Shown piece after piece: positions 1 to 64,000 of a stretch of DNA of 64,000 nt. Origin of the DNA: Halothiobacillus sp. (lineage in GTDB: Bacteria; Pseudomonadota; Gammaproteobacteria; Halothiobacillales; Halothiobacillaceae); the NCBI GenBank assembly GCA_024635755.1, contig JAGXIF010000008.1:48073-112072 (forward strand), given 5' to 3'. Positions within the stretch are counted from its first letter, which is position 1. Every line of letters starts with the position of its first letter. The notes below the pieces were generated by a model that saw nothing but the letters and a program-made list of their open reading frames with translations, had not been told where the DNA came from and did no database searches. The translations under genes were made by a program, and so were the position numbers.

Positions 1-298
1 CCGACTCGCCTTCACGGACATTGATCTCCCGGACGTAGCCCATCATGCGCGAGGCGATCGGCGACTGGTCGGAGGCGATCACGGTGCCGGGGAACAGGGC
101 GGTGTCGTCGACCTCGCTGGCATCCACGGTGACCCACTGGCCTTCGACTTGCTGGCCGGCGTTGACCGCGGGTTGGGGGTCGCTCTCTTCGCCGCCGCAG
201 GCCGCAAGACCCAGGCTCAGACCCAGAATCAGGCTCGGGGCCAACAGGGCCCGGGCAAGTGCCCGAGGGGCGTTCCGATAGGGCTCGTGTTTCATCAT
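1..298 (-). CDS. Efflux RND periplasmic adaptor (HlyD/MFP) lipoprotein, partial
   Basis: The N-terminal 99 residues are visible; the rest lies beyond the left edge. Translation starts MMKHEPYRN and gives a signal peptide ending in the lipobox LAAC (Cys about residue 34), so the protein is probably lipidated in the periplasm. The segment SRMMGYVREINVREGES is the typical start of the barrel-sandwich region of membrane fusion proteins of RND pumps. Such adaptors join an inner membrane pump to a TolC channel. It lies directly downstream of the TolC-family gene on the same strand, so the pair form an efflux operon; the pump gene should follow outside the window. Two adjacent ATG codons (298, 295) could serve as start. 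Confidence 0.8.
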   Translation of the reverse strand, partial: MMKHEPYRNAPRALARALLAPSLILGLSLGLAACGGEESDPQPAVNAGQQVEGQWVTVDASEVDDTALFPGTVIASDQSPIASRMMGYVREINVREGES

Positions 299-359
299 CG
301 ATGTTCTCGTTTCGGTTGTGTCGCGGAAGTCGTCGCCCCGTGGGGGCGGTTCAGCGGAA

Positions 360-1928
360 TCAGTCGCCGGCCAGCGCGGCGTGAACGACATCGGCCGGAT
401 CGCCGGCCGCGCCGTTGACCCGGGAGGGATCCAGGTCGCCCATGGCCAGCCAGAGCGCGGCACGTTGCATGGTGCGCTGGAAGCGGGCGCGCAACAGCTC
501 GGCGCGTGCGTTGTCGAGTTCTGTCTGCGTAGCGAGCAGCTCGGTCATGGTGGTCAGGCCCTGCTGGTAGCGCAGAGTCTCCAGCCGGGCGGCCTCGTTG
601 CTTTGCTCGATGGCCATGCGGCGAACCTCGACGCGTTTTTCGGCCATCTTCGCTGCGCGCCAGACCTCGCCGACCTGGCCGACCAGCTTGTCCAGGGCAA
701 GCTGACGTTCGGCGATGCTGGCGTTGACCTTGGCTTGGGCCCGATCGACCTTGCCCGAGCGGGCGCCGAAGTCCAGCACGCGCCAGGTGAGCACGCCGCC
801 GACGGTGTAACTGTCGTTCTCTAGGCCGGGGACTTCGTCGTTAAAATCCTGCTGCGCCATCAGGTTGAAGTGCGGCTTGGAGTCGGCGCGGGCGGCATTG
901 ACCTCGGAACGGGCCGCGGTCACCTGGCCGCGCAGCGCGCGGACACGTGGGTTGTGTGCCAGGGCCAATTGGCGGGCCTCGGGGAGGTTGGTGTCCGGCA
1001 GCGTGACGTTGATGAGCTCGGCCAGGCGGATCGCGCGGCCCGTGTCGATGCCGGTGAGCACCTTCAGGCCGTCGGCGGCGTTTTCTGCCTGGTTACGGGC
1101 GTTCTCCAGGTCGAGTTCCCGCTCGCCCAGATTGACCCGCGCCTTGAGCAGGTCGGCCTTGGTGACCACGCCTTCATCAAAGAGATTTTCGGAGAGGTCC
1201 CGGAAGGAGGCCGCCGCCTCGCGCGCTTGATCGGCCACCTCGACGAATGCCTGTGCGGTGTTGATGCCCGCATAGGCCTCGATGGTGTGCAGGACCAACT
1301 GCTGCCGGGCCGCCTCGTCGCCGGCCTCGGCGGCCTGCAGAAGGGCCTGGGCCTGGGTGCGCATTTCGCGGATCTTGCCGCCGTTGTAGACCGGTATGGA
1401 GAGCTTGAGCGACGTTTGGAAATTGTGGTGCCAGCCCGGCTCGTTGAGGTTGTCGGGCTCGGTTTCCAGCGCCGTCGGCAGGTTGCTGAAGTTGGGGCCG
1501 GCTGCCTGGAAGAATTCGCCGGCGCCGAAGTCGTTGAAGCTCGCCTGTTCCTGCTGGAGCTTCATGCCGAACACATTCAGGGGGTTGTTGGTGCCCATCA
1601 CGCCGAAGGAGAGATCGAGCGTCGGCAGCAGGTTGCCGTTGGCCTGCTCGATGGCCGCGCGGGCTTCGGCGATGCGCGCCTGGGAGACGTCGATGGCGGC
1701 GTTCTGCGTCAGGGTGCGCTCGACCGCCTCGTCGAATTCCAGCGAAAGTGTCTCGCCGGTGGTATCGGCCGGCCGGAAGTCCAGTGTCCCGGCCGCGCCA
1801 ACGGATGCCGACCACAGCGCGGCGAGCAATGGGGCGACCAGGGACCCGATCGCCGCCCGGCTGCGAGCCCGTGGGGCCGCAGGGCCGTGATGACGGGGGC
1901 GTGCTTGAATGCGTGTCTTGCGAGCCAT
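360..1928 (-). CDS. TolC family outer membrane efflux protein
   Basis: About 522 residues from the chosen start. The product has an N-terminal signal region ending near GAAGT and the two repeated long-helix OEP domains of TolC-type trimers, with characteristic stretches such as NAAIDVSQARIAEARAAIEQ and ARSEVNAARADSKPHFNL. It would form the outer membrane channel of a tripartite pump. The adaptor gene follows 61 bases downstream on the same strand. The ATG at 1928 was chosen because it gives a normal n-region (MARKTR) and has AAGGA upstream. An ATG at 1940 has that AAGGA directly against it, and a frame open to 2024 would lengthen the n-region abnormally. The substrate cannot be predicted. Confidence 0.85.
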   Translation of the reverse strand: MARKTRIQARPRHHGPAAPRARSRAAIGSLVAPLLAALWSASVGAAGTLDFRPADTTGETLSLEFDEAVERTLTQNAAIDVSQARIAEARAAIEQANGNLLPTLDLSFGVMGTNNPLNVFGMKLQQEQASFNDFGAGEFFQAAGPNFSNLPTALETEPDNLNEPGWHHNFQTSLKLSIPVYNGGKIREMRTQAQALLQAAEAGDEAARQQLVLHTIEAYAGINTAQAFVEVADQAREAAASFRDLSENLFDEGVVTKADLLKARVNLGERELDLENARNQAENAADGLKVLTGIDTGRAIRLAELINVTLPDTNLPEARQLALAHNPRVRALRGQVTAARSEVNAARADSKPHFNLMAQQDFNDEVPGLENDSYTVGGVLTWRVLDFGARSGKVDRAQAKVNASIAERQLALDKLVGQVGEVWRAAKMAEKRVEVRRMAIEQSNEAARLETLRYQQGLTTMTELLATQTELDNARAELLRARFQRTMQRAALWLAMGDLDPSRVNGAAGDPADVVHAALAGD

Positions 1929-2307
1929 GCTGCTAGTCATTCCTTGGATATCTGCCTGGATATGCCTGGGAAAAGGGTCTTCGGCGCCGCAGGGATGCCG
2001 CGAACTGGACAAACCTTCGCGCAACAGAGGCTGCGCACTATATCAGTGAACACTAATATAGGAAACCCGGGCGCCGTCCCGTTGTCACAGGCGGGTTGTT
2101 TCCCACTCTCAAAAAGATGCTAGCACGCGGCCTCGCGGGGCGTTTGGTCATCAGTATCTGGCTAAGTGCTTAAACAGGGGGCCTGGTTTGACCCGGGCGA
2201 AAACGTGCCAGTGCCACCCGCCGAACGGCCCGCCGCGCTATCATCCCGCCTCCAGGCCGGTCGTCTCGATCGGGCCATGCACAATTAATGATTGAGGTTT
2301 GGGCCAC
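1929..2307. other. Divergent intergenic region (tolC-type gene / truA)
   Basis: 379 bases without a credible gene. It separates the leftward efflux operon from the rightward truA-trp operon and must hold both promoters. The clearest element is the palindrome at 2039-2060. A GAGG at 2294-2297 lies 10 bases before the truA ATG and is its likely ribosome binding site. I found no convincing -35/-10 pair for truA. Confidence 0.6.
2039..2060. promoter_or_regulatory. 22-base palindrome, probable TetR-type operator
   Basis: The sequence reads TATATCAGTG-AA-CACTAATATA. The arms match at 9 of 10 positions. Length, AT-rich outer ends and GTG/CAC core resemble operators of TetR/AcrR repressors, which commonly control RND efflux operons. 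On the minus strand a TATAGT hexamer (2037-2042) overlaps one edge, so a bound repressor could block a promoter reading into the tolC-adaptor operon. No regulator gene is present in the window; its class is inferred. Confidence 0.55.
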
Positions 2308-3123
2308 ATGCGTCTGGCCATGGGGATTGAATACGACGGCGGTCGCTATCACGGCTGGCAGCGCCAGTCGCACTGCGATTCGGTGCAGGCGCGTCTGGAG
2401 AAGGCCATCGCGCGCGTGGCGGACCATCCCATCGAGGTAGTTTGCGCCGGTCGTACCGATCGCGGCGTGCATGCCACCAACCAGGTGCTGCACGTCGACG
2501 TCGATGTCGAGCGCCCGTTGTACGGCTGGCAGATGGGAACCATTCAGCACCTACCGCGGGATATCACCATCCTGTGGGTGCGCGCGGTGGACGAGACATT
2601 TCACGCCCGCTTTAGTGCCACGGCGCGTGAATACCGCTACTCCGTGGTTAATCGCTCGGCCCGACCGGCGATCTCGGCCGGGCGTCTGACTTGGTGGTAC
2701 CGGCCACTGGATGTCGCGCGTATGCAGGCGGCGGCGAACCAGTTGCTGGGCGAACACGATTTCTCCAGCTTTCGAGGGAAGGACTGTCAGGCGCACACGC
2801 CGGTGCGCACGATCGAGTCGATCGTGCTGCGTCGCGACGGCGACTACTTGTTTATCGACATTCGCGCCAATGCCTTCCTGCATCACATGGTGCGCAACAT
2901 TGTCGGCAGCCTGTTTGCCATCGGCAGCGGCGAACGCCCTGTCGACTGGCTGGTCGAAGTTTTGGCGGCCCGTAACCGCGAGATGGCCGGGATTACCGCG
3001 CCGGCCGATGGTCTGTATATGACCGGGGTGGCGTACCCCGCGCGGTTCGGTCTGCCGACGGCGCCGCGGCGGCCGCTGTTTGAACAGGTGGGCGGATTCG
3101 AGGGCGGTGCCGAATCCTGCTAG
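2308..3123 (+). CDS. truA: tRNA pseudouridine(38-40) synthase TruA
   Basis: 271 residues. It isomerises uridines 38-40 in the anticodon arm of many tRNAs. The N-terminus MRLAMGIEYDGGRYHGW is typical, and the catalytic aspartate is D51 in the motif AGRTDRGVHA. Later conserved blocks include FSSFRGKDCQA and NAFLHHMVRNIVGS. The ATG at 2308 is preceded by GAGG at 2294-2297; a TTG three codons upstream is possible but poorly spaced. truA next to trpF is the usual order in Pseudomonas-like genomes. The trpF GTG lies 75 bases downstream, so co-transcription is likely. Confidence 0.96.
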   Translation: MRLAMGIEYDGGRYHGWQRQSHCDSVQARLEKAIARVADHPIEVVCAGRTDRGVHATNQVLHVDVDVERPLYGWQMGTIQHLPRDITILWVRAVDETFHARFSATAREYRYSVVNRSARPAISAGRLTWWYRPLDVARMQAAANQLLGEHDFSSFRGKDCQAHTPVRTIESIVLRRDGDYLFIDIRANAFLHHMVRNIVGSLFAIGSGERPVDWLVEVLAARNREMAGITAPADGLYMTGVAYPARFGLPTAPRRPLFEQVGGFEGGAESC

Positions 3124-3198
3124 TATTGCCGCCCCGATGCCGGCACCGCGCGTGCCGGATAATCACCCTGACAACCTTGCAGCGAGGGTCGCCCCGAG

Positions 3199-3843
3199 GT
3201 GGACAACAGCCGAACACGGGTCAAGATCTGCGGGCTCACCCGGGCGAGCGACGTCGAGACGGCGGTCGCCGCCGGGGCCGATGCGTTGGGTTTCGTGTTT
3301 GTCCCGGCGAGCCGCCGAGCGGTCCGGGTCGAACTCGCGCGCGACCTGGTCGCCCGTGTGCCGGCCTTTGTGCAGACGGTCGGGTTGTTCGCCGACCCGG
3401 ATGTCGACTGGGTGGAAACGGTGATCGACCAGGTCGGGCCAGACATGCTGCAATTCCATGGCAGCGAGTCGGGGCGTTTCTGCCGCCAGTTCGGTCGCCC
3501 CTACATCAAGGCGATCAGTGCCGAGCTGGATGACGCGGCGCGTACGCAGGTGATCCAGGATCATCCCACCGCTCGCGGCTTTCTGCTCGACAGCCATGCC
3601 GTCAGCGGCCTGGGCGGCACCGGGCATACCTTCGACTGGCAGCGCTGGCCGCAGCAACAGGCGCCGATGCGACGTCCGTGGATCCTGGCCGGTGGCTTGT
3701 CGGTCGACAACGTCGCCGAGGCAGTGGCCACGCTGGCCCCCTACGCAGTCGACGTTTCCAGTGGGGTCGAGGATGCGCCGGGCATCAAGTCGGCCGAGAA
3801 AATTCATGCATTCATGCGAGGGGTAGGGCATGCCCGAGACTAA
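3199..3843 (+). CDS. trpF: Phosphoribosylanthranilate isomerase TrpF
   Basis: 214 residues. It converts phosphoribosylanthranilate to carboxyphenylaminodeoxyribulose phosphate, the third step of tryptophan synthesis. It is a TIM barrel with the catalytic Cys in VKICGLTR (C11) and the conserved segment [20 protein letters not shown] bearing the catalytic Asp. It ends with the barrel phosphate-binding motif GGLSVDNV and the DVSSGVE signature. The start is GTG, supported by an upstream GCGAGG and by homology beginning at RVKICG. The last 14 bases overlap trpB, suggesting translational coupling. Confidence 0.96.
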
Positions 3844-5071
3844 CAGCCAGGCCAGTGGCCACGGCGCCACGCAGGCGATCGACTACGCGAGCTTTCCGGA
3901 TGCGCGCGGGCGTTTCGGTGATTACGGCGGTCGTTACGTCGCTGAAACACTGATGGGGCCCATCGAGGAGCTGGCGGCCGCCTACGAGAAATATCGCAAC
4001 GACCCGGGCTTCGTCGAGGAATTCGAATCGGATCTGCGCGATTACGTCGGCCGCCCCACGGCGCTCTACCATGCCAAGCGCCTCTCGGACCTCTACGGTG
4101 CCGAGATCTGGCTCAAGCGCGAGGACCTCAATCACACCGGCGCGCACAAGATCAATAACGCGCTCGGCCAGGCCCTGCTGGCCAAGCGCATGGGCAAGAC
4201 CCGCATCATCGCCGAGACCGGTGCCGGCCAGCATGGCGTGGCCACGGCCACGGTGGCCGCGCGCCTTGGCATCGAGTGCGTGGTCTACATGGGTGCCGAC
4301 GACATCCAGCGCCAGGCACCCAACGTGTTCCGCATGCGCCTGCTCGGCGCCAAGGTCGTGCCGGTGGATTCCGGTTCGCGCACCCTTAAGGATGCCCTCA
4401 ACGAGGCGATGCGCGACTGGGTCACCAATGTCGATGACACCTTCTACATCATCGGTACCGTGGCCGGCCCGGCGCCGTACCCCATGATGGTGCGCGATTT
4501 CCAGTCGGTGATCGGTCGCGAGGCCCGCGCCCAGATGCTGGAGAAGACCGGCGATCTGCCCGACCAGGTGGTTGCCTGCGTGGGTGGCGGCTCGAACGCC
4601 ATCGGCATCTTCCACGAGTTCCTGCCCGACGATTCGGTCGAGCTGCATGGCTCGGAAGCCGGTGGCGAAGGGGTGGAATCCGGACGCCATGCCGCGCCGT
4701 TGACTGCCGGTCGACCGGGCGTGCTGCACGGCAATCGCACCTACCTGATGGAAGACGAGAACGGCCAGATCATCGGCACGCATTCGATCTCGGCCGGGTT
4801 GGACTACCCCGGCGTCGGTCCCGAGCATTCCTGGCTCAAGGACATCGGTCGCGTGGAGTACGCGGCGATCACCGACGATCAAGCCATGGCGGCCTTTCAC
4901 GACGTGATGCGCTGCGAGGGCATCATCCCGGCGATCGAGTCGGCGCATGCCGTGGCCCATGCCCGTGTTTTGGCCGAGGCCAAGGGGGGGCAGCGCATCC
5001 TGGTCAACCTGTCTGGCCGGGGCGACAAGGACATCAATACCGTGGCACGACTCGAGGGGATCGAACTGTGA
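3830..5071 (+). CDS. trpB: Tryptophan synthase beta subunit
   Basis: 413 residues. It condenses indole with L-serine to L-tryptophan in the alpha2-beta2 complex with TrpA. The PLP lysine is K107 in HTGAHKINN, and the phosphate-binding loop GGGSNAIG is present, as is the catalytic Glu region [11 protein letters not shown]. Length matches the family (about 400), with a short extra N-terminus before [11 protein letters not shown]. It starts inside the end of trpF, and its stop overlaps the trpA GTG. Confidence 0.97.
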
Positions 5072-5916
5072 CCGAGACGACCGTTCAATCCAACAGCCGA
5101 CTGGGGTCGCGATTTACGGCCCTGTCCGCCGAGAATCGCGCCGCGCTGATTCCCTACATCACCGCCGGCGACCCTTCGCCCAAGGCGACCGTCGCGCTAA
5201 TGCATGCGCTGGTGGCCGGTGGCGCGGATGCGCTGGAAATCGGCGTGCCGTTTTCCGATCCCATGGCCGATGGTCCCGTCATCCAGCAGGCACACGAGCG
5301 CGCCTTGAAATCCGGGCTGGGTTTGCGTGGCGTGCTCGATCTCGTCGCCGAATTCCGGCAGAAGGATGCCGAGACACCTGTCGTGCTGATGGGCTACCAG
5401 AACCCCATCGAGGCGATGGGACTGCAAGCCTTCGCCGACCGGGCCGCGTCTGTTGGCGTCGATGGCGTACTGACCGTCGACCTGCCGCCCGAGGAGGCGG
5501 ACGAACTGGTCGAGGTGTTCGGCAAGTCGGGCATCGACCCGATTTTCCTGCTCGCGCCGACCACCAGCGGGGAGCGCACCCGGGCCGTGGCGGCGCGGGG
5601 ATCGGGCTTCGTCTACTACGTCTCGCTCAAGGGCGTGACCGGGGCGGCCAACCTGGATGTCGATGCACTGGGCGCCCAGTTAATCCGCATCCGGGAAACC
5701 TGTGACCTGCCGGTCGGGGTGGGTTTTGGTATCCGCGATGCCCAGACGGCTGGCCGCGTCGCGGCGGTGGCGGATGCTGTCATCGTTGGCAGCGCGATCG
5801 TCAAGCTGATCCACGAGTCCGCCCAAGGCCCCGACGAGGTTGACCAGGCCGTGCTCGACAAGGTCGAAGGCTTCGTGGCCGAGATGCGTTCGGCCGTGAA
5901 TGCCGCAAGGAAATAA
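5068..5916 (+). CDS. trpA: Tryptophan synthase alpha subunit
   Basis: 282 residues. It cleaves indole-3-glycerol phosphate to indole and glyceraldehyde 3-phosphate and channels indole to TrpB. The catalytic acids appear as E57 ([11 protein letters not shown]) and D68 (DPMADGP), matching E49 and D60 of the E. coli enzyme. Loop 6 reads SLKGVTG and the phosphate site GFGIRDA. The GTG start overlaps the trpB TGA by the 4-base GTGA arrangement, so the two subunits are translationally coupled. Confidence 0.97.
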
Positions 5917-5955
5917 CAGAACCATGGTTAAGCCAATCACCCGGAGGGGCGAAGC

Positions 5956-6834
5956 ATGAGCTGGTTGGACCGACTCCTACCGTCACGAATCCGTACCGAG
6001 AACACCGGCAAGCGCGGCGTGCCCGAGGGCCTCTGGGTCAAGTGCGCCGGCTGCGATGCCGTGCTCTACCGCGAGGAACTGCGCCGCAACCTCGAAGTGT
6101 GCCCCAAGTGCGGCCACCACATGCGCATTCCCGTGCGTGACCGTCTGGACGCCTTCCTCGATCCCAAGGGGCGCGAGGAACTGTTCACCGAGGTCGGCCC
6201 CGTGGACATGCTGCGATTCCGCGACCAGAAGAAGTACCGGGACCGCATCACCGCCAGTCAGAAGAAGACCGGCGAGCGCGATGCCTTGGTGGTCATGCGG
6301 GGCCAGATCGAGGGCGTTCCCGTGATTACCGCGGCCTTCAACTTCGCCTTCATGGGGGGGTCGATGGGTTCCGTGGTCGGCGAGAAGTTCGTCCGGGCGG
6401 TCAATGCGGCGATCGAGAATCGTTGTGCGCTGGTCTGCTTTACCGCCTCCGGCGGGGCGCGCATGCAGGAGGCGTTGTTCTCCCTCATGCAGATGGCCAA
6501 GACGTCCGCGGCACTGACGCGGCTGTCGAAGAAGCAGTTGCCGTTCATCGTCGTGCTCACCGACCCGACCATGGGCGGCGTATCCGCGTCCCTGGCCATG
6601 CTGGGCGACGTGCAGATCGCCGAACCCAATGCCCTGATCGGCTTTGCCGGCCCGCGCGTGATCGAGCAGACAGTGCGCGAGACCTTGCCGGAAGGCTTCC
6701 AGCGCAGCGAGTTCCTGCTCGAGCACGGCGCGATCGACATGATTGCCGCCCGTAAGGATCTGCCGCGCACTGTGGCGACGCTGGTGGCCAATCTGCAGAA
6801 GAAGGACATGCCCCGGGCCAGCGCCGAGGCGTGA
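5956..6834 (+). CDS. accD: Acetyl-CoA carboxylase carboxyltransferase beta subunit
   Basis: 292 residues. This is the beta half of the carboxyltransferase that makes malonyl-CoA for fatty acid synthesis. An N-terminal zinc ribbon uses C30, C33, C49 and C52, followed by the crotonase-fold domain with [14 protein letters not shown] and [32 protein letters not shown] just upstream is a strong ribosome binding site. accA is not nearby, which is usual. The malonyl-CoA it makes would also feed the polyene cluster further right. Confidence 0.97.
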
Positions 6835-6856
6835 CGCGATTGCCCGCATTGACGGC

Positions 6857-8203
6857 ATGGGCGAGATGAGCCGGATGTCCGCATCGCCCGCGACGCTGGA
6901 TGAATGGCTGGACTGGCTCCTCGAGCGCGACCCGGATCGTATCGAGCCCGGTGTGACACGTACGCGAAGGCTGGCCGACGACCTGCTGGGTGGGACGCCC
7001 ACAGCGACCGTCATTGCAGTGGCCGGGACCAATGGCAAGGGGTCGAGCGTGGCGATGGCCGCGTCCATCTGCCGGGCGGCGGGCTACCGGGTTGGCAGCT
7101 ACACCTCGCCGCATCTCAATGATGTCCGGGAGCGGTTCTCGGTCGACGGGGAGCAGGTGGCGGCCGACCGGCTCCTGGCGGCGTTCGAGCGCATCGATGC
7201 GCACCCCGACAGCGCGGCCCTGACCTATTTCGAGTGGCTGACGCTCGCGGCCTTCCTGGTGTTCGCCGAAGAAGAACTGGACGTCTGGGTGCTCGAGGTC
7301 GGACTGGGAGGCCGCCTCGACGCGGTCAATGCACTGGATGCCGATCTGGCGCTGGTGACGAACATCGGACTGGATCATCAGTCCTGGCTGGGCGACTCGC
7401 GTGAGGCGATCGCCCGCGAGAAGGCCGGCATCCTGCGCCCCGGTCGTCCCGCCGTCTACGTGGATCCGGACCCAGTGCCGGCCCTGCGGGACCAGGCAAA
7501 GGAAGACGGCGTCGACCTGCTGAGTTTGGGGTCCGATTTTCGCGTCGGGTTTGTCGCGGATGACGGCCAGCAGCCGTGCTTTACCATGCAGGGACCGTGC
7601 GGCGAGCGATCCTACGCGCTGCCATCGCTTTCCGGGCGGCACCAGGCACTAAACGCGGCGGGCGTTGTCGCATTGTTGCAACACCCGCGCAGCCCGCTCG
7701 CCATCCCGGCTGCAGCGGTGAGTCAGGGGTTGCTCATGGCGGCTGTGCCCGGCCGGCTCGAGTGGTTTTATCGGCAAGGGCGGGCGATTTGCCTGGACGT
7801 TGCGCATAATGCCGAGGCGGCGCGGGCCCTGGTCGAAGCGCTGGAGTGCCGCGGGGTAGGGACGGCAGGGCGCCGCCGCCTGGCGGTGTTTTCCGCCCTG
7901 GCGGACAAGCCGGTTGCCGAAATCCTGCGGCCACTGGTCGGTCTGATCGATGAATGGTGGATCACGGAACTCCCCGAGGCGCGCGCGGCAAGCATGATCG
8001 ACCTGGAGCGGGCGCTGGCAGACTTGGGGGCGGGGCCGGTCCATCGTGAAAGCGGCCTTCTCGGCGCGTATAATGCAGCCCTTGCCGCCTCGAACCACGG
8101 TGACGAGATCGTGGTCTTCGGTTCGTTTCATGTGGTCGGGCCGTTGCGGGCGCGGCTGGTTCCGACACACAATGACCCCGACCGACGCGCACCTTGCGCC
8201 TAA
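6857..8203 (+). CDS. folC: Bifunctional folylpolyglutamate / dihydrofolate synthase
   Basis: About 448 residues. It ligates glutamate to dihydropteroate and to reduced folates, using ATP. The Mur-ligase type P-loop AVAGTNGKGSS is followed by YTSPHLNDVRERF, VGLGGRLDAVNA, and the residues LVTNIGLDHQSWLG and REKAGILR typical of FolC. The C-terminal ligase domain starts at about residue 280. Three in-frame ATGs (6857, 6866, 6875) lie before the conserved ATLDEWLDWL segment and none has a clear Shine-Dalgarno, so the exact start is open. Confidence 0.93.
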   Translation: MGEMSRMSASPATLDEWLDWLLERDPDRIEPGVTRTRRLADDLLGGTPTATVIAVAGTNGKGSSVAMAASICRAAGYRVGSYTSPHLNDVRERFSVDGEQVAADRLLAAFERIDAHPDSAALTYFEWLTLAAFLVFAEEELDVWVLEVGLGGRLDAVNALDADLALVTNIGLDHQSWLGDSREAIAREKAGILRPGRPAVYVDPDPVPALRDQAKEDGVDLLSLGSDFRVGFVADDGQQPCFTMQGPCGERSYALPSLSGRHQALNAAGVVALLQHPRSPLAIPAAAVSQGLLMAAVPGRLEWFYRQGRAICLDVAHNAEAARALVEALECRGVGTAGRRRLAVFSALADKPVAEILRPLVGLIDEWWITELPEARAASMIDLERALADLGAGPVHRESGLLGAYNAALAASNHGDEIVVFGSFHVVGPLRARLVPTHNDPDRRAPCA

Positions 8204-8218
8204 TCCGACGAGGACGCC

Positions 8219-8971
8219 GTGGCAGAGCAAACTGAGTCAACTTGGACCGAATCGCGCTTCCGTCAGCGACTGGTGGGGGCGGCCGTCGTCGTGGCATTGG
8301 CGGTATTGCTGCTGCCACTGTGGCTAGACGGCAGCGGTATCGACAGCCTGCGGGTGCAATCGGTGCCGGAAAAGCCGGTGATCGAGGGCGACGCGGAGAT
8401 CGACATTCCTCAACCCCCCGGTGAAAGCGGCGCCCCCCTGGATCAGCCGCCCGAAAGCCTTTTCCCCGACCAGACTCCCATTGAGGCTCGCGATCCCAGC
8501 ATGACCGCTGAGCAGGCGGAGCCACCGGAGGAAGATGAAGATCCTGTCGCCCGCCAGGACAAGCCGGCGGAGAGCACGGCCGCTGATGGTGACGCCGCGA
8601 ACGACACCCCGAGAGAATCAGTCGAGACAAAACTGACTGAAGGGCAAGACAGTACCCAGCCGACCGCACCGGCCACCGATGAGGCGGCGGAGAAGGCACC
8701 GGAACCATCGGGCGATTCCCTGCCGCAGACATCGCAGAACGGCGAGTTCGTGGTGCAGTTGGGCAGCTTTTCCGACGAACAGAACGCGCAGGCACTGGCG
8801 CGGTCGGTCGAATCGTCCGGTTTCGACGTTTTCATCGAACCGCTGTTTTCCGGTCAGGGAACGGTCTGGCGGGTTCGTGTCGGGCCTTACCAGTCCCGGG
8901 ATCTGGCCAACGAGGCCACCGAGCGGTTACGCCAGCGTATTGGGCGTGATGGCCTGGTGATGACCAAGTGA
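8219..8971 (+). CDS. SPOR domain cell-division protein (DedD-like)
   Basis: 250 residues, GTG start preceded by GACGAGG. Layout: a short cytoplasmic N-terminus, one membrane helix at about residues 17-35 (LVGAAVVVALAVLLLPLWL), a long acidic Pro/Glu/Ala-rich periplasmic linker, and a C-terminal SPOR domain from about residue 173 (FVVQLGSFSDEQNAQALA to the end). SPOR domains bind denuded glycan strands at the division septum. Position between folC and cvpA is exactly that of dedD in other gammaproteobacteria, which supports the assignment despite a divergent linker. Confidence 0.85.
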   Translation: MAEQTESTWTESRFRQRLVGAAVVVALAVLLLPLWLDGSGIDSLRVQSVPEKPVIEGDAEIDIPQPPGESGAPLDQPPESLFPDQTPIEARDPSMTAEQAEPPEEDEDPVARQDKPAESTAADGDAANDTPRESVETKLTEGQDSTQPTAPATDEAAEKAPEPSGDSLPQTSQNGEFVVQLGSFSDEQNAQALARSVESSGFDVFIEPLFSGQGTVWRVRVGPYQSRDLANEATERLRQRIGRDGLVMTK

Positions 8972-8990
8972 ACGGAGCAGGAATTAACCG

Positions 8991-9479
8991 ATGATACTGG
9001 TCGACTGGATCCTGCTGGCCATCGTGCTCGTCTCCACGGCGATCGCGTTGGTGCGTGGTTTCATCAAGGAAGTGGTCTCGCTGATCACTTGGATTGCCGC
9101 CTTCGGCATCGCATTGGCCTTTTCCCAGGCGGCATCGGTGTGGGTTCCCGAAGCGGTGGATATCCCCTCCGCCCGTGTGGCGATCGCCTTTGTGGGACTC
9201 TTCGTGATCGTGCTGATACTGGGCGGGATCATCAACTGGGCGATCTCGAAGCTGGTGGAAACCACCGGGTTGTCCGGGACCGATCGGTCGGTGGGCATGG
9301 TCTTCGGCCTGCTGCGGGGCGTGTTGATCGTGGCGGGCCTGTTGGTGCTGGGCGGGTTCACGACCCTGCCAAAGGAACCGTGGTGGGAGGCCTCGATGCT
9401 GATCCCCCATTTCCAGGTGGTGGCAGAGTGGCTTTTGGCTGTCCTGCCGGCGGATGTCGCCCGCAACGTACAGTGGTGA
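8991..9479 (+). CDS. cvpA: CvpA family membrane protein
   Basis: 162 residues with four hydrophobic segments, beginning MILVDWILLAIVLVSTAIA and containing the family signature VRGFIKEVVSLITW. In E. coli, CvpA is needed for colicin V production and affects envelope tolerance to bile salts; its molecular role is unclear. It lies between dedD and purF, as in E. coli. A 190-base structured gap separates it from purF. Confidence 0.92.
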   Translation: MILVDWILLAIVLVSTAIALVRGFIKEVVSLITWIAAFGIALAFSQAASVWVPEAVDIPSARVAIAFVGLFVIVLILGGIINWAISKLVETTGLSGTDRSVGMVFGLLRGVLIVAGLLVLGGFTTLPKEPWWEASMLIPHFQVVAEWLLAVLPADVARNVQW

Positions 9480-9516
9480 GGCGACCGTGCGGACACGGGC
9501 CTGGCTGAAGAGATCG

Positions 9517-9633
9517 GGTGGAACACAGGGGGTGTTCCGCCGGCGGGGATGAGCCCGCCTGACGCCGGACAGGTTCAAAACCTGCCCGGCGCTGCCGTTC
9601 AGGGCTGCGGGAAGCGGCGCTGACGTTCTTTTT
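9517..9633 (+). ncRNA. Structured purF leader with three to four hairpins
   Basis: The gap between cvpA and purF contains consecutive inverted repeats. Hairpin 1 pairs 9517-9526 with 9532-9541 (10 pairs, one G-U). Hairpin 2 pairs GGCGGG 9542-9547 with CCCGCC 9554-9559. Hairpin 3 pairs GCCGG-A-CAGGTT (9564-9575) with AACCTG-C-CCGGC (9579-9590). A weaker fourth stem (9594-9599 with 9612-9618) is followed by TTCTTTTT ending at 9633 and could act as a terminator. This may be an attenuator or cis-acting RNA controlling purF. I do not recognise a known riboswitch class; the function is inferred from structure only. Confidence 0.45.
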
Positions 9634-9669
9634 GTATTTTGCGCGGTCAAAACCGAGGTGGTTTAACGC

Positions 9670-11205
9670 ATGTGCGGCATTATTGGGATGGTGGCGAAAT
9701 CGCCGGTGAATCAGGCACTCTACGACGGCTTGACCGTCCTGCAGCACCGGGGACAGGATGCCGCGGGCATTCTGACGTCCGACGAGGAGCGTCTATTTCT
9801 CCGCAAGGAAAACGGACTGGTCAAGGACGTCTTCCACACGCGCCACATGCTCCAACTGATGGGCAACATGGGCATCGGTCACGTGCGCTACCCGACAGCC
9901 GGGTGTGACTCCTCTGCCGAGGCACAGCCGTTCTACGTCAACGCGCCCTTCGGTATCGCCATGGGGCATAACGGCAACCTCACCAATGTCGACGAGTTGC
10001 GGGCTGCCGTGGTTGCCGAGGACCGCCGTCACCTGAACACCAATTCCGATTCGGAAGTGCTGCTCAACGTCTTCGCCCACGAGTTGGCCGCCATCGCCGG
10101 GGCCCGGCCGACGGCGGAGGATGTCTTTGCCGCAATCACCACGGTCCATCGCCGCGCCCGCGGTGCCTACGCGGTAATCGGCCTGATCGCCGGCGAAGGG
10201 GTGTTCGCATTCCGCGATCCGCACGGCATACGACCTGTCTGCTACGGCAAGCGCGAGACCGAGGAGGGCACCGAGTACATGGTGGCTTCCGAGTCGGTCG
10301 CCATCGAGGCCGGCGGTTTCGAACTGGTGCGTGACCTGGCCCCCGGCGAGGCCATCTTCATCTCCCAGCAAGGCGACGTCACCTTGCGCCAGTGCGCGGA
10401 CGACCCGGAGTATTCCAACTGCATCTTCGAATACGTCTACCTGGCGCGGCCCGATTCCATCATCGATGATGTCTCGGTCTACCGCGCCCGGATGCGGATG
10501 GGCGAAAAACTGGCCGAGAAGATCCAACGCGACTGGCCCGACAACGACATCGACGTCGTCATCCCGATACCGGATACCAGCCGCACGGCAGCCCTCGAGA
10601 TCGCGGTGAATCTCAACCTCAAGTACCGCGAGGGCTTCGTCAAGAACCGTTACATTGCCCGCACCTTCATCATGCCGGGCCAAGCGCAGCGCAAGCGTTC
10701 GGTCCGCCAGAAGCTCAATGCCATCGACCTGGAGTTCCGGGGCAAGAACGTATTGCTGGTGGACGACTCCATCGTACGCGGCACGACCTCCAGCGAGATC
10801 ATCCGCATGGCGCGCGAGGCCGGCGCGAAGAAGGTCTACATGGCCTCGGCGGCCCCGCCGGTGCGCTACCCGAACGTCTATGGCATCGACATGCCGGCGG
10901 TCAACGAGTTCGTCGCCCACGAGCGGGACGTGGACGCCATTCGGCAGGTGATCGGTGCCGATGAGCTGATCTACCAGGACCTTGAAGATCTCAAGGATGC
11001 CGTGCGACTGGGCAATCCGACGCTCGCCCAGTTCGATTGCTCCTGTTTCACCGGTGAATACGTCACCAACGACATCGACGGCAACTACCTCGACAATCTG
11101 GCCAGCAATCGCGCCGATAGCGCGCGCGGCACGGAAAGCGGAGCCAAGGGGGCCTCGCGCCGTTCGCGCGATATCGTCTCTGTCGGTTTGTACAATGACC
11201 AGTAG
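9670..11205 (+). CDS. purF: Amidophosphoribosyltransferase PurF
   Basis: 511 residues. It catalyses the first committed step of purine synthesis, transferring glutamine-derived ammonia to PRPP. The nucleophilic cysteine follows the initiator Met (MCGIIGMVA) and is exposed by Met removal. The Ntn glutaminase domain is followed by a type I PRT domain with the PRPP motif [14 protein letters not shown]. Length fits the E. coli class (505), with a short Ser/Arg-rich C-terminal tail. The start is fixed by the cysteine. The 3' end overlaps the L,D-transpeptidase start by 11 bases. Confidence 0.97.
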
Positions 11206-11902
11206 CCTGGGCCGGGTGCTTCTCCTCGGGCTCCTGATGCTTCCCGGCGTCATGCTGGCCGAGCCTGGCCAAGGCGGTCCGGCTGGTCCATCCGGCGAGT
11301 CTGACCGCTCCAGCACAGCCGCCCAGCCAGAAGTGACATCGATGGCCGAACTGCCGCCACGGGTGCAGAAATCCGCGCAACGACTGGGCGAGCGACAGCG
11401 CCTCAGTGCGTCGCCCACGGCCCAGTTGATCGTGGTCGACGTGGGCGACCAGCGGCTCTACCTGTTCGAACAGGGCAGACTGCAGGCGGTGTACCCGGTG
11501 TCCACGGCCGAACAGGGCACGGGCAACCGGGAGGGCAGCCTCCAGACCCCCTTGGGGCTGCATCGCGTGGCCGACAAGATCGGCGCGGATGCGCCCATGG
11601 GTATGATCTTCCGTGGTCGACGGCCCACCGGCGATATCGCAGAGATTCTCACCGGCGCGGAGGAGCGTGCCGCGCGTGATGATGTCACCAGCCGTATCCT
11701 CTGGCTCGACGGTCTCGAACCGGGCGTCAACCAGGGCGGCGAGGTCGACTCCAAACGGCGTTATATCTACATTCACGGCACCCCCGAGGAAGGCCGTATC
11801 GGCCGGCCCGCCTCGCACGGCTGCGTGCGCATGACCAATGCCGACGTGATCGCATTGTTCGATCGCGTCGAGATCGGAGCCCTGGTCGACATCATCGAAT
11901 GA
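11195..11902 (+). CDS. L,D-transpeptidase (YkuD domain), exported
   Basis: 235 residues. The first 22 or so form a signal peptide ([19 protein letters not shown]). The YkuD catalytic domain occupies about residues 75-230, beginning [16 protein letters not shown]. The active-site motif SHGCVRM has its cysteine at about residue 210 and an HGT histidine upstream. Such enzymes cross-link peptidoglycan stems or attach lipoproteins in the periplasm; no LysM or peptidoglycan-binding domain is visible. The ATG at 11195 overlaps the end of purF and gives a proper signal peptide. Confidence 0.9.
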
Positions 11903-12032
11903 TCAGGATCGGCCGAAGTCCGCTGGGCCAAGGGGTTTGGCTCAGTAACTTGATTTTGAATCCGGTTGTTCCCAGGCTGCCATTTAGTTTCAAACCGTGC
12001 GAGTCGGTAATACATACAGGGGGAGATGTGTG

Positions 12033-12683
12033 ATGTCGCAGTGGATGCGTTTTCTGACAGTGGTGTTGGCCGTTTCGATGGTATCCGGATGCGCGGTGAC
12101 GCGCAGCGAGATGGACGTGGCAGAGATTCCTGTCGAGAACCCCAGTGAGGGCACCGAGGTAACCTTCGTTCGCCTCGTGGATACCCGAGATTTTCAGATG
12201 GAACCGGGCGATCCCAGTACACCGTCTCTTAAAAACGGCGAAATCGAGGATGAGTCGATCACATCGCGTGCAATCGCCCGCAAGCGGAACAGTTACGGGC
12301 AGGCTCTCGGGGATATTCTTTTGCCGGAGGGGAAGACGGTGGCGCACGTGGTCGAGAATCGGCTGGCGAGTAGTTTCGCTGACAAGGGCTATCGCGTGGT
12401 GAGAAAAGGACAGCTCGGGTACGAGGAGGCCGTCCCGCTTGAGGTGAATATCGAAAAGTTCTGGGGTTGGTTTACACCCGGTTTCTTTACCATTGACCTG
12501 GAGTTCGAGACGCTCGTCCGGGTGGTTGGTCCACTCTCCGGATTACGACATGGCGAGACTTTTCGGGGAGTGTCCAAGGAGAGCTTTGCGGCTGCTCTGG
12601 AGGACAACTGGCGCAAGGTTATGAACGCCGCGCTCGATAACCTCGAAGCAGATGTACAGGGGAAACTGCCCACTCCAGAGTGA
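12033..12683 (+). CDS. YajG-like lipoprotein
   Basis: 216 residues. The signal peptide ends in lipobox VSGC, so the protein is probably lipidated. The segment FWGWFTPGFFTIDLEFET resembles the region of YajG-family lipoproteins where a Trp-rich strand precedes the conserved beta core; I assign the family from that motif and the overall layout. Function is unknown. GGGGGAG at 12019-12024 gives a strong ribosome binding site for the ATG at 12033. It is the only gene between the ldt and ilvD transcription units and may be expressed alone. Confidence 0.65.
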   Translation: MSQWMRFLTVVLAVSMVSGCAVTRSEMDVAEIPVENPSEGTEVTFVRLVDTRDFQMEPGDPSTPSLKNGEIEDESITSRAIARKRNSYGQALGDILLPEGKTVAHVVENRLASSFADKGYRVVRKGQLGYEEAVPLEVNIEKFWGWFTPGFFTIDLEFETLVRVVGPLSGLRHGETFRGVSKESFAAALEDNWRKVMNAALDNLEADVQGKLPTPE

Positions 12684-12715
12684 TGACCAATTCTTGCAGC
12701 GTGCCGAGTTCTTGC

Positions 12716-12744
12716 TTGACACGTGTCGCGTGAACGACTGCGTA
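12716..12744 (+). promoter_or_regulatory. Possible ilvD promoter
   Basis: A perfect -35 hexamer TTGACA (12716-12721) is followed 17 bases later by a weak -10 (TGCGTA, 12739-12744). The site lies 77-105 bases before the ilvD ATG. The poor -10 makes the call uncertain. Confidence 0.35.
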
Positions 12745-12763
12745 CCAGATTTCGTTGAAAACC

Positions 12764-12791
12764 GACGACGACTGCAAAGAGGGTCGTCGTC
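12764..12791 (+). promoter_or_regulatory. Hairpin in ilvD leader
   Basis: A perfect 9-base inverted repeat GACGACGAC / GTCGTCGTC (12764-12772 and 12783-12791) with a 10-base loop lies 29 bases before the ilvD start. No T-run follows, so it is not a standard terminator. It may be a leader element or stabilising stem. Confidence 0.4.
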
Positions 12792-12820
12792 TCTGATCGT
12801 TTCGATCCGGAGAACCATCC

Positions 12821-14686
12821 ATGCCCGATTATCGTTCCAAGACCACCACCCATGGCCGCAATATGGCCGGTGCCCGCGCCCTGTGGCGCGCCACGGGGGT
12901 GAAGGACGACGATTTCGGCAAACCGATCATCGCGATCGCCAATTCGTTCACCCAGTTCGTTCCGGGGCACGTGCACCTGAAGGACATGGGCCAGTTGGTC
13001 GCCCGCGAGGTGGAGGCCGCCGGTGGCATCGCCAAGGAATTCAACACCATCGCCGTCGATGACGGCATCGCGATGGGCCACGGCGGCATGCTGTACTCGC
13101 TGCCGAGCCGCGACATCATCGCCGATTCGGTCGAGTACATGGTCAATGCCCACTGCGCCGATGCGCTGGTGTGCATTTCCAACTGCGACAAGATCACCCC
13201 GGGCATGCTCAACGCCGCCATGCGCCTGAACATTCCGGTGGTGTTCGTCTCCGGCGGGCCGATGGAGGCGGGCAAGACGCGCCTCTCCGAAGATTCCGAC
13301 GAGGTCATCAAGCTCGACCTGGTCGACGCCATGGTGCAGGCGGCAGACGACTCGGTCTCCGACGAGGTATTGGCCCAGGTCGAGCGTTCGGCCTGTCCGA
13401 CCTGCGGTTCCTGCTCGGGCATGTTCACCGCCAACTCGATGAACTGCCTCACCGAGGCGCTGGGCCTGTCGCTGCCGGGCAACGGCTCCCTGCTGGCCAC
13501 CCATGCCGACCGCCGCGAGCTGTTCCTCGAGGCCGGCCGTCAGATCGTCCGGTTGGCCAAGACCTACTACGAGAACGATGATGCCTCCGTGCTGCCGCGT
13601 TCGATCGCCACGCGCGAGGCATTCGAGAACGCCATGGCGCTCGACATCGCCATGGGCGGCTCGACCAACACCGTGTTGCACCTGCTGGCCGCCGCGCGCG
13701 AGGGCGAGGTCGAGTTCGACATGACCGACATCGACCACATGAGCCGCAAGATCCCGTACCTGTGCAAGGTTGCGCCCAGTACGGCGCAGTACCACATGGA
13801 GGACGTCCATCGTGCCGGCGGCGTGATCGCGATCCTCGGCGAGCTCGATCGGGCCGGCCTGTTGCACAACGACATTCCGAACGTCTACAGCAAGACTGTG
13901 AAGGACGGGCTGGACCGTTGGGATATTGCGCGCGAGACGGCCTGCGAAGAGGCCAAGCAGCGCTATCTGGCCGGCCCGGCCGGCATTCCCACCCAGACCG
14001 CCTTCTCGCAGGACACGCGTTGGCCGAGCCTGGACCTCGATCGGGCCAAGGGCTGTATCCGCGATTACGAGCACGCCTACTCGAAGGACGGCGGCCTGGC
14101 CGTGCTGTTCGGCAATATCGCCCGCGACGGCTGCATCGTGAAGACTGCGGGTGTCGACGAGTCGATCCTCAAGTTCACCGGCCGCGCCCGCTGCTTCGAG
14201 TCGCAGGATGCGGCCGTCGAGGCGATCCTCGCCGACCAGATCGTGCCGGGCGACGTGGTCGTGATCCAGTACGAGGGTCCGAAGGGCGGGCCGGGCATGC
14301 AGGAGATGCTCTATCCCACCAGCTACCTCAAGTCCAAGGGGCTGGGCAAGGACTGCGCGCTGCTGACCGACGGTCGCTTCTCCGGCGGCACCTCGGGGCT
14401 GTCCATCGGCCACGCCTCGCCGGAAGCGGGCGCCGGCGGCGAGATCGCGCTGGTGGAAGATGGCGACACCATCGTCATCGACATCCCGGAGCGCACCATC
14501 CACCTCGACATCAGCGATGCCGACCTGGCCCATCGCCGCGAGAAGATGATCGAGCGGGGCGATGCGGCGTACAAGCCGGTCAGTCGCCAGCGCTACGTGA
14601 GCCAGGCGCTCAAGGCCTACGCGGCACTGACTACCTCGGCCTCGCTGGGGGCGGTGCGCGATCTGTCCCAGATCGGCGTCAGGTAA
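12821..14686 (+). CDS. ilvD: Dihydroxy-acid dehydratase IlvD
   Basis: 621 residues, matching the E. coli-type enzyme (616). It dehydrates dihydroxy-isovalerate and dihydroxy-methylvalerate in valine, leucine and isoleucine synthesis. Iron-sulfur cluster cysteines appear in [11 protein letters not shown] and [18 protein letters not shown]; the catalytic serine region is [15 protein letters not shown] near the C-terminus. GGAG nine bases before the ATG supports the start. It stands alone without other ilv genes nearby. Confidence 0.97.
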
Positions 14687-14714
14687 GGCGGCCGGCGAGG
14701 CGGCGAGGGAACGC

Positions 14715-15392
14715 ATGCCGGGACACACCTACATCCCGCCGGCCTTTCGCCAGGACGACCCCGGGCAACTGGCAACGATCGTCGCCGCGCAGCCCTTCGG
14801 TCTACTGGTGCTGGGGGAGAGCGAGACGCTCGACGCCGTGCACCTGCCGTTCCTGCGATTCGGCAATCGTGCCGAGCCGTCGACCTGGCGGTTCGAGTCG
14901 CACCTCGCTCGCGCCAATCCGGTGGCCGAAGCGCTCGCTGACGGACGCGAATGTCGTGGACTGATTGCCTTCACGGGGCCGGACGCCTACCTGAGTCCCC
15001 ATTGGTACGTCGACGGACGGGAGAGCAGCGTGCCGACCTGGAACTACCAGGTGGTCCACGCGAGAGGTTCGGTACGTCTGGTGGGCGACGACGATCCCGA
15101 GTGGCTCGACCGGCACCTGCACGATCTGATCGACACCCACCAGCCGCGCACGGGCCAGCCGCCGTTCGATTACTCGCACCTGCCGGATCGGCAGATCGCG
15201 GCAATGAAGGCGGCCATCGTCGGTATCGAGCTGCGCGCCGAACGGGTCGACGGTATCGAGAAGCTCAGTCAGAACAAGACGGTGGCCGACCGCGAGGGTG
15301 TAATCGACGGGTTGCGCCGCCGCGGGGATCTCGAATGTGACGCGATGGCCGAACTGATGATCCAGCGGGAGAAACGACACCAGCGCGGTTAA
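14715..15392 (+). CDS. FMN-binding PaiB-family protein
   Basis: 225 residues. It has the split-barrel FMN-binding fold of PaiB: N-terminal TYIPPAFRQDD, the segment YVDGRESSVPTWNYQVVHARG, and the C-terminal helix ending with EKLSQNKT. PaiB of Bacillus was described as a negative regulator of sporulation and degradative genes, but most members bind flavin and have no proven role. It lies 28 bases after ilvD and may be co-transcribed. The downstream gene is convergent. Confidence 0.88.
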   Translation: MPGHTYIPPAFRQDDPGQLATIVAAQPFGLLVLGESETLDAVHLPFLRFGNRAEPSTWRFESHLARANPVAEALADGRECRGLIAFTGPDAYLSPHWYVDGRESSVPTWNYQVVHARGSVRLVGDDDPEWLDRHLHDLIDTHQPRTGQPPFDYSHLPDRQIAAMKAAIVGIELRAERVDGIEKLSQNKTVADREGVIDGLRRRGDLECDAMAELMIQREKRHQRG

Positions 15393-15516
15393 AAAGCACC
15401 GCGATGAGTCGATTGAGAGGCCCTTCGACGAGCCAAACCTTCCAAGGGCCGAGTGGTAAGCTCCACGCAACGGAGAACTCGTTTGGCCCGCCGGTGTAGT
15501 GCGGCTGATCGCTCCG

Positions 15517-16293
15517 TCAGGTGGCGGCTTGCCTGTCATGCAGACGTCGCCCGATCAGCCGGGGTACTCGCCGCAGGAATCCCGCCAGCAGGCGCAGGTG
15601 CATCCAGATCAGGAGCCGGTTGTCGCGCCCGTAGCGAAAGTGCGAGACCCCGTCGGCCTCGGCATCGAAATAGCGCACCGGCGCGTCGACATTGATCGCC
15701 GGAACGCCCAGCCAGACGAGCCGGACGGCCGCTTCGGGGTCGAAGTCGAAGCGGCGCATCCAGCGCGTCTGCCGCATCACGGTGATCAACGGTTCGATCG
15801 GGTAGACGCGAAAGCCGAACAGCGAGTCACCAATGCCGCCCCAGAGCGTTTCCAGTTCCGCCCAGAAGTTCGAGATCTTGCGTCCCTGAACCCTCAGTGT
15901 CGGGGCTTCCTCCGAGAATACCGGTCGACCCAGGATCATGGCCTTGGGCTGGGCGCGTGCGGTGGTGATGAACCCCGGAATCAGCTCTGCAGGGTGCTGC
16001 CCGTCCGCGTCCATGGTGAGCGCGTGCGTGTAGCCTTGCGCCTGCGCCGCCTGAATGCCGGTCAGCACCGCGGCACCCTTGCCGAGATTCTCCTCGTGGC
16101 GCAAAACCGTCACCTCCGGTAGTTGGTCTGAGAGCCCGGTTAGGCGCCGATGGGTTTGATCGTCACTGCCGTCGTCGACGATCCAGATCGGCAAGCCGGC
16201 GGGGGACGCGTCCCGGACCGTCGTTTCGATGCGACGTCCCGGGTTGTAGCAGGGAATGAGAATCAGCGGATTGAAGGCGGCGGCAGTGCTCAT
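15517..16293 (-). CDS. Family 2 glycosyltransferase of the aryl polyene cluster
   Basis: 258 residues. It has a GT-A fold start LILIPCYNPG, a nucleotide-sugar site WIVDDGSDDQT, and the metal-binding DADGQHP motif. There is no extra membrane domain apart from a basic, hydrophobic C-terminus (LIWMHLRLLAGFLRR). It probably adds a sugar to the polyene or its lipid anchor, like the glycosyltransferases in xan and ape clusters. Its ATG overlaps the stop of the upstream acyltransferase by 4 bases (ATGA). It is the last gene of the leftward left block and converges on the PaiB-like gene. Confidence 0.88.
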   Translation of the reverse strand: MSTAAAFNPLILIPCYNPGRRIETTVRDASPAGLPIWIVDDGSDDQTHRRLTGLSDQLPEVTVLRHEENLGKGAAVLTGIQAAQAQGYTHALTMDADGQHPAELIPGFITTARAQPKAMILGRPVFSEEAPTLRVQGRKISNFWAELETLWGGIGDSLFGFRVYPIEPLITVMRQTRWMRRFDFDPEAAVRLVWLGVPAINVDAPVRYFDAEADGVSHFRYGRDNRLLIWMHLRLLAGFLRRVPRLIGRRLHDRQAAT

Positions 16294-17054
16294 GCGGCCT
16301 CCAGTGCCTGGCGGAAGGCCGTGTGCCATGCCTCGGCCCGGCCGCGTGGGTCGCCACCCAGCGCCGGGCGGTCGGTCAATGTCTCCACGCGCAGCCGGAC
16401 GGGTACGTTCGGCGGGCACCTGAGGGGCTCGTTTTTGCCGAGCAGGGGCGAGCTGTAGCGGAACAGGTAGGCATGGATCGGTGCCACGGCCCGTTCGGCC
16501 AGCATGAAGGCTGCCGGGTGAAAGGCATTGACGCCGCCTGTTTTGAGCCGCCGGGTGCGGGATCCCTCTGGAAACAGCAGCACGTGACATCCGGAGCGGA
16601 TCGCCGAGCGCCCGCCGAGCATCATCTCCACCGGATTGTCGTTGGGCAGGTAGCCCGCCAGACGCGCCGGCAGGGCCAGCAGCGGGTTGCGCAGCAGGCC
16701 CGCGCGCATCACGCAGACGACGTTCGGTGCATGGGCGAGCACCACCAGAGCATCGAGCAACGAGGGGTGGTTGGCGATGATCACCCCCGGCCTGGCATGT
16801 CGCAACTGGTCGAGGGCGCCGGTGTGGAATCGGCAGGCGCCGATCACGATCAGCCACCCCCGATAGACGCGCATCGCGTAATGGATGAGTTGCCGTGTCA
16901 TCCGTGGGCGCCTGCTGCCCGGAACCAGCAGCAGGAGCATCGCTAGGGGCAGCCACGCGATCAGCAACACCCCCAGGCCACCGAATCCCAGCAGCAGGAC
17001 GGGAAAGCCCAGCAGGCGTCGCCAGCCGCTCCGGTCGAGGTGGCTGGCGTTCAC
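16290..17054 (-). CDS. Lysophospholipid acyltransferase-like protein (PlsC family)
   Basis: 254 residues. One or two membrane helices lie near the N-terminus (LGFPVLLLGFGGLGVLLIAWLP). The acyltransferase box NHPSLLD (HX4D) and the substrate motif FPEGSR are intact. In aryl polyene clusters such enzymes attach the polyene chain to a glycerol or sugar lipid. The GTG start overlaps the stop of the chorismatase gene (GTGA); an open frame runs further upstream, but that part overlaps the chorismatase gene and is not needed. Confidence 0.87.
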   Translation of the reverse strand: MNASHLDRSGWRRLLGFPVLLLGFGGLGVLLIAWLPLAMLLLLVPGSRRPRMTRQLIHYAMRVYRGWLIVIGACRFHTGALDQLRHARPGVIIANHPSLLDALVVLAHAPNVVCVMRAGLLRNPLLALPARLAGYLPNDNPVEMMLGGRSAIRSGCHVLLFPEGSRTRRLKTGGVNAFHPAAFMLAERAVAPIHAYLFRYSSPLLGKNEPLRCPPNVPVRLRVETLTDRPALGGDPRGRAEAWHTAFRQALEAA

Positions 17055-18088
17055 AGCCGGACCCACGAGGCGCTCTCGGAGATATCGCTGCCATGCGGCT
17101 GGCTCAGCGGCCGACGCAGGGTCGCTTCGATCTCCACCAGCAGGTCCGAGCGACAGATGTCCGCCTGCAGGAAGACGACCTCGGCCGGCTCGCTCAACCA
17201 TGCCGCCAGGCATTGGCGCACCGCATCCAGATCACGAGGGTGGCGAATGTAGACGCGCAGCAGGGCCTCCGGTCCGAACGCGAAGGGCCGCAGCCCGTCG
17301 CCTCGGCGGGCATTGGCCTCGAGCCGCACTGCCTCCAGATTGGCCAGAGTCTCGTCGGTCTGGGCGCGGATGTCTCCAACGTGGCGGGTGACATGCCCGG
17401 TAATGGACGCGGTGCCCGAGATGAACAGCCAGTCATGAACCTGGCCGCGGGCGACCGCGGCTCGGGCGAAGATGGGGCTTCTGGGGCCGTATTCCGGTGG
17501 GTAGTGGTAGGCGCTGACCTGACGCGGGTTCTCGATCGGGAGGGACGGCGTGTCCGCGGCGAGGAAGACCAGGCGGCCCGGCCCGGTTTTCTCGCATCCC
17601 AGGGCGCATGCCGCCGGCGCGCTTGCGGCGATGTCGCGGCCGGCCGCCACGAATGCGGCAGCGCGTCCCTGGTTGAAGAGACGATAGCGCTCGATCCCCG
17701 TGTCGGGATCGGCGGCATTGATCGCCGGCAGGTATTGCCAAACGCGCCACAGGTGCGGCGTCTCCGATCGCTCGAGTAGCTCGAACAGCCGCCGGTAGGC
17801 CTGCTCGGTGCCCGCCGCCAGTCCGGCGCGCTCGTCCAGTTCGATCACGCCAAAGGAAAAGCCGCGGCCCGTCGTCAGGCAGAGGCCCGCATCCGCTTGC
17901 GTCTCGACGTCCTGGTCGATGCAAAAGGCCTCCACGGCGTGGGCGGGATCGCCGCCCAGCCATTCCAGGGGCAGTTCGCCGATGCAACCGCTCGCCTCCG
18001 ATAAAGGTCTGCCCGGCAGCGAGAGTGCGCCGAGCAACGTGGCTTGTGCCTCTAGACGGGGTTCCATGCGGGGATTCGGCGGGCTCAT
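17051..18088 (-). CDS. XanB2-like chorismatase (hydroxybenzoate supply)
   Basis: 345 residues with the two-domain, RidA-like layout of the chorismatase family (FkbO, Hyg5, XanB2). Recognisable blocks are LFNQGRAAAFVAAGR, VSAYHYPPEYGPRSPIFARA, and the C-terminal segment ADICRSDLLVEIEATL with the family's acidic residues. XanB2 of Xanthomonas cleaves chorismate to 3- and 4-hydroxybenzoate, which start xanthomonadin synthesis; this gene very likely does the same. It competes with the trp pathway for chorismate. Which isomer it makes cannot be read from sequence. It lies 7 bases downstream of the halogenase-like gene. Confidence 0.85.
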   Translation of the reverse strand: MSPPNPRMEPRLEAQATLLGALSLPGRPLSEASGCIGELPLEWLGGDPAHAVEAFCIDQDVETQADAGLCLTTGRGFSFGVIELDERAGLAAGTEQAYRRLFELLERSETPHLWRVWQYLPAINAADPDTGIERYRLFNQGRAAAFVAAGRDIAASAPAACALGCEKTGPGRLVFLAADTPSLPIENPRQVSAYHYPPEYGPRSPIFARAAVARGQVHDWLFISGTASITGHVTRHVGDIRAQTDETLANLEAVRLEANARRGDGLRPFAFGPEALLRVYIRHPRDLDAVRQCLAAWLSEPAEVVFLQADICRSDLLVEIEATLRRPLSQPHGSDISESASWVRL

Positions 18089-18095
18089 GGGCTGG

Positions 18096-19496
18096 TCAGG
18101 AGTCCTGGTCGAGCGGTTGAACCTTGCGTCGATGTGCCCACCAGTCGCGCAACGAGCGGCGCAGCTGCCCCAGCGAGGAAAGGTAGTAGATGCCTTTCAG
18201 AATGCGGATCGAGCGCCAGATCGGCGTGCCGCGGTGGATGTCCGCGGCCAGCAGCGAGATCAGTGCCTCCTTGACCCGGAAGATATTGCGCGGGCCCATG
18301 AAGAGATCGCGCATGACGGGCTTGGTGATCCGGTAGATGAACCAGGAGAACTCCTTCGGCCCGCGACGTATCTGGCGGTCGTAGGCCTTCAGGGCCTTCT
18401 TTGCCTGGTCGGGGTGGCGCAGGACGGTGTCGATGGCATCGGCCCCGAACACGCCGCTCTGCATGGCCAGCATCACGCCACTGGAAAAGACCGGATCGAT
18501 GAACATGAAGGCATCGCCCACCAGCAGAAACCGGTCGCCATGGGTGCGATCGGCCGAGTAGGAAAAATTGCCGGTTGCCTGCACGTCACGCACCAGCGTG
18601 GCGTCGGCCAGCCGTCGCCGGAGTTCCGGCACGCTGTCAACATTGTCCAGCAGGAACTGCTCGAGCGAGCGATCCTGGCGGGATTTCATGTGGTACGGCC
18701 AGGCCACCATGCCGACGCTGGTCACGCCGCTCTTCAGCGGGATGAACCAGAACCAGCCATGGTCGAACCAGAAGAGCGTGATGTTGCCTTCTTCCTTTCC
18801 CGGATTGCGCTGGGTATTGCGGAAATGGCCGAACACGGCGGCGCTGTTGTGTTTTCGGCTCCGGCGCTTCCAGCCATGGCGGTTCGCCAGGAAAGTGTCC
18901 CGTCCGGTGGCGTCGGCGACGAAGGCGGTGTGCCATTCGTGTCGTGCCTTGTTCTCATCCTCGGTAAGCACGGTCACGTGGTATTCGTTGCCGTACTCGT
19001 CTTGCCGGGCCGCGTCGTGGAAGTCGATGTCGACGACCTTGGTGCCCTCGATGGTGTGGGCCCCGTTGCGCGCGGCGTTGCGGAACAGGATGCGATCGAA
19101 TTCAGCCCGCTCGACCTCGTAGGCCTTGGGCATCGACTTGTCCCAGGCGTCGCCGAAGTTGTACGGCTGCACGTGATCGTGGACGGGAGAGACGAATTCG
19201 GCGCCCCACTTGTCGATGCCGATCTCGGCGATTTCCTCGGCCACGCCGAGGGTCTCGAACAGTTCCAGGTTGGCCGGCAGCAATGACTCGCCGATGTGAA
19301 ACCGGGGGTGGTGTTCCTTCTCCACCAAGACGACGTCGTGTCCCTGTCGAGCGAGCAGGGTGGCGATGGTCGAACCGCCCGGACCGCCACCTACGACGAA
19401 GACGTCGCAATAGCCGCCTTGTCGAATAGCGTGAGGATGGCTGGACGGGGACTCGGTTGGGACGGTGCTTGGGTCGGTCATGGGGCGTCCGGCCAT
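18096..19496 (-). CDS. Flavin-dependent halogenase-like oxidoreductase
   Basis: 466 residues. FAD motif GGGPGG (36-41), the family signature HIGESLLP (67-74), the halogenase WxWxIP motif at residues 248-253, and GDAFMFIDPVFSSGVML near residue 320 place it with tryptophan/phenol halogenase-like proteins. In Xanthomonas a similar gene is linked to the brominated pigment xanthomonadin. However, I see no lysine just before or after GESLLP, where halogenases usually carry the catalytic one, so it may be a hydroxylase or reductase instead. AAAGGAG (19502-19508) gives a strong ribosome binding site for the ATG at 19496. First gene of the left block. Confidence 0.8.
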   Translation of the reverse strand: MAGRPMTDPSTVPTESPSSHPHAIRQGGYCDVFVVGGGPGGSTIATLLARQGHDVVLVEKEHHPRFHIGESLLPANLELFETLGVAEEIAEIGIDKWGAEFVSPVHDHVQPYNFGDAWDKSMPKAYEVERAEFDRILFRNAARNGAHTIEGTKVVDIDFHDAARQDEYGNEYHVTVLTEDENKARHEWHTAFVADATGRDTFLANRHGWKRRSRKHNSAAVFGHFRNTQRNPGKEEGNITLFWFDHGWFWFIPLKSGVTSVGMVAWPYHMKSRQDRSLEQFLLDNVDSVPELRRRLADATLVRDVQATGNFSYSADRTHGDRFLLVGDAFMFIDPVFSSGVMLAMQSGVFGADAIDTVLRHPDQAKKALKAYDRQIRRGPKEFSWFIYRITKPVMRDLFMGPRNIFRVKEALISLLAADIHRGTPIWRSIRILKGIYYLSSLGQLRRSLRDWWAHRRKVQPLDQDS

Positions 19497-19708
19497 CGTG
19501 GCTCCTTTGATTCATTCGGTGTCATTCGGCGCGAAAAATTCGATCCACGGGACACGCTCGCGAAGGCGGTATGATCGGCGTCCGTACCCGGTGCGTCAAT
19601 ATGCTTAGCCGCACGATCCATGTCCCTGGGACAGGGCGTATTGAATGTGGTCGGGGGTCATGCGATAGTCGCGCGCACTTTGCGGACCATAGCGGTGGGA
19701 AATCAGGC

Positions 19709-20455
19709 GTGCCAGCGGTACCGACACAGCGAGACGAGACGGTAGCGACCTCCGGTTCCTGGAGCCGGGAAGTCGCTCGGCGGCTGGCATGCTGCTGGAT
19801 TCTCAAGGCGGTGGGCACGACTGCGGCGATGAGTCTGTTCTTTGTTGCCTATTTCCATCTGCTCGACCAGCCGACCGGCACGCCAACGGTGGTGCCCGAG
19901 TCCACTATCGATCACCTGGTGGGTTTTCAGCCGCAGTTCTTCTACCTGTATGCCTCGCTGTGGCTATACCTCTCGTTGGTCCCTGCCATCATGCCGGACC
20001 GCAAGGCCTTGGCACGCTACGGCGTCGCGATCGGTTTGCTCTGCCTGGTCGGTCTCGCCGTGTTCTACTTCTACCCGACCCAGATCGAGCGCGATCCCGC
20101 GCTCTGGACTAACCAGCCCCAGTTCGCCTGGCTGAGCGCGGTTGACAGCAGCGGAAACGCGTTTCCTTCCCTGCATGTGGCCACGGCCCTGTTCAGTGCC
20201 TACTGGCTGGATCGAACCATTCGCGCACTGGCCATGCCACCGGTGGCTCGTTGGCTATCCGCGCTCTGGGCGATCGGTATCGTCTACTCGACCCTCGCGA
20301 TCGCGCAACACGTCATGTGGGATGTCCTGGGCGGGGTTCTGCTGGCGATGACCGGATTGATACTGAGTGCTTCCTGGGTCTTCTTCGGGTCGAATGCCGC
20401 GGAGGCGAAAGCCGCCCCCGTCTCGATCTTCAAGTTCCGCTCCACCGGGAAGTGA
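19709..20455 (+). CDS. PAP2-family membrane phosphatase
   Basis: About 248 residues with five to six membrane helices. The PAP2/Aur1-type motifs FPSLHVATALF and QHVMWDVLGG (HxxxD) are present and intact. Such enzymes remove phosphate from lipids or transfer head groups. Its place at the head of the rightward block, with the next gene starting 4 bases after its stop, suggests it processes the lipid carrier of the polyene. The start is uncertain: GTG at 19709 with GTGGGA upstream is the best candidate, and ATG at 19601 also lies in frame. Confidence 0.75.
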   Translation: MPAVPTQRDETVATSGSWSREVARRLACCWILKAVGTTAAMSLFFVAYFHLLDQPTGTPTVVPESTIDHLVGFQPQFFYLYASLWLYLSLVPAIMPDRKALARYGVAIGLLCLVGLAVFYFYPTQIERDPALWTNQPQFAWLSAVDSSGNAFPSLHVATALFSAYWLDRTIRALAMPPVARWLSALWAIGIVYSTLAIAQHVMWDVLGGVLLAMTGLILSASWVFFGSNAAEAKAAPVSIFKFRSTGK

Positions 20456-20459
20456 TCTC

Positions 20460-21671
20460 GTGACTCCCTATCCCAGCCACCCGCGTCTGCGCATCTGTCA
20501 TTACACCGCGACCAATGCGGCCGGCACGGGAAACCGGGCGTTTCTCGATGCGCTCCGCGGGCGTCGCAGCGGCCTGGCACCCTGTAATTTTCTCGATGTC
20601 GATCTGGACACCTACGTGGGCCGTGTCGACGGATTGGAGGCCTTGCCGTGGCCCACGAGCTGGGCGGACTGGGATTGCCGCAACAACCGTCTTGCCTCGC
20701 TTGGTCTGGAGCAGGACGGGTTCGTCGAATCCGTCCAGAGCGCGGTCGGGCGTTTCGGCGCTCACCGGGTGGGCGTCGTGTTGGGTACCAGTACCTCCGG
20801 CATCCTGCATACCGAACTGGCTTTCCGCCAACGTGATCCCCAAACGGGGGCCTTGCCGGCGATGCATTACGCGACCACGCACGAGTTGTCCTCAGCGCCC
20901 CGGTTCGTCCGCGAACGCCTGGGCCTCAAGGGGCCGATGTACGCCGTTTCCACCGCCTGCTCATCCAGCGGCAAGGTGTTCGCCAGCGCGCAGCGGCTCA
21001 TCGGCCGCGGGCTCTGCGATGCGGTGGTCGTCGGTGGCGTGGACACGCTTTGCCTGACCACCCTGTACGGGTTTTCCTCATTGGAATTGACGGCGCCGGA
21101 ACCCTGCCGGCCGGGCGACCCCGATCGTGGCGGGATTTCGATCGGCGAGGCGGTGGGATTTGCGGTGGTGGAGGCCGATGAGGAAGACGCCGACGATCTT
21201 TGCGTCTTCGGCGTTGGCGAGAGTGTGGATGCCTATCACATGTCCACCCCTCACCCACAAGGCGCCGGCGCCGAGTTGGCGATGCGGCGGGCACTGGAGG
21301 TCTCTGGCATGTCTGCGGAGCAGATCGACTACGTCAACCTGCACGGCACGGCCAGTCGGGTGAACGATGCCGCCGAGGACCTGGCCCTCGAGGCGGTGTT
21401 CGGGCCGGGGCAGGCCTGTTCGTCGACCAAGGGCTGGACCGGTCATACCCTGGGGGCGGCCGGGATCACCGAGATGGTGATCGGCGCACTCGCGATCGAA
21501 TACGGCTTCATCCCCGGCACGCTCAACACCCGGCAGGTGGACCCGGTATTCCAGGCCGACTACCGGCTGGAGAATCGCGACGAGCGGCCTGCGCGGGTGC
21601 TGTCGAACTCCTTCGGTTTCGGCGGCAACAACTGCAGCCTCCTGTTCGGTCGCAAGGAGGGCAGCGAATGA
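20460..21671 (+). CDS. Beta-ketoacyl-ACP synthase of the aryl polyene cluster
   Basis: 403 residues from a GTG start 4 bases after the PAP2 stop. It is a FabF-like ketosynthase with the full Cys-His-His set: C167 (VSTACSSSG), H295 (LHGTAS) and H329 (GWTGHTLGAAG). It extends the polyene on ACP by condensing with malonyl units. It is followed by a chain-length factor, so the two may act as a pair as in type II polyketide and ape systems. The second ketosynthase at 31145-32410 could instead be the partner. Confidence 0.9.
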   Translation: MTPYPSHPRLRICHYTATNAAGTGNRAFLDALRGRRSGLAPCNFLDVDLDTYVGRVDGLEALPWPTSWADWDCRNNRLASLGLEQDGFVESVQSAVGRFGAHRVGVVLGTSTSGILHTELAFRQRDPQTGALPAMHYATTHELSSAPRFVRERLGLKGPMYAVSTACSSSGKVFASAQRLIGRGLCDAVVVGGVDTLCLTTLYGFSSLELTAPEPCRPGDPDRGGISIGEAVGFAVVEADEEDADDLCVFGVGESVDAYHMSTPHPQGAGAELAMRRALEVSGMSAEQIDYVNLHGTASRVNDAAEDLALEAVFGPGQACSSTKGWTGHTLGAAGITEMVIGALAIEYGFIPGTLNTRQVDPVFQADYRLENRDERPARVLSNSFGFGGNNCSLLFGRKEGSE

Positions 21672-22489
21672 AGCTGGCCATCGAGGGAATCGGGTTCGTC
21701 GGTGCCGGGCTTGCCGACTGGAACACGGCGGCCGAGGCGCTGCGTTCGGGCAGTTCGCCAGGCAGCCTGTCGCTGGCGGAGCTGGGGCGTTTCCTCAAGG
21801 CCGACCGCCTGCCGCGCACTGAGAGGCGCCGGGCAGGTAAGAGCGTGCGCCTTGCAATGACGGCGTGTTGGGAGGCGGTCGAGTCGTCCGGGCTCGATCC
21901 GGCCAATCTGCCGATGGTGTTTGCCTCCTCAAGCGGCGATACCGAGGTGCTTTCCCACACATGTGCGGCCCTGGCCGAACCCGAGCGGATGGTTTCGCCG
22001 ACGCGGTTTCACAACTCAGTGCACAATGCTGCGTCCGGTTACTGGTCCATCGCTGTGGGGACGCACGAGCCGGCCACGGCGTTAGCTTGCCATGACGATA
22101 CGGCCGGCGCGGGTCTGCTGGAGGCGGCCATGCAGGCAACCACCGGCGGTCTTCCGGTCTTGCTGGTTATCTACGATATCCCGTTCCCCGAACCGATGTG
22201 CCACGCCGAAGCGATTGCCGAGCCGCTGGCGGTCGCACTGGTACTACGACCGGCCGGCCACGAATCGCGGGATCGTGTGAACATCTCTCTGGGCGATGAA
22301 GGCGGCACCGCAACACCCATGCGCGGGAGCAAGTGGCAGGCATTGTGCGACGGGGTTCCGGCCGGGCGCATCCTGCCGTTTCTCGAGGCACTGGCGCTGG
22401 GCGAGAGTCGGGAGATCGTCATGCCGACGGATGGCGGACCGACCCTGCTGGTGGACTATCAATCGACCGAACGAGGAGGGCAGGGGTGA
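21668..22489 (+). CDS. Ketosynthase-like chain length factor
   Basis: 273 residues, shorter than a normal ketosynthase (about 400). It carries the ketoacyl-synthase-2 type region with MVFASSSGDTEVLSHTCAAL and PTRFHNSVHNAASGYWSIA. It lacks the active-site cysteine motif of true ketosynthases, as expected for a non-catalytic partner that sets polyene length (ApeC-like). The ATG overlaps the upstream ketosynthase stop (ATGA), implying stoichiometric translation. Confidence 0.85.
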   Translation: MKLAIEGIGFVGAGLADWNTAAEALRSGSSPGSLSLAELGRFLKADRLPRTERRRAGKSVRLAMTACWEAVESSGLDPANLPMVFASSSGDTEVLSHTCAALAEPERMVSPTRFHNSVHNAASGYWSIAVGTHEPATALACHDDTAGAGLLEAAMQATTGGLPVLLVIYDIPFPEPMCHAEAIAEPLAVALVLRPAGHESRDRVNISLGDEGGTATPMRGSKWQALCDGVPAGRILPFLEALALGESREIVMPTDGGPTLLVDYQSTERGGQG

Positions 22490-23226
22490 GCGCAACCGCG
22501 GAATCTTCACGCCTGGCGCTGGTGACCGGGGCGAGTGGGGCGATCGGGGCGGCAGTTGCCCGGCAACTGGCCGCCGACGGCTTCGACTTGTTGCTGCATG
22601 CCAACCGGCAGGGAGATAAGGTGGCGGCGCTTGCCGCGGAACTGGAGGCAGAAGGGCATGCCGCCGAGCCGGTGGTGTTCGATGTCACCGATCCGCAGGC
22701 GGTCGAGCGGGTGCTCGAGCCGATCGTGGACAATCGCCCGATCCAGGTGCTGGTGAACAATGCGGGCATGCACGACGACGGCCCGCTTGCCGGCCTGTCG
22801 GCGGCCCGTTGGCGCGCGGTGATCGACGTGTCCCTCAACGGCTTTCATCATGTTACCCAGCCGGTGCTCCTGCCGATGATGCGCACCCGCTGGGGACGGG
22901 TGATCAACATCGCGTCGGTCAGTGGCCTGATCGGCAACCGCGGACAGACGAGCTATTCGGCGGCCAAGGCGGGGTTGATCGGCGCAACCAAGGCGTTGTC
23001 GCGCGAGGTGGCCTCGCGGGGCGTTCTGGTCAACGCGGTCGCTCCCGGGCTGATCGAAACGGCGATGAGCGAGGGCTCGGCCGCTGCCGACCAGGTCAAG
23101 TCGCATGTGCCGATGAAACGGGCCGGTCGACCGGAAGAGGTGGCGGCCGTGGTGAGTTTTCTTGCCAGCGACCAGTCGGCTTACGTCACGGGGCAGGTCA
23201 TTGCCGTCGATGGCGGCATGACGTGA
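22486..23226 (+). CDS. 3-ketoacyl-ACP reductase (FabG-like)
   Basis: 246 residues. Short-chain dehydrogenase with TGASGAIG cofactor motif, LVNNAG, and the catalytic Ser-Tyr-Lys (IASVSG, SYSAAKAG). It reduces each beta-keto intermediate on ACP before dehydration (ApeQ role). The GTG start follows GAGGAGGGCAGGG and overlaps the chain-length factor stop (GTGA). Confidence 0.92.
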   Translation: MSATAESSRLALVTGASGAIGAAVARQLAADGFDLLLHANRQGDKVAALAAELEAEGHAAEPVVFDVTDPQAVERVLEPIVDNRPIQVLVNNAGMHDDGPLAGLSAARWRAVIDVSLNGFHHVTQPVLLPMMRTRWGRVINIASVSGLIGNRGQTSYSAAKAGLIGATKALSREVASRGVLVNAVAPGLIETAMSEGSAAADQVKSHVPMKRAGRPEEVAAVVSFLASDQSAYVTGQVIAVDGGMT

Positions 23227-23233
23227 TGGCGCG

Positions 23234-23983
23234 ATGACCCACACATCCCATCGGGAAGGGCACGTCCCGGTGATGCTCAGCTTCGATGACGGGCCCCTCC
23301 CCGGCTACACCGATCGCGTGCTGGATGTGCTCCGGTCGACGACGAACGAGGCGGGAGCTCCCCTCCGCGCCGGGTTCTTCACCCTGGCCGACAACCCCCA
23401 AGGCCTGTTTCGACAGCGCCGCGTGTTTGCCCCTTACGAACTGTGGACACGCAAGGGCAGCATGGCCCGTCACCCCGCACTCACTCGGCGCATCGTCGAG
23501 GAAGGCCACTGGCTTGGCAATCACGGTGGCGAGCATTTTTGGCCGCGCTGGCCGCGTTTCCGTGACGATGCTGGGATCATCGAAACCCTCGGGGAGTGGG
23601 AGTCCGTTGCCGATGCGGTGGTTCCGGCATGGCGGAATCAGCCCTTAAAGCTTGCCCGCGCCCCCTATCTGGTGCGCACCGGGGCATGGTGTCGGGCGGT
23701 TTCGGCTTGCGGATACCGGGATGTGGTCGGGCTGACCACGGGGGACGCCGTGCCGCGCGCCGACCGGCATGGCGTCGAGCGGCATCTGCTCGATCGTCTC
23801 GCGCGTCATCAGCAGCGGGAGGCGGCGGATGCTCGCCCGGTGATCCTGATCTTCCATGATATCCGGGCGATCACCGCCACGCACCTGGGCGACTGGCTTG
23901 TCGCCTTGGGCGAGGCCGGGCACCCGCTGCATGACTTCGATCCGCGCAAGCTCTCGCCAACGGGTGACGAACCGGCCGGGTGA
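23234..23983 (+). CDS. NodB-type polysaccharide deacetylase
   Basis: 249 residues without a visible signal peptide. Deacetylase motifs are present: SFDDG (motif 1, metal Asp), NHGGEH (HxxxH, motif 2), ARAPY (RxPY, motif 3) and LIFHD (motif 5). Motif 4, usually carrying a Trp, is poor (GLTTGDA). The start ATG is 7 bases after the ketoreductase stop, so it belongs to the same operon. It may deacetylate an amino sugar in the glycolipid that carries the polyene. Not part of the core aryl polyene set as I know it. Confidence 0.8.
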   Translation: MTHTSHREGHVPVMLSFDDGPLPGYTDRVLDVLRSTTNEAGAPLRAGFFTLADNPQGLFRQRRVFAPYELWTRKGSMARHPALTRRIVEEGHWLGNHGGEHFWPRWPRFRDDAGIIETLGEWESVADAVVPAWRNQPLKLARAPYLVRTGAWCRAVSACGYRDVVGLTTGDAVPRADRHGVERHLLDRLARHQQREAADARPVILIFHDIRAITATHLGDWLVALGEAGHPLHDFDPRKLSPTGDEPAG

Positions 23984-24008
23984 GCGTGTTGGCTACCGGA
24001 AGACGGAC

Positions 24009-24458
24009 TCACTCATGGCTGGCAAGCCAGACCGAGGCACTCCCTTCGAGCAGCACGATGCCATCGTGCGCCAGTGAGAACGCGTAACGGGCCATCTGCC
24101 CGGCCATCGCCTGGCACTCGGCCGTGATCGCCAGGTGCCCGCCAAGGTTGTCCAGCCGTTCCGTGGTCCACGAGACGCCGTTGAGCCGCGTGATCATGCC
24201 CTGGCGTGGCGTAGTGGCGGTGTCGGCGTTCAGGGCCATGTGCAGGGCCATGGCCTGACCGGCCATCTCCACGCCGGCGTGGACGGAGAGCCGTCCCTCG
24301 CGTCGCAGCGGATTGTCGAGTCGCTGCTGGGCTTGGGTAAAGCACACGATCCGCTCCTCGCTGCACTCGCTCACCCCTTCGATCTGGCAGACGCCGCCCG
24401 TGTGCGGCAAGAGCGCACAGACGGCTTTCGGGGTCAATCGGTCGAGTGCAGTCGTCAT
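24009..24458 (-). CDS. Hotdog-fold hydroxyacyl-ACP dehydratase (ApeP-like)
   Basis: 149 residues. It has the hotdog layout of cluster dehydratases: LLPHTGGVCQIEGV near the N-terminus and a central helix HAGVEMAGQAMALH. It should work with the second dehydratase (28373-28729) to form the double bonds of the polyene. The ATG overlaps the exporter stop (ATGA). Last gene of the right block, converging on the deacetylase with 25 bases between. Confidence 0.8.
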   Translation of the reverse strand: MTTALDRLTPKAVCALLPHTGGVCQIEGVSECSEERIVCFTQAQQRLDNPLRREGRLSVHAGVEMAGQAMALHMALNADTATTPRQGMITRLNGVSWTTERLDNLGGHLAITAECQAMAGQMARYAFSLAHDGIVLLEGSASVWLASHE

Positions 24459-26836
24459 GAATCGGCCTCCGTGGCTTGGCTATCCTCGGCATCAGGCTCG
24501 CGGGCGAAGATGGCCGCGAGCAGATAGGCTGACAGCGCCCCCGGCGCCACCACGGTGCCGATCGCTTGCAGCACCGGCACGGACGACAGGGCGAGCACCC
24601 CGAAGGCGCCCACCGTGGTGGTGGTGGCGAGGGTGAGTGATGCCAGCGTGCGCGCATCCATGACACGGCTGCGGTCGCGTGGCTGGAAGAACAGCGCGTA
24701 ATTGGACCCCACGGCCACCGTCAGCAGCAGCCCGATCAGATGCAACAGGGTCAGTCCGCCGCCAGCGAGGCTGTGACCGGCCAGCACCAGCACCACCGCC
24801 AGTCCGATGGGGAGCAAGGTCCGCAGGGTGCGGCGTGGGGACCGGTGCACGGCGAACAGCAACAGGACGATGGCACCGGCGCCCATCAGCGCGACGGTCA
24901 GGGTCGTCTCGAGGTAGTGGGCGTAGAGTCGGTTGGCTTCGCCCAGCATGTCGATGAGCGTGGCCGAGGCGACCGGAGCGATAGCCTGTCGGATGGCGTT
25001 GATGTCCAGCCCGTCCTCCTGAGCCTGTTCACGCAAGGTGATCATGGCCAACTGGCTGTCCTGCCCATCCGATGGCAACTGGCTGGCCACCGCGAGCCAC
25101 AGCGGGGTGCCCTTCAGCGAAGCCAGGTCCATCGTTTCCGCAGTGCGCTGGTCCGCCACGTCCTCGACAAAGCCCTCGAGTCGATCGGCCGACACGGGCA
25201 GGGCGGCGGTCGCTGTCTCGAGACGGCGCCTCAATTCCGCCGGCCGCGGCAGAGCGGCCTGTCGCGACTCTTGGGTTGCCTTCGATGGCAGGACGTCGGT
25301 CGGCGAGTGATAACCGGCGAGTGCGCCCTGGTCGACAAGCCGATCGAGGATGGGTGTCAGCCTCTCGGCTTGTTGCAGTGCCATCTCGGGATCCCGGGCG
25401 TTCACCACGATCAGGTAGCGCGGGCTGGCCGAGCCGAGGTCATCACGTAAGCGCGCGTCGGCGGCCTCCAGCGCCGGGTCGATGGGCACCAGCCCGGAGA
25501 GCGTGCCACGCCAAAGCTCGTTGCCGCCAAGCGCCACGATCACTACCGCGATGCCACCGGCGAGCAGCGCGGGCGTCCGCAGGCGACGCATGCTCCGCAG
25601 GGGAGCGGCGAGGCAATGGCCGAGGCCCGCAATGTCGGCGCGCGGCAGGCGTTCCCCGAGTATGGGCAGGATGTACCGGGTCACCAGCGCGGCGGTCGTC
25701 AGCCCGGTCATGGCATACACCCCGATCTGCATCAGGCCGGGAAAGCCCGAGAACAGGAGCGCCGCGAAGCCGATCAATGAGGTCATCAGGCCGAGGCGGA
25801 TCGTCGGCCAGTAGTGGCGCGCCCAGTTCCGGTGCCCGGCGTCCGTGTCACCCGTCTGGCGGGATTGAACGAAGAAATAGATGCTGTAGTCGATCGCCTC
25901 GCCCATTAGGGCCGTGCCGAAGCCAATGGTGATGCCGTGGACCTGGTCGAATCCGAGCGAGACCGCCGCGATACCCACCAGAACGCCACTCCCCACGGGC
26001 AGGAGGCCCGCCAGCAGCACGCGGATCGAGCGATAGGCGGCCAGCAGCACCAGGGTGACCAGCAGCAGGCTGGCGGCCGAGAACCAGGTCACCTCCGCCT
26101 TGATGGTGTCGCGCGCGGCGATGGCGAAGGCGGGCGAACCGGCCACCGTGAGAGTCAGGTCGTGCGGCATCGTCGCGCGAATGGACTGGAAGGTTGCGTG
26201 GATACGGGCACTGGCGCTCGACAATGCGTCGGTATCCGAGCCGCTGGCGGCGGCCTGTGCGATTAGCAGGGTCCGCTCCCCGTCTGCGGATGACCAGACG
26301 CCGCAACAGCGTGCCGGGCCATCGCCCTGCTTGTCGTCGAGCAGGGCAAGCATCGCGCCGGTGGGATCACGCGGGAACAGCTCCGCCATCATGTCGCCCA
26401 GCGGCGAGTTCAGTCGCTCGATCGAGTCGCCGATCGTAGCGCTGAGCCCCTCGGTGCTGAAATGTGCCCGATCGACGACGGGACTGAGCAGGTAACGGTG
26501 TGCAAACAGGTGGCGGCGGGCGCGTTCCAGATCCTCCCGGCCGCCGTTCTGCACGGTCGCGAAGGCGGGATCCTCGCGCAGCCAGGTCTTGAGCCGATCG
26601 CTCGCCACACCACGACTCTCGGGCGTTCCCCCCTCGATGGCGAGCAGGAAGGTCCGCGAGATGCCGCCTTGCTGGAGTTGCTCGACCAGCAGGCGCTGGG
26701 CGTCAGTCGGAGCGGCGGGCAGGAATGCCGACATGTCGGCCGTGAAGCGGGTCTGGTTTGTGACGCCGATCGCTGTAACAAGGACGGCTAGCCAGAGCGC
26801 TAGAAGGACCAGGGCGCGATTGAGTCGTGACTTCAT
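24455..26836 (-). CDS. MMPL/RND-family lipid exporter
   Basis: 793 residues, with twelve predicted membrane helices in two halves and two large periplasmic loops. Conserved family stretches include FGTALMGEAIDYSIYFFVQS and SNYALFFQPRDRSR. This is the HAE3-like exporter found in xan and ape clusters, thought to move the pigment lipid out of the inner membrane. It starts within the end of the LolA-like gene (4-base overlap), which supports a joint role in transport. Confidence 0.9.
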   Translation of the reverse strand: MKSRLNRALVLLALWLAVLVTAIGVTNQTRFTADMSAFLPAAPTDAQRLLVEQLQQGGISRTFLLAIEGGTPESRGVASDRLKTWLREDPAFATVQNGGREDLERARRHLFAHRYLLSPVVDRAHFSTEGLSATIGDSIERLNSPLGDMMAELFPRDPTGAMLALLDDKQGDGPARCCGVWSSADGERTLLIAQAAASGSDTDALSSASARIHATFQSIRATMPHDLTLTVAGSPAFAIAARDTIKAEVTWFSAASLLLVTLVLLAAYRSIRVLLAGLLPVGSGVLVGIAAVSLGFDQVHGITIGFGTALMGEAIDYSIYFFVQSRQTGDTDAGHRNWARHYWPTIRLGLMTSLIGFAALLFSGFPGLMQIGVYAMTGLTTAALVTRYILPILGERLPRADIAGLGHCLAAPLRSMRRLRTPALLAGGIAVVIVALGGNELWRGTLSGLVPIDPALEAADARLRDDLGSASPRYLIVVNARDPEMALQQAERLTPILDRLVDQGALAGYHSPTDVLPSKATQESRQAALPRPAELRRRLETATAALPVSADRLEGFVEDVADQRTAETMDLASLKGTPLWLAVASQLPSDGQDSQLAMITLREQAQEDGLDINAIRQAIAPVASATLIDMLGEANRLYAHYLETTLTVALMGAGAIVLLLFAVHRSPRRTLRTLLPIGLAVVLVLAGHSLAGGGLTLLHLIGLLLTVAVGSNYALFFQPRDRSRVMDARTLASLTLATTTTVGAFGVLALSSVPVLQAIGTVVAPGALSAYLLAAIFAREPDAEDSQATEADS

Positions 26837-27438
26837 CGGCTGTCGGCAGGATGCGTGATCTTCATGACGTTCACGCTACCGTTTGTGTGCTTGATCGTGA
26901 CGCGTTCCACGGTCGCCACCTCGCCCTCGAGTCGGCCACGCACCACGATCTGCTGCGCCAGTGCGTCGGTGCGCGGCAACAGCTTCAACCCCCATTGGGC
27001 GTCGGAGAGGTTCTGGAAGACGATGTCGTAATCCTCCTGCAGCGCGTCGATCTGGCCGTTGAGGATGCCGCGTAGGCTGGTCGCGATAGCGGAACCCGCG
27101 GGATGGTCGGCGAGGTCCAGTCGACGCTCCCGACCGTCCGCTCTCAGGATCAACATATTGCCGTCGAGGATCAGGGTTTGGCGATGGGGTTCGGTTTGTT
27201 TCTGGACGAGATAATCGGGTGGCCGATAGCGCAGGACGCCACGTGACTCGAGTGGCTTGTCGAGCATGTCGAGGTAACGGGTCTGCTGATACTCGGCGCT
27301 TGAGGCGCCCCGCTTAGCCAGGGCGTCAGCAAGATCGTCGAGCGACGGGGCTCCTGCCGCGAGGGCGGCAAAGGGCTGCACCGAGAGGAGGGTTAGCCAA
27401 CACCCAAAGAAGTAGCCGAACGAACGATGGTGTCGCAT
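26833..27438 (-). CDS. LolA-like outer membrane carrier protein
   Basis: 201 residues. A signal peptide (to about LAAGA, residue 30) precedes a LolA/LolB-type fold with YLDMLDKPLESRGVLRYRPP and a hydrophobic cavity pattern. It lacks the lipobox. In aryl polyene clusters such proteins are believed to carry the pigment lipid through the periplasm. It lies directly before the exporter gene. Its ATG overlaps the upstream acyltransferase stop by one base (TGATG). Confidence 0.85.
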   Translation of the reverse strand: MRHHRSFGYFFGCWLTLLSVQPFAALAAGAPSLDDLADALAKRGASSAEYQQTRYLDMLDKPLESRGVLRYRPPDYLVQKQTEPHRQTLILDGNMLILRADGRERRLDLADHPAGSAIATSLRGILNGQIDALQEDYDIVFQNLSDAQWGLKLLPRTDALAQQIVVRGRLEGEVATVERVTIKHTNGSVNVMKITHPADSR

Positions 27439-28376
27439 CAGTCTGACCCTTGTGTTGAAGCGGAATCGCGGGACTCGGCTGTCGCCCAGAAGTCAAAGAA
27501 GTTGAACCAGTTGTTGGGATGGTCGCGCACCAACGATTCAAGGCTTGCGACATAGCGATCCATGGCCGTCTTGATGGCTTGTCGACGCTCGCTTCGCGGT
27601 GTGGTGCGAAAGTCGGCGATCGGTTCGAAATGCACCCGGTATCGGTTGCCGCCGAGATAGATGCCGGCCATGAACAGGACTCGCTGGCGTAACAGGGCCG
27701 CCATGCGGAACGGCCCCTCGGCGAACTGCGCGGGCTCGCCCAGAAACGAGCGTTCGGTCATGGGGTCGGTGGCCAGGCTTCGGTCGGCGAGCATGCCGAC
27801 CAGGTTGCCCTGCTGCAGGCGGTGATCGGCCTCGATCATGGAGTCGATCTGTCCGAGCTCGATGATGTCACTCGCCTTGTCGGGATTGATCGCATCGAGC
27901 ACCCGCTGGATCTTCCGGGCATTTTCCGGGTACATCATCATGGTGATGGCCAGGTCGCGTTCGGACCAGGCGGCCGCACGCAGGGCATCGAAGCTGCCGA
28001 CGTGGGCGCCCACGAGAATGGCCGCTTCGGGCGGTTCGAAGCATTCGCGGCCCTCGACGGTGATCTCGAAGGCATCGAAACGACCATTGAGGAAATAGAC
28101 GCGGTCGTGGATGGTGCTGGCGAAATGATGAATATGGCCGAATATTTCCGTCGTCCGTGCTGGACGGCCATGGACCCGGCCGAGAAAAGAGCGGCTCGAG
28201 CGGCGCGCCTCGGGCACGAACAACAGGAAGTAGAGGCTGATGGGCAGCAGCAGTGGGCGCGTGATCCGCCTGCCCAGCCGCAGCGACAGGAATACCATCA
28301 GCCGCATGAGCCACTGATGGCCGCGCTCCCCACGTGTCTGCCAATGCGTGGTCTCGTGGTTCAACGGGTCATTCAT
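27438..28376 (-). CDS. LpxL-like lipid acyltransferase
   Basis: 312 residues. It shows one N-terminal membrane helix (RPLLLPISLYFLLFVP), the region VGAHVGSFDALRAAA resembling the lipid A acyltransferase HX4D box, and LADRSLATDP followed by GPFRMAALLRQRVLF. It is the second acyltransferase of the cluster, likely esterifying the lipid anchor with the polyene or a fatty acid. The ATG overlaps the dehydratase stop (ATGA); an in-frame open stretch upstream of it belongs to neighbouring genes. Confidence 0.85.
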   Translation of the reverse strand: MNDPLNHETTHWQTRGERGHQWLMRLMVFLSLRLGRRITRPLLLPISLYFLLFVPEARRSSRSFLGRVHGRPARTTEIFGHIHHFASTIHDRVYFLNGRFDAFEITVEGRECFEPPEAAILVGAHVGSFDALRAAAWSERDLAITMMMYPENARKIQRVLDAINPDKASDIIELGQIDSMIEADHRLQQGNLVGMLADRSLATDPMTERSFLGEPAQFAEGPFRMAALLRQRVLFMAGIYLGGNRYRVHFEPIADFRTTPRSERRQAIKTAMDRYVASLESLVRDHPNNWFNFFDFWATAESRDSASTQGSD

Positions 28377-28729
28377 GGCGCTCCCCACGGATAGGCCTCC
28401 GGCCCGGTTTCCACCAGCAGTTCGAGAACGAGTGTCCTCTCGCCGGTTTGCCGTTGGGCGGTGACATGCAGCTTGCCACGGCCGCGGGGGGCGACGACAT
28501 AGTCCAGGGACAAGGGTTCGTTCGGTCTGGCCGGGGAAAGGAACTTTGCCTGGCGGATCGAGCCGTGATCCGTTGCCCATCCCATGTGATGGCTGAGTGC
28601 GGTGATGGCCCAGTCGATCAGGATCGCACCGGGCAGCACCGGATTGCCTGGGAAATGGCCGGCGAACACGGGATCGTCCCCGTGGGGCGTCCATTCGGCC
28701 AATCGCTCGCGAACCGGCGGGGCAGTCAT
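28373..28729 (-). CDS. FabZ/ApeI-like hydroxyacyl-ACP dehydratase
   Basis: 118 residues, a single hotdog domain. The active-site motif GHFPGNPVLPG has the catalytic histidine at H25, as in FabZ and FabA. It makes the trans double bonds of the polyene after each ketoreduction. Its ATG overlaps the ligase stop by one base and its stop overlaps the acyltransferase start, so the whole stretch is one translational unit. Confidence 0.88.
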   Translation of the reverse strand: MTAPPVRERLAEWTPHGDDPVFAGHFPGNPVLPGAILIDWAITALSHHMGWATDHGSIRQAKFLSPARPNEPLSLDYVVAPRGRGKLHVTAQRQTGERTLVLELLVETGPEAYPWGAP

Positions 28730-30156
28730 CAGGATCCCCCCGCTTGCTTCGACATCGGATCGGCATCGATCAGACGAAGCAGGCTTTCACGGGTGACCTT
28801 GCCGGTCGCGTTTACCGGGAGGCGGTCGACCAGAAGCAGGGGGCGGGGCAGGAAGACCGGATCGACTTCCTTGCGCAGTGATTCGCGTATGCGTTCGGCC
28901 GACAGGCCGGGTGCGTAGACCACTGCGGCCAGTCGCGAGGTCACGTGTTCACCGCTGCTGCCGGGATCGAAGAACAGCCCTTCGATGACCCCATCGATCG
29001 CGCCCAGTTTGGCATTGAGAAACTGGATCGAACTGCGTTTCCCGGCGATGTTGACCTGATTGGTATGCCGGCCGAGCAAGTGAAACCGGCCCCCTTGCAG
29101 GGGTTCGATCCGGTCACCCAGCGGTGTGGGTACTTCGATGTGTCCGCCGTATGCGACGGTCTCGTCGTCCTGATGGCGGAGCTCGATTTCGGGCATCAAC
29201 GACCAAGCGCGATCCTGGGTGGGCCGCCGGGCCGCGATCTGCCCGGTTTCCGTGCAGCCGTATATCTCGTGGAGCGCGCCACCCAAAACCTGTTCGGCTC
29301 GTCGAGCCAACGCCGGATCGAGCGGTGCCGTCGCACAGAGCACGCGTTCGCAGCGAGGCAACTCGATGCCGGCGGCGAGAAGGTGGTGCAGGTGGTAGGG
29401 CGTGGTGACCAGCATGCGAGGGGCGGGCAGTCGCGAGAGCGCGTTGGCGATGTCGGTGGGAAAGAACGGCTGTTCCGTGGACAGGACGGCGCCCTCGCAC
29501 AGGGCGGCCAGGATCAAGGACTCGAAGCCGTACATGTGTTGCGACGGGACGGTGCCCAGCACATGAAATCGCTCGGCGGCAGGGGCGGCGGATTCATCCA
29601 TCGCCTGGTGCAGTGCTTGGGCAGCGGCTCGTGCGTTCCAGACTAGGCGCTGCCAGGTCTTGTCGTGGCCACAGGGCCTGCCGGTGCTGCCGGAGGTGAA
29701 AACCCGGGCGACCACCGCGTCGGCCGCGATGCGCGGGATGCTCTCGGGAATGGCGCGTGCCGCGTTTGCCTGCAACCCGGGAATCGCGACGTGCGGCAGT
29801 CGAGCGGCGAGGCGGCGATCAACCACGTCATCGGCGCCGTGCAGCAGCACCGCTCCCGGGTGCTGATCAAGCAGATCGTGGATCGCTCCCGGTGTCTGGC
29901 TGGCGGGCATCAGGTTGGTATGACCACCGATCATGCCGGCCAGCAGGCCGACGAGGAAATCATCGCGCCGACTCGCCAGGTTGATCAGGTAACGCGGCTC
30001 GTCACCCAGGTCCTGCAGCCGCTCGCCGAGCGCCTGGGCGCTGGAGAGCAGGTCGGCGGCGGTCCAGCAGCGGTCGGGCGAACGGAGAATGGTCCGCTCG
30101 AGGCGCTCGTTCATCAGGATCGGCAGTTGGCGAGATCCGCGATCCGATACGGTCAT
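28729..30156 (-). CDS. AMP-dependent aryl-ACP ligase
   Basis: 475 residues. Adenylating enzyme with the P-loop-like motif VFTSGSTGRPCGHDKTW, the core EIYGCTETGQIA, and the C-terminal lysine region LPVNATGKVTRESL. It is shorter than typical acyl-CoA ligases. In the ape and xan systems this enzyme activates hydroxybenzoate and loads it on the cluster ACP, so here it joins the chorismatase product to chain building. The start overlaps the membrane protein stop (ATGA). Confidence 0.88.
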   Translation of the reverse strand: MTVSDRGSRQLPILMNERLERTILRSPDRCWTAADLLSSAQALGERLQDLGDEPRYLINLASRRDDFLVGLLAGMIGGHTNLMPASQTPGAIHDLLDQHPGAVLLHGADDVVDRRLAARLPHVAIPGLQANAARAIPESIPRIAADAVVARVFTSGSTGRPCGHDKTWQRLVWNARAAAQALHQAMDESAAPAAERFHVLGTVPSQHMYGFESLILAALCEGAVLSTEQPFFPTDIANALSRLPAPRMLVTTPYHLHHLLAAGIELPRCERVLCATAPLDPALARRAEQVLGGALHEIYGCTETGQIAARRPTQDRAWSLMPEIELRHQDDETVAYGGHIEVPTPLGDRIEPLQGGRFHLLGRHTNQVNIAGKRSSIQFLNAKLGAIDGVIEGLFFDPGSSGEHVTSRLAAVVYAPGLSAERIRESLRKEVDPVFLPRPLLLVDRLPVNATGKVTRESLLRLIDADPMSKQAGGS

Positions 30157-30806
30157 TTTCTTGCGCTCGTCAGTTGCAGCATGTGGCGCCGGTAGGCCCG
30201 TATCGCACTAATCGGGCCGGTCCAGTCCTCTCGCGGCAGCACCCACAGGCGCACGAGATATTCCCCGGCAAACATGGCGACCACGAGCGGGAAGGTGGCA
30301 TAGACGGCATAGGTCGACCATAGGGCGGCGCCCAATGCGGCCATCAGTACGATCGAAAGGGTGCCGTTGGCGATGAAGAAAATTCCCCAGGCCCACGTGA
30401 TCTGACGGGTGTAGCGCACGAGGGTCGCCGACATGTGATCGTGCACCTGGTTTGCAAGGTCCGTGCATATGGGCTGGCGATCGCCCCGCAGGCTGCCGAG
30501 GAAGACTGCGGCGAGCGCGATGTGCACACCGACGTGTTGGCACAAATAGTAGAGGCCGATATGCGCGCCGAGGCTGTCGGCGATCCCCAGCATGACCGCC
30601 CCGAGCAGGAGGGCCAGCAGAAGGGTGGTGTACAGCCGAAGTCGCGGCTGCAAGGCCAGGAGGATCAACCCGGCGAGCGGGGCCAGCGCGAGCAGGGCCA
30701 GGTCGTCACCGAGCGATGACTGCCTGCCCAGCCAGTGCGCCAGACCCAGGTTGATCGCCAGGAGTGCGCCGATCAACCAGCGCCTGACGGTGACCCAAGC
30801 GGGCAT
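30153..30806 (-). CDS. Polyene-cluster integral membrane protein (ApeG-like)
   Basis: 217 residues with about six membrane helices, including LLAINLGLAHWLG and a conserved QITWAWGIFFIANG segment, ending in a basic tail. This family occurs in aryl polyene clusters next to the ligase, as here; its role is unknown. The ATG at 30806 starts 6 bases after the ACP stop. An earlier ATG at 30845 would overlap the ACP gene by 34 bases. Confidence 0.75.
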   Translation of the reverse strand: MPAWVTVRRWLIGALLAINLGLAHWLGRQSSLGDDLALLALAPLAGLILLALQPRLRLYTTLLLALLLGAVMLGIADSLGAHIGLYYLCQHVGVHIALAAVFLGSLRGDRQPICTDLANQVHDHMSATLVRYTRQITWAWGIFFIANGTLSIVLMAALGAALWSTYAVYATFPLVVAMFAGEYLVRLWVLPREDWTGPISAIRAYRRHMLQLTSARK

Positions 30807-30811
30807 GCTGA

Positions 30812-31093
30812 TTATTTGCTTCGGTTCTCGGCGATGAAGCGGCATAGATGGCGAAGCGAGGCGAAGATTTGCGTGTTGCGCTCGTCATCGGAGCGAAGAT
30901 TCAGGCCATAACGCTTGGAGACGACGAGCGCGATCTCCAGCACGTCGATCGAATCCAGTCCGAGTCCGTCACCAAACAGAGGGGCGTCGGGGTCAATCTC
31001 GTCGGGGGTCTCGTCGAGGTTGAGCGCATCGACCAGGTGTGTGGCCACTTCCGGGATCAGGGCTTCGGTCTGTGTCTCGATGTTGTTTTCCAT
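30812..31093 (-). CDS. Acyl carrier protein 2 of the polyene cluster
   Basis: 93 residues, acidic and helical. The phosphopantetheine serine is S48 in GLGLDSIDVLE. It carries growing chains together with the other cluster ACP. The holo-ACP synthase at 46609-46983 could activate it, since no other phosphopantetheinyl transferase is seen in the cluster. Confidence 0.92.
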   Translation of the reverse strand: MENNIETQTEALIPEVATHLVDALNLDETPDEIDPDAPLFGDGLGLDSIDVLEIALVVSKRYGLNLRSDDERNTQIFASLRHLCRFIAENRSK

Positions 31094-31144
31094 TGTGCGT
31101 GCGGTGCCGTGACTGTTGGAATGGGAATGCTCGTGAGTGGTTCG

Positions 31145-32410
31145 TCAGCAGCCATTCGGCCGGGCGAACGCCAGCACGGCGTTGCTGCCGCCGAATGCAA
31201 AGGAGTTGGATAGTGCGGCTACTATACCCGTAACGTCACGAGGTCGTTCGCGAATGTGATCCACGCCCTCGCAGGCGGGGTCCACTTCATCAAGGTATGC
31301 GGTCGGCGGCAATTGTTTCCGTTGCAGTGCCATCACGGTAATGGCGGCCTCGATCGCCCCGGTGGCGCCCATGGCGTGGCCATGCGCCGCCTTGGTTGCA
31401 CTGACCGGAAGCTTTGCGGCCAGTTGGTCGCCGAAGACCTCGCGCAGGGCACTGACTTCCACGGCGTCACCCTCAGTGGTGGCGGTGCCATGGGCGTTGA
31501 CGTAGCCGATCGACTCGAGCGGGAATTCGGCCTCGCTGAGGGCTTGCCGTATGGCGCGTACCTGGCCGTCCTTCTGTGGTCGGACCACGTGGTTGGCGTC
31601 ATTGGAGGCCCCAAAGCCGGTGATCTCGGCGAGAATCGGTGCGCCGCGCGCCTGTGCCCGGCTCAGGGACTCGAGCACGAGACAAGCGGCACCCTCGGCC
31701 AGCACCAGCCCGCGGCGATCCGGATGAAACGGCCGGCAGGCTCGGTGCGCACTGCTCTTGTCACCGGGAGCGAGCATGTGCATCGCATCCCAGGCGCGTA
31801 GCACGCCAAACGCAAGCGGCATGTCCGAGCCGCCGGCGAGCATCAGGTCCATGTGACCGTCCCGGATGCGCTCATAGGCATCGCCGATGGCGATGGCCGC
31901 CGAGGCGCAGGCAACGCTATGTGTCACGGCCTGTCCGCCCAGCCCGTACCTCATGCCGACCTGTGCGGAGGCGGCGTTGCTCATGCCCATCACCACCGAC
32001 ATGGGTGAGAGGCGCTTTCGCCCCTCTTTCCAGAGGCCTCGGTAGCCGTCCTCGAGGGTGTTGATGCCGCCGAGTGCAGTGCCCCAGTTCACCCCGGCGC
32101 GGGGGTCGATTTCCGTCGTCGAGGGCAGCCCGGCATGCGTCCACGCCTCGTCGGCGGCCAGAAGAGCGAGCCGGGCGAAGGGGTCGGTGCTGCGACATGT
32201 GGCTTTGCCAAGACGCTTTTCAAAGTCGATCGGGTCGAAGTAGACCGCCGGTGTCTGTCCACCGGTGGACTCGTCGCCATAGTCGAGCAACCGCACGCTG
32301 GACTGGCCGGCAAGGAGCCGGTCCATGACGGCATTGGAGTCGCCACCGAAGGGATCAAGGATGGAAAGCCCCGTGACGACGACCCGCTCTCTGTGGTGGT
32401 GTTCACGCAT
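31145..32410 (-). CDS. Second beta-ketoacyl-ACP synthase of the cluster
   Basis: 421 residues. Full ketosynthase with C168 (SVACASAA), H307 (NAHGTATTEGD) and H345 (HGHAMGATG). The acyl pocket region differs from the ketosynthase at 20460, so the two probably act on different chain lengths or pairings (ApeO and ApeR roles). The ATG at 32410 overlaps the upstream ACP gene by 8 bases; a TTG at 32419 is possible but less likely. Confidence 0.9.
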   Translation of the reverse strand: MREHHHRERVVVTGLSILDPFGGDSNAVMDRLLAGQSSVRLLDYGDESTGGQTPAVYFDPIDFEKRLGKATCRSTDPFARLALLAADEAWTHAGLPSTTEIDPRAGVNWGTALGGINTLEDGYRGLWKEGRKRLSPMSVVMGMSNAASAQVGMRYGLGGQAVTHSVACASAAIAIGDAYERIRDGHMDLMLAGGSDMPLAFGVLRAWDAMHMLAPGDKSSAHRACRPFHPDRRGLVLAEGAACLVLESLSRAQARGAPILAEITGFGASNDANHVVRPQKDGQVRAIRQALSEAEFPLESIGYVNAHGTATTEGDAVEVSALREVFGDQLAAKLPVSATKAAHGHAMGATGAIEAAITVMALQRKQLPPTAYLDEVDPACEGVDHIRERPRDVTGIVAALSNSFAFGGSNAVLAFARPNGC

Positions 32411-32639
32411 CGAGAGCAAGATGCTCCGATAGGATATCCATGAGTCCCTGGACCGTTTCGGGCGTCCCGATGTCGCTGCCCAGTTCGATGTTCATCTGCT
32501 CTTCCAGCGAAAAAATCAGTTCCAACAGGGCGAATGAGTCGATGCCGAGCTCGTCGAGGCGGCTGTCGGGTGTAACCGTTTCCGGGGCGATGTCGGTGTT
32601 CTCGGCAATGCCGGTACGGATGATCTCGAGTGCCTGCAT
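32403..32639 (-). CDS. Acyl carrier protein 1 of the polyene cluster
   Basis: 78 residues. The phosphopantetheine serine is S35 in LGIDSFALLE. AGGAAG seven bases before the ATG at 32639 fixes the start; an open frame reaching 32711 adds a basic stretch unlike ACPs. It is the first gene of the right block, so the block promoter should lie at 32640-32755, where I see no clear -35/-10 pair. Confidence 0.9.
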   Translation of the reverse strand: MQALEIIRTGIAENTDIAPETVTPDSRLDELGIDSFALLELIFSLEEQMNIELGSDIGTPETVQGLMDILSEHLALDA

Positions 32640-32755
32640 ACTGGGCTTCCTGTGGTGCAGTTTCCGTATCTGTCTCACTCTCACCCGTGACGGTGATCGT
32701 GGTTCCGGCATTGCCGTGGCTCAGGCATTGCAGCGGGTGCGGGTGTCGGTGGACA

Positions 32756-32790
32756 TAAAAAAAAAGACACCCGGAGGTGCCTGTTTTTCG
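32756..32790 (-). terminator. Terminator after tRNA-Ser
   Basis: Reading the minus strand, AGGCACC pairs with GGGTGTCT around a short loop, followed by nine T residues. It separates the tRNA from the polyene cluster. T-rich bases also occur on the plus-strand side, so it may work both ways. Confidence 0.85.
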
Positions 32791-32799
32791 CGCAATTCG

Positions 32800-32890
32800 T
32801 GGCGGAGGGTCAGGGATTCGAACCCTGGAAGGGCTATTAACCCTTGCCGGTTTTCAAGACCGGTGCATTCAACCGCTCTGCCAACCCTCC
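32800..32890 (-). tRNA. tRNA-Ser (anticodon UGA)
   Basis: On the minus strand the 91-base sequence starts GGAGGGTTGGCAGAGCGG, has the anticodon loop CTTGAAA (anticodon TGA, reading UCA), a long variable arm, the T-loop GGTTCGAATCC, the matching acceptor ACCCTCC, discriminator G and encoded CCA. All features fit a class II serine tRNA. It has its own -35 upstream and a terminator downstream. Confidence 0.97.
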
Positions 32891-32901
32891 GAAGCCTGCG
32901 C

Positions 32902-32930
32902 ATCTTCGGGCAAAGCCATGGAGGTGTCAA
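32902..32930 (-). promoter_or_regulatory. Promoter of tRNA-Ser
   Basis: A perfect -35 TTGACA (minus strand, 32925-32930) lies 17 bases before a weak -10 GAAGAT (32902-32907). A GC-rich stretch GCGCAGGC follows, like the discriminator of stable-RNA promoters. The -10 lies 11 bases before the tRNA 5' end. Confidence 0.55.
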
Positions 32931-33185
32931 GACGCGGCGGCATACGGATGCGGGCCTTGTCGAGGAGTTCGTCAGGGCAGGGTGGGGGCAGGAGAGTGCG
33001 GTCTGTGGGGGACGATAAGTGGCTGCCTCGCCGTGAAGTGGCTCATCGCGTGATTTCAGGGAACCGACGGCGGTATGGCGAGTCTCAGTTCGGTGTAGCC
33101 AGATGCGCGCACCGCGGGTCGCGGGCTGTGATAAAGTTTTTTTCGTTTCAAACAATATGAAGTGTCGATTCAAGGAGATTGAATT

Positions 33186-33713
33186 ATGCGTTGGACCTAT
33201 ATCGCCTCGGCTGGGGCGCTGGTTGTTGCCCTTTCCGCCTGTAGTTCCACACCCGACCAGGGCCCCGGGGGAATGGCAGCACAGAACGGCGGCGCGGCGT
33301 CGGCCGATGGCGCGCGCAGCGCTGGCCTGGCAGGCGGTGGCGGTCTGAGCCAGGCGCAACTGTACGAAGGGCAGCCCGCCGAGCGCGAGCGTGTGGTCTA
33401 CTTCGCTTTCGACCAGTATTCGGTCTCCGGCCAGTACCAGGGCATGATCGAGGCCAACGCGGATTTCCTCAAGGATAACGGCAACCGGGAAGTGGTCATT
33501 GAAGGTCACACCGACGAGCGCGGCAGCCGCGAGTACAATATCGCCCTGGGTGAAAAGCGCGCCAATGCCGTGCGTGACGTGCTGCTCTCCTACGGTGTTT
33601 CTTCCAGCCAGATCGACACCGTTAGTTACGGCGAAGAGCGCCCGGCCGTGGAAGGCAGCGGGGAAGCTGCCTGGTCGAAGAACCGCCGCGCGGTAATCGA
33701 GTACGGCATGTAA
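33186..33713 (+). CDS. pal: Peptidoglycan-associated lipoprotein (Pal, OmpA domain)
   Basis: 175 residues. A signal peptide ends in lipobox LSAC (C19), followed by a Gly/Ala-rich linker and an OmpA-like domain at about residues 68-174 with VVYFAFDQYSV and the peptidoglycan-binding motif GHTDERGSREYNIALGEKRA. It anchors the outer membrane to the cell wall. AAGGAG precedes the ATG. The tol genes and cpoB, usual neighbours of pal, are not present; alternative: another OmpA-family lipoprotein. Confidence 0.88.
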   Translation: MRWTYIASAGALVVALSACSSTPDQGPGGMAAQNGGAASADGARSAGLAGGGGLSQAQLYEGQPAERERVVYFAFDQYSVSGQYQGMIEANADFLKDNGNREVVIEGHTDERGSREYNIALGEKRANAVRDVLLSYGVSSSQIDTVSYGEERPAVEGSGEAAWSKNRRAVIEYGM

Positions 33714-33780
33714 AGCCATGCCGCCTCGTCGGTCGCATCCAAGGGTGTGATCGACGAGGCGTTTCGGGAATTCCATGACA

Positions 33781-33805
33781 AGCCAGGCACCAGCCTGGCT
33801 TTTTT
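33781..33805 (+). terminator. Terminator after pal
   Basis: AGCCAGGC-acca-GCCTGGCT followed by five more T residues: an 8-pair perfect stem. It lies 68 bases after pal and 12 before the nadB stop, between convergent genes. A second inverted repeat (CGCCTCGTCG 33722-33731 with CGACGAGGCG 33752-33761) lies between pal and this site. Confidence 0.93.
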
Positions 33806-33816
33806 GCGTTGCAGGC

Positions 33817-35493
33817 TCAGTCCTGCAAGGGTGTGGATCGGCCGCGATCCCGGACCTGGGGATAGGGCCGGGCGGGTGCTGGGACCAGTACCGTGTTGAA
33901 GTGGTCGGCGCGTGGATTGGTGTCCGGAAAGTCCTTGCTGTAGTGCAGGCCGCGGCTTTCATGACGTGTCAGCGCCGAGCGCACGATCAGATCGGCGATC
34001 TCGACCAGGTTGCGCAACTCGATCAGGTTGTTGCTGACGCGGAAGTGCGCGTAGTAGTCGTGTATCTCGCGGCGCAGCAGGTTGATGCGGTCACGCGCCC
34101 GATACAGCCGCTTGGTGGTGCGCACGATGCCCACGTAGCTCCACAGGCTGCGGCGCAGTTCATCCCAGTTGTGCGTGACGACCACGGCCTCGTCGGGGTC
34201 GGTGACCTGGCTTTCGTCCCAGGGTGGGATGGCGGCACTGGCTTGCGGTGGTGGGGCGGATGGCAGTTCCGCCACTCGTCGGGCGGCGTCCTCGGCCGTG
34301 ACCAGGCACTCGAGCAGGGAGTTCGAGGCCAGCCGGTTGGCGCCGTGTAGCCCGGTGTGCGAGGTCTCGCCGATGGCAAACAGGCCGGGGATGTCGGTCT
34401 GGGCATGCTCGTCCACCATTACCCCGCCGCAGGTGTAGTGTGCCGCCGGTACCACCGGCAGTGGTTCGCGTGTCATGTCGTAGCCGAATTCCAGGCAGCG
34501 TCGATGGATCATCGGGAAATGCGTTTCGATGAATTCCCGGCCCTTGAAGCTGATGTCCAGGTAGACGCAGTCGATACCCAGCCGCTTGATCTCGGCGTCG
34601 ATGGCCCGGGCGACGATATCGCGCGGGGCCAGTTCAGCGTCCGGGTGGTGCTCTGGCATGAAGCGGGTGCCGTCCGGGCGAAGTAGCACGCCGCCTTCGC
34701 CGCGGACCGCCTCGCTGATCAGGAAGGACTTGGCACGGGGTTCGTACAGGCAGGTGGGATGGAACTGGATGAATTCCATGTTGGCAACGCGGCAGCCGGC
34801 GCGCCAACCCATTGCGATGCCGTCGCCCGTGGCCCCGTCGGGGTTGGTGGTGAACAGGTAGGCCTTCGCGGCCCCGCCGGTGGCCAGCGTGGTATGGCGA
34901 CTGCGTATGGTCACGACGCGGTCGGCCTTGATATCGAGCACGTAGGCGCCCAGACAGGCGTCCTGGGTTTCGCCCAGGCGCCGGGCGGTAATCAGGTCGA
35001 TGGCGTTGTGATGCTCGAGCACGGTGATGTTTGAGCGCGCCTTGACCGCGTTCACCAAGGTTTCCGTCAGCGACCGTCCGGTATGGTCGGCGGCGTGGGC
35101 CACCCGCCGTCGGCTGTGACCACCCTCGCGGGTAAGATGCAGGCGGTCGGGATGTTCCTGATCATGGGTGAAGGGCATCTCGAGCGATTCGAGCCAGGCG
35201 ATCTGTGCCGGTCCGGCGCGGACGATGCGCTCGACCACGTCACGCTTCGGCAAGCGGGCGCCGGCGCGGATGGTGTCTTCGATGTGCTGTTCGAGGTCCT
35301 CGGTGCCGCCCAGGGCCGCGGCAATGCCGCCTTGAGCCCAGGGCGTGCTGCCGCCAACGAGCGCCCCCTTGCTGATGATCAGCACTTCAAGATGGTCTGG
35401 CAGGCGTAGCGCCATGGCCAGGCCGGCCGCGCCGGAGCCGATGATCAGGACATCAGTGTCGTGGGGGAGCGTCTGGGCGGGAGTCTGGGGCAT
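33817..35493 (-). CDS. nadB: L-aspartate oxidase NadB
   Basis: 558 residues from the chosen start. It oxidises L-aspartate to iminoaspartate, the first step of de novo NAD synthesis, with FAD. Motifs: VLIIGSGAAGLAMAL (FAD), STPWAQGGIAAAL, REGGHSRRRVAHAADHTG and GLHGANRLASNSLLE. The ATG at 35493 was chosen because homology begins just after it; an ATG at 35547 would add 18 residues (MPKHGARRP...). It is divergent from rpoE, a common arrangement in gammaproteobacteria. Confidence 0.95.
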   Translation of the reverse strand: MPQTPAQTLPHDTDVLIIGSGAAGLAMALRLPDHLEVLIISKGALVGGSTPWAQGGIAAALGGTEDLEQHIEDTIRAGARLPKRDVVERIVRAGPAQIAWLESLEMPFTHDQEHPDRLHLTREGGHSRRRVAHAADHTGRSLTETLVNAVKARSNITVLEHHNAIDLITARRLGETQDACLGAYVLDIKADRVVTIRSRHTTLATGGAAKAYLFTTNPDGATGDGIAMGWRAGCRVANMEFIQFHPTCLYEPRAKSFLISEAVRGEGGVLLRPDGTRFMPEHHPDAELAPRDIVARAIDAEIKRLGIDCVYLDISFKGREFIETHFPMIHRRCLEFGYDMTREPLPVVPAAHYTCGGVMVDEHAQTDIPGLFAIGETSHTGLHGANRLASNSLLECLVTAEDAARRVAELPSAPPPQASAAIPPWDESQVTDPDEAVVVTHNWDELRRSLWSYVGIVRTTKRLYRARDRINLLRREIHDYYAHFRVSNNLIELRNLVEIADLIVRSALTRHESRGLHYSKDFPDTNPRADHFNTVLVPAPARPYPQVRDRGRSTPLQD

Positions 35494-35666
35494 AGGAGGC
35501 GTTTTTCCTTGCAGCGCACGGGGGCGCCGCGCGCCGTGTTTCGGCATTCACTTTTCGTTACACTTGTGCTTGGGAGTATACGTGCTGTGGTCCGGGTTTT
35601 GCCTTGGTCGATGACGGATGGCTTCTCTACTTTTCACGATTGTTGAGGCAGGGTTTAGATACGGGT

Positions 35667-36260
35667 ATGAGTGCCGAGGAGACAGACAAGGCCCTGGTGG
35701 CACGTGCCCGAAAGGGGGACCGGCGAGCCTTCGATCTCCTGGTGCTCAAGTACCAACATCGTGTGCAACGACTGATCGCCCGTTACATCCGGGACCCAGG
35801 ACAGGTCCAGGATCTGGCCCAGGAAACCTTCATCAAGGCCTATCGCGCCCTGGAACGGTTTCGCGGCGACAGTGCCTTCTACACCTGGATCTATCGGATC
35901 GCGGTCAACACCGCGAAGAACCAGCTCGCCTCCGATGCCCGAGGCGGCTATTTTCTGTCGTTGAACTCCGGGGGGTCGGATGAGTCAGACGAACCAATGG
36001 TCGAGCCCGAAGCCCTCCGCGATGGCGCGACGCCCGATGCGGTGGCGGCGACGGAGGAACTCAAGTCGGCCATCGACCGGGCGATCAGCGACCTGCCGGA
36101 AGATTTGCGCACGGCCCTGACCCTGCGGGAAATGGAAGGCTTGAGTTATGACGAGATTGCCTCGGTGATGGCCTGTCCCATTGGTACGGTCAGATCAAGA
36201 ATCTTTCGCGCTCGTGAGGCGGTAGAGCAGTCGATTGAACCACTCAAGAGTTGGGGGTGA
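35667..36260 (+). CDS. rpoE: RNA polymerase sigma factor RpoE (sigma-24/AlgU)
   Basis: 197 residues. Sigma-70 region 2 includes QETFIKAYRALERFRGDSAFYTWIYRIAVNTAKN; region 4 includes LREMEGLSYDEIASVMACPIGTVRSRIFRARE. It directs the response to misfolded envelope proteins. The next genes are its anti-sigma factor and regulators, as in the algU-mucABCD operon. The ATG at 35667 starts the conserved MSAEETDKALVARARKGD; no strong Shine-Dalgarno is visible. Confidence 0.95.
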   Translation: MSAEETDKALVARARKGDRRAFDLLVLKYQHRVQRLIARYIRDPGQVQDLAQETFIKAYRALERFRGDSAFYTWIYRIAVNTAKNQLASDARGGYFLSLNSGGSDESDEPMVEPEALRDGATPDAVAATEELKSAIDRAISDLPEDLRTALTLREMEGLSYDEIASVMACPIGTVRSRIFRAREAVEQSIEPLKSWG

Positions 36261-36970
36261 AGGTGGCAGCAGTGACGAACAAAGAACAGGCACACGGCTC
36301 GGCATCCACCAGCGAGGTAATTTCCGAGTGGTGGGACGACGAGTTGCATGGTGCTCACGATTGGGTCGAGGCACTGGCCGAGGACGTCGAACTCACCCGG
36401 GAACGCGCCCGTCTGTATGACTTGATCGGCAGCCGGTTACGCGGCGACGCTCATCCGACGCACGACATGCTCGACGGCATCAACGCTCGGCTCGACCAGA
36501 TTCCGGCAGCGGAGCACCCGGGGCGCGGCAATGTGATCTCGTTGGATGCAGCGCGCACGCGCCGTCTGCGTCGGGTCTGGCAGGGGGCGATTGCCGCATC
36601 CCTGTTCGCCGCCGTGACGGCAGTCGGTCTCACCCTGTCAACCACCGGGCACTCGCCTTCGGATAGCACGACTCCCTTGCAGGCCAGCGCACCCACGGAA
36701 AACGACCGTGCGGTGATGGCATCGCTTCATGCAGACGAGGTGCCGGCAGGAGCTTCCCCGGTCGTTGAGGCGCCCATCAGCCCCCTGGCCGCCATCGACG
36801 GCGAAGGGATGTCGTCGAAGGTCAGCAACCGCGTCACCTTGCCTGACTGGGCGAGGGGAGGCAGTTCCAATCGCTCCGACCCCTACGTGGTGACCCATTA
36901 CCGCACGGCCTCCCCGGAGTTCGGCACGGTGATGCCCGAAGCCCGTGCCGCCGCTTTCGCCAGGGAATGA
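36257..36970 (+). CDS. rseA: Sigma-E anti-sigma factor RseA/MucA
   Basis: 237 residues. The N-terminal anti-sigma domain (SEWWDDELHGAHDWVEALA...) is followed by a membrane helix at about residues 114-133 (GAIAASLFAAVTAVGLTLS) and a periplasmic domain ending with HYRTASPEFGTVMPEARAAAF, which resembles MucA. It holds sigma-E at the membrane until proteolysis. A GTG start overlaps the rpoE stop (GTGA); nearby GTG codons are alternatives. Confidence 0.88.
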   Translation: MKVAAVTNKEQAHGSASTSEVISEWWDDELHGAHDWVEALAEDVELTRERARLYDLIGSRLRGDAHPTHDMLDGINARLDQIPAAEHPGRGNVISLDAARTRRLRRVWQGAIAASLFAAVTAVGLTLSTTGHSPSDSTTPLQASAPTENDRAVMASLHADEVPAGASPVVEAPISPLAAIDGEGMSSKVSNRVTLPDWARGGSSNRSDPYVVTHYRTASPEFGTVMPEARAAAFARE

Positions 36971-38073
36971 ATCAAAGCGTGAAGCCTCACCACCGGCCTG
37001 CTGTCTCCTTGCCGCTGCTGTTCACGGCGCTGCTGGGCTGGACCTCCCCCCTATTGGCCGATGCTGCCGTCCCCACCGGTGCGATCAGCCAGGTTTCGGC
37101 CGACAATGAATCCAGTCTCCTGCAACGTATCGATGCCATGGTGGATGCCATGGCGAGCCGGTCCTACGGCGGGCGCTTCATCCACATGCGGGGTGACCAG
37201 ATCGACTTGATGCGAACCGTGCACCGAGGCACGGATGGCGAACGGGTTGAATTGTTGGTGGCAGAGAACGGCGAGGTCCGAGAAATCCGTCGGCTCGGTG
37301 ATCGCTGCGCCTGCCTGTGGCCCCAGCGCAAGCAAGTCATGCTGGGCGACTACCCCAATGTGGCCAGCCGCATGTCCGGCGAGCGCTTCGATGCGCTCGA
37401 CTCGGATGCGCTCGACTCGGCCGGGCAAAACTACCGCCTCATTTCCCTGGGGGTCGGTCGGGTGGCGGGCAAGACCTGCGACCAGGTGGCGGTGGTGCCC
37501 ACCGATGATCTGCGCTATGGCTACAAGCTCTGTATTGGCCATGAGCAGTCCTTGCTGCTGCGGATGAGCATGTACGACGAACGTGGCCGACCGATGGAGC
37601 ACAATCAGTTCACGCAGGTCGAGTCGCTGGATTCGGTCGAATTGGCCTTTCAGGAAGACCTGACGACCGGTATCGACGCTGACTTCGAGGCGATCGAGCT
37701 GGTTGGCGAACGGGCGGAAAACGCGCCCATTCGGCAGAGTTCCTGGATGATCGAGCCATTGCCCAGCGGCTACCGGGTCCAATCCCGTAGTTGGCGCCGC
37801 AACCCGGTGACCGAACAGTATTTCGAGCACCTGGTCGTCAGCGACGGGCTGGCGACGGCATCTGTCTTTGTCGAAAAGCGTGACGGCGACGTGGCCCGGC
37901 AGGCCAGTCGCACCGAACTGGGCATGACCATGGCCGTGCGCAGTATCGAGGGCATGCGGGTGACGGCCATTGGTGACGTGCCGTCCGCCACGGTTGAAAG
38001 TCTGGTGGAAAACACCAGGCGTGTGACGCCCGATGAGAGCGGGTCGTCCCAACCCTCACCTGACCAGAAATGA
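36967..38073 (+). CDS. rseB: Sigma-E regulator RseB/MucB
   Basis: 368 residues. A signal peptide ends about residue 32 (LADA). The N-terminal LolA-like domain starts LLQRIDAMVDAMASRSYGGRF, and the C-terminal domain includes WMIEPLPSGYRVQSRSWRR. RseB shields RseA from cleavage and senses lipopolysaccharide or lipoproteins. The ATG overlaps the rseA stop. A perfect 15-base tandem duplication at 37390-37419 encodes DALDS twice. Confidence 0.92.
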   Translation: MNQSVKPHHRPAVSLPLLFTALLGWTSPLLADAAVPTGAISQVSADNESSLLQRIDAMVDAMASRSYGGRFIHMRGDQIDLMRTVHRGTDGERVELLVAENGEVREIRRLGDRCACLWPQRKQVMLGDYPNVASRMSGERFDALDSDALDSAGQNYRLISLGVGRVAGKTCDQVAVVPTDDLRYGYKLCIGHEQSLLLRMSMYDERGRPMEHNQFTQVESLDSVELAFQEDLTTGIDADFEAIELVGERAENAPIRQSSWMIEPLPSGYRVQSRSWRRNPVTEQYFEHLVVSDGLATASVFVEKRDGDVARQASRTELGMTMAVRSIEGMRVTAIGDVPSATVESLVENTRRVTPDESGSSQPSPDQK

Positions 38074-38564
38074 CGATCGACGACCGCCAAGGGAGCCAGC
38101 CCGGCCGTGCGGATGACCAGGTCCTCGAATCCGCGCGTGTCGTGGCCGTGGAGCCCGGGGGTGCCTGGTTGGAGGCCAGTTCCGCGCAGGGCTGTGCCAA
38201 TTGCCGTGATGGCAAGGGGTGCGGGGTCAGCGTGTTTCAGCGCCTGTTCCGGCTGCCACGGCATCGGGTCTATCTGCCCACGAACGAGTCACTTGCGGTT
38301 GGCGATCACGTGGTCATCGCCATGTCGCAACGCGCTTTGCTGATCGCCTCCGTGTGGCTTTACCTAGTTCCATTGGCCGGGTTGCTGGGCGTGGCCATCG
38401 TCCTGGATGCGCTGTTTTCCCAGGAGGTCCTGACAGTGCTCGGGGCGCTCGGCGGACTTGTCGCTGCGCTGGCGGTGGCCCGGGCGCAGCAGCGCCGCCA
38501 GGCACGATCGGGTGGTTTCTTCCCGGTCTTGCATGAAGTGGCGCTCCGCCAGGCCGACTCATGA
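38070..38564 (+). CDS. rseC: RseC/MucC family regulator
   Basis: 164 residues. An N-terminal cysteine cluster (CANCRDGKGCG) precedes two membrane helices (LLIASVWLYLVPLAGLLGVAIVLDAL and TVLGALGGLVAALAVA), the RseC layout. In other bacteria it modulates sigma-E or electron transfer to SoxR-reducing complexes. The start overlaps the rseB stop (ATGA). Confidence 0.9.
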   Translation: MTIDDRQGSQPGRADDQVLESARVVAVEPGGAWLEASSAQGCANCRDGKGCGVSVFQRLFRLPRHRVYLPTNESLAVGDHVVIAMSQRALLIASVWLYLVPLAGLLGVAIVLDALFSQEVLTVLGALGGLVAALAVARAQQRRQARSGGFFPVLHEVALRQADS

Positions 38565-38728
38565 CGAGGAGAGTGGGGCAGGGTAGCCAAGCCGACCGAT
38601 TTTCGTCGATCGACTTTCCGGGTAAGCTGGCTTCGTTTCTCATGGTCATTTACCCGCCTGTTGTCCAGTCACCGCTCATGTCGCTTTCCCCCGTCCGCTT
38701 ACCTATTGCCACTGGTTCTCGGCACTTG

Positions 38729-40177
38729 ATGTCCGCATTGAGTTCCGGGTTGGCGAGGACCGTCCTCGCCGCCGTGGTGATTGGTCTGACTGCGGGCTGC
38801 GTGTCGGAGGAGCCGGAATCGGAACCGCAGCAGGTCACCGGATTGCCGGATTTCGCGCCCCTCGTGGAGGCGAATGCCGCTTCGGTGATCAACATCACCG
38901 GGGTGCGGGGATTGCCGTCGATCACCAACGGGCAGACCGGGGAAGGCAATTTCGACCAGTGGTTCAACGGCTTGTTCGGTGAGGGCGATGCACCAGGGCC
39001 GAGGTTGCCGCAGGAGAGTGACGGTTCGGGGTTCATCCTCAGTTCGGATGGCTACGTCGTCACCAATGCCCACGTGATCGAGGGCGCGAAGAAGATTTTC
39101 GTCCGCTTGGCCGATGGTCGAGAGCTGGCCGCCGAGCTGGTTGGCGTCGACGAGATCGGCGACGTGGCGCTGCTCAAGGTGGATGCCCACGGCCTGTCCC
39201 CGGTCACCCTGGGGGATTCCGATCAGGTTCGGGCCGGGCAATGGGCAGTCGCCATCGGCTCGCCTTACGGATTCGACCAGACCGTTACGGCGGGCGTGAT
39301 CAGCGGCTTGCGCCGAACGCTGCCGTCGGATACTAACCAACCCTACGTGCCCTTTATCCAGAATGACGTGGCCATCAACCCGGGCAATTCCGGTGGCCCG
39401 TTGTTCAATACACGCGGGCAGGTCATCGGGATCAACGCGCAGATCTTTACCGAGTCGGGTGCCTACAACGGCATTTCCTTTGCCATTCCGATCAATTACG
39501 TCGTCGACGTGATCGCCCAGATCAAGCAGAACGGCGAGGTGCGGCGCGGGTTTCTCGGTGTCGAGATCCGCAGCGTGGATCGTCGTCGGGCCGACCAGCT
39601 TGGCCTCCCGCGTGCCTACGGTGCCGAGGTGACGCGTTTCGTCGACGGATCGCCCGCCGCCACTTCCGCCTTGAAGGTGGGCGACATCATCCTGTCCGTC
39701 AATGGCATGGAGGTTAGTGACGGCGGCGATCTCACCCAGGTGCTGGGGGCGCTGCCGCCCGGTTCCGAAGTGCACCTCGAGGTGCATACGGGGCAAGCCA
39801 GGCAGGAGGTGGCGGTTCGACTGGCCGCCTTGCCCGAATCGACTTCTGGGCAGGCGGCCCCCGTGCCCGCTCTCGATCAGCCGGAGCTGGTGGTGATCGA
39901 GACCCTGGGGCTGATCCTGAGAAGGACCGAGTCCGGGGGCGTGCGTATCGGTGAACTCGATCCGAGCGGGCCGGCGTCATTGGCGGGCCTGGTGCCGGGG
40001 GATGTCGTGCTTTCGATCGATCGCAAGGAGGTCAATTCCCTGGCCCAGGCGTACCAGGTCCTGGCGCGAATCGCGCATGCCCGCGGTGACGAGCTGGTGC
40101 TTTTCCTGGTGCAGCGAGACGGTGAGCAGCGCTTCTTCATGCCCGCCTTTTCCGGCAATCCCCACCAATCCGACTGA
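38729..40177 (+). CDS. DegP/MucD family serine protease, probable lipoprotein
   Basis: 482 residues from this start. Trypsin-like domain with His (TNAHVIEG), Asp (GDVALLK) and Ser (NPGNSGGPLFN), then two PDZ domains (RGFLGVEIRS... and IRIGELDPSGPASLAG-like). It degrades misfolded periplasmic proteins and lies at the mucD position of the operon. The start was chosen because MSALSSGLARTVLAAVVIGL-TAGC is a good lipoprotein signal peptide with Cys at 24. An ATG at 38561 overlaps the rseC stop (ATGA) and one at 38678 is also in frame, so translation could begin earlier. None has a clear ribosome binding site. Confidence 0.9.
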   Translation: MSALSSGLARTVLAAVVIGLTAGCVSEEPESEPQQVTGLPDFAPLVEANAASVINITGVRGLPSITNGQTGEGNFDQWFNGLFGEGDAPGPRLPQESDGSGFILSSDGYVVTNAHVIEGAKKIFVRLADGRELAAELVGVDEIGDVALLKVDAHGLSPVTLGDSDQVRAGQWAVAIGSPYGFDQTVTAGVISGLRRTLPSDTNQPYVPFIQNDVAINPGNSGGPLFNTRGQVIGINAQIFTESGAYNGISFAIPINYVVDVIAQIKQNGEVRRGFLGVEIRSVDRRRADQLGLPRAYGAEVTRFVDGSPAATSALKVGDIILSVNGMEVSDGGDLTQVLGALPPGSEVHLEVHTGQARQEVAVRLAALPESTSGQAAPVPALDQPELVVIETLGLILRRTESGGVRIGELDPSGPASLAGLVPGDVVLSIDRKEVNSLAQAYQVLARIAHARGDELVLFLVQRDGEQRFFMPAFSGNPHQSD

Positions 40178-40269
40178 CTTTGTCCCTTCTTGGGCTTTAT
40201 ACTGTCGGACTTTGCTCGTTGTGACCGCCCGGCCGCGAGAGATTCCCCACGAACCAAAAGTTATACTTT

Positions 40270-42084
<1,815 letters not shown>

Positions 42085-42121
42085 CCGCCCAGCGGTCCCG
42101 ACCCACACAATGGAGCGTCCC

Positions 42122-42952
42122 GTGGATTTCAGCTTACTCCTGGTGCTTGCCACCCTTATCAGCGGACTGATCTGGCTGATCGACCGACTGGTCTTCCGGC
42201 CCAAGCGCCGGGCACGACTGGAAAACGAGGCGCGTCAACTTGGCGCCGAGGCGGGAATGGGCCGCACGGCCGACAAGGAGCCATTGCTGGTCGACTACGC
42301 GAAGTCGTTTTTCCCCATTCTCCTGGTCGTGTTGGTCATCCGTTCGTTCCTGTTCGAGCCGTTTCGCATTCCATCGGGCTCGATGATGCCGACTCTGCTG
42401 GTGGGTGATTTCATCCTGGTCAACAAGTTCACCTACGGCCTGCGCTTGCCGGTCGTCAACACCAAGGTTGTGCCGATCGGTGAGCCCGAACGCGGCGACG
42501 TGGCGGTGTTTCGCTACCCCAAGCAGCCGGAGGTGGACTACATCAAGCGCATCGTGGGTCTGCCGGGCGATACCATCCGGGTGGATGGCGAGAAACTCTG
42601 GATCAACGGTGAGAAGGTGGCACTCGAGACACAGGGGCGCTACGCGGGCGATGCCAATCTCAAACATGCGGGCCTGATAAAGGCCATCGAGATGCTGCCG
42701 GGGGCCCCGCACCATGTATTGATCGATCCGGATCGACGCATGGGGAGCGCCGAATGGACGGTGCCCGAGGGGCGTTATTTCGTGATGGGTGACAATCGCA
42801 ATCACAGCAACGACAGTCGCTTCTGGGGCTTTGTCCCGGAATCGAATCTCGTCGGGAAAGCGGTTATGATCTGGCTTCACTGGAACTGGCAGGACGGCGG
42901 TTTCGACACCGAGCGCATCGGTCGCTCGATCGACGTCGTCGCGACAGACTAA
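42122..42952 (+). CDS. lepB: Signal peptidase I
   Basis: 276 residues. Type I leader peptidase with two N-terminal membrane segments and a periplasmic domain. The catalytic serine is S87 (IPSGSMMPT) and lysine K142 (YIKRIVGLPGD); the GDNRNHSNDSR box is intact. GTG at 42122 was preferred because GGAG (42112-42115) lies 6 bases before it; the ATG at 42110 has none. Confidence 0.95.
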   Translation: MDFSLLLVLATLISGLIWLIDRLVFRPKRRARLENEARQLGAEAGMGRTADKEPLLVDYAKSFFPILLVVLVIRSFLFEPFRIPSGSMMPTLLVGDFILVNKFTYGLRLPVVNTKVVPIGEPERGDVAVFRYPKQPEVDYIKRIVGLPGDTIRVDGEKLWINGEKVALETQGRYAGDANLKHAGLIKAIEMLPGAPHHVLIDPDRRMGSAEWTVPEGRYFVMGDNRNHSNDSRFWGFVPESNLVGKAVMIWLHWNWQDGGFDTERIGRSIDVVATD

Positions 42953-42978
42953 CCTCAAGGCACAGCAAGGACCGGGAT

Positions 42979-43380
42979 ATGGAAAACTGCAAAGCAAACG
43001 GACATCGTCTCCCCCACGGCAACCCTCGGCGTGAGCGAGGCATGTCCTTGGTGGGGCTGATCATCGCGGCCATCGTCCTGGGTTTTGCCGCCCTGGTGGT
43101 CATGCAGGTGGTGCCGCTCTACATTGCCGACCAGAAGCTCACCACGATATTCGAGAGCCTCCAGGAGGAGTCGGCCGCCAGTCCGGCTGAGATTCGCCGC
43201 AAGGTCGACAAGCGCCTCGACATCAATGAGGTCGATGAGCGGTTTGACTCGGACGAATTCGAGATTCGCCCGGTCACCGGCGGTTTCAATGTCACCTACA
43301 ACTACGAAGGCCGCGCGACGTTGTTCGGCAACCTGTCGCTCGTGGCCGAGTTCAAACATCAAGCCCGTGTCAGTAACTAA
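42979..43380 (+). CDS. DUF4845 membrane protein
   Basis: 133 residues. A basic N-terminus (RRERGMSLVGL, resembling a type IV pilin start) is followed by one membrane helix (IIAAIVLGFAALVVMQVVPLY) and a small extracytoplasmic domain. Proteins of this family sit between lepB and rnc in many gammaproteobacteria. Function unknown. The gene overlaps rnc by 14 bases. Confidence 0.88.
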   Translation: MENCKANGHRLPHGNPRRERGMSLVGLIIAAIVLGFAALVVMQVVPLYIADQKLTTIFESLQEESAASPAEIRRKVDKRLDINEVDERFDSDEFEIRPVTGGFNVTYNYEGRATLFGNLSLVAEFKHQARVSN

Positions 43381-44104
43381 AAGCAGCAATCCCCTCATCC
43401 GTGATCCCGACACCCTGGCCAATGCGTTAGGGTTGTCATTCGATGACAACGACCTGCTGGTGCAGGCGCTGCGTCATCGCTCCTCCGGCCGTCTGAATAA
43501 CGAGCGCTTGGAATTCCTGGGCGACTCGATCCTCAACCTCGCCGTCTCTGATTATCTCTATCGCCACAAGCCGGAGGCATCCGAGGGCGCGCTGTCGCGT
43601 TTGCGTGCCTCGGTCGTGCGCGAGGAATCCCTGGCGCGCGTGGCCCGCGAGATCGGCCTGGGCGATTACCTGGTGATGGGCTCGGGCGAGTTGAAGAGTG
43701 GCGGCCACCGCCGGGATTCGATCCTAGCGGATGCGCTGGAGGCCATGATCGGTGCGCTCTACCTGGATCAGGGCTTCGCGCCGGCTCATGCCTGGGTGCA
43801 GTCCCTGTTCGGCACGGCGCTGGAATCCTTGCCGGATGCCCAGTCGCTCAAGGATGCCAAGACGCAGTTGCAGGAATATCTGCAGCGCGACCGACTGCCG
43901 CTACCGGAATACGAGGTGATGGAACAGTCCGGACAGGCCCACCGCCAGACATTTGAAGTGGCCTGCCGCGTCCGTTGCCAAGGGGTGCCTTACGAAACGA
44001 GCGCCAGCGGTTCGTCGCGTCGACGAGCCGAGCAATCCGCCGCCCGGCGCATGCTGGAAACGCTACGCGACACCCTGGGTGAGAGCCCGGGCAAGGGCAA
44101 ATAG
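43367..44104 (+). CDS. rnc: Ribonuclease III
   Basis: 245 residues. It cuts double-stranded RNA, including rRNA precursors. The signature NERLEFLGDSILNLAVSDYL and the acidic DALEAMIGALYLDQG are present, followed by a C-terminal dsRNA-binding domain (from about residue 160, DAKTQLQEYLQ...). The GTG at 43367 overlaps the end of the DUF4845 gene; it was chosen because homology begins soon after (VSVTKSSNPLIRDPDTLANALG). Confidence 0.95.
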   Translation: MSVTKSSNPLIRDPDTLANALGLSFDDNDLLVQALRHRSSGRLNNERLEFLGDSILNLAVSDYLYRHKPEASEGALSRLRASVVREESLARVAREIGLGDYLVMGSGELKSGGHRRDSILADALEAMIGALYLDQGFAPAHAWVQSLFGTALESLPDAQSLKDAKTQLQEYLQRDRLPLPEYEVMEQSGQAHRQTFEVACRVRCQGVPYETSASGSSRRRAEQSAARRMLETLRDTLGESPGKGK

Positions 44105-44116
44105 GAGTAACGGCGC

Positions 44117-45019
44117 ATGAATCACATAACCCCCCGTTTCGGCCAGGTGGCCATCGTTGGACGGCCCAACGTCGGAAAATCGACCCTAGTCAATCGGCTC
44201 GTGGGTCAGAAGGTGTCCATCACGGCGCCCAAGCCGCAGACCACGCGGCATCGGATCACCGGGATCATCACCGAGGAGCGTGGCCAGGTAGTGTTGATCG
44301 ACACGCCCGGGTTACACCAAGGTGGTCGTGACGCCCTCAATCGGCAGCTCAACCGGACCGCCCGCAGTGCCCTGGAAGGCGTCGACCTGATCCTCTTCAT
44401 GGTTCAGGCCGGGCAGTTCGGCGAGGAAGACGAGCAGGTCGCGCGCCTGCTCGAGCACGTCGAGGCCCCGGTGGTTCTGGTCGTGAACAAGGTCGACTTG
44501 GTCAACGACAAGACCGAATTGTTGCCATTTTTGGCCAAGGTGGGCGAGAAGGGCGATTTCGCCGCGATCTATCCCATGAGTGCACGGCGTCAGCGCGGTC
44601 TCGAGGGCCTGATGGACCTGGTGTTCTCCTATCTGCCCGAAGGGCCGGCCGGCTACGACGAGGAGCAGGTGACGACCGCCCCCGTGCGCTTCATGACGGC
44701 CGAGATCATCCGCGAGAAACTTGCCCGCTCCTTGCATGACGAACTCCCCTACCAGACCACGGTGATGATCGAGCGTTTCGAGGAGACCGACCGGCTGGTG
44801 ACCATCGGCGCGGTTATCTACGTGGCTCGTTCCGGACAGAAGGGCATCGTGATCGGGCAGGGCGGGGCTAGGCTGAAGATGGTGGGGCAGCAAGCCCGGG
44901 AAGCCATCGAGCCGTTGCTCGGCAAGCGCGTGATGCTCGAACTCTGGGTCAAGGTTGCCGACGACTGGGCTGACGATGAACGTTCCGTGGCCGCCCTCGG
45001 TTACCAGTTGCCCGAATAG
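44117..45019 (+). CDS. era: GTPase Era
   Basis: 300 residues. Essential GTPase for 16S rRNA and 30S assembly. G1 GRPNVGKSTL, switch region TTRHRITGI, G3 DTPG, G4 NKVD, and the C-terminal KH domain (GQKGIVIGQGGARLKMVG). It follows rnc by 12 bases, the standard rnc-era-recO order. Confidence 0.97.
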   Translation: MNHITPRFGQVAIVGRPNVGKSTLVNRLVGQKVSITAPKPQTTRHRITGIITEERGQVVLIDTPGLHQGGRDALNRQLNRTARSALEGVDLILFMVQAGQFGEEDEQVARLLEHVEAPVVLVVNKVDLVNDKTELLPFLAKVGEKGDFAAIYPMSARRQRGLEGLMDLVFSYLPEGPAGYDEEQVTTAPVRFMTAEIIREKLARSLHDELPYQTTVMIERFEETDRLVTIGAVIYVARSGQKGIVIGQGGARLKMVGQQAREAIEPLLGKRVMLELWVKVADDWADDERSVAALGYQLPE

Positions 45020-45056
45020 GGGCCACATGATCCGCTTCGCCGTCAGTCCGTAGGAC

Positions 45057-45800
45057 ATGCGTGGTTTTCTACTGCATGCTCGCCCCTTTCAGGAACACGG
45101 GCTGCTGCTCGACTGGCTGACCGACGATCGCGGCTGGGTGCGTATGCGGCAGACCGGCGGGCGCCGCGTCAAGAAGCGCGGCAGCAGCCGACCTCCCAAT
45201 TTCGTTTGTCTGGATCTGCTCACGGCAGGCCGCGGGGCAGGGTGGCCCATCCTCAAGGGCGCCGAACCGGTCGAGTCGCTGCGTTTCCTGCGTGGGCGGC
45301 GGCTGGCAGCGGCCTTCTACCTGCATGAACTGATCCTGCGCGCGCTGCGCCCCGAGGAACCCGTTCCGGGATTGTTTCTCGATTACTGGAAAAGCCTTGC
45401 GATGCTCGAGGAGCCCGACATACCGGTATCGGTAATCATGCGGCGATTCGAGCGCCGCCTGCTGGTTCACCTCGGCAGTGGCGTCGAGTGGATCGAGTCA
45501 CTCGCAGACGACCGTGCAGACACTCGGATCGAGCCGGAAGGCTCGTATCATCTCGACCCCGAAGGCGGGGTGATGGCCGGAGGGGGCCCCGGTGCGGTAT
45601 CCGGGCGGGTGCTGCAGGCCATCGCCACCGATCAGACTCTGGTTCATCCCGAGGAGATGCGGGCGGCCCGCGATTTGATGCAACGCCTGCTGGTCCCGCA
45701 CGTTGGACGGGCCCCCTTCGTCAGCCGGCGTCTGTGGCCATCATCGTCCACCGCCCCGTCCGGGGACACAGGGAATGCAAGCGAGACGGAATCCCCCTAA
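45057..45800 (+). CDS. recO: DNA repair protein RecO
   Basis: 247 residues. It anneals and loads RecA in the RecFOR pathway. N-terminal OB fold ([27 protein letters not shown]) and a helical C-terminus ([31 protein letters not shown]). The zinc-binding cysteines of some RecO proteins are not present. It follows era, as is typical. Confidence 0.93.
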
Positions 45801-45841
45801 ACTGGGCGCCTTCATCCGAAACCGCTGCGGAAGCCAACTTC

Positions 45842-46612
45842 ATGACCAATCGCGTCACAACCCAATACCCGCTTCTGGGTCTGAACATCGATCACATTGC
45901 CACGCTGCGCCAGGCCCGGGGTACCCGCTACCCAGACCCGGTGACGGCCGCGCTGCTGGCCGAGCAGTCCGGTGCGGACAGCATCACCTTGCACCTGCGC
46001 GAGGATCGCCGGCATATTCAGGATCGGGACGTGGAGATGCTGCGCGAATTGCTCCAGACGCGCATGAATCTGGAGATGGCGGCCACCGACGAGATGATCG
46101 AACTGGCATGCCGTATTCGGCCGCACGATGTCTGTCTGGTACCTGAACGCCGAGAAGAGCTAACCACCGAAGGTGGCCTGGACGTGGCCGGGCAGATCGA
46201 GCGGATTCACGCCGCCTGCGACCGCATGGCGGATGCCGGCATACGCGTGTCGCTGTTCGTCGACGCCGATCCGCGCCAGATCGATGCCGCGGTGGCCTGC
46301 GAGGCGCCGGTGATCGAGCTGCATACCGGTCATTACGCCACCGCCGCGGGCGATCAGGCAACCCGGGAACAACTCGAGCTCATTCGTCAGTGCGCCCGCG
46401 ATGCCGTTGACGTGGGGCTGATCGTCAATGCCGGGCACGGCCTGCACTACCACAACGTTGCCGCCATCGCCGCGATCGAGGACATCGAGGAACTCAACAT
46501 CGGTCATGCCATTATCGGCCAGGCCGTGTTTTCCGGCCTCCCGGCCGCCGTGCGCGACATGAAGGATCTCATGCACGCCGCGCGTTATTCGGTGACGCCC
46601 GGGCGTTCATGA
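45842..46612 (+). CDS. pdxJ: Pyridoxine 5'-phosphate synthase
   Basis: 256 residues. It condenses deoxyxylulose phosphate with 3-amino-2-oxopropyl phosphate to pyridoxine phosphate. TIM-barrel motifs [39 protein letters not shown] and the end [14 protein letters not shown]. The ATG is 42 bases after recO; the end overlaps acpS (ATGA). Confidence 0.96.
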
Positions 46613-46983
46613 TCGTCGGTTTGGGTACCGACCTAGTTGAGATCGAGCGCATCCGCCGCGCTCATGCTCGGCACGGACAGCGCCTGATCGAGCGAGTGCT
46701 GGGGACCGATGAGCGCCAACGCCTGCCCACACGCGACCCGGCCGCTTGGCTTGCCAAGCGCTTCGCCACCAAGGAGGCGGTCGCCAAGGCCTTGGGGACG
46801 GGGTTTCGTGACGGCCTTAGGTTGGTCGATATCCAGACCGTGCACGACGACCAGGGTCGTCCCGAGGTGCGGCTGGAGGGCAAGGCGGCTGAATCGCTTG
46901 CCCGCCTGGGGGGCGGGTCGGTGTCGCTGTCGGTGACGGACGAGCGCGCTTATGCGCTTGCCTTCGTCGTCATCAGCCGCTGA
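46609..46983 (+). CDS. acpS: Holo-ACP synthase
   Basis: 124 residues. It transfers phosphopantetheine from CoA to acyl carrier proteins. Motifs [14 protein letters not shown] and the metal/CoA site [19 protein letters not shown] are intact. It is translationally coupled to pdxJ. It is the only phosphopantetheinyl transferase in the window and might also activate the polyene-cluster ACPs. Its last 11 bases overlap the convergent DUF1275 gene. Confidence 0.95.
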
Positions 46984-47665
46984 GCGTCGAACGCGCCCGG
47001 CGCTGTTGGTAGGTGAGCGCGAGCAGGGCGACGAGCCCCGCCGCGATCGCGGGCAGCAGCAGGTTGCCGGCAGTGCCCAGCGGCTGGGCCAGCACCCCGC
47101 CAATGCCACCGGCGACATAGCCGATCAGCAGCACCAATAACAACCACCCGTGCCACGACCAGCCCTGCCGGCGCAGGAAGCGGGCCAGGTAGGCGCCGAT
47201 GTCGGTCGCGATACCGGTGACATGCGTGGTGCGGATCAGCAAACCGCGATAACTTGCCACTAGGGCGTTCTGCAGGCCGCAGGCGATCGCCGCACTGGTC
47301 AGAGAGGCCACGTCCCGGCCGGCGAGAGCCAGGGCCGCCGCGATCAGCAACAAGAGCATTTCCAAGCCCAGTGCCCAGGCATAGCGGGGGCTTTCGGGAA
47401 ACTGCCGGCGGCCGATCATGATGCCGGAAAGCGTCGCCCCGCCGATGAACCCCAACAGGATCAGACCGGCGGTCAGCACGATCGCGAGATCGATCCGCGC
47501 CATGCCCTCACTCATGTGCGAGGCCATGCCCGTCATCTGACTGACCGGCAGGCCGAAGGCCAGCAGCATGGCGCTGTTGACATGGCCGGCGAGCCCGGCC
47601 ATGACGAAAGCGAGCAGAAAGATCTTGGTGCGCGGGGCATCATGCTGTGCGCGGGGATAAGGCAT
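46973..47665 (-). CDS. DUF1275 (YoaK-type) membrane protein
   Basis: 230 residues with six membrane helices, starting TKIFLLAFVMAGLAGHVNSAMLLAFGLPVSQ-like and holding the family patterns TGMASHMSEG and ALVASYRGLLIRTTHVTGIATD. Function is unknown. The ATG at 47665 has AGGA upstream; an ATG at 47716 is possible. The 3' end overlaps acpS tail to tail by 11 bases. Confidence 0.88.
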   Translation of the reverse strand: MPYPRAQHDAPRTKIFLLAFVMAGLAGHVNSAMLLAFGLPVSQMTGMASHMSEGMARIDLAIVLTAGLILLGFIGGATLSGIMIGRRQFPESPRYAWALGLEMLLLLIAAALALAGRDVASLTSAAIACGLQNALVASYRGLLIRTTHVTGIATDIGAYLARFLRRQGWSWHGWLLLVLLIGYVAGGIGGVLAQPLGTAGNLLLPAIAAGLVALLALTYQQRRARSTLSG

Positions 47666-47768
47666 TCTGGGTCCTGTCCGGCTCCGTGAAGGGTGTAAAT
47701 CGATCCTGCACATCATAACGCCGGGACGCCACGGCTGTTGTCGCTCCTACTGCAGAGCGGCGTCGAGC

Positions 47769-47797
47769 TTGATCTCGCGCGGGATTAGCCGTAGAAT
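47769..47797 (+). promoter_or_regulatory. Promoter of rpsF operon
   Basis: -35 TTGATC (47769-47774) and -10 TAGAAT (47792-47797) with an optimal 17-base spacer. It lies 72 bases before the rpsF start, upstream of the leader hairpin. Confidence 0.75.
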
Positions 47798-47812
47798 GCG
47801 CCGCTTGTTTCT

Positions 47813-47840
47813 CCTGCCTGACCGTTCCGCATGCGGCAGG
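47813..47840 (+). ncRNA. Probable S6:S18-binding leader of rpsF
   Basis: CCTGCC (47813-47818) pairs with GGCAGG (47835-47840) around a 16-base loop that contains ACCG and CCG. The known ribosomal S6 leader carries CCG/ACCG bases that mimic the S6:S18 site on 16S rRNA and feed back on translation. Position in the 5' UTR of rpsF fits; the match to the motif is from memory. Confidence 0.5.
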
Positions 47841-47869
47841 CTGCCTTCCATCCACAGGAGTTTTGATCC

Positions 47870-48301
47870 ATGCGTCATTACGAAATCGTTTTCATGGTCC
47901 ATCCGGACCAGAGCGACCAGGTCCCGGCCATGATCGAGCGCTATCGCGGCGTCATCGAAGCCTCCCAGGGCACGGTCCACCGCCTCGAAGACTGGGGTCG
48001 CCGTCAACTGGCCTACCCGATCAAGAAGCTGGTCAAGGCGCACTACGTGCTGATGAACGTCGAGACCGACCAGGATTCCCTGGCCGAGCTCGAGGAGGCG
48101 TTCAAGTTCAACGACGCCGTGCTGCGTCACATGACCGTACGTTGCGACGAGGCTTACACCGAAGAGTCTCACATGATGCGTGAGCGCGAGAGCGAGCGCC
48201 GCCCGCGTCGTGGCGATGACGAGAAGCGCGAAGAGCGTCGTGACAACACCCGTGAAGAAAGTCGTGACAGCGAGAAGAAGTCCGACGATTCCGGCGAATA
48301 A
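47870..48301 (+). CDS. rpsF: 30S ribosomal protein S6
   Basis: 143 residues. Starts [18 protein letters not shown]. The core 100 residues match S6, and the C-terminal 40 are a charged Glu/Arg/Asp/Ser-rich tail, longer than in E. coli (131-135). ACAGGAG lies upstream. First gene of the rpsF-rpsR-rplI operon; priB is missing, as in many bacteria. Confidence 0.97.
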
Positions 48302-48321
48302 AGTTTCAAGAGGTTAGACCC

Positions 48322-48546
48322 ATGGCCCGTTTTTTCCGTCGCAAGCGTTTTTGTCGTTTCACCGCCGAAGGCGTGAAGCACATCGACTACAAGGACATTG
48401 ACACCCTGCGTCAGTACGTCACCGAAACCGGCAAGATCGTGCCGAGCCGTGTGACCGGCACCAACGCCCGCTATCAGCGCCAGCTCCAGACGGCCATCAA
48501 GCGTGCCCGTTTCCTGGCCCTGCTGTCGTACACCGACCGCCACTGA
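48322..48546 (+). CDS. rpsR: 30S ribosomal protein S18
   Basis: 74 residues. [20 protein letters not shown] and [19 protein letters not shown] are typical. S18 binds S6 on the platform of the small subunit. It lies 20 bases after rpsF. Confidence 0.97.
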
Positions 48547-48582
48547 TTGCGTCCGTCTTGAGCGTCTAGGAGTCAATATCCC

Positions 48583-49038
48583 ATGCAAGTAATTCTGTTG
48601 AGTAAGGTCGAGAATCTCGGCTCGCTGGGCGACGTGGTCAACGTTCGCCCGGGCTACGCCCGCAACTTCCTGATCCCGTACGCAAAGGCCAAGCCGGCGA
48701 CCAAGGCCAACATGGTCGAGTTCGAAGAGCGCCGCGCCGAGCTGGAGAAAAAGGCTGCCGAAGAACTGGCCGCTGGTCAGGCTCGCGCCGGCAAGATCGG
48801 CGAAGAGGCAAGCATCACCATTCCGGTCAAGGCCGGTTCGGAAGGCAAGCTGTTCGGTTCCGTCGGCACCGTCGAGATCGCCGATGCGGTCAGCGACCAG
48901 TTCGGTGTCGAGGTAGAGAAGCGCGAAGTGCGTCTGCCGGAAGGTGCCTTGCGTGCGCTGGGCGAGTTCCCGGTGCAGTTGCACCTGCACTCGGAAGTCG
49001 ACGTCGACATCACTGTCGTGGTCGTGCCCGAGCAGTAA
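48583..49038 (+). CDS. rplI: 50S ribosomal protein L9
   Basis: 151 residues. N-domain [30 protein letters not shown], a long connecting helix rich in Glu/Ala/Lys, and the C-domain with [15 protein letters not shown]. Last gene of the operon before a terminator. Confidence 0.97.
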
Positions 49039-49082
49039 GGCTTCGGCCCGTGGCGCCCGGTGGGTGCCGCAATGATCTGCTA

Positions 49083-49112
49083 GCCCGCTCCTGATTCAGG
49101 GGCGGGTTTTTT
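49083..49112 (+). terminator. Terminator after rplI
   Basis: CCCGC-TCC pairs with GG-GGCGGG around TGATTCA (49084-49106), followed by six T residues. It ends the ribosomal protein operon before dnaB. Confidence 0.88.
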
Positions 49113-49307
49113 CGTGGCTATGCGGTCAATCCCGGTTTCGTCGATTGGGTGGCTTGGAACCAACCGCAGCTGATTTGTCAACGTGGTCAAGGAACGATCC
49201 TAGGCGTATCATTTCCGCCATCCCAAAGGTCGTCGCCACGATTCGCCCAGGCCGGTCGGTGCAGGCGCCTCGTTTCACAAGATTCACCCTCTCTGGTCCC
49301 AAGATTG

Positions 49308-50744
49308 ATGTCATCCCCGGAATACGAATCTGCCACTCCCCAGGCGCATTACCTCCCGTCGGCGCGGCAAGGCCGCGAGGTCGCCTCGCCGATGGCCCTG
49401 CGCGTGCCGCCGCACTCCCAGGATGCCGAACAGGCAGTTCTGGGCGGCCTGATGCTGGATCCCATGGCCTTCGAGCAAATCGGCGACAAGCTTCGGGCCG
49501 ATGACTTCTACTTCCACGATCATCGTGTCGTGTTCGAGGTGATCAGCGAACTGGCCGAGCGCAACCAGCCCTTTGACGCGATGGTGGTCTCCGAGCGCCT
49601 CAAGGCTCTGGAGAAGCTCGAGGAGATCGGCGGTAATGACTACCTGATGGCACTGGTCGATTCCGTGCCGACCGCCGCGAACATCCTGGCCTACGCGGAA
49701 ATCATCCGCGAGAACTCGCTGCTCCGCCAATTGATCGATGTGGGCACCCAGATCTCGCGGCAGGGCTACCAAACCGAGGGGCGCAGCGCCCACGACGTTC
49801 TCGAGTTCGCCGAAAAGGAGATCTTCGCCATCGCCGACGAGGGGTCGCGTACGCGGCGGGGTTTCCGGGGCATCACCGATCTGTTGACCGTGGCCATGGA
49901 CCGCATCGCGGAGCTCTACGAGAACAAGGGCGAACTGACCGGGCAGACCACCGGCTTCAAGGACCTCGACGAGATGACGACGGGCCTGCAGAAGGGTGAT
50001 TTGGTCATCGTCGCGGGACGCCCGTCGATGGGCAAGACGACGTTTTCCATGAATATCGCCGAGAACGTGGCGCTGCAGAACAAGAAGGCGGTGGCCGTGT
50101 TCTCCATGGAGATGCCCGGGGATCAATTGGCGGTGCGGATGCTCAGTTCGCTGGGCGGCATCGACCAGACCCGCGTGCGCACCGGCCAACTGCAGGATTC
50201 CGACTGGCACCGCATTTCCGGCGCCGTGGGGCAGTTGAGTCAGGCCAAGATCTTCATTGACGACACGCCCGCACTCTCTCCCTCCGATCTGCGTTCTCGG
50301 GCACGGCGCCTGGCGCGCCAGGAGGACCTGGGCCTGATCGTTGTCGACTACCTGCAGTTGATGCAGGTGCCCGGATCGAAGGAGAACCGTACCAACGAGA
50401 TCTCCGAAATCTCGCGCTCGCTCAAGGCCGTGGCCAAGGAACTCGACGTGCCCTTGATCGCCCTGTCTCAGCTCAACCGGTCACTCGAGCAACGGCCGAA
50501 CAAGCGGCCGGTGATGTCGGACCTGCGGGAATCCGGGGCGATCGAGCAGGACGCCGACCTGATCATGTTCATCTACCGCGAAGAGGTCTACGAGCCGGAC
50601 ACGGAGAAGAAAGGGGTGGCCGAGATCATCGTCGGCAAGCAGCGCAATGGCCCGATCGGCAATGTGCTGCTCACCTTCACCGGCTCGAGCACCAAGTTCG
50701 ACAATTACATCAGTCCCGAGGCCGTTCCGGAACCGTTCCGATGA
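49308..50744 (+). CDS. dnaB: Replicative DNA helicase DnaB
   Basis: 478 residues. The N-terminal DnaG-binding domain (RVPPHSQDAEQAVLGGLMLD) precedes the RecA-like domain with Walker A GRPSMGKTT, Walker B LIVVDYLQLM, and ALSQLNRSLEQRPNKRPVMSD. No intein interrupts it. The ATG at 49308 was chosen as the start of a normal-length protein; a frame open to 49149 carries non-family sequence. Its stop overlaps alr. Confidence 0.96.
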   Translation: MSSPEYESATPQAHYLPSARQGREVASPMALRVPPHSQDAEQAVLGGLMLDPMAFEQIGDKLRADDFYFHDHRVVFEVISELAERNQPFDAMVVSERLKALEKLEEIGGNDYLMALVDSVPTAANILAYAEIIRENSLLRQLIDVGTQISRQGYQTEGRSAHDVLEFAEKEIFAIADEGSRTRRGFRGITDLLTVAMDRIAELYENKGELTGQTTGFKDLDEMTTGLQKGDLVIVAGRPSMGKTTFSMNIAENVALQNKKAVAVFSMEMPGDQLAVRMLSSLGGIDQTRVRTGQLQDSDWHRISGAVGQLSQAKIFIDDTPALSPSDLRSRARRLARQEDLGLIVVDYLQLMQVPGSKENRTNEISEISRSLKAVAKELDVPLIALSQLNRSLEQRPNKRPVMSDLRESGAIEQDADLIMFIYREEVYEPDTEKKGVAEIIVGKQRNGPIGNVLLTFTGSSTKFDNYISPEAVPEPFR

Positions 50745-51856
50745 TCCGTCGTGCCCGTCTGACCATTGACGCCGCGGCACTGGGCCATAATCTCGAGGTG
50801 GCCCGCGGGGCCGCGTGTGGCCGGTCGATCTTCGCAGCAGTCAAGGCGGATGGTTACGGGCACGGCATGCTGCACGCCGCCCGGGCCTTCTCGGCGGCCG
50901 GGGCCGAGGGGTTTGCGGTGGCCACACCGGGAGAGGGCGCCTTGCTGCGTAAGGGCGGTCTTGCCGAGCGCATCCTGGTCCTGCAGGGCGCATTGACGGG
51001 CGACGAGTTGTCCTTGGCGGTGGAGCATTCACTGGAGATGGTGTTCCACGATCGTAGCCAGATCGATCTCCTGGAGCGCTGGCAGTCGATGGCCGGCGCG
51101 GTGCCGCTGGGCCGGTTGTGCGCTTGGATCAAGGTGGATACCGGCATGCATCGCGCGGGCCTGAATCCCGACCAGTTGGCGGCGGCTCGGCGCCGGCTCG
51201 CGGCGTGTCCCCGGGTGAATCCGTCGATCGGACTGATGACACACTTTGCCCGCGCCGATGAACCGGACCCCTCCTGCACCAACGCGCAGATCGCCACCTT
51301 CCGAGACCTGGCCGTGGGCTGGCAGGGACCCACCAGTCTCTGCAACTCGGCCGCTCTGCTGGGACACGATGCCGGTGGCGATTGGGCCCGGCCGGGGATC
51401 ATGCTGTATGGCGGCAACCCTTTTATCTTTGGTCAGGCCTGTGACCATGACTTGCGTGCCGGCATGCACCTGAAGACCGTCCTGGTCGCTGTGCGTGACG
51501 TGCCCCGGGGCGGGGCGGTCGGCTATGGTGGTCGGTTTGTCGCGCCGGAACGCATGCCCGTCGGCGTGGCCTCGGTGGGCTATGGCGACGGATATCCCCG
51601 GCATGCCCCCGATGGCACCCCCATACGGGTCAATGGCCAGGCCACTACCCTGATCGGGCGGGTCTCGATGGATATGATCACGGTGGACCTGCGCGGTATC
51701 GAGGCACGGGTGGGGGACGAGGTGGAATGTTGGGGCGACCGGCAGCCCATCGACGCGGTCGCTCAGGCAGCCGGCACCATCAGTTACGAACTCATGTGTC
51801 AGGTTAGCGGCCAGGTGCGCGCCGAGGCGCGGGTTATCGGGCTTCCTGATGGCTGA
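50741..51856 (+). CDS. alr: Alanine racemase
   Basis: 371 residues. It supplies D-alanine for peptidoglycan. The PLP lysine is K35 (AAVKADGYGHG), and the second-base tyrosine lies in VGYGDGYPRHAPDG. The ATG overlaps the dnaB stop. The 3' end overlaps the convergent gene of unknown function by 23 bases. Confidence 0.95.
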   Translation: MIRRARLTIDAAALGHNLEVARGAACGRSIFAAVKADGYGHGMLHAARAFSAAGAEGFAVATPGEGALLRKGGLAERILVLQGALTGDELSLAVEHSLEMVFHDRSQIDLLERWQSMAGAVPLGRLCAWIKVDTGMHRAGLNPDQLAAARRRLAACPRVNPSIGLMTHFARADEPDPSCTNAQIATFRDLAVGWQGPTSLCNSAALLGHDAGGDWARPGIMLYGGNPFIFGQACDHDLRAGMHLKTVLVAVRDVPRGGAVGYGGRFVAPERMPVGVASVGYGDGYPRHAPDGTPIRVNGQATTLIGRVSMDMITVDLRGIEARVGDEVECWGDRQPIDAVAQAAGTISYELMCQVSGQVRAEARVIGLPDG

Positions 51857-52370
51857 GAACGTCGAGGGTGGCGGCAAGTAGCCCGGCCTGGCTGTTGGGG
51901 CAGTCGGCCTGCAGTCGCTCGAGTTGGCGCTCGCCCTCCACCATGGCGATGAAGGCATGCGCGGTGGAGCCGGTCAGCCCCGCCGAGTCGGCCGCCTCGC
52001 GCATTTCGGTGAGGGCGGCCAGCGCATCCCGCTCGCCCCAGGTGCCGGCCAGAATCAGGGCGGCCATCTGTTCGGCTGCCTCCGTCTCCGCCTGTTTCTC
52101 GGCCTCGGCGAGCCAGGCGGGGTCGGCCGCGGCCTTGTCGACGGCTGCCAGGAGGGTCAGATCCTCGTCATCTAGGCCCTCGGGATTGACGACGGGTAGG
52201 CCGTCGAGTCGGGCGCTTAGGGCCGCGCACAGGGCGTTCCAGCCCTTTTCGCGATAGTGCGCGGTGCTGGCGCGTGCCAACGGCAGGGCGGCGGGGTCGC
52301 GCAGCGCCTGGCTCACGGCGGCGATCAGTTCGTGATGGACGGCGGCCACCTGGCTGGAAACGTCGGACAT
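51834..52370 (-). CDS. Protein of unknown function
   Basis: 178 residues, acidic, Ala/Glu-rich and probably all helical, with no membrane segment, signal peptide or cysteine cluster (one Cys in NALCAAL and one near the end). I do not recognise a family. AAAGAG lies nine bases before the ATG at 52370. It converges on alr with a 23-base overlap and runs divergently from the aldo/keto reductase gene, about 80 bases away. Good length, codon pattern and start signal make it a likely real gene. Confidence 0.65.
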   Translation of the reverse strand: MSDVSSQVAAVHHELIAAVSQALRDPAALPLARASTAHYREKGWNALCAALSARLDGLPVVNPEGLDDEDLTLLAAVDKAAADPAWLAEAEKQAETEAAEQMAALILAGTWGERDALAALTEMREAADSAGLTGSTAHAFIAMVEGERQLERLQADCPNSQAGLLAATLDVLSHQEAR

Positions 52371-52451
52371 GTCGGCTACTCTTTCTAGATTGGACTTCAA
52401 CAGGCCGCGGGGCCATCTCGTGGCAGACAGCTTAAAGGGCAGGAACACTTG

Positions 52452-53489
52452 ATGGAATATCGGCGACTTGGCAGCTGCGGGCTCGAGGTCAGCAGCGTCT
52501 GTCTGGGGACCATGACTTTCGGCCAGCAGAACACCGAGGACGAGGCCCACCAGCAACTCGACCACGCCGTGGCCGCCGGGATCAACTTCATCGATACCGC
52601 CGAGATGTACCCGGTGCCGCCTCGCGCCGAGACGCAGGGACGGACCGAGGAGTACGTGGGGTCCTGGCTCAAGCGACAGCAGCGCGACAAGCTGGTGCTG
52701 GCCACCAAAGTGACGGGTGCCGGGCGGCGCATGGATCATATCCGCGGTGGTCCACGGGTCACGGGCGAGCAGGTCGATCGGGCCATCGACGCCAGCCTGC
52801 GCCGCCTGCAGACCGATTATGTCGACCTCTACCAGATCCACTGGCCAGATCGCTACGTGCCGAAGTTCGGCGAGGTCTATTACGATCCGAATCGCCGCTG
52901 GGAGGCCGAATCGTTCGAATCGCAACTCGAGGCGCTGGGCAATCTGGTCGAATCGGGCAAGGTTCGTTATATCGGCCTGTCCAATGAGACGCCCTACGGC
53001 GTGATGTCGTTCGTGGAGGCCGCCCGACGGCACGGCCTGCCGGTGGTTACGTCGCTGCAGAATGCCTACCACCTGATGAACCGCCAGTTCGAGACCGGGG
53101 GCTTGGCCGAGGTCTGCAACGCACTGGACGTGGCGCTGCTGCCCTATAGCCCCTTGGCCTTCGGGCATTTGAGCGGGAAGTACATTGACGACCCGCAGGC
53201 CAAGGGACGGATCAACCAGTTCCCGGATTTTGGCCAGCGTTACGAGAAGCCCAATGCCGACGCAGCGACTCGGGCATACGTGGCCCTGGCTCGAGAGCAC
53301 GGCCTGTCGCCGGCGCAGATGGCCATTGCGTTCACCCTGCGGCGGCCGGAAGTCGCCTCGACCATCATCGGCGCCACCGACATGACGCAGCTCAAGGAGA
53401 ATATCGCGGCGGCGAACGTGACGCTGTCGAGCGCGCTCCTCGAAGCGATCGATGCGATCGATGCCCGGTATCCTAGTCCCACCGTCTAG
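52452..53489 (+). CDS. Aldo/keto reductase (Tas-like)
   Basis: 345 residues. NADP(H)-dependent TIM barrel with the catalytic tyrosine in IDTAEMYPVPP, lysine in LATKVTG and the histidine in YQIHWPDR. Closest in layout to E. coli Tas, with RRWEAESFESQLEALG before the second half. The substrate is unknown. AGGA lies seven bases before the ATG. It lies 9 bases before the dehydrogenase gene, so the two are an operon. Confidence 0.9.
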   Translation: MEYRRLGSCGLEVSSVCLGTMTFGQQNTEDEAHQQLDHAVAAGINFIDTAEMYPVPPRAETQGRTEEYVGSWLKRQQRDKLVLATKVTGAGRRMDHIRGGPRVTGEQVDRAIDASLRRLQTDYVDLYQIHWPDRYVPKFGEVYYDPNRRWEAESFESQLEALGNLVESGKVRYIGLSNETPYGVMSFVEAARRHGLPVVTSLQNAYHLMNRQFETGGLAEVCNALDVALLPYSPLAFGHLSGKYIDDPQAKGRINQFPDFGQRYEKPNADAATRAYVALAREHGLSPAQMAIAFTLRRPEVASTIIGATDMTQLKENIAAANVTLSSALLEAIDAIDARYPSPTV

Positions 53490-53498
53490 AGGCCAGCC

Positions 53499-54962
53499 AT
53501 GAATAGAGAAACCCTTTCAGCGTTGCGGGACAACCCCTTGTTTCGTGAGCAGTGTTTTATCGACGGGCAGTGGGCCGATGCCGGCGATGAATCTATCCTG
53601 CAGGTCGACAATCCGGCCAACCGTGAGGTGATCGGCCAGGTTCCGCGTATGGGGGCAGCCGAGACGCGACGCGCCATCGAGGCGGCGAATCATTCCTTGC
53701 CGGCCTGGCGAGATCAGGCCGCCGAGGCGCGCGGTGCGATCTTGTACCGTTGGTACGAACTGATGCTGGCGCATCAGGAGACGCTGGCGACGATCATGAC
53801 CCTGGAACAGGGGAAGCCGCTGGCCGAGTCGCTGGGCGAGATCAAGTACGCGGCCTCATTTCTCAAATGGTTCGCCGAAGAAGCGCGGCGCGCCTACGGA
53901 CGCACCATCCCGGCGGCCAAGGCTGATCAGCGCATCGTGGTGATCAAGCAACCCATCGGGGTGACCGCGGCGATCACGCCCTGGAATTTTCCCTCCTCGA
54001 TGATCACCCGCAAGGCCGGCGCGGCACTGGCGGCCGGTTGCCCCATGGTGGTCAAGCCGGCGTCGGCGACGCCGTTTTCCGCACTTGCCCTGGCCGAACT
54101 GGCCCGCCAGGCGGGGGTGCCTCGCGGGGTATTCAACGTGGTGACCGGATCGGCCCGTGAGATCGCGGGGGAAATGACCGCCAACCCATTGGTGCGAAAG
54201 GTGTCCTTCACCGGATCGACCGAGGTGGGCAGTGCCCTGATGCGAGAGGCGGCCGGCAACGTTCAGAAATTGTCGCTGGAGCTGGGTGGGAATGCGCCCT
54301 TCATCGTGTTCGACGATGCCGATCTGGATGCCGCGGTCGAGGGGGCAATCGCCGCCAAGTTCCGCAATACCGGGCAAACCTGCGTGTGCGTCAATCGCTT
54401 CTACATTCAGGAAGGAGTCCATGACACATTCGTGGAAAAGCTCAAAGAACGCATCGAAAACATGCACCTGGGCGATGGATTTGATCCCCAAAGCGACGTT
54501 GCTCCGCTGATCAATCAAGAGGCGGTCGACAAGGTGTTTTCACACGTCGACGATGCGGTGGGACAGGGGGCGGCCCTGATCATCGGGGGCAAGCCGGATG
54601 ATCGGGGCGGCAACTACGTGTTGCCGACCTTGCTTACCGGGGTGCGTCAGTCGATGCAAGTGATGCGGGAGGAGACCTTCGGCCCGGTAGTGGCCGTGTC
54701 GCGGTTTGCTACCGAGGCCGAGGCTATCGACTGGGCGAACGACACGCCCTTTGGTCTGGCGGCGTATTTCTACAGCGAGAACATTCACCGTGTCTGGCGG
54801 GTGGCTGAGGCCATTGAGGCCGGCATGGTAGGCATCAACGCCGGCTTGATCTCCAACGCGGCAGCCCCCTTCGGTGGGGTGAAATCGTCCGGTCTGGGGC
54901 GCGAGGGCGGCGTCGAAGGACTTGATGAGTATCTGGAAACCAAATACCTGCTGATGGGGTGA
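53499..54962 (+). CDS. gabD: Succinate-semialdehyde dehydrogenase family enzyme
   Basis: 487 residues. Oxidises semialdehydes with NAD(P). Catalytic Cys in RNTGQTCVCVNRF and Glu in LELGGNAPF, and the cofactor site FTGSTEVGSALM. The block PWNFPSSMITRK is typical of GabD-type enzymes. Actual substrate could be another short-chain aldehyde. Paired with the aldo/keto reductase. Confidence 0.9.
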   Translation: MNRETLSALRDNPLFREQCFIDGQWADAGDESILQVDNPANREVIGQVPRMGAAETRRAIEAANHSLPAWRDQAAEARGAILYRWYELMLAHQETLATIMTLEQGKPLAESLGEIKYAASFLKWFAEEARRAYGRTIPAAKADQRIVVIKQPIGVTAAITPWNFPSSMITRKAGAALAAGCPMVVKPASATPFSALALAELARQAGVPRGVFNVVTGSAREIAGEMTANPLVRKVSFTGSTEVGSALMREAAGNVQKLSLELGGNAPFIVFDDADLDAAVEGAIAAKFRNTGQTCVCVNRFYIQEGVHDTFVEKLKERIENMHLGDGFDPQSDVAPLINQEAVDKVFSHVDDAVGQGAALIIGGKPDDRGGNYVLPTLLTGVRQSMQVMREETFGPVVAVSRFATEAEAIDWANDTPFGLAAYFYSENIHRVWRVAEAIEAGMVGINAGLISNAAAPFGGVKSSGLGREGGVEGLDEYLETKYLLMG

Positions 54963-54967
54963 TGGGG

Positions 54968-55651
54968 TCAGGCTTCGAGCCGCAAGTTCCCTTGGGCCTC
55001 GTCCGATTGTTCTGCAGTGGCGCGATAAGCCGTGGCGGCGCTGCGGGTCTGGCGGTCGTCGGTCGTAGCCTGCGTCGATTCTGACGAGTTCATCGCGTCC
55101 ACGGAGTCGGCTTGTGACTCAGCCCGGGCTCGATTGAGTTCGGCGGTGGCCTGAGCGGCGACAGCCAAGTCGGTAGTAGAAGGCCTTGCCGGTGCCAGGG
55201 CCGCGCGGACCACCTGGGCCATTTTCTCCGCCGTGGCCTCCGGTTTACCCGGAGAAGGGGCGGTGTCGATCTTCACGTCGCCGCCGATGGCGTGTCGCCT
55301 GCCATCCGGGCCTTGCTGGTAATCGTAGGAACCGCCCCGCACCAGATCGCCGCCGGCGGCCCGATGCGCATTTTCATGGTCACGGACCTGGCGATCACGC
55401 TTCTCGAGAGCGGCGATCACTTGCCGCTGATCATCTGTCTGGACACGGATGCCCGGATCGGCGCTCGATCCGGGTTGTTCCCGCGGCTGTTCTGCGCGGC
55501 TTGGGCGTGGTTCCGGCTGCGGCGAAGAGGTCCTCGCTTGGGCTGCCTCGCTGTCCCTTTTTTGACCGCCCGCACCGGCGCGGGGCATCATGGCGGCCAT
55601 GAGGTCCGGCGCGGGTGGCATGCTGGCGAGCGGAACGGCAGTCGGGCGCAT
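54968..55651 (-). CDS. SprA-family putative metalloprotease (CJM1_0395-like)
   Basis: 227 residues. A low-complexity Pro/Gln/Arg-rich N-terminus precedes the conserved core at about residues 75-140: DRQVRDHENAHRAAGGD and GGSYDYQQGPDGRRHAIGG. HENAH fits an HExxH zinc motif. No signal peptide is visible. Family members are often annotated as SprA-related catalytic domains, with no proven activity. It converges on gabD with 5 bases between the stops, and has a good promoter upstream. Confidence 0.75.
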   Translation of the reverse strand: MRPTAVPLASMPPAPDLMAAMMPRAGAGGQKRDSEAAQARTSSPQPEPRPSRAEQPREQPGSSADPGIRVQTDDQRQVIAALEKRDRQVRDHENAHRAAGGDLVRGGSYDYQQGPDGRRHAIGGDVKIDTAPSPGKPEATAEKMAQVVRAALAPARPSTTDLAVAAQATAELNRARAESQADSVDAMNSSESTQATTDDRQTRSAATAYRATAEQSDEAQGNLRLEA

Positions 55652-55681
55652 TGGGGATCTTATCCGACGGTGTATCAGTCA

Positions 55682-55710
55682 CTTATAAACCTAAGGATCC
55701 AAAAACGCAA
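55682..55710 (-). promoter_or_regulatory. Promoter of SprA-family gene
   Basis: On the minus strand, -35 TTGCGT (55705-55710) and -10 TATAAG (55682-55687) are spaced 17 bases apart, 31 bases before the ATG. An interrupted inverted repeat (CCTA-A-GGAT / ATCCTAGG, 55690-55717) covers the -35 and spacer and could be an operator. Confidence 0.55.
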
Positions 55711-55842
55711 TCCTAGGAAAGGGCGAAAAGCGCTCGCATGCTCGGGAGATCGATCCCTGCGGTCCGACGTGGAAATAGTGCGTCTGGCCGACTAAGCTCT
55801 TGAAGCAAGAATACTTTTACATACCGACCGAGGTCTATGATC

Positions 55843-56184
55843 ATGGCTCAATCCCCCCAGCAGGCGACCAATACGGAACTCGAAGCGGTCAAATCGGACC
55901 TTGCTCAGTTGCGTGGCGATATGTCCGATTTGCTAAAAGCGTTCAAGGAGCAAAGCGAGAACAGGGTTCAAAACAAGGCGAATCAGGCCCGCGACGGGGT
56001 CAAGGCTGCCTTCGACGAGGGCGTGGACACCCTTAATCGCGGGTACGAGCAGGTCCGCTCGCAAAGTCGCGAACGGGTCGATGACGCCGAGCAGGTGGTT
56101 AGCAATCACCCGCTGACCTCTGTCGTGGCAGCCTTCGGTATCGGTTTTGTCGTTGCCAAGGTACTCGACGGGGTTCGACACTGA
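55843..56184 (+). CDS. ElaB/YqjD/DUF883 family membrane-anchored protein
   Basis: 113 residues. A long amphipathic helix (ELEAVKSDLAQLRGDMSDLLKAF... to about residue 90) is followed by a C-terminal membrane helix (PLTSVVAAFGIGFVVAKVL). E. coli YqjD and ElaB of this family bind ribosomes at the inner membrane in stationary phase. The start at 55843 is set by GAGG nine bases upstream. First gene of a three-gene operon like yqjD-yqjE-yqjK. Confidence 0.88.
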   Translation: MAQSPQQATNTELEAVKSDLAQLRGDMSDLLKAFKEQSENRVQNKANQARDGVKAAFDEGVDTLNRGYEQVRSQSRERVDDAEQVVSNHPLTSVVAAFGIGFVVAKVLDGVRH

Positions 56185-56219
56185 AGGCCGTTACCGACTA
56201 CGTCCTCGCCATCACTGCC

Positions 56220-56456
56220 TTGATCGAGGCAGAGGGGCGCGTGCTGCGCCGCCAGATCGGTCGGGTTTCCGTGGCGGTGGTGCTGCTTGGCGTGGTTGGC
56301 TTGCTGCTGCTTGCCGGGGTGGGCCTGATGTTGGCTGCCATCTATTACTGGCTGGCCCCAATCTGGGGCACTGCCGGCGGATTTGCCGCGGTCGGTGGCC
56401 TGTGTCTGCTGGTGGCGTTGGCGTTGGCCGGCTGGGCGTATCGGTGGTTCCGGTGA
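56220..56456 (+). CDS. YqjE-like / phage-holin-family small membrane protein
   Basis: 78 residues from a TTG start, with two membrane helices (VAVVLLGVVGLLLLAGVGLML and GGFAAVGGLCLLVALALAGW). The frame is open upstream to CTG at 56181, which overlaps the previous stop as CTGA, and the added residues (LKAVTDYVLAITAL) look like part of the helix. There is no ATG or GTG, so the true start may be CTG. Position matches yqjE. Confidence 0.65.
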   Translation: MIEAEGRVLRRQIGRVSVAVVLLGVVGLLLLAGVGLMLAAIYYWLAPIWGTAGGFAAVGGLCLLVALALAGWAYRWFR

Positions 56457-56800
56457 ACTCTGCCCCGCAGCGCCTTCGACAACGCGCGGCAGCCGTGGAT
56501 GGCAGGATTCGGGTGCGCGCGTCCCCCGCGGACGAGTTGGCACTTGCCAAGACTCGCCTCCAAATAAGCGGCTCCATGCTGGAAGAGCGAGTCGGCCGGT
56601 TCTGGCTGCCCGTCAAATACGGTCTCGAAGAACGCCCCTTTGTCACGCTCGCCGGAGTGGCTGCTATCGGTGCGGCTTCGGGTTGGCTCGATGACCGCAC
56701 CAGCAATGGTGTCCAGCGGCTATGCCTGCATTGGGTGGCCAAGTTAATGCCTTGGATCAATCGGGGCATGCCGGTCCGCCGTGTTCCTCGCGAGCCGTGA
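56453..56800 (+). CDS. Small protein at the yqjK position
   Basis: 115 residues. Basic N-terminus (RLRQRAAAVDGRIRVRA), a middle segment KTRLQISGSMLEERVGRF and one weak membrane-like segment (FVTLAGVAAIGAASGWL). The GTG start overlaps the upstream stop (GTGA). It is likely part of the membrane-stress operon; I do not recognise a family beyond its YqjK-like position. Confidence 0.55.
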   Translation: MNSAPQRLRQRAAAVDGRIRVRASPADELALAKTRLQISGSMLEERVGRFWLPVKYGLEERPFVTLAGVAAIGAASGWLDDRTSNGVQRLCLHWVAKLMPWINRGMPVRRVPREP

Positions 56801-56820
56801 ACGGGGATACGGAGGCGGCC

Positions 56821-57450
56821 ATGCCGCAAGATGACAGGGCAGGGAGTCGGGCAGGGGGCGTCATGGTCTCCGGGGAGCCCCGCAGCCTCGGCGATCTGTT
56901 GCAGCGCATTGCCGAGGTGGCCTCGACCCGGGAGCGCGTCCATCTGGGCACCATCATGCAGGCGGTAGGTACGCGGTCCTTCGGGCCGGTGCTGCTTTTA
57001 ATCGGGGTGATACTGGTGTCATCTCTGAGCGGTATCCCCGGCATGCCGACGACGATGGGCGTGCTGCTTTTCCTGTTATCCATGCAACTGCTGGTCGGCC
57101 GCCAATCCTTCTGGATGCCGGGCTGGCTGCTCAGGCGGTCGGTTCCCAGCGGCAGGCTCCAGCGCGCGCTCCGTTGGTTGGAGCGCCCGTCCCGGGTCAT
57201 CGACTGGTGGTTGAGGCCAAGGCTGCTCTATCTTGCGTCAAGTAATGGCGCCGTTGGAGTCGCGGCCGTATGCGCCCTGCTTGCCTTGGCCATGCCGCTC
57301 ATGGAGGTGGTCCCCTTCTCGGCGACCGCGGCAGGCGTGGCAATCGTGATGTTTGGGCTCGCCCTGGTGGCCTTCGATGGCGTGTTCGTTCTCATCGGAC
57401 TGACCTACCTGATGACTGTCGCCTCCCTGGCGATCGCCGGTCTGCTCTGA
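56821..57450 (+). CDS. ExoD-family membrane protein (copy 1)
   Basis: 209 residues. It has ExoD-type motifs VGTRSFGPVLLLIG, IPGMPTTMG and MPLMEVVPFSATAAG, with four to five membrane helices. In Rhizobium, ExoD is linked to exopolysaccharide synthesis and alkaline sensitivity; its biochemical role is unclear. GGAGG (56811-56815) precedes the ATG. A GTG at 56797 overlapping the previous stop is an alternative. A paralogue lies at 62961-63590. Confidence 0.85.
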   Translation: MPQDDRAGSRAGGVMVSGEPRSLGDLLQRIAEVASTRERVHLGTIMQAVGTRSFGPVLLLIGVILVSSLSGIPGMPTTMGVLLFLLSMQLLVGRQSFWMPGWLLRRSVPSGRLQRALRWLERPSRVIDWWLRPRLLYLASSNGAVGVAAVCALLALAMPLMEVVPFSATAAGVAIVMFGLALVAFDGVFVLIGLTYLMTVASLAIAGLL

Positions 57451-57480
57451 GCGGATAGTGTTCTTCCGAACGCGACATTG

Positions 57481-59742
57481 TCAGTCCGTCTGGACGCAAT
57501 CGATGAAGTAGCGAATACCTTCGTCGGTTTCCTTGGCCACCAGCCCGTGCACGTCGGTCTCGAAGCCGGGCACTTGCCGGTTGAAATGGCGGACGAACTG
57601 CAGGTATTCGACGATGCGCGCGTTGAAGCGCTCGCCGGGCACCAGCAATGGAATGCCGGGCGGGTAGGGGGTGACCAGTGACGCGGTAATCCGGCCCTCC
57701 AGTTCGTCGATCGGCACGCGGTCGATTTGCTTTCTCGCCATCTTCGACCAGGCGTCGGCCGGCCGCATCGCGGGTTCGATGTTCGAGGTGTACATCTCGG
57801 TGGTCAGCTTGGCCACGTCGTACTCGCGATAGACCGAATGCAGTTTTTCACACAGGTCGCGCAGTCCGACGCGTTCGTAGCGTGGATGCTTGTTGACGAA
57901 TTCCGGGAGGATGCGCCACAGCGGCTGATTGCGCTGGTACTCGTCTTTGAACTGCTGCAGGGCGGTCAGCAGGGTGTTCCAGCGCCCTTTGGTGATGCCG
58001 ATGGTGAACATGATGAAGAAGCTGTACAGGCCGGCCTTCTCCACTACCACGCCATGTTCGGCCAGGTAGCGGGTGACGATCGAGGCCGGAATGCCCCAGT
58101 CGTGGAAGTCGCCGTCGACGTCCAGCCCCGGCGTAATGATGGTGGCCTTGATGGGGTCGAGCATGTTGAAGCCGGTCGGCACCTGGCCGAAACCGTGCCA
58201 GCGGTCGTCTTCGTGCAGCATCCAGTCCTCACGCGTCCCGATGCCTTCGGCTGGAATCTTGTCCGGCCCCCAGACCTTGAACCACCAGTCCTCACCGTAT
58301 TCGGCATCCACTTTTTTCATCGCCCGGCGAAAATCCATGGCCTCGAAGATCGACTCCTCGACCAGGGCATTGCCGCCCGGCGGTTCCATCATGGAGGCCG
58401 CCACGTCGCAGGAGGCAATGATGGCGTACTGCGGCGAGGTCGAGGAGTGCATCAGGTACGCCTCGTTAAACACGTCGCGGTCGAAGCGCTCTTTCTTGCA
58501 GTCCTGCACCAGCACCTGGGATGCCTGTGAGAGGCCGGCCAGCAGCTTGTGGGTCGACTGGGTGGAGTAGATCACCGAGTCGTTGCAGCGCCGCCGGTCG
58601 GCGCCGATGGCGTGGTAGTCGCCGTAGAAATCGTGGAAAGCGGCGTGTGGCAGCCAGGCCTCGTCGAAATGCAGGCATTCCACGAACCCGTCCAGTTCCT
58701 CCTTGATCTCCTCGACGTTATAGATGATGCCGTCGTAGGTGGACTGCGTGATGGTCAGAATCTTGGGTTGCTGGTCTTCGGCCTGGCCGGCGAACGGGTG
58801 TTCGGCGATCTTCTTCTTGATGTTCTCTTTCGAGAACTCGCTACGTGGAATCGGGCCGATGATGCCGTAATGATTGCGCGTCGGCATCAGGAACACCGGG
58901 ATCGCACCGGTGAGAATGATCGCATGCAGAACCGACTTGTGGCAGTTCCGGTCGACCACGACCACATCGCCGGGCGCCACGTTCGAATTCCACACCATGC
59001 GATTCGACGTGGACGTGCCATTGGTGACGAAGAACAGGTGATCGGCATTGAAGATGCGCGCAGCGTTGCGTTCCGAGGCGGCTACCGGGCCGGTGTGATC
59101 TAGTAGTTGCCCCAACTCGTCCACTGCATTGCAGACATCCGCGCGCAAGAGATTCTCGCCGAAGAACTGATGGAACATCTGTCCCACCGGGCTCTTGAGA
59201 AAGGCGACCCCGCCGGAGTGGCCCGGGCAATGCCAGGAATACGAGCCGTCGGCAGCATAGCCGGTCAAGGCGCGGAAGAAGGGCGGGGCAAGGGAATTGA
59301 GATAGCTGCGCGATTCGCGGATCACGTGCCGGGCAACGAACTCCGGCGTGTCCTCAAACATATGAATAAAGCCGTGCAGCTCCTTGAGCACGTCATTAGG
59401 TAGGTGTCGGCTAGTGCGCGTCTCGCCGTAGAGGAAGATCGGTATATCGGCATTGCGAAAGCGGATTTCCTGGATGAAGTTGCGCAACTGGACGATCACC
59501 TCCAGCGACTCGTCCACCGGCTCGTTGCCGGCGTGGAACTCTTCATCGTCAATCGAGATCACGAATGCGGAAACCCGGGCCTGTTGCTGTGCGAAGGCCG
59601 CTAGATCCACGTAACTGGTCACCCCGAGGACCTCCTGACCCTCGGCCCGAATAGCATCGGCCAGGGCTCGGATCCCCAGTCCGGAAACGTTCTCGGAACG
59701 GAAATCCTCGTCGATGATGACGATGGGAAAGCGGAAGAGCAT
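57481..59742 (-). CDS. Orn/Lys/Arg decarboxylase (PLP, fold type I)
   Basis: 753 residues. An N-terminal response-regulator-like wing domain (MLFRFPIVIIDEDFRSENV...) precedes the catalytic core with the PLP lysine K399 (STQSTHKLLAGLSQA) and the C-terminal domain GIPLLVPGERF. Length and layout match inducible arginine, lysine or ornithine decarboxylases; the specificity is not clear from sequence. Such enzymes make polyamines or consume protons under acid stress. It runs against the ExoD gene (30 bases apart) and is divergent from the cation ATPase. Confidence 0.9.
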   Translation of the reverse strand: MLFRFPIVIIDEDFRSENVSGLGIRALADAIRAEGQEVLGVTSYVDLAAFAQQQARVSAFVISIDDEEFHAGNEPVDESLEVIVQLRNFIQEIRFRNADIPIFLYGETRTSRHLPNDVLKELHGFIHMFEDTPEFVARHVIRESRSYLNSLAPPFFRALTGYAADGSYSWHCPGHSGGVAFLKSPVGQMFHQFFGENLLRADVCNAVDELGQLLDHTGPVAASERNAARIFNADHLFFVTNGTSTSNRMVWNSNVAPGDVVVVDRNCHKSVLHAIILTGAIPVFLMPTRNHYGIIGPIPRSEFSKENIKKKIAEHPFAGQAEDQQPKILTITQSTYDGIIYNVEEIKEELDGFVECLHFDEAWLPHAAFHDFYGDYHAIGADRRRCNDSVIYSTQSTHKLLAGLSQASQVLVQDCKKERFDRDVFNEAYLMHSSTSPQYAIIASCDVAASMMEPPGGNALVEESIFEAMDFRRAMKKVDAEYGEDWWFKVWGPDKIPAEGIGTREDWMLHEDDRWHGFGQVPTGFNMLDPIKATIITPGLDVDGDFHDWGIPASIVTRYLAEHGVVVEKAGLYSFFIMFTIGITKGRWNTLLTALQQFKDEYQRNQPLWRILPEFVNKHPRYERVGLRDLCEKLHSVYREYDVAKLTTEMYTSNIEPAMRPADAWSKMARKQIDRVPIDELEGRITASLVTPYPPGIPLLVPGERFNARIVEYLQFVRHFNRQVPGFETDVHGLVAKETDEGIRYFIDCVQTD

Positions 59743-60031
59743 GGGAATGGCAACCTCGGTGGCCGCAAGTGGCTGATCAGACGACGAACCGGGTCGGATC
59801 ATGCCTGTCGGATCCAGCCCTTGCCGCCAATGGCAAAACCCGGATAGCGAACCCGGGCGAAACGGCTTCGATTCTACACCATACTGTCGCATCGGGAGGC
59901 GTCCAAAGCCGCGGCCGAGCGCGGTGGGTGCGCCTTGGGTCAATCGGCCGGGACGATTGTCGGTGGGCTGGGGCATAGGATCGGAACGGTCCATTCCAAG
60001 AACGATTTCAATCAGGCTCGAAGGGGGAGGC

Positions 60032-62752
60032 ATGGCGAAACGAGCAGAGCAGTCCACCGGCTGGCACAGTCTGGGCAGCGCCGAAGCGCTGGCAAAGGTC
60101 GATAGCACCGACGGTGGGCTGAGCCAGGCCGAAGCGGATCGCCGCCTGGAGACGCACGGCCCCAACCGCTTGCCGGCCGGGAAACGACGCGGTCCGGTCG
60201 CGCGCCTCGGCGCGCAGTTCAACAACCTGCTGATCCAGGTGTTGATCGCCGCGGCGGTGGTCACGGCTCTGCTCGGGCACTGGATCGACACTTGGGTGAT
60301 CCTGGGCGTGGTGCTGGTCAATGCCGTGATCGGGTTTGTCCAGGAAGGCAAGGCCGAACAGGCGCTCGAGGCCATCCGGCACATGCTCTCGCCGAGGGCG
60401 TCGGTCAGCCGGGACGGCAAGCGCCGCACCCTGCCGGCCGAGGAACTGGTTCCCGGTGATGTGGTGTTGATCGAGCCCGGCGACAAGGTGCCGGCCGATC
60501 TGCGGCTGCTGCGCGCGCGTAATCTTCGGGTCCAGGAAGCCGTGCTCACCGGGGAATCGGTGGCGGTGGAAAAGATGGTCGAGGCGGTCGAACCGGATGC
60601 CGACCTGGGCAATCGTGCCGGGATGGCGTATTCCGGCACGCTGGTGGCCGGCGGGCAGGGTGTCGGCGTGGTGGTGGCGACCGGTGCCGATACCGAGGTC
60701 GGCCGCATCAGCGTCATGCTCTCCGACGTGGAGACCATGACGACCCCACTGCTCGCGCAGATGGACCGCTTTGCCCGGCTGTTGGCCATCGTGATCGTAG
60801 GCATCGCGGCGGCCGTGTTCGCCTACGGCTTCTGGGGGCAGGGCCGCGATGCTACCGAAATGTTCATGACGGTGGTCGGGCTGGCCGTGGCCGCGATTCC
60901 CGAGGGGCTGCCGGCTATCCTGACCGTCACACTGGCCATCGGCGTCCAGCGCATGGCGGGGCGCAAGGCCATCATCCGCCGCCTGCCGGCCGTGGAGACG
61001 CTCGGGTCGGTGTCCATCATCTGTTCGGACAAGACCGGCACGCTCACCCGCAACGAGATGACCCTGCGCACCGTAGTCACGGCGGGGGAGGTGTTCGCCG
61101 CAAGCGGAGCGGGGTATGACCCGCATGGCGGATTTTCCGCCGACGCTGGCGAGGTCGACCCGGAGAGCAGTCCCGCGTTGAAGGAAGCCGTTCGAGCCGC
61201 CTCGCGATGCAACGATGCGAGCCTGCAGCGTCAGGGTGACCAGTGGCAGGTCGACGGCGACCCCATGGAGGGGGCGCTGCTCGTCGGCGCGATGAAGGCG
61301 GGGTTGGATCTCGACGAGGAAAGCGAGCGCTTGCCGCGTACCGACGTGATTCCCTTCGAAACCGAGCACCGGCTGATGGCCACCCTGCATCACGACCACG
61401 AGGGGCAGGGCTACATCTTCGTTAAGGGCGCGCCCGAGCGCATTCTCGATCTCTGCGGGGAGCAGCGGGTTAGGGGCGGCGGCTGCGCGCCGCTCGACCG
61501 CCCGTACTGGGAGGACGAGATCGAGGCCATCGCCGCACAAGGGCAGCGGGTGCTCGGCATCGCCGTGCGGCAGGTGCCCGGCGACCACCGCGAGCTGAGC
61601 TATGACGATCTCGACGAGGACATGGTCTTCCTGGGGCTGCTCGGCCTGATGGATCCGCCGCGCGACGAGGCGATAGCGGCCGTACAGGACTGCCGCACGG
61701 CCGGCATCCGGGTCAAGATGATCACTGGTGACCACGCCCTGACGGCAGGGGGTATCGCGCGCCAGCTCAAGCTTGAGAATACCGACGAGGTCATGACCGG
61801 ACACGGAGTCGACCAGCTCGACGACGAAGAACTGGCCCGCAAGGTGATGTTGATCGACGTGTTCGCCCGGACCACGCCAGAGCAAAAGCTCCGCCTGGTG
61901 ACGGCGTTGCAGGCGCAGGGGCAGGTCGTGGCGATGACCGGTGACGGCGTGAACGATGCACCGGCTCTCAAGCGCGCCGACGTGGGGGTGGCCATGGGAC
62001 GCGGAGGCACCGAGGTGGCCCGCGAATCGGCCGAGATGGTGCTCGCCGACGACAACTTCGCCTCCGTCGTGCGCGCCGTCCGGGAAGGGCGCACGGTTTA
62101 TGACAACCTCAAGAAGGCCATCCTTTTCCTGTTGCCGGTCAACGGCGGCGAATCGCTGGCGATCCTGATCGCCGTGATGGTCGGTCTGACCCTGCCGATC
62201 ACCCCCTTGCAGATCCTGTGGGTGAACATGGTCAGCTCGGTCGGTCTGGCCATGGCACTCGCCTTCGAGCCGCCGGCGCCGAACGTCATGCAGCGCCCCC
62301 CGCGTCGGCGGGACGAGCCTATGCTCTCGGCCTTTCTCATCTGGCGGATCGGATTCGTCTCGCTGTTGTTCGTCAGCGGGGTGTTCGGCATTTTCGCCTG
62401 GAGCCAGTTCCACGGCGCGACGCTCGAAGAGGCGCGCACCTATGCGGTCAACACCCTGGTGGTGATGGAGGTGTTCTACCTGTTCAGCATCCGTTACCTG
62501 GACAGCAGTTCGCTAGGGTTCTCGCAGATCAAGGGCACACCCGCCGTGCTCGTCGCCGTGGCCGTGGTGGCCAGTCTGCAATTGTTGTTCACCTACGCCC
62601 CGTTCATGGAGCGCTTGTTCGACACGCGGCCCGTCGACTTCATCCATGGCGTGGAGATCATTGGCATCAGCATGGCACTGTTTGCCCTGCTCGAGCTCGA
62701 GAAGTGGGTGCGCCGGCATTGGAACAAGCGACAGGCGAGGGTGTCGGCATAA
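60032..62752 (+). CDS. P2-type cation-transporting ATPase
   Basis: 906 residues. Cation ATPase N-terminal domain (HSLGSAEALAKVDS...), ten membrane helices, TGES in the actuator loop, phosphorylated D333 (CSDKTGTLT), KGAPE in the nucleotide domain and TGDGVNDAPALK hinge. The membrane motif AAIPEGLPAIL is the SERCA-like PEGL site, so Ca2+ is most likely, with other cations possible. AAGGGGG precedes the ATG; the frame is open upstream, but that part is the intergenic region. Divergent from the decarboxylase. Confidence 0.92.
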   Translation: MAKRAEQSTGWHSLGSAEALAKVDSTDGGLSQAEADRRLETHGPNRLPAGKRRGPVARLGAQFNNLLIQVLIAAAVVTALLGHWIDTWVILGVVLVNAVIGFVQEGKAEQALEAIRHMLSPRASVSRDGKRRTLPAEELVPGDVVLIEPGDKVPADLRLLRARNLRVQEAVLTGESVAVEKMVEAVEPDADLGNRAGMAYSGTLVAGGQGVGVVVATGADTEVGRISVMLSDVETMTTPLLAQMDRFARLLAIVIVGIAAAVFAYGFWGQGRDATEMFMTVVGLAVAAIPEGLPAILTVTLAIGVQRMAGRKAIIRRLPAVETLGSVSIICSDKTGTLTRNEMTLRTVVTAGEVFAASGAGYDPHGGFSADAGEVDPESSPALKEAVRAASRCNDASLQRQGDQWQVDGDPMEGALLVGAMKAGLDLDEESERLPRTDVIPFETEHRLMATLHHDHEGQGYIFVKGAPERILDLCGEQRVRGGGCAPLDRPYWEDEIEAIAAQGQRVLGIAVRQVPGDHRELSYDDLDEDMVFLGLLGLMDPPRDEAIAAVQDCRTAGIRVKMITGDHALTAGGIARQLKLENTDEVMTGHGVDQLDDEELARKVMLIDVFARTTPEQKLRLVTALQAQGQVVAMTGDGVNDAPALKRADVGVAMGRGGTEVARESAEMVLADDNFASVVRAVREGRTVYDNLKKAILFLLPVNGGESLAILIAVMVGLTLPITPLQILWVNMVSSVGLAMALAFEPPAPNVMQRPPRRRDEPMLSAFLIWRIGFVSLLFVSGVFGIFAWSQFHGATLEEARTYAVNTLVVMEVFYLFSIRYLDSSSLGFSQIKGTPAVLVAVAVVASLQLLFTYAPFMERLFDTRPVDFIHGVEIIGISMALFALLELEKWVRRHWNKRQARVSA

Positions 62753-62960
62753 GAAGTCGGGCATTGCCGTTTTCTGATGCACAGAGTGTGCAGCCAGCAA
62801 CCAGCGACTCGATTCGCACGGCCGTCATTTTGCGTGAGTTCTTACAGCACATGCTGGCCGGCTCTGTATTTTTCCGGCTCGATTCGCAGTCATGCGGGCG
62901 AGTCCGGGAGTCCATGGGGTGCGACGATGTTCCCAAATACCCCAGTTGAAGGTGATAGCG

Positions 62961-63590
62961 ATGTCCAAATCATCCGCTCACGAACCTGATCCCGCCAACA
63001 CCGTGGGCAAGGAGCCAGAGGGCCTGGTTCCCCTGCTGCAGTTGCTGGCCAACATCCACGACGATGGCACGCCGGTTCGGCTGGGTGCCGTACTGGATCT
63101 GGTCGGTCGGCGGTCATTTGGACCGATGCTGCTGCTGGCCGGGTTGATCATTCTCGCACCGTTGATCGGCGACATTCCCGGCGTGCCGACGCTGATCGGC
63201 ATCTTCGTGTTTCTCATTGCCTTGCAACTGATGCTGGGTCGCGAGCATTTCTGGTTGCCGGCGTTCTTGCTCGAACGCCAGATTCAGCGGCAGACCGTGC
63301 ACAAGGCCGTGGTGTGGATGATGCCCACGGCGCGATTCATGGATCGCTTCCTCCGCCCGCGGTTGACCTTCCTGGTCAACCGCGGGGCGCGCTACGGCGT
63401 GGCCATTCTTGCCATGCTGGTGTCCGTGTTGATGCCGTTGATGGAATTTATCCCGTTTTCGGCCAACGCCGCCGGGCTGACGCTGACCGTGTTCGGTCTT
63501 GCACTGATCGCGCGTGACGGCCTTCTCGCGTTGATTGCGTTCGTGCTGACCGGGCTCAGTATCGGGGTGACGGTCTGGGCGTTGTTATGA
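62961..63590 (+). CDS. ExoD-family membrane protein (copy 2)
   Basis: 209 residues. Same motifs as copy 1: VGRRSFGPMLLLAG, IPGVPTLIG and MPLMEFIPFSANAAG, and FGLALIARDG. AAGG lies eight bases before the ATG. It follows the cation ATPase by 208 bases on the same strand. The two copies have the same length and fold but have clearly diverged. Confidence 0.87.
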   Translation: MSKSSAHEPDPANTVGKEPEGLVPLLQLLANIHDDGTPVRLGAVLDLVGRRSFGPMLLLAGLIILAPLIGDIPGVPTLIGIFVFLIALQLMLGREHFWLPAFLLERQIQRQTVHKAVVWMMPTARFMDRFLRPRLTFLVNRGARYGVAILAMLVSVLMPLMEFIPFSANAAGLTLTVFGLALIARDGLLALIAFVLTGLSIGVTVWALL

Positions 63591-63797
63591 GATCCGGGCT
63601 GCATGGTCGATCGCGTGTCGAGCAATGTACGCACCGCTGCCACGCCCAGCACCCGGCAACGAGCACCACCTCGCTCTCACAAAGCCGCGCCGTGATCCGC
63701 GCGGCCAGCGCACCGGCGCCCTTTCTGGCGGTGATTCAGAGGGGATGCCGAAGGGCTAGGCGATGGCGTTAAGGGTGAAGGGGCGGTTTTACAGACA

Positions 63798-63825
63798 CAA
63801 AAAACCCCGCACAAGGCGGGGTTTT
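63798..63825 (-). terminator. Terminator of cold shock gene
   Basis: On the minus strand, CCCCGC-CTTGT-GCGGGG is followed by six T residues, starting 28 bases after the stop codon. T residues also follow on the plus side, so it may end the ExoD transcript as well. Confidence 0.88.
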
Positions 63826-63848
63826 CTATGCCAGCGTTGAGACGCTGT

Positions 63849-64000
63849 TTACTGAGCTTCGACGTTCGCAGCTGCCGGGCCTTTCTGGCCTTGCTCTACG
63901 TCGAACGACACGGTCTGACCTTCGGTCAGCGACTTGAAGCCGCCGCCCTGGATCGCGCTGTGATGAACGAAAACGTCATTGGAACCGTCTGACGGAGCGA
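63849..64000 (-). CDS. Cold shock protein (CspA family), partial
   Basis: The C-terminal 50 residues are visible; the 5' part lies beyond the right edge. The RNP2-like motif [16 protein letters not shown] and the end [18 protein letters not shown] are typical of small nucleic-acid-binding cold shock proteins. It runs towards ExoD copy 2. Confidence 0.93.

Follow-up and report, generated by a model that had tools for sequence, protein, structure and literature searches.

A conserved xanthomonadin-type aryl polyene gene cluster in Guyparkeria with a chorismatase that probably also serves ubiquinone synthesis

Gene content and organization of the locus

The analysed window is a stretch of 64,000 nucleotides from a genome of Guyparkeria, a sulfur-oxidizing genus. 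At positions 15517-32639 it holds 19 genes, arranged in three opposed blocks, which between them account for the core reactions of an aryl polyene pathway of the xanthomonadin type, as an initial annotation of this DNA had described. The first block consists of four minus-strand genes (GT2, PlsC-like acyltransferase, chorismatase and FAD-dependent halogenase-like enzyme), and the second of five plus-strand genes (PAP2, KS, CLF-like protein, KR and polysaccharide deacetylase). The third contains ten minus-strand genes, running from a DH through MMPL, LolA, LpxL-like acyltransferase, ApeI-like DH, AMP ligase and a COG4648-type membrane protein to ACP, FabF-like KS and ACP at its end. The gene boundaries given below were set after removal of false N-terminal ORF extensions.

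15517..16293, minus: family 2 glycosyltransferase (GT2), N-terminal half of E. coli ApeJ (PF00535, 2e-20)
16290..17213, minus: PlsC-type acyltransferase AT1, ApeD-like (PF01553, 1.1e-11; 28% to ApeD)
17051..18088, minus: chorismatase of the FkbO/Hyg5/XanB2 family, predicted 3-hydroxybenzoate maker (PF21168, 1.6e-30)
18096..19481, minus: FAD-dependent halogenase-like enzyme (PF04820, 4.1e-26)
19571..20455, plus: PAP2 phosphatase, start uncertain (PF01569, 1.8e-10)
20460..21671, plus: ketosynthase, ApeO type, TACSS active site (NF006618; 41% to ApeO)
21668..22489, plus: chain-length-factor-like KS partner (PF13723, 1.5e-28 on the longer ORF)
22486..23226, plus: 3-ketoacyl-ACP reductase (NF004200; 46% to ApeQ)
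23234..23983, plus: polysaccharide deacetylase, NodB fold (PF01522, 4.6e-10)
24009..24458, minus: DH1, probable second dehydratase in the ApeP role (position and homologs in related clusters)
24455..26836, minus: MMPL/RND exporter, ApeM type (PF03176, 4e-17; 24% to ApeM)
26833..27438, minus: LolA-like carrier, ApeL type (PF19574, 7.1e-12)
27438..28376, minus: LpxL-type acyltransferase AT2, C-terminal half of ApeJ (PF03279, 2.2e-10)
28373..28729, minus: dehydratase, ApeI-like (PF07977, 6.4e-07)
28729..30156, minus: AMP-forming acyl-ACP ligase in the ApeH/ArcT role (PF00501, 2.8e-23; 25% to ApeH)
30153..30845, minus: COG4648-type membrane protein, ApeG-like (33% to ApeG over 103 aa)
30812..31093, minus: acyl carrier protein a (NF006617; 50% to ApeE)
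31145..32410, minus: FabF-like ketosynthase of a cluster-specific clade (PF00109, 4.6e-42)
32403..32639, minus: acyl carrier protein b (PF00550, 3.7e-09)
32800..32890, minus: tRNA-Ser(TGA), cluster border (ARAGORN, Rfam)

Pfam matches at E<=0.001 were obtained for 17 of the 19 genes; DH1 (24009-24458) and the COG4648-type protein (30153-30845) had none at this threshold and are assigned from their position and from matches in other clusters. All 19 genes are retained, with order and strand kept, in six of the seven other chorismatase-bearing Guyparkeria genomes that were read, the cluster being cut by a contig end in the seventh, and also in one genome of the sister genus (G017). Because of these domain matches and the kept order and strand, the locus appears to be more than a chance grouping, and the 19-gene aryl polyene cluster proposed in the initial annotation is confirmed as a real and well-conserved unit, one that belongs to the already known xanthomonadin-type clusters. 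It is not essential to the genus, since a search of one more Guyparkeria genome, the eighth (G005, 99% complete), turned up neither a chorismatase nor a cluster-type KS.

The bordering tRNA-Ser was considered as an insertion site for the cluster, but this finds no support: matches to the tRNA end on the far side of the cluster are short and no better than chance. Counts of promoter-like sites (1 seen, 1.8 expected) and terminator-like sites (4 seen, 9.1 expected) did not exceed expectation.

Starter supply, elongation and reduction

The predicted pathway begins with conversion of chorismate to 3-hydroxybenzoate by the chorismatase, which scores 217 bits against TIGR04444, under the 325-bit cut-off. 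In alignments the protein carries the Hyg5-type residues G225, C312 and E319; the glycine and cysteine occupy positions where the Hyg5 chain and FkbO differ, and the catalytic glutamate is present (roles of these residues as given in the available text of PMC7170507). Among the 120 best proteins, one of which is the window's, a motif search recovered this glycine-cysteine pair in 118. The exact product of the chorismatase is not readable from sequence, according to the accessible part of PMC3949708, and 3-hydroxybenzoate is the predicted one. In related systems, ArcB of Azoarcus is described as making 3-hydroxybenzoate (PMC3949708, in part), and deletion of Lysobacter ORF5 is described as removing about 90% of the pigment, which 3-hydroxybenzoate restored (PMC3691225, in part).

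The AMP ligase would load 3-hydroxybenzoate onto an ACP, where the KS/CLF-like pair, KR and two dehydratases would lengthen it in successive malonyl additions that skip enoyl reduction, giving a conjugated polyene acid on the carrier. The ketosynthase (506.6 bits against NF006618, cut-off 407) and KR (330.5 bits against NF004200, cut-off 273) exceed their model cut-offs, both scored on the longer ORFs, as does ACP a (124.5 bits against NF006617, cut-off 70). The genes for the KS and its CLF-like partner overlap by four bases (20460-21671 and 21668-22489). The latter is 33% to ApeC over 114 aa, and its SVHN is kept in all 25 aligned proteins; no glutamine of the window protein is common to at least 80% of these 25, an alignment without the Lysobacter protein in which the conserved glutamine is Q166.

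The ApeI-like dehydratase reaches 2.2e-05 with the ApeI-like model PF22818, which is under cut-off, and is 33% to ApeI over 55 aa. DH1 has no ApeP match, in addition to lacking a Pfam match at 0.001; it has homologs in many related clusters and is likened, by position and not by alignment, to an Azospirillum gene between KR and CLF that is annotated as a dehydratase. In a tree with two retrieved sets of other KS genes from Guyparkeria, the FabF-like KS branches apart from each set. It was considered as an ortholog of ApeR, and this was rejected; the tree does not join the two, ApeR being on a long branch, so a possible role as initiation KS remains a guess.

Thus, the features that mark membership of the xanthomonadin type (KS with CLF-like partner, AMP ligase, ACP, KR and two dehydratases, DH1 by position and homologs) are present, together with a chorismatase bearing residues of the 3-hydroxybenzoate type and a halogenase-like gene. 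It was these last two genes that the initial annotation had taken as the link to Xanthomonas, an assignment that the present evidence supports.

Lipid attachment and export

GT2 and AT2 match successive parts of ApeJ, at 42% over residues 5-242 and 28% over residues 243-557, respectively. The upstream part of the 525-aa GT2 ORF is taken as spurious because it overlaps another gene, and the true start of AT1 is probably near 17054-17066. The deacetylase carries SFDDG and HGGEH motifs, the LolA-like carrier scores 45 bits with the flexirubin LolA2 model, under its 125-bit cut-off, and the COG4648-type label rests on the match to E. coli ApeG. In the predicted pathway, a glycolipid anchor would be made and modified by GT2, PAP2, the deacetylase and both acyltransferases; the MMPL and LolA proteins would export the polyene, which is likely lipid-anchored and moved to the outer membrane. 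Neither a thioesterase nor a methyltransferase was found among the 19 genes.

The halogenase-like enzyme

The least secure step of the predicted pathway is that of the halogenase-like enzyme, which may put chlorine or bromine on the aryl ring. The protein matches the PDB halogenase 3e1t at 1.2e-54, and seven of its best ten PDB matches are named halogenase, with one flavoprotein/dehydrogenase; ChlB4 and CmlS, both among the PDB matches, are presumably halogenases. A lysine and WxWxIP, which we take to be halogenase marks, are invariant in all 120 of the nearest halogenase-like proteins, the window's own included. NCBIfam models return halogenase CmlS at 197.3 bits and monooxygenase QhpG at 160.7 bits, both under cut-off.

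The nearness of these two scores leaves room for a reading that deserves serious weight, though short of being favoured, in which the same cluster operates without halogenation, the enzyme likely being a hydroxylase or some other oxidoreductase of the flavin type, so that a simple hydroxyphenyl polyene lacking methylation would result. A 61% relative of the protein (P0222) comes from Azoarcus olearius, the species to which strain BH72 belongs. In that strain one of the arc genes is annotated as a halogenase, yet the polyene fragment reported for its pigment arcuflavin has m/z 317.2 (PMC3949708, Table 1 and accessible text). By our own calculation this value agrees with a methoxyphenyl heptaene acylium free of halogen, at 317.154. 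Against this stand the invariant lysine and WxWxIP and the halogenase names among the PDB matches, as well as reports in the available portions of PMC3691225 that brominated pigments come from Xanthomonas clusters with a halogenase gene, whereas Lysobacter, which has none, gave no bromine pattern.

A possible second role in ubiquinone synthesis

The dominant quinone of Guyparkeria is ubiquinone-8 (PMC9032823, in part). UbiC was not found in any of the 11 Guyparkeria or 10 sister-genus genomes, and UbiA is present in 26 of 27 family genomes, that of the window (87.9% complete) included. Because UbiA is present there and UbiC was not found, the chorismatase probably provides 4-hydroxybenzoate for ubiquinone-8 as well, a part that XanB2 plays in Xanthomonas; a single enzyme would thereby feed both pigment, through 3-hydroxybenzoate, and ubiquinone-8, through 4-hydroxybenzoate. 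Across a class-wide sample of 369 genomes, kinship not accounted for, UbiC was found in 17 of 66 genomes with a strong chorismatase match versus 207 of 303 others.

It could instead be, though this is rather unlikely, that the chorismatase serves the pigment only and that ubiquinone draws its 4-hydroxybenzoate from an unrecognised enzyme. Both chorismatase and UbiC were not found in six of the 27 family genomes, four of which (G005, G014, G024 and G025) are at least 98% complete, yet UbiA is found in all six; there must therefore be a third route to 4-hydroxybenzoate, or undetected enzymes, in those six, and the same could hold in Guyparkeria. PF01947, presumably another chorismate lyase family, was likewise not found in Guyparkeria. 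This pigment-only role is countered by the 12 sampled class loci that have a chorismatase and no nearby pigment genes, none of which is in a UbiC genome, as would fit a ubiquinone role of the enzyme family; in one of these loci, L028, a contig of 4.8 kb, the halogenase-like gene does lie beside the chorismatase.

Predicted product and its significance

Overall, it can be held with considerable confidence that the locus would encode a xanthomonadin-type aryl polyene pathway starting from 3-hydroxybenzoate, with a likely lipid-anchored product exported to the outer membrane and a chorismatase that likely supplies both ends. The predicted product is a yellow pigment of the membrane, comparable to the one in Xanthomonas, where the yellow 3-hydroxyphenyl polyene typical of this kind of cluster is brominated; the initial annotation proposed a putative antioxidant role for it. 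Since a dialkylresorcinol pathway would call for a further KAS III-like enzyme, it is very improbable that the polyene is esterified to a dialkylresorcinol in the manner of flexirubin or arcuflavin: no second KAS III-like gene is among the 19, and a single KAS III gene was found in each of G000 (the window genome), G006 and G009 (the latter two single-contig). The gene set does resemble that of Azoarcus, where such esterification is proposed (PMC3949708, in part).

It should not be taken for granted that cultures look yellow in the laboratory, since strain 1SP6A2, which holds orthologs of two cluster genes (P0015 and P0241), was among 18 Guyparkeria isolates from a brine plating whose colonies are described as white and slightly translucent (PMC9144203, in part). 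In strain TX1 the halogenase-like gene has an ortholog at 81%, and the accessible account of the strain's Raman spectrum reports cytochrome c and phenylalanine bands and names no polyene band. In two Guyparkeria genome papers the main text is silent on pigment.

With this cluster, a complete pathway of the xanthomonadin type is found in sulfur oxidizers that live chemolithoautotrophically and must spend fixed carbon on pigment, and the likely double use of one chorismatase would couple respiration to a secondary pigment in bacteria that can be cultured. The locus also supplies candidates for the genes behind natronochrome, a pigment in the membranes of sulfur oxidizers from soda lakes; these genes were described in 2011 as unidentified (PMC3368412, in part), and the accessible text of two natronochrome papers names none. 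This link is an attractive candidate idea. The K90mix plasmid was absent among plasmid records with KS matches at 1e-50 or halogenase-like matches at 1e-60, a search outside which the chromosome lay. It seems improbable that the fuller proposition holds, in which halophilic sulfur oxidizers draw on one in-cluster enzyme for ubiquinone-8 as well as for a halogenated aryl polyene, and such loci are the missing natronochrome and chloronatronochrome genes of Thioalkalivibrio.

Comparison with known systems

Comparison with ape loci, as the initial annotation had suggested, bears out the relationship: 13 of the 19 window proteins match 12 of the 18 Ape proteins of E. coli CFT073 (15 rows, E<=1e-3). 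The E. coli locus runs in a single direction (PMC8253772, in part), whereas the Guyparkeria cluster has opposed blocks. ApeJ is one fused protein in E. coli and two genes in Guyparkeria; the chorismatase, halogenase, PAP2 and deacetylase of the Guyparkeria cluster are all absent from ape, while the thioesterase and methyltransferase of ape have no counterpart among the 19. Membership of the E. coli ape type was rejected in view of the opposed blocks, the failure to find UbiC, which supplies 4-hydroxybenzoate in the ape type, and the lack of a match to ApeK (thioesterase).

The Xanthomonas xan/pig cluster and ORF1-17 of Lysobacter enzymogenes, compared by description and not by sequence, share with Guyparkeria a 3-hydroxybenzoate-related chorismatase, KS/CLF-like pair, KR, two dehydratases, ACP and transport genes; Lysobacter differs in lacking a halogenase and in that a single ACP and a single KS are listed for it (PMC3691225, in part). 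The gene set is close to that of the Azoarcus sp. BH72 arc cluster, which has a halogenase next to the chorismatase, an acyltransferase, GT, KS, CLF-like protein, KR and DH, and also a deacetylase, exporter, LolA, second acyltransferase and DH, ligase and ACP (PMC3949708, Table 1 and available text). Azoarcus has two unlinked loci, a methyltransferase and a separate dialkylresorcinol cluster, as far as that text describes, in contrast to the single Guyparkeria locus, which has in addition PAP2, a second ACP and the FabF-like KS.

A plasmid locus of Azospirillum ramasamyi (NZ_CP029832.1, 57092-71310) shares the halogenase-like gene (54%), acyltransferase and GT, opposed to a block annotated as KR, dehydratase, CLF, KS, deacetylase, MMPL, LolA-related, AMP-binding and phosphopantetheine-binding proteins; it differs in having two blocks, methyltransferases and no annotated chorismatase, and in being plasmid-borne. 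A betaproteobacterial MAG (L014) likewise has its blocks opposed. Thus, the contrast with ape that the initial annotation had drawn stands, but the opposed blocks are no novelty among xanthomonadin-type loci: the layout is a conserved family form, unusual only beside the one-direction ape loci.

Gene content and borders of the cluster

The initial annotation placed 19 genes in three opposed blocks at 15517-32639, an arrangement that is borne out by trimmed open reading frames (ORFs) and family matches. Several long ORFs were trimmed for false N-termini overlapping neighboring genes, which exposes two genes lying under longer ORFs. The set is situated between an FMN-binding protein gene and a tRNA-Ser gene, in a Guyparkeria genome (G000) of 2,226,020 bases in 51 contigs (87.9% complete), and the closest named relatives of its chorismatase are mostly from Guyparkeria.

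14715-15392, FMN-binding protein gene, cluster border
16290-17213, PlsC-like acyltransferase, revealed after ORF trimming
28373-28729, ApeI-like dehydratase, revealed after ORF trimming
31145-32639, FabF-like ketosynthase (KS) and second ACP, extra parts of the cluster
32800-32890, tRNA-Ser, the other cluster border

In a tree of KS genes from four Guyparkeria genomes, the FabF-like KS forms a distinct clade, separate from both other KS groups; its relatives at about 55% include proteins of Hydrogenophaga and Azospira. The PAP2 and deacetylase proteins, matches to which also adjoin two other clusters (L032 and L033), would act on the lipid anchor. At 35604-36970, just past the NadB-like gene that adjoins the cluster, lie genes for an ECF sigma factor and for an RseA-like protein (the latter under the Pfam cut-off), a proximity that makes a link to envelope stress possible.

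Conservation of the three-block layout

The 19-20 kb around the chorismatase gene, or the sequence up to the contig end, was taken from the seven other Guyparkeria genomes that bear it. Six of these loci (L015, L016, L017, L018, L020 and L021) contain all 19 genes with order and strand unchanged. The contig of the seventh (L019, from G007, 79% complete) begins within the chorismatase gene, and the rest of G007 gave no cluster-type KS. In three further Guyparkeria genomes, G004 (64% complete), G005 (99%) and G008 (85%), both chorismatase and cluster-type KS were unmatched. At E below 1e-100, the cluster-type KS is present in 7 of 11 Guyparkeria genomes and 8 of 10 genomes of the sister genus, g4. 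In G005, the same FMN-binding gene/tRNA-Ser site carries about 13.7 kb instead of the cluster (L056, 2133-15812). Among the contents of this segment are a tyrosine integrase gene, restriction genes of the Mrr and MmeI types and a match to a terminase small subunit; a 15-bp repeat of the 3′ end of tRNA-Ser bounds it.

Within g4, all 19 genes recur in the same layout in G017 (across L024 and L065), and 18 recur in G013 (L057), where the chorismatase gene (L022) lies elsewhere on the same contig, at 523 kb versus 2.73-2.75 Mb for the cluster. The layout is also the same from the glycosyltransferase (GT2) to the ligase in G023, at a locus (L059) without the chorismatase. The first two blocks are present in G015 (L023 with L064) and G019 (L025 with L068), with no third-block genes within the following 10-14 kb, and in G026 (L062) as far as the contig end. 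L061 of G025 shows a short part of the cluster, gene order differs in G021 (L060), and the cluster-type KS was not found in G022 or G024. The layout is thus kept across genomes, with exceptions, and is therefore a conserved family form rather than a peculiarity of G000. Two other genera of the family have aryl polyene genes in one direction and no chorismatase (G014, L063; G011, L067), the set in G011 including a halogenase-like match, so that two cluster architectures coexist within one family.

Chorismatase as the predicted source of the starter

The chorismatase aligns with FkbO (4bps, 8.5e-45) and with 5ag3 (1.4e-40), which was deposited under the title putative pteridine-dependent dioxygenase and which we take to be Hyg5. 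At two positions that differ between FkbO and Hyg5 it agrees with Hyg5 (G225 and C312), and it retains the catalytic glutamate (E319). For a related enzyme, the excerpted source describes the matching glycine and cysteine as marks of the 3-hydroxybenzoate (3-HBA)-forming subfamily, for which it also names a third residue, Gly-164, and the glutamate as catalytic; the Gly-to-Cys distance is 87 residues in both enzymes (PMC7170507). Among the top 120 proteins, a set that includes the one from the window, a motif search detects both the glycine and the cysteine in 118 and a single one of them in each of the remaining two. Formation of 4-hydroxybenzoate by such chorismatases is not readable from sequence, according to an extract of PMC3949708.

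Chorismatase, UbiC and ubiquinone

The ubiquinone-path enzyme UbiC (PF04345) was found in none of the 11 Guyparkeria or 10 g4 genomes and in five of six genomes from other genera of the family (g2 and g3); the corresponding counts for chorismatase are 8, 8 and 0. The two never share a genome among the 27 of the family. Neither was found in six (G004, G005, G008, G014, G024 and G025; four of them at least 98% complete), and UbiA is present in 26 of 27, all except G026, and so in all six.

A class-wide sample of 369 genomes gave 73 matches to the chorismatase model, of which seven weak ones (E above 1e-30; four with UbiC) were left uncounted as chorismatase. UbiC is present in 17 of 66 genomes with chorismatase versus 207 of 303 others, the seven included (Fisher p 2.4e-10, kinship ignored). 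Neighborhoods were examined for 31 of the 66, hand-chosen as mainly better matches on longer contigs, three of them Guyparkeria. Seventeen chorismatases are clustered (four or more other matches), with UbiC in seven of these genomes, and two have partial neighborhoods, with UbiC in one. The other 12 have no nearby pigment genes (at most one match) and UbiC in none of their genomes, which could carry pigment genes elsewhere, as G013 does; one of these neighborhoods (L028) spans only 4.8 kb and contains a halogenase-like gene. These counts are most simply read as replacement of UbiC by stand-alone chorismatases; clustered ones may or may not replace it, and the clustered one of Guyparkeria likely serves both pigment and ubiquinone, the double role that is reported for XanB2 (cited in an extract of PMC3949708). 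The Guyparkeria quinone is ubiquinone-8, with ubi genes in all genomes according to part of the pangenome paper (PMC9032823).

Halogenase-like enzyme and phenotype

The halogenase-like enzyme has the lysine and WxWxIP residues, presumably halogenase marks, and so do all of its nearest relatives (120 of 120 proteins, itself included, the best among 7,912 matches). A 61% relative (P0222) belongs to Azoarcus olearius, which we take to be the species of strain BH72. The BH72 cluster includes a gene annotated as a halogenase, and the pigment gives a polyene fragment of m/z 317.2 (PMC3949708, in extract). This value fits an unhalogenated methoxyphenyl heptaene acylium (calculated 317.154), and the window enzyme therefore may or may not halogenate.

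The main text of the Guyparkeria genome papers searched contains no pigment description. In a brine plating with 18 Guyparkeria among 41 isolates, colonies were white and slightly translucent (PMC9144203, in extract). Strain 1SP6A2 from that plating has orthologs of the chorismatase (68%, P0015) and of the FabF-like KS (91%, P0241), the two genes through which it is known here. For strain TX1, the section on Raman spectra at 532 nm names cytochrome c and phenylalanine bands and no polyene band. White colonies and these bands suggest that such cultures may express the cluster little, or that its color may be faint.

Comparison with known clusters

The comparison with ape loci proposed at the outset, made against E. 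coli CFT073, gives 15 rows at E ≤ 1e-3, which pair 13 of the 19 window proteins with 12 of the 18 Ape proteins. At this threshold, the chorismatase, halogenase-like, PAP2, deacetylase, DH1 and ACPb proteins have no match among the 18, and ApeA, ApeB, ApeF, ApeK, ApeN and ApeP are unmatched by any of the 19. ApeJ is a single protein in E. coli, whereas its two halves match GT2 and the LpxL-like acyltransferase, here separate genes. An Azospirillum ramasamyi plasmid also carries a xan-like aryl polyene cluster (L071), in which no chorismatase is annotated.

Literature searches that paired aryl polyene or xanthomonadin with the host names brought up, among the matches listed, no publication about this cluster. 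The genes for natronochrome, a pigment of soda-lake sulfur oxidizers, are stated in part of PMC3368412 as still to be identified; a link to this pigment is an idea drawn from host ecology and its gene-orphan status. Every part of the cluster belongs to a known family, and its gene content is close to that of Azoarcus and Xanthomonas; novelty appears to lie in the group of hosts, the conserved form with three blocks and the inferred connection to ubiquinone.
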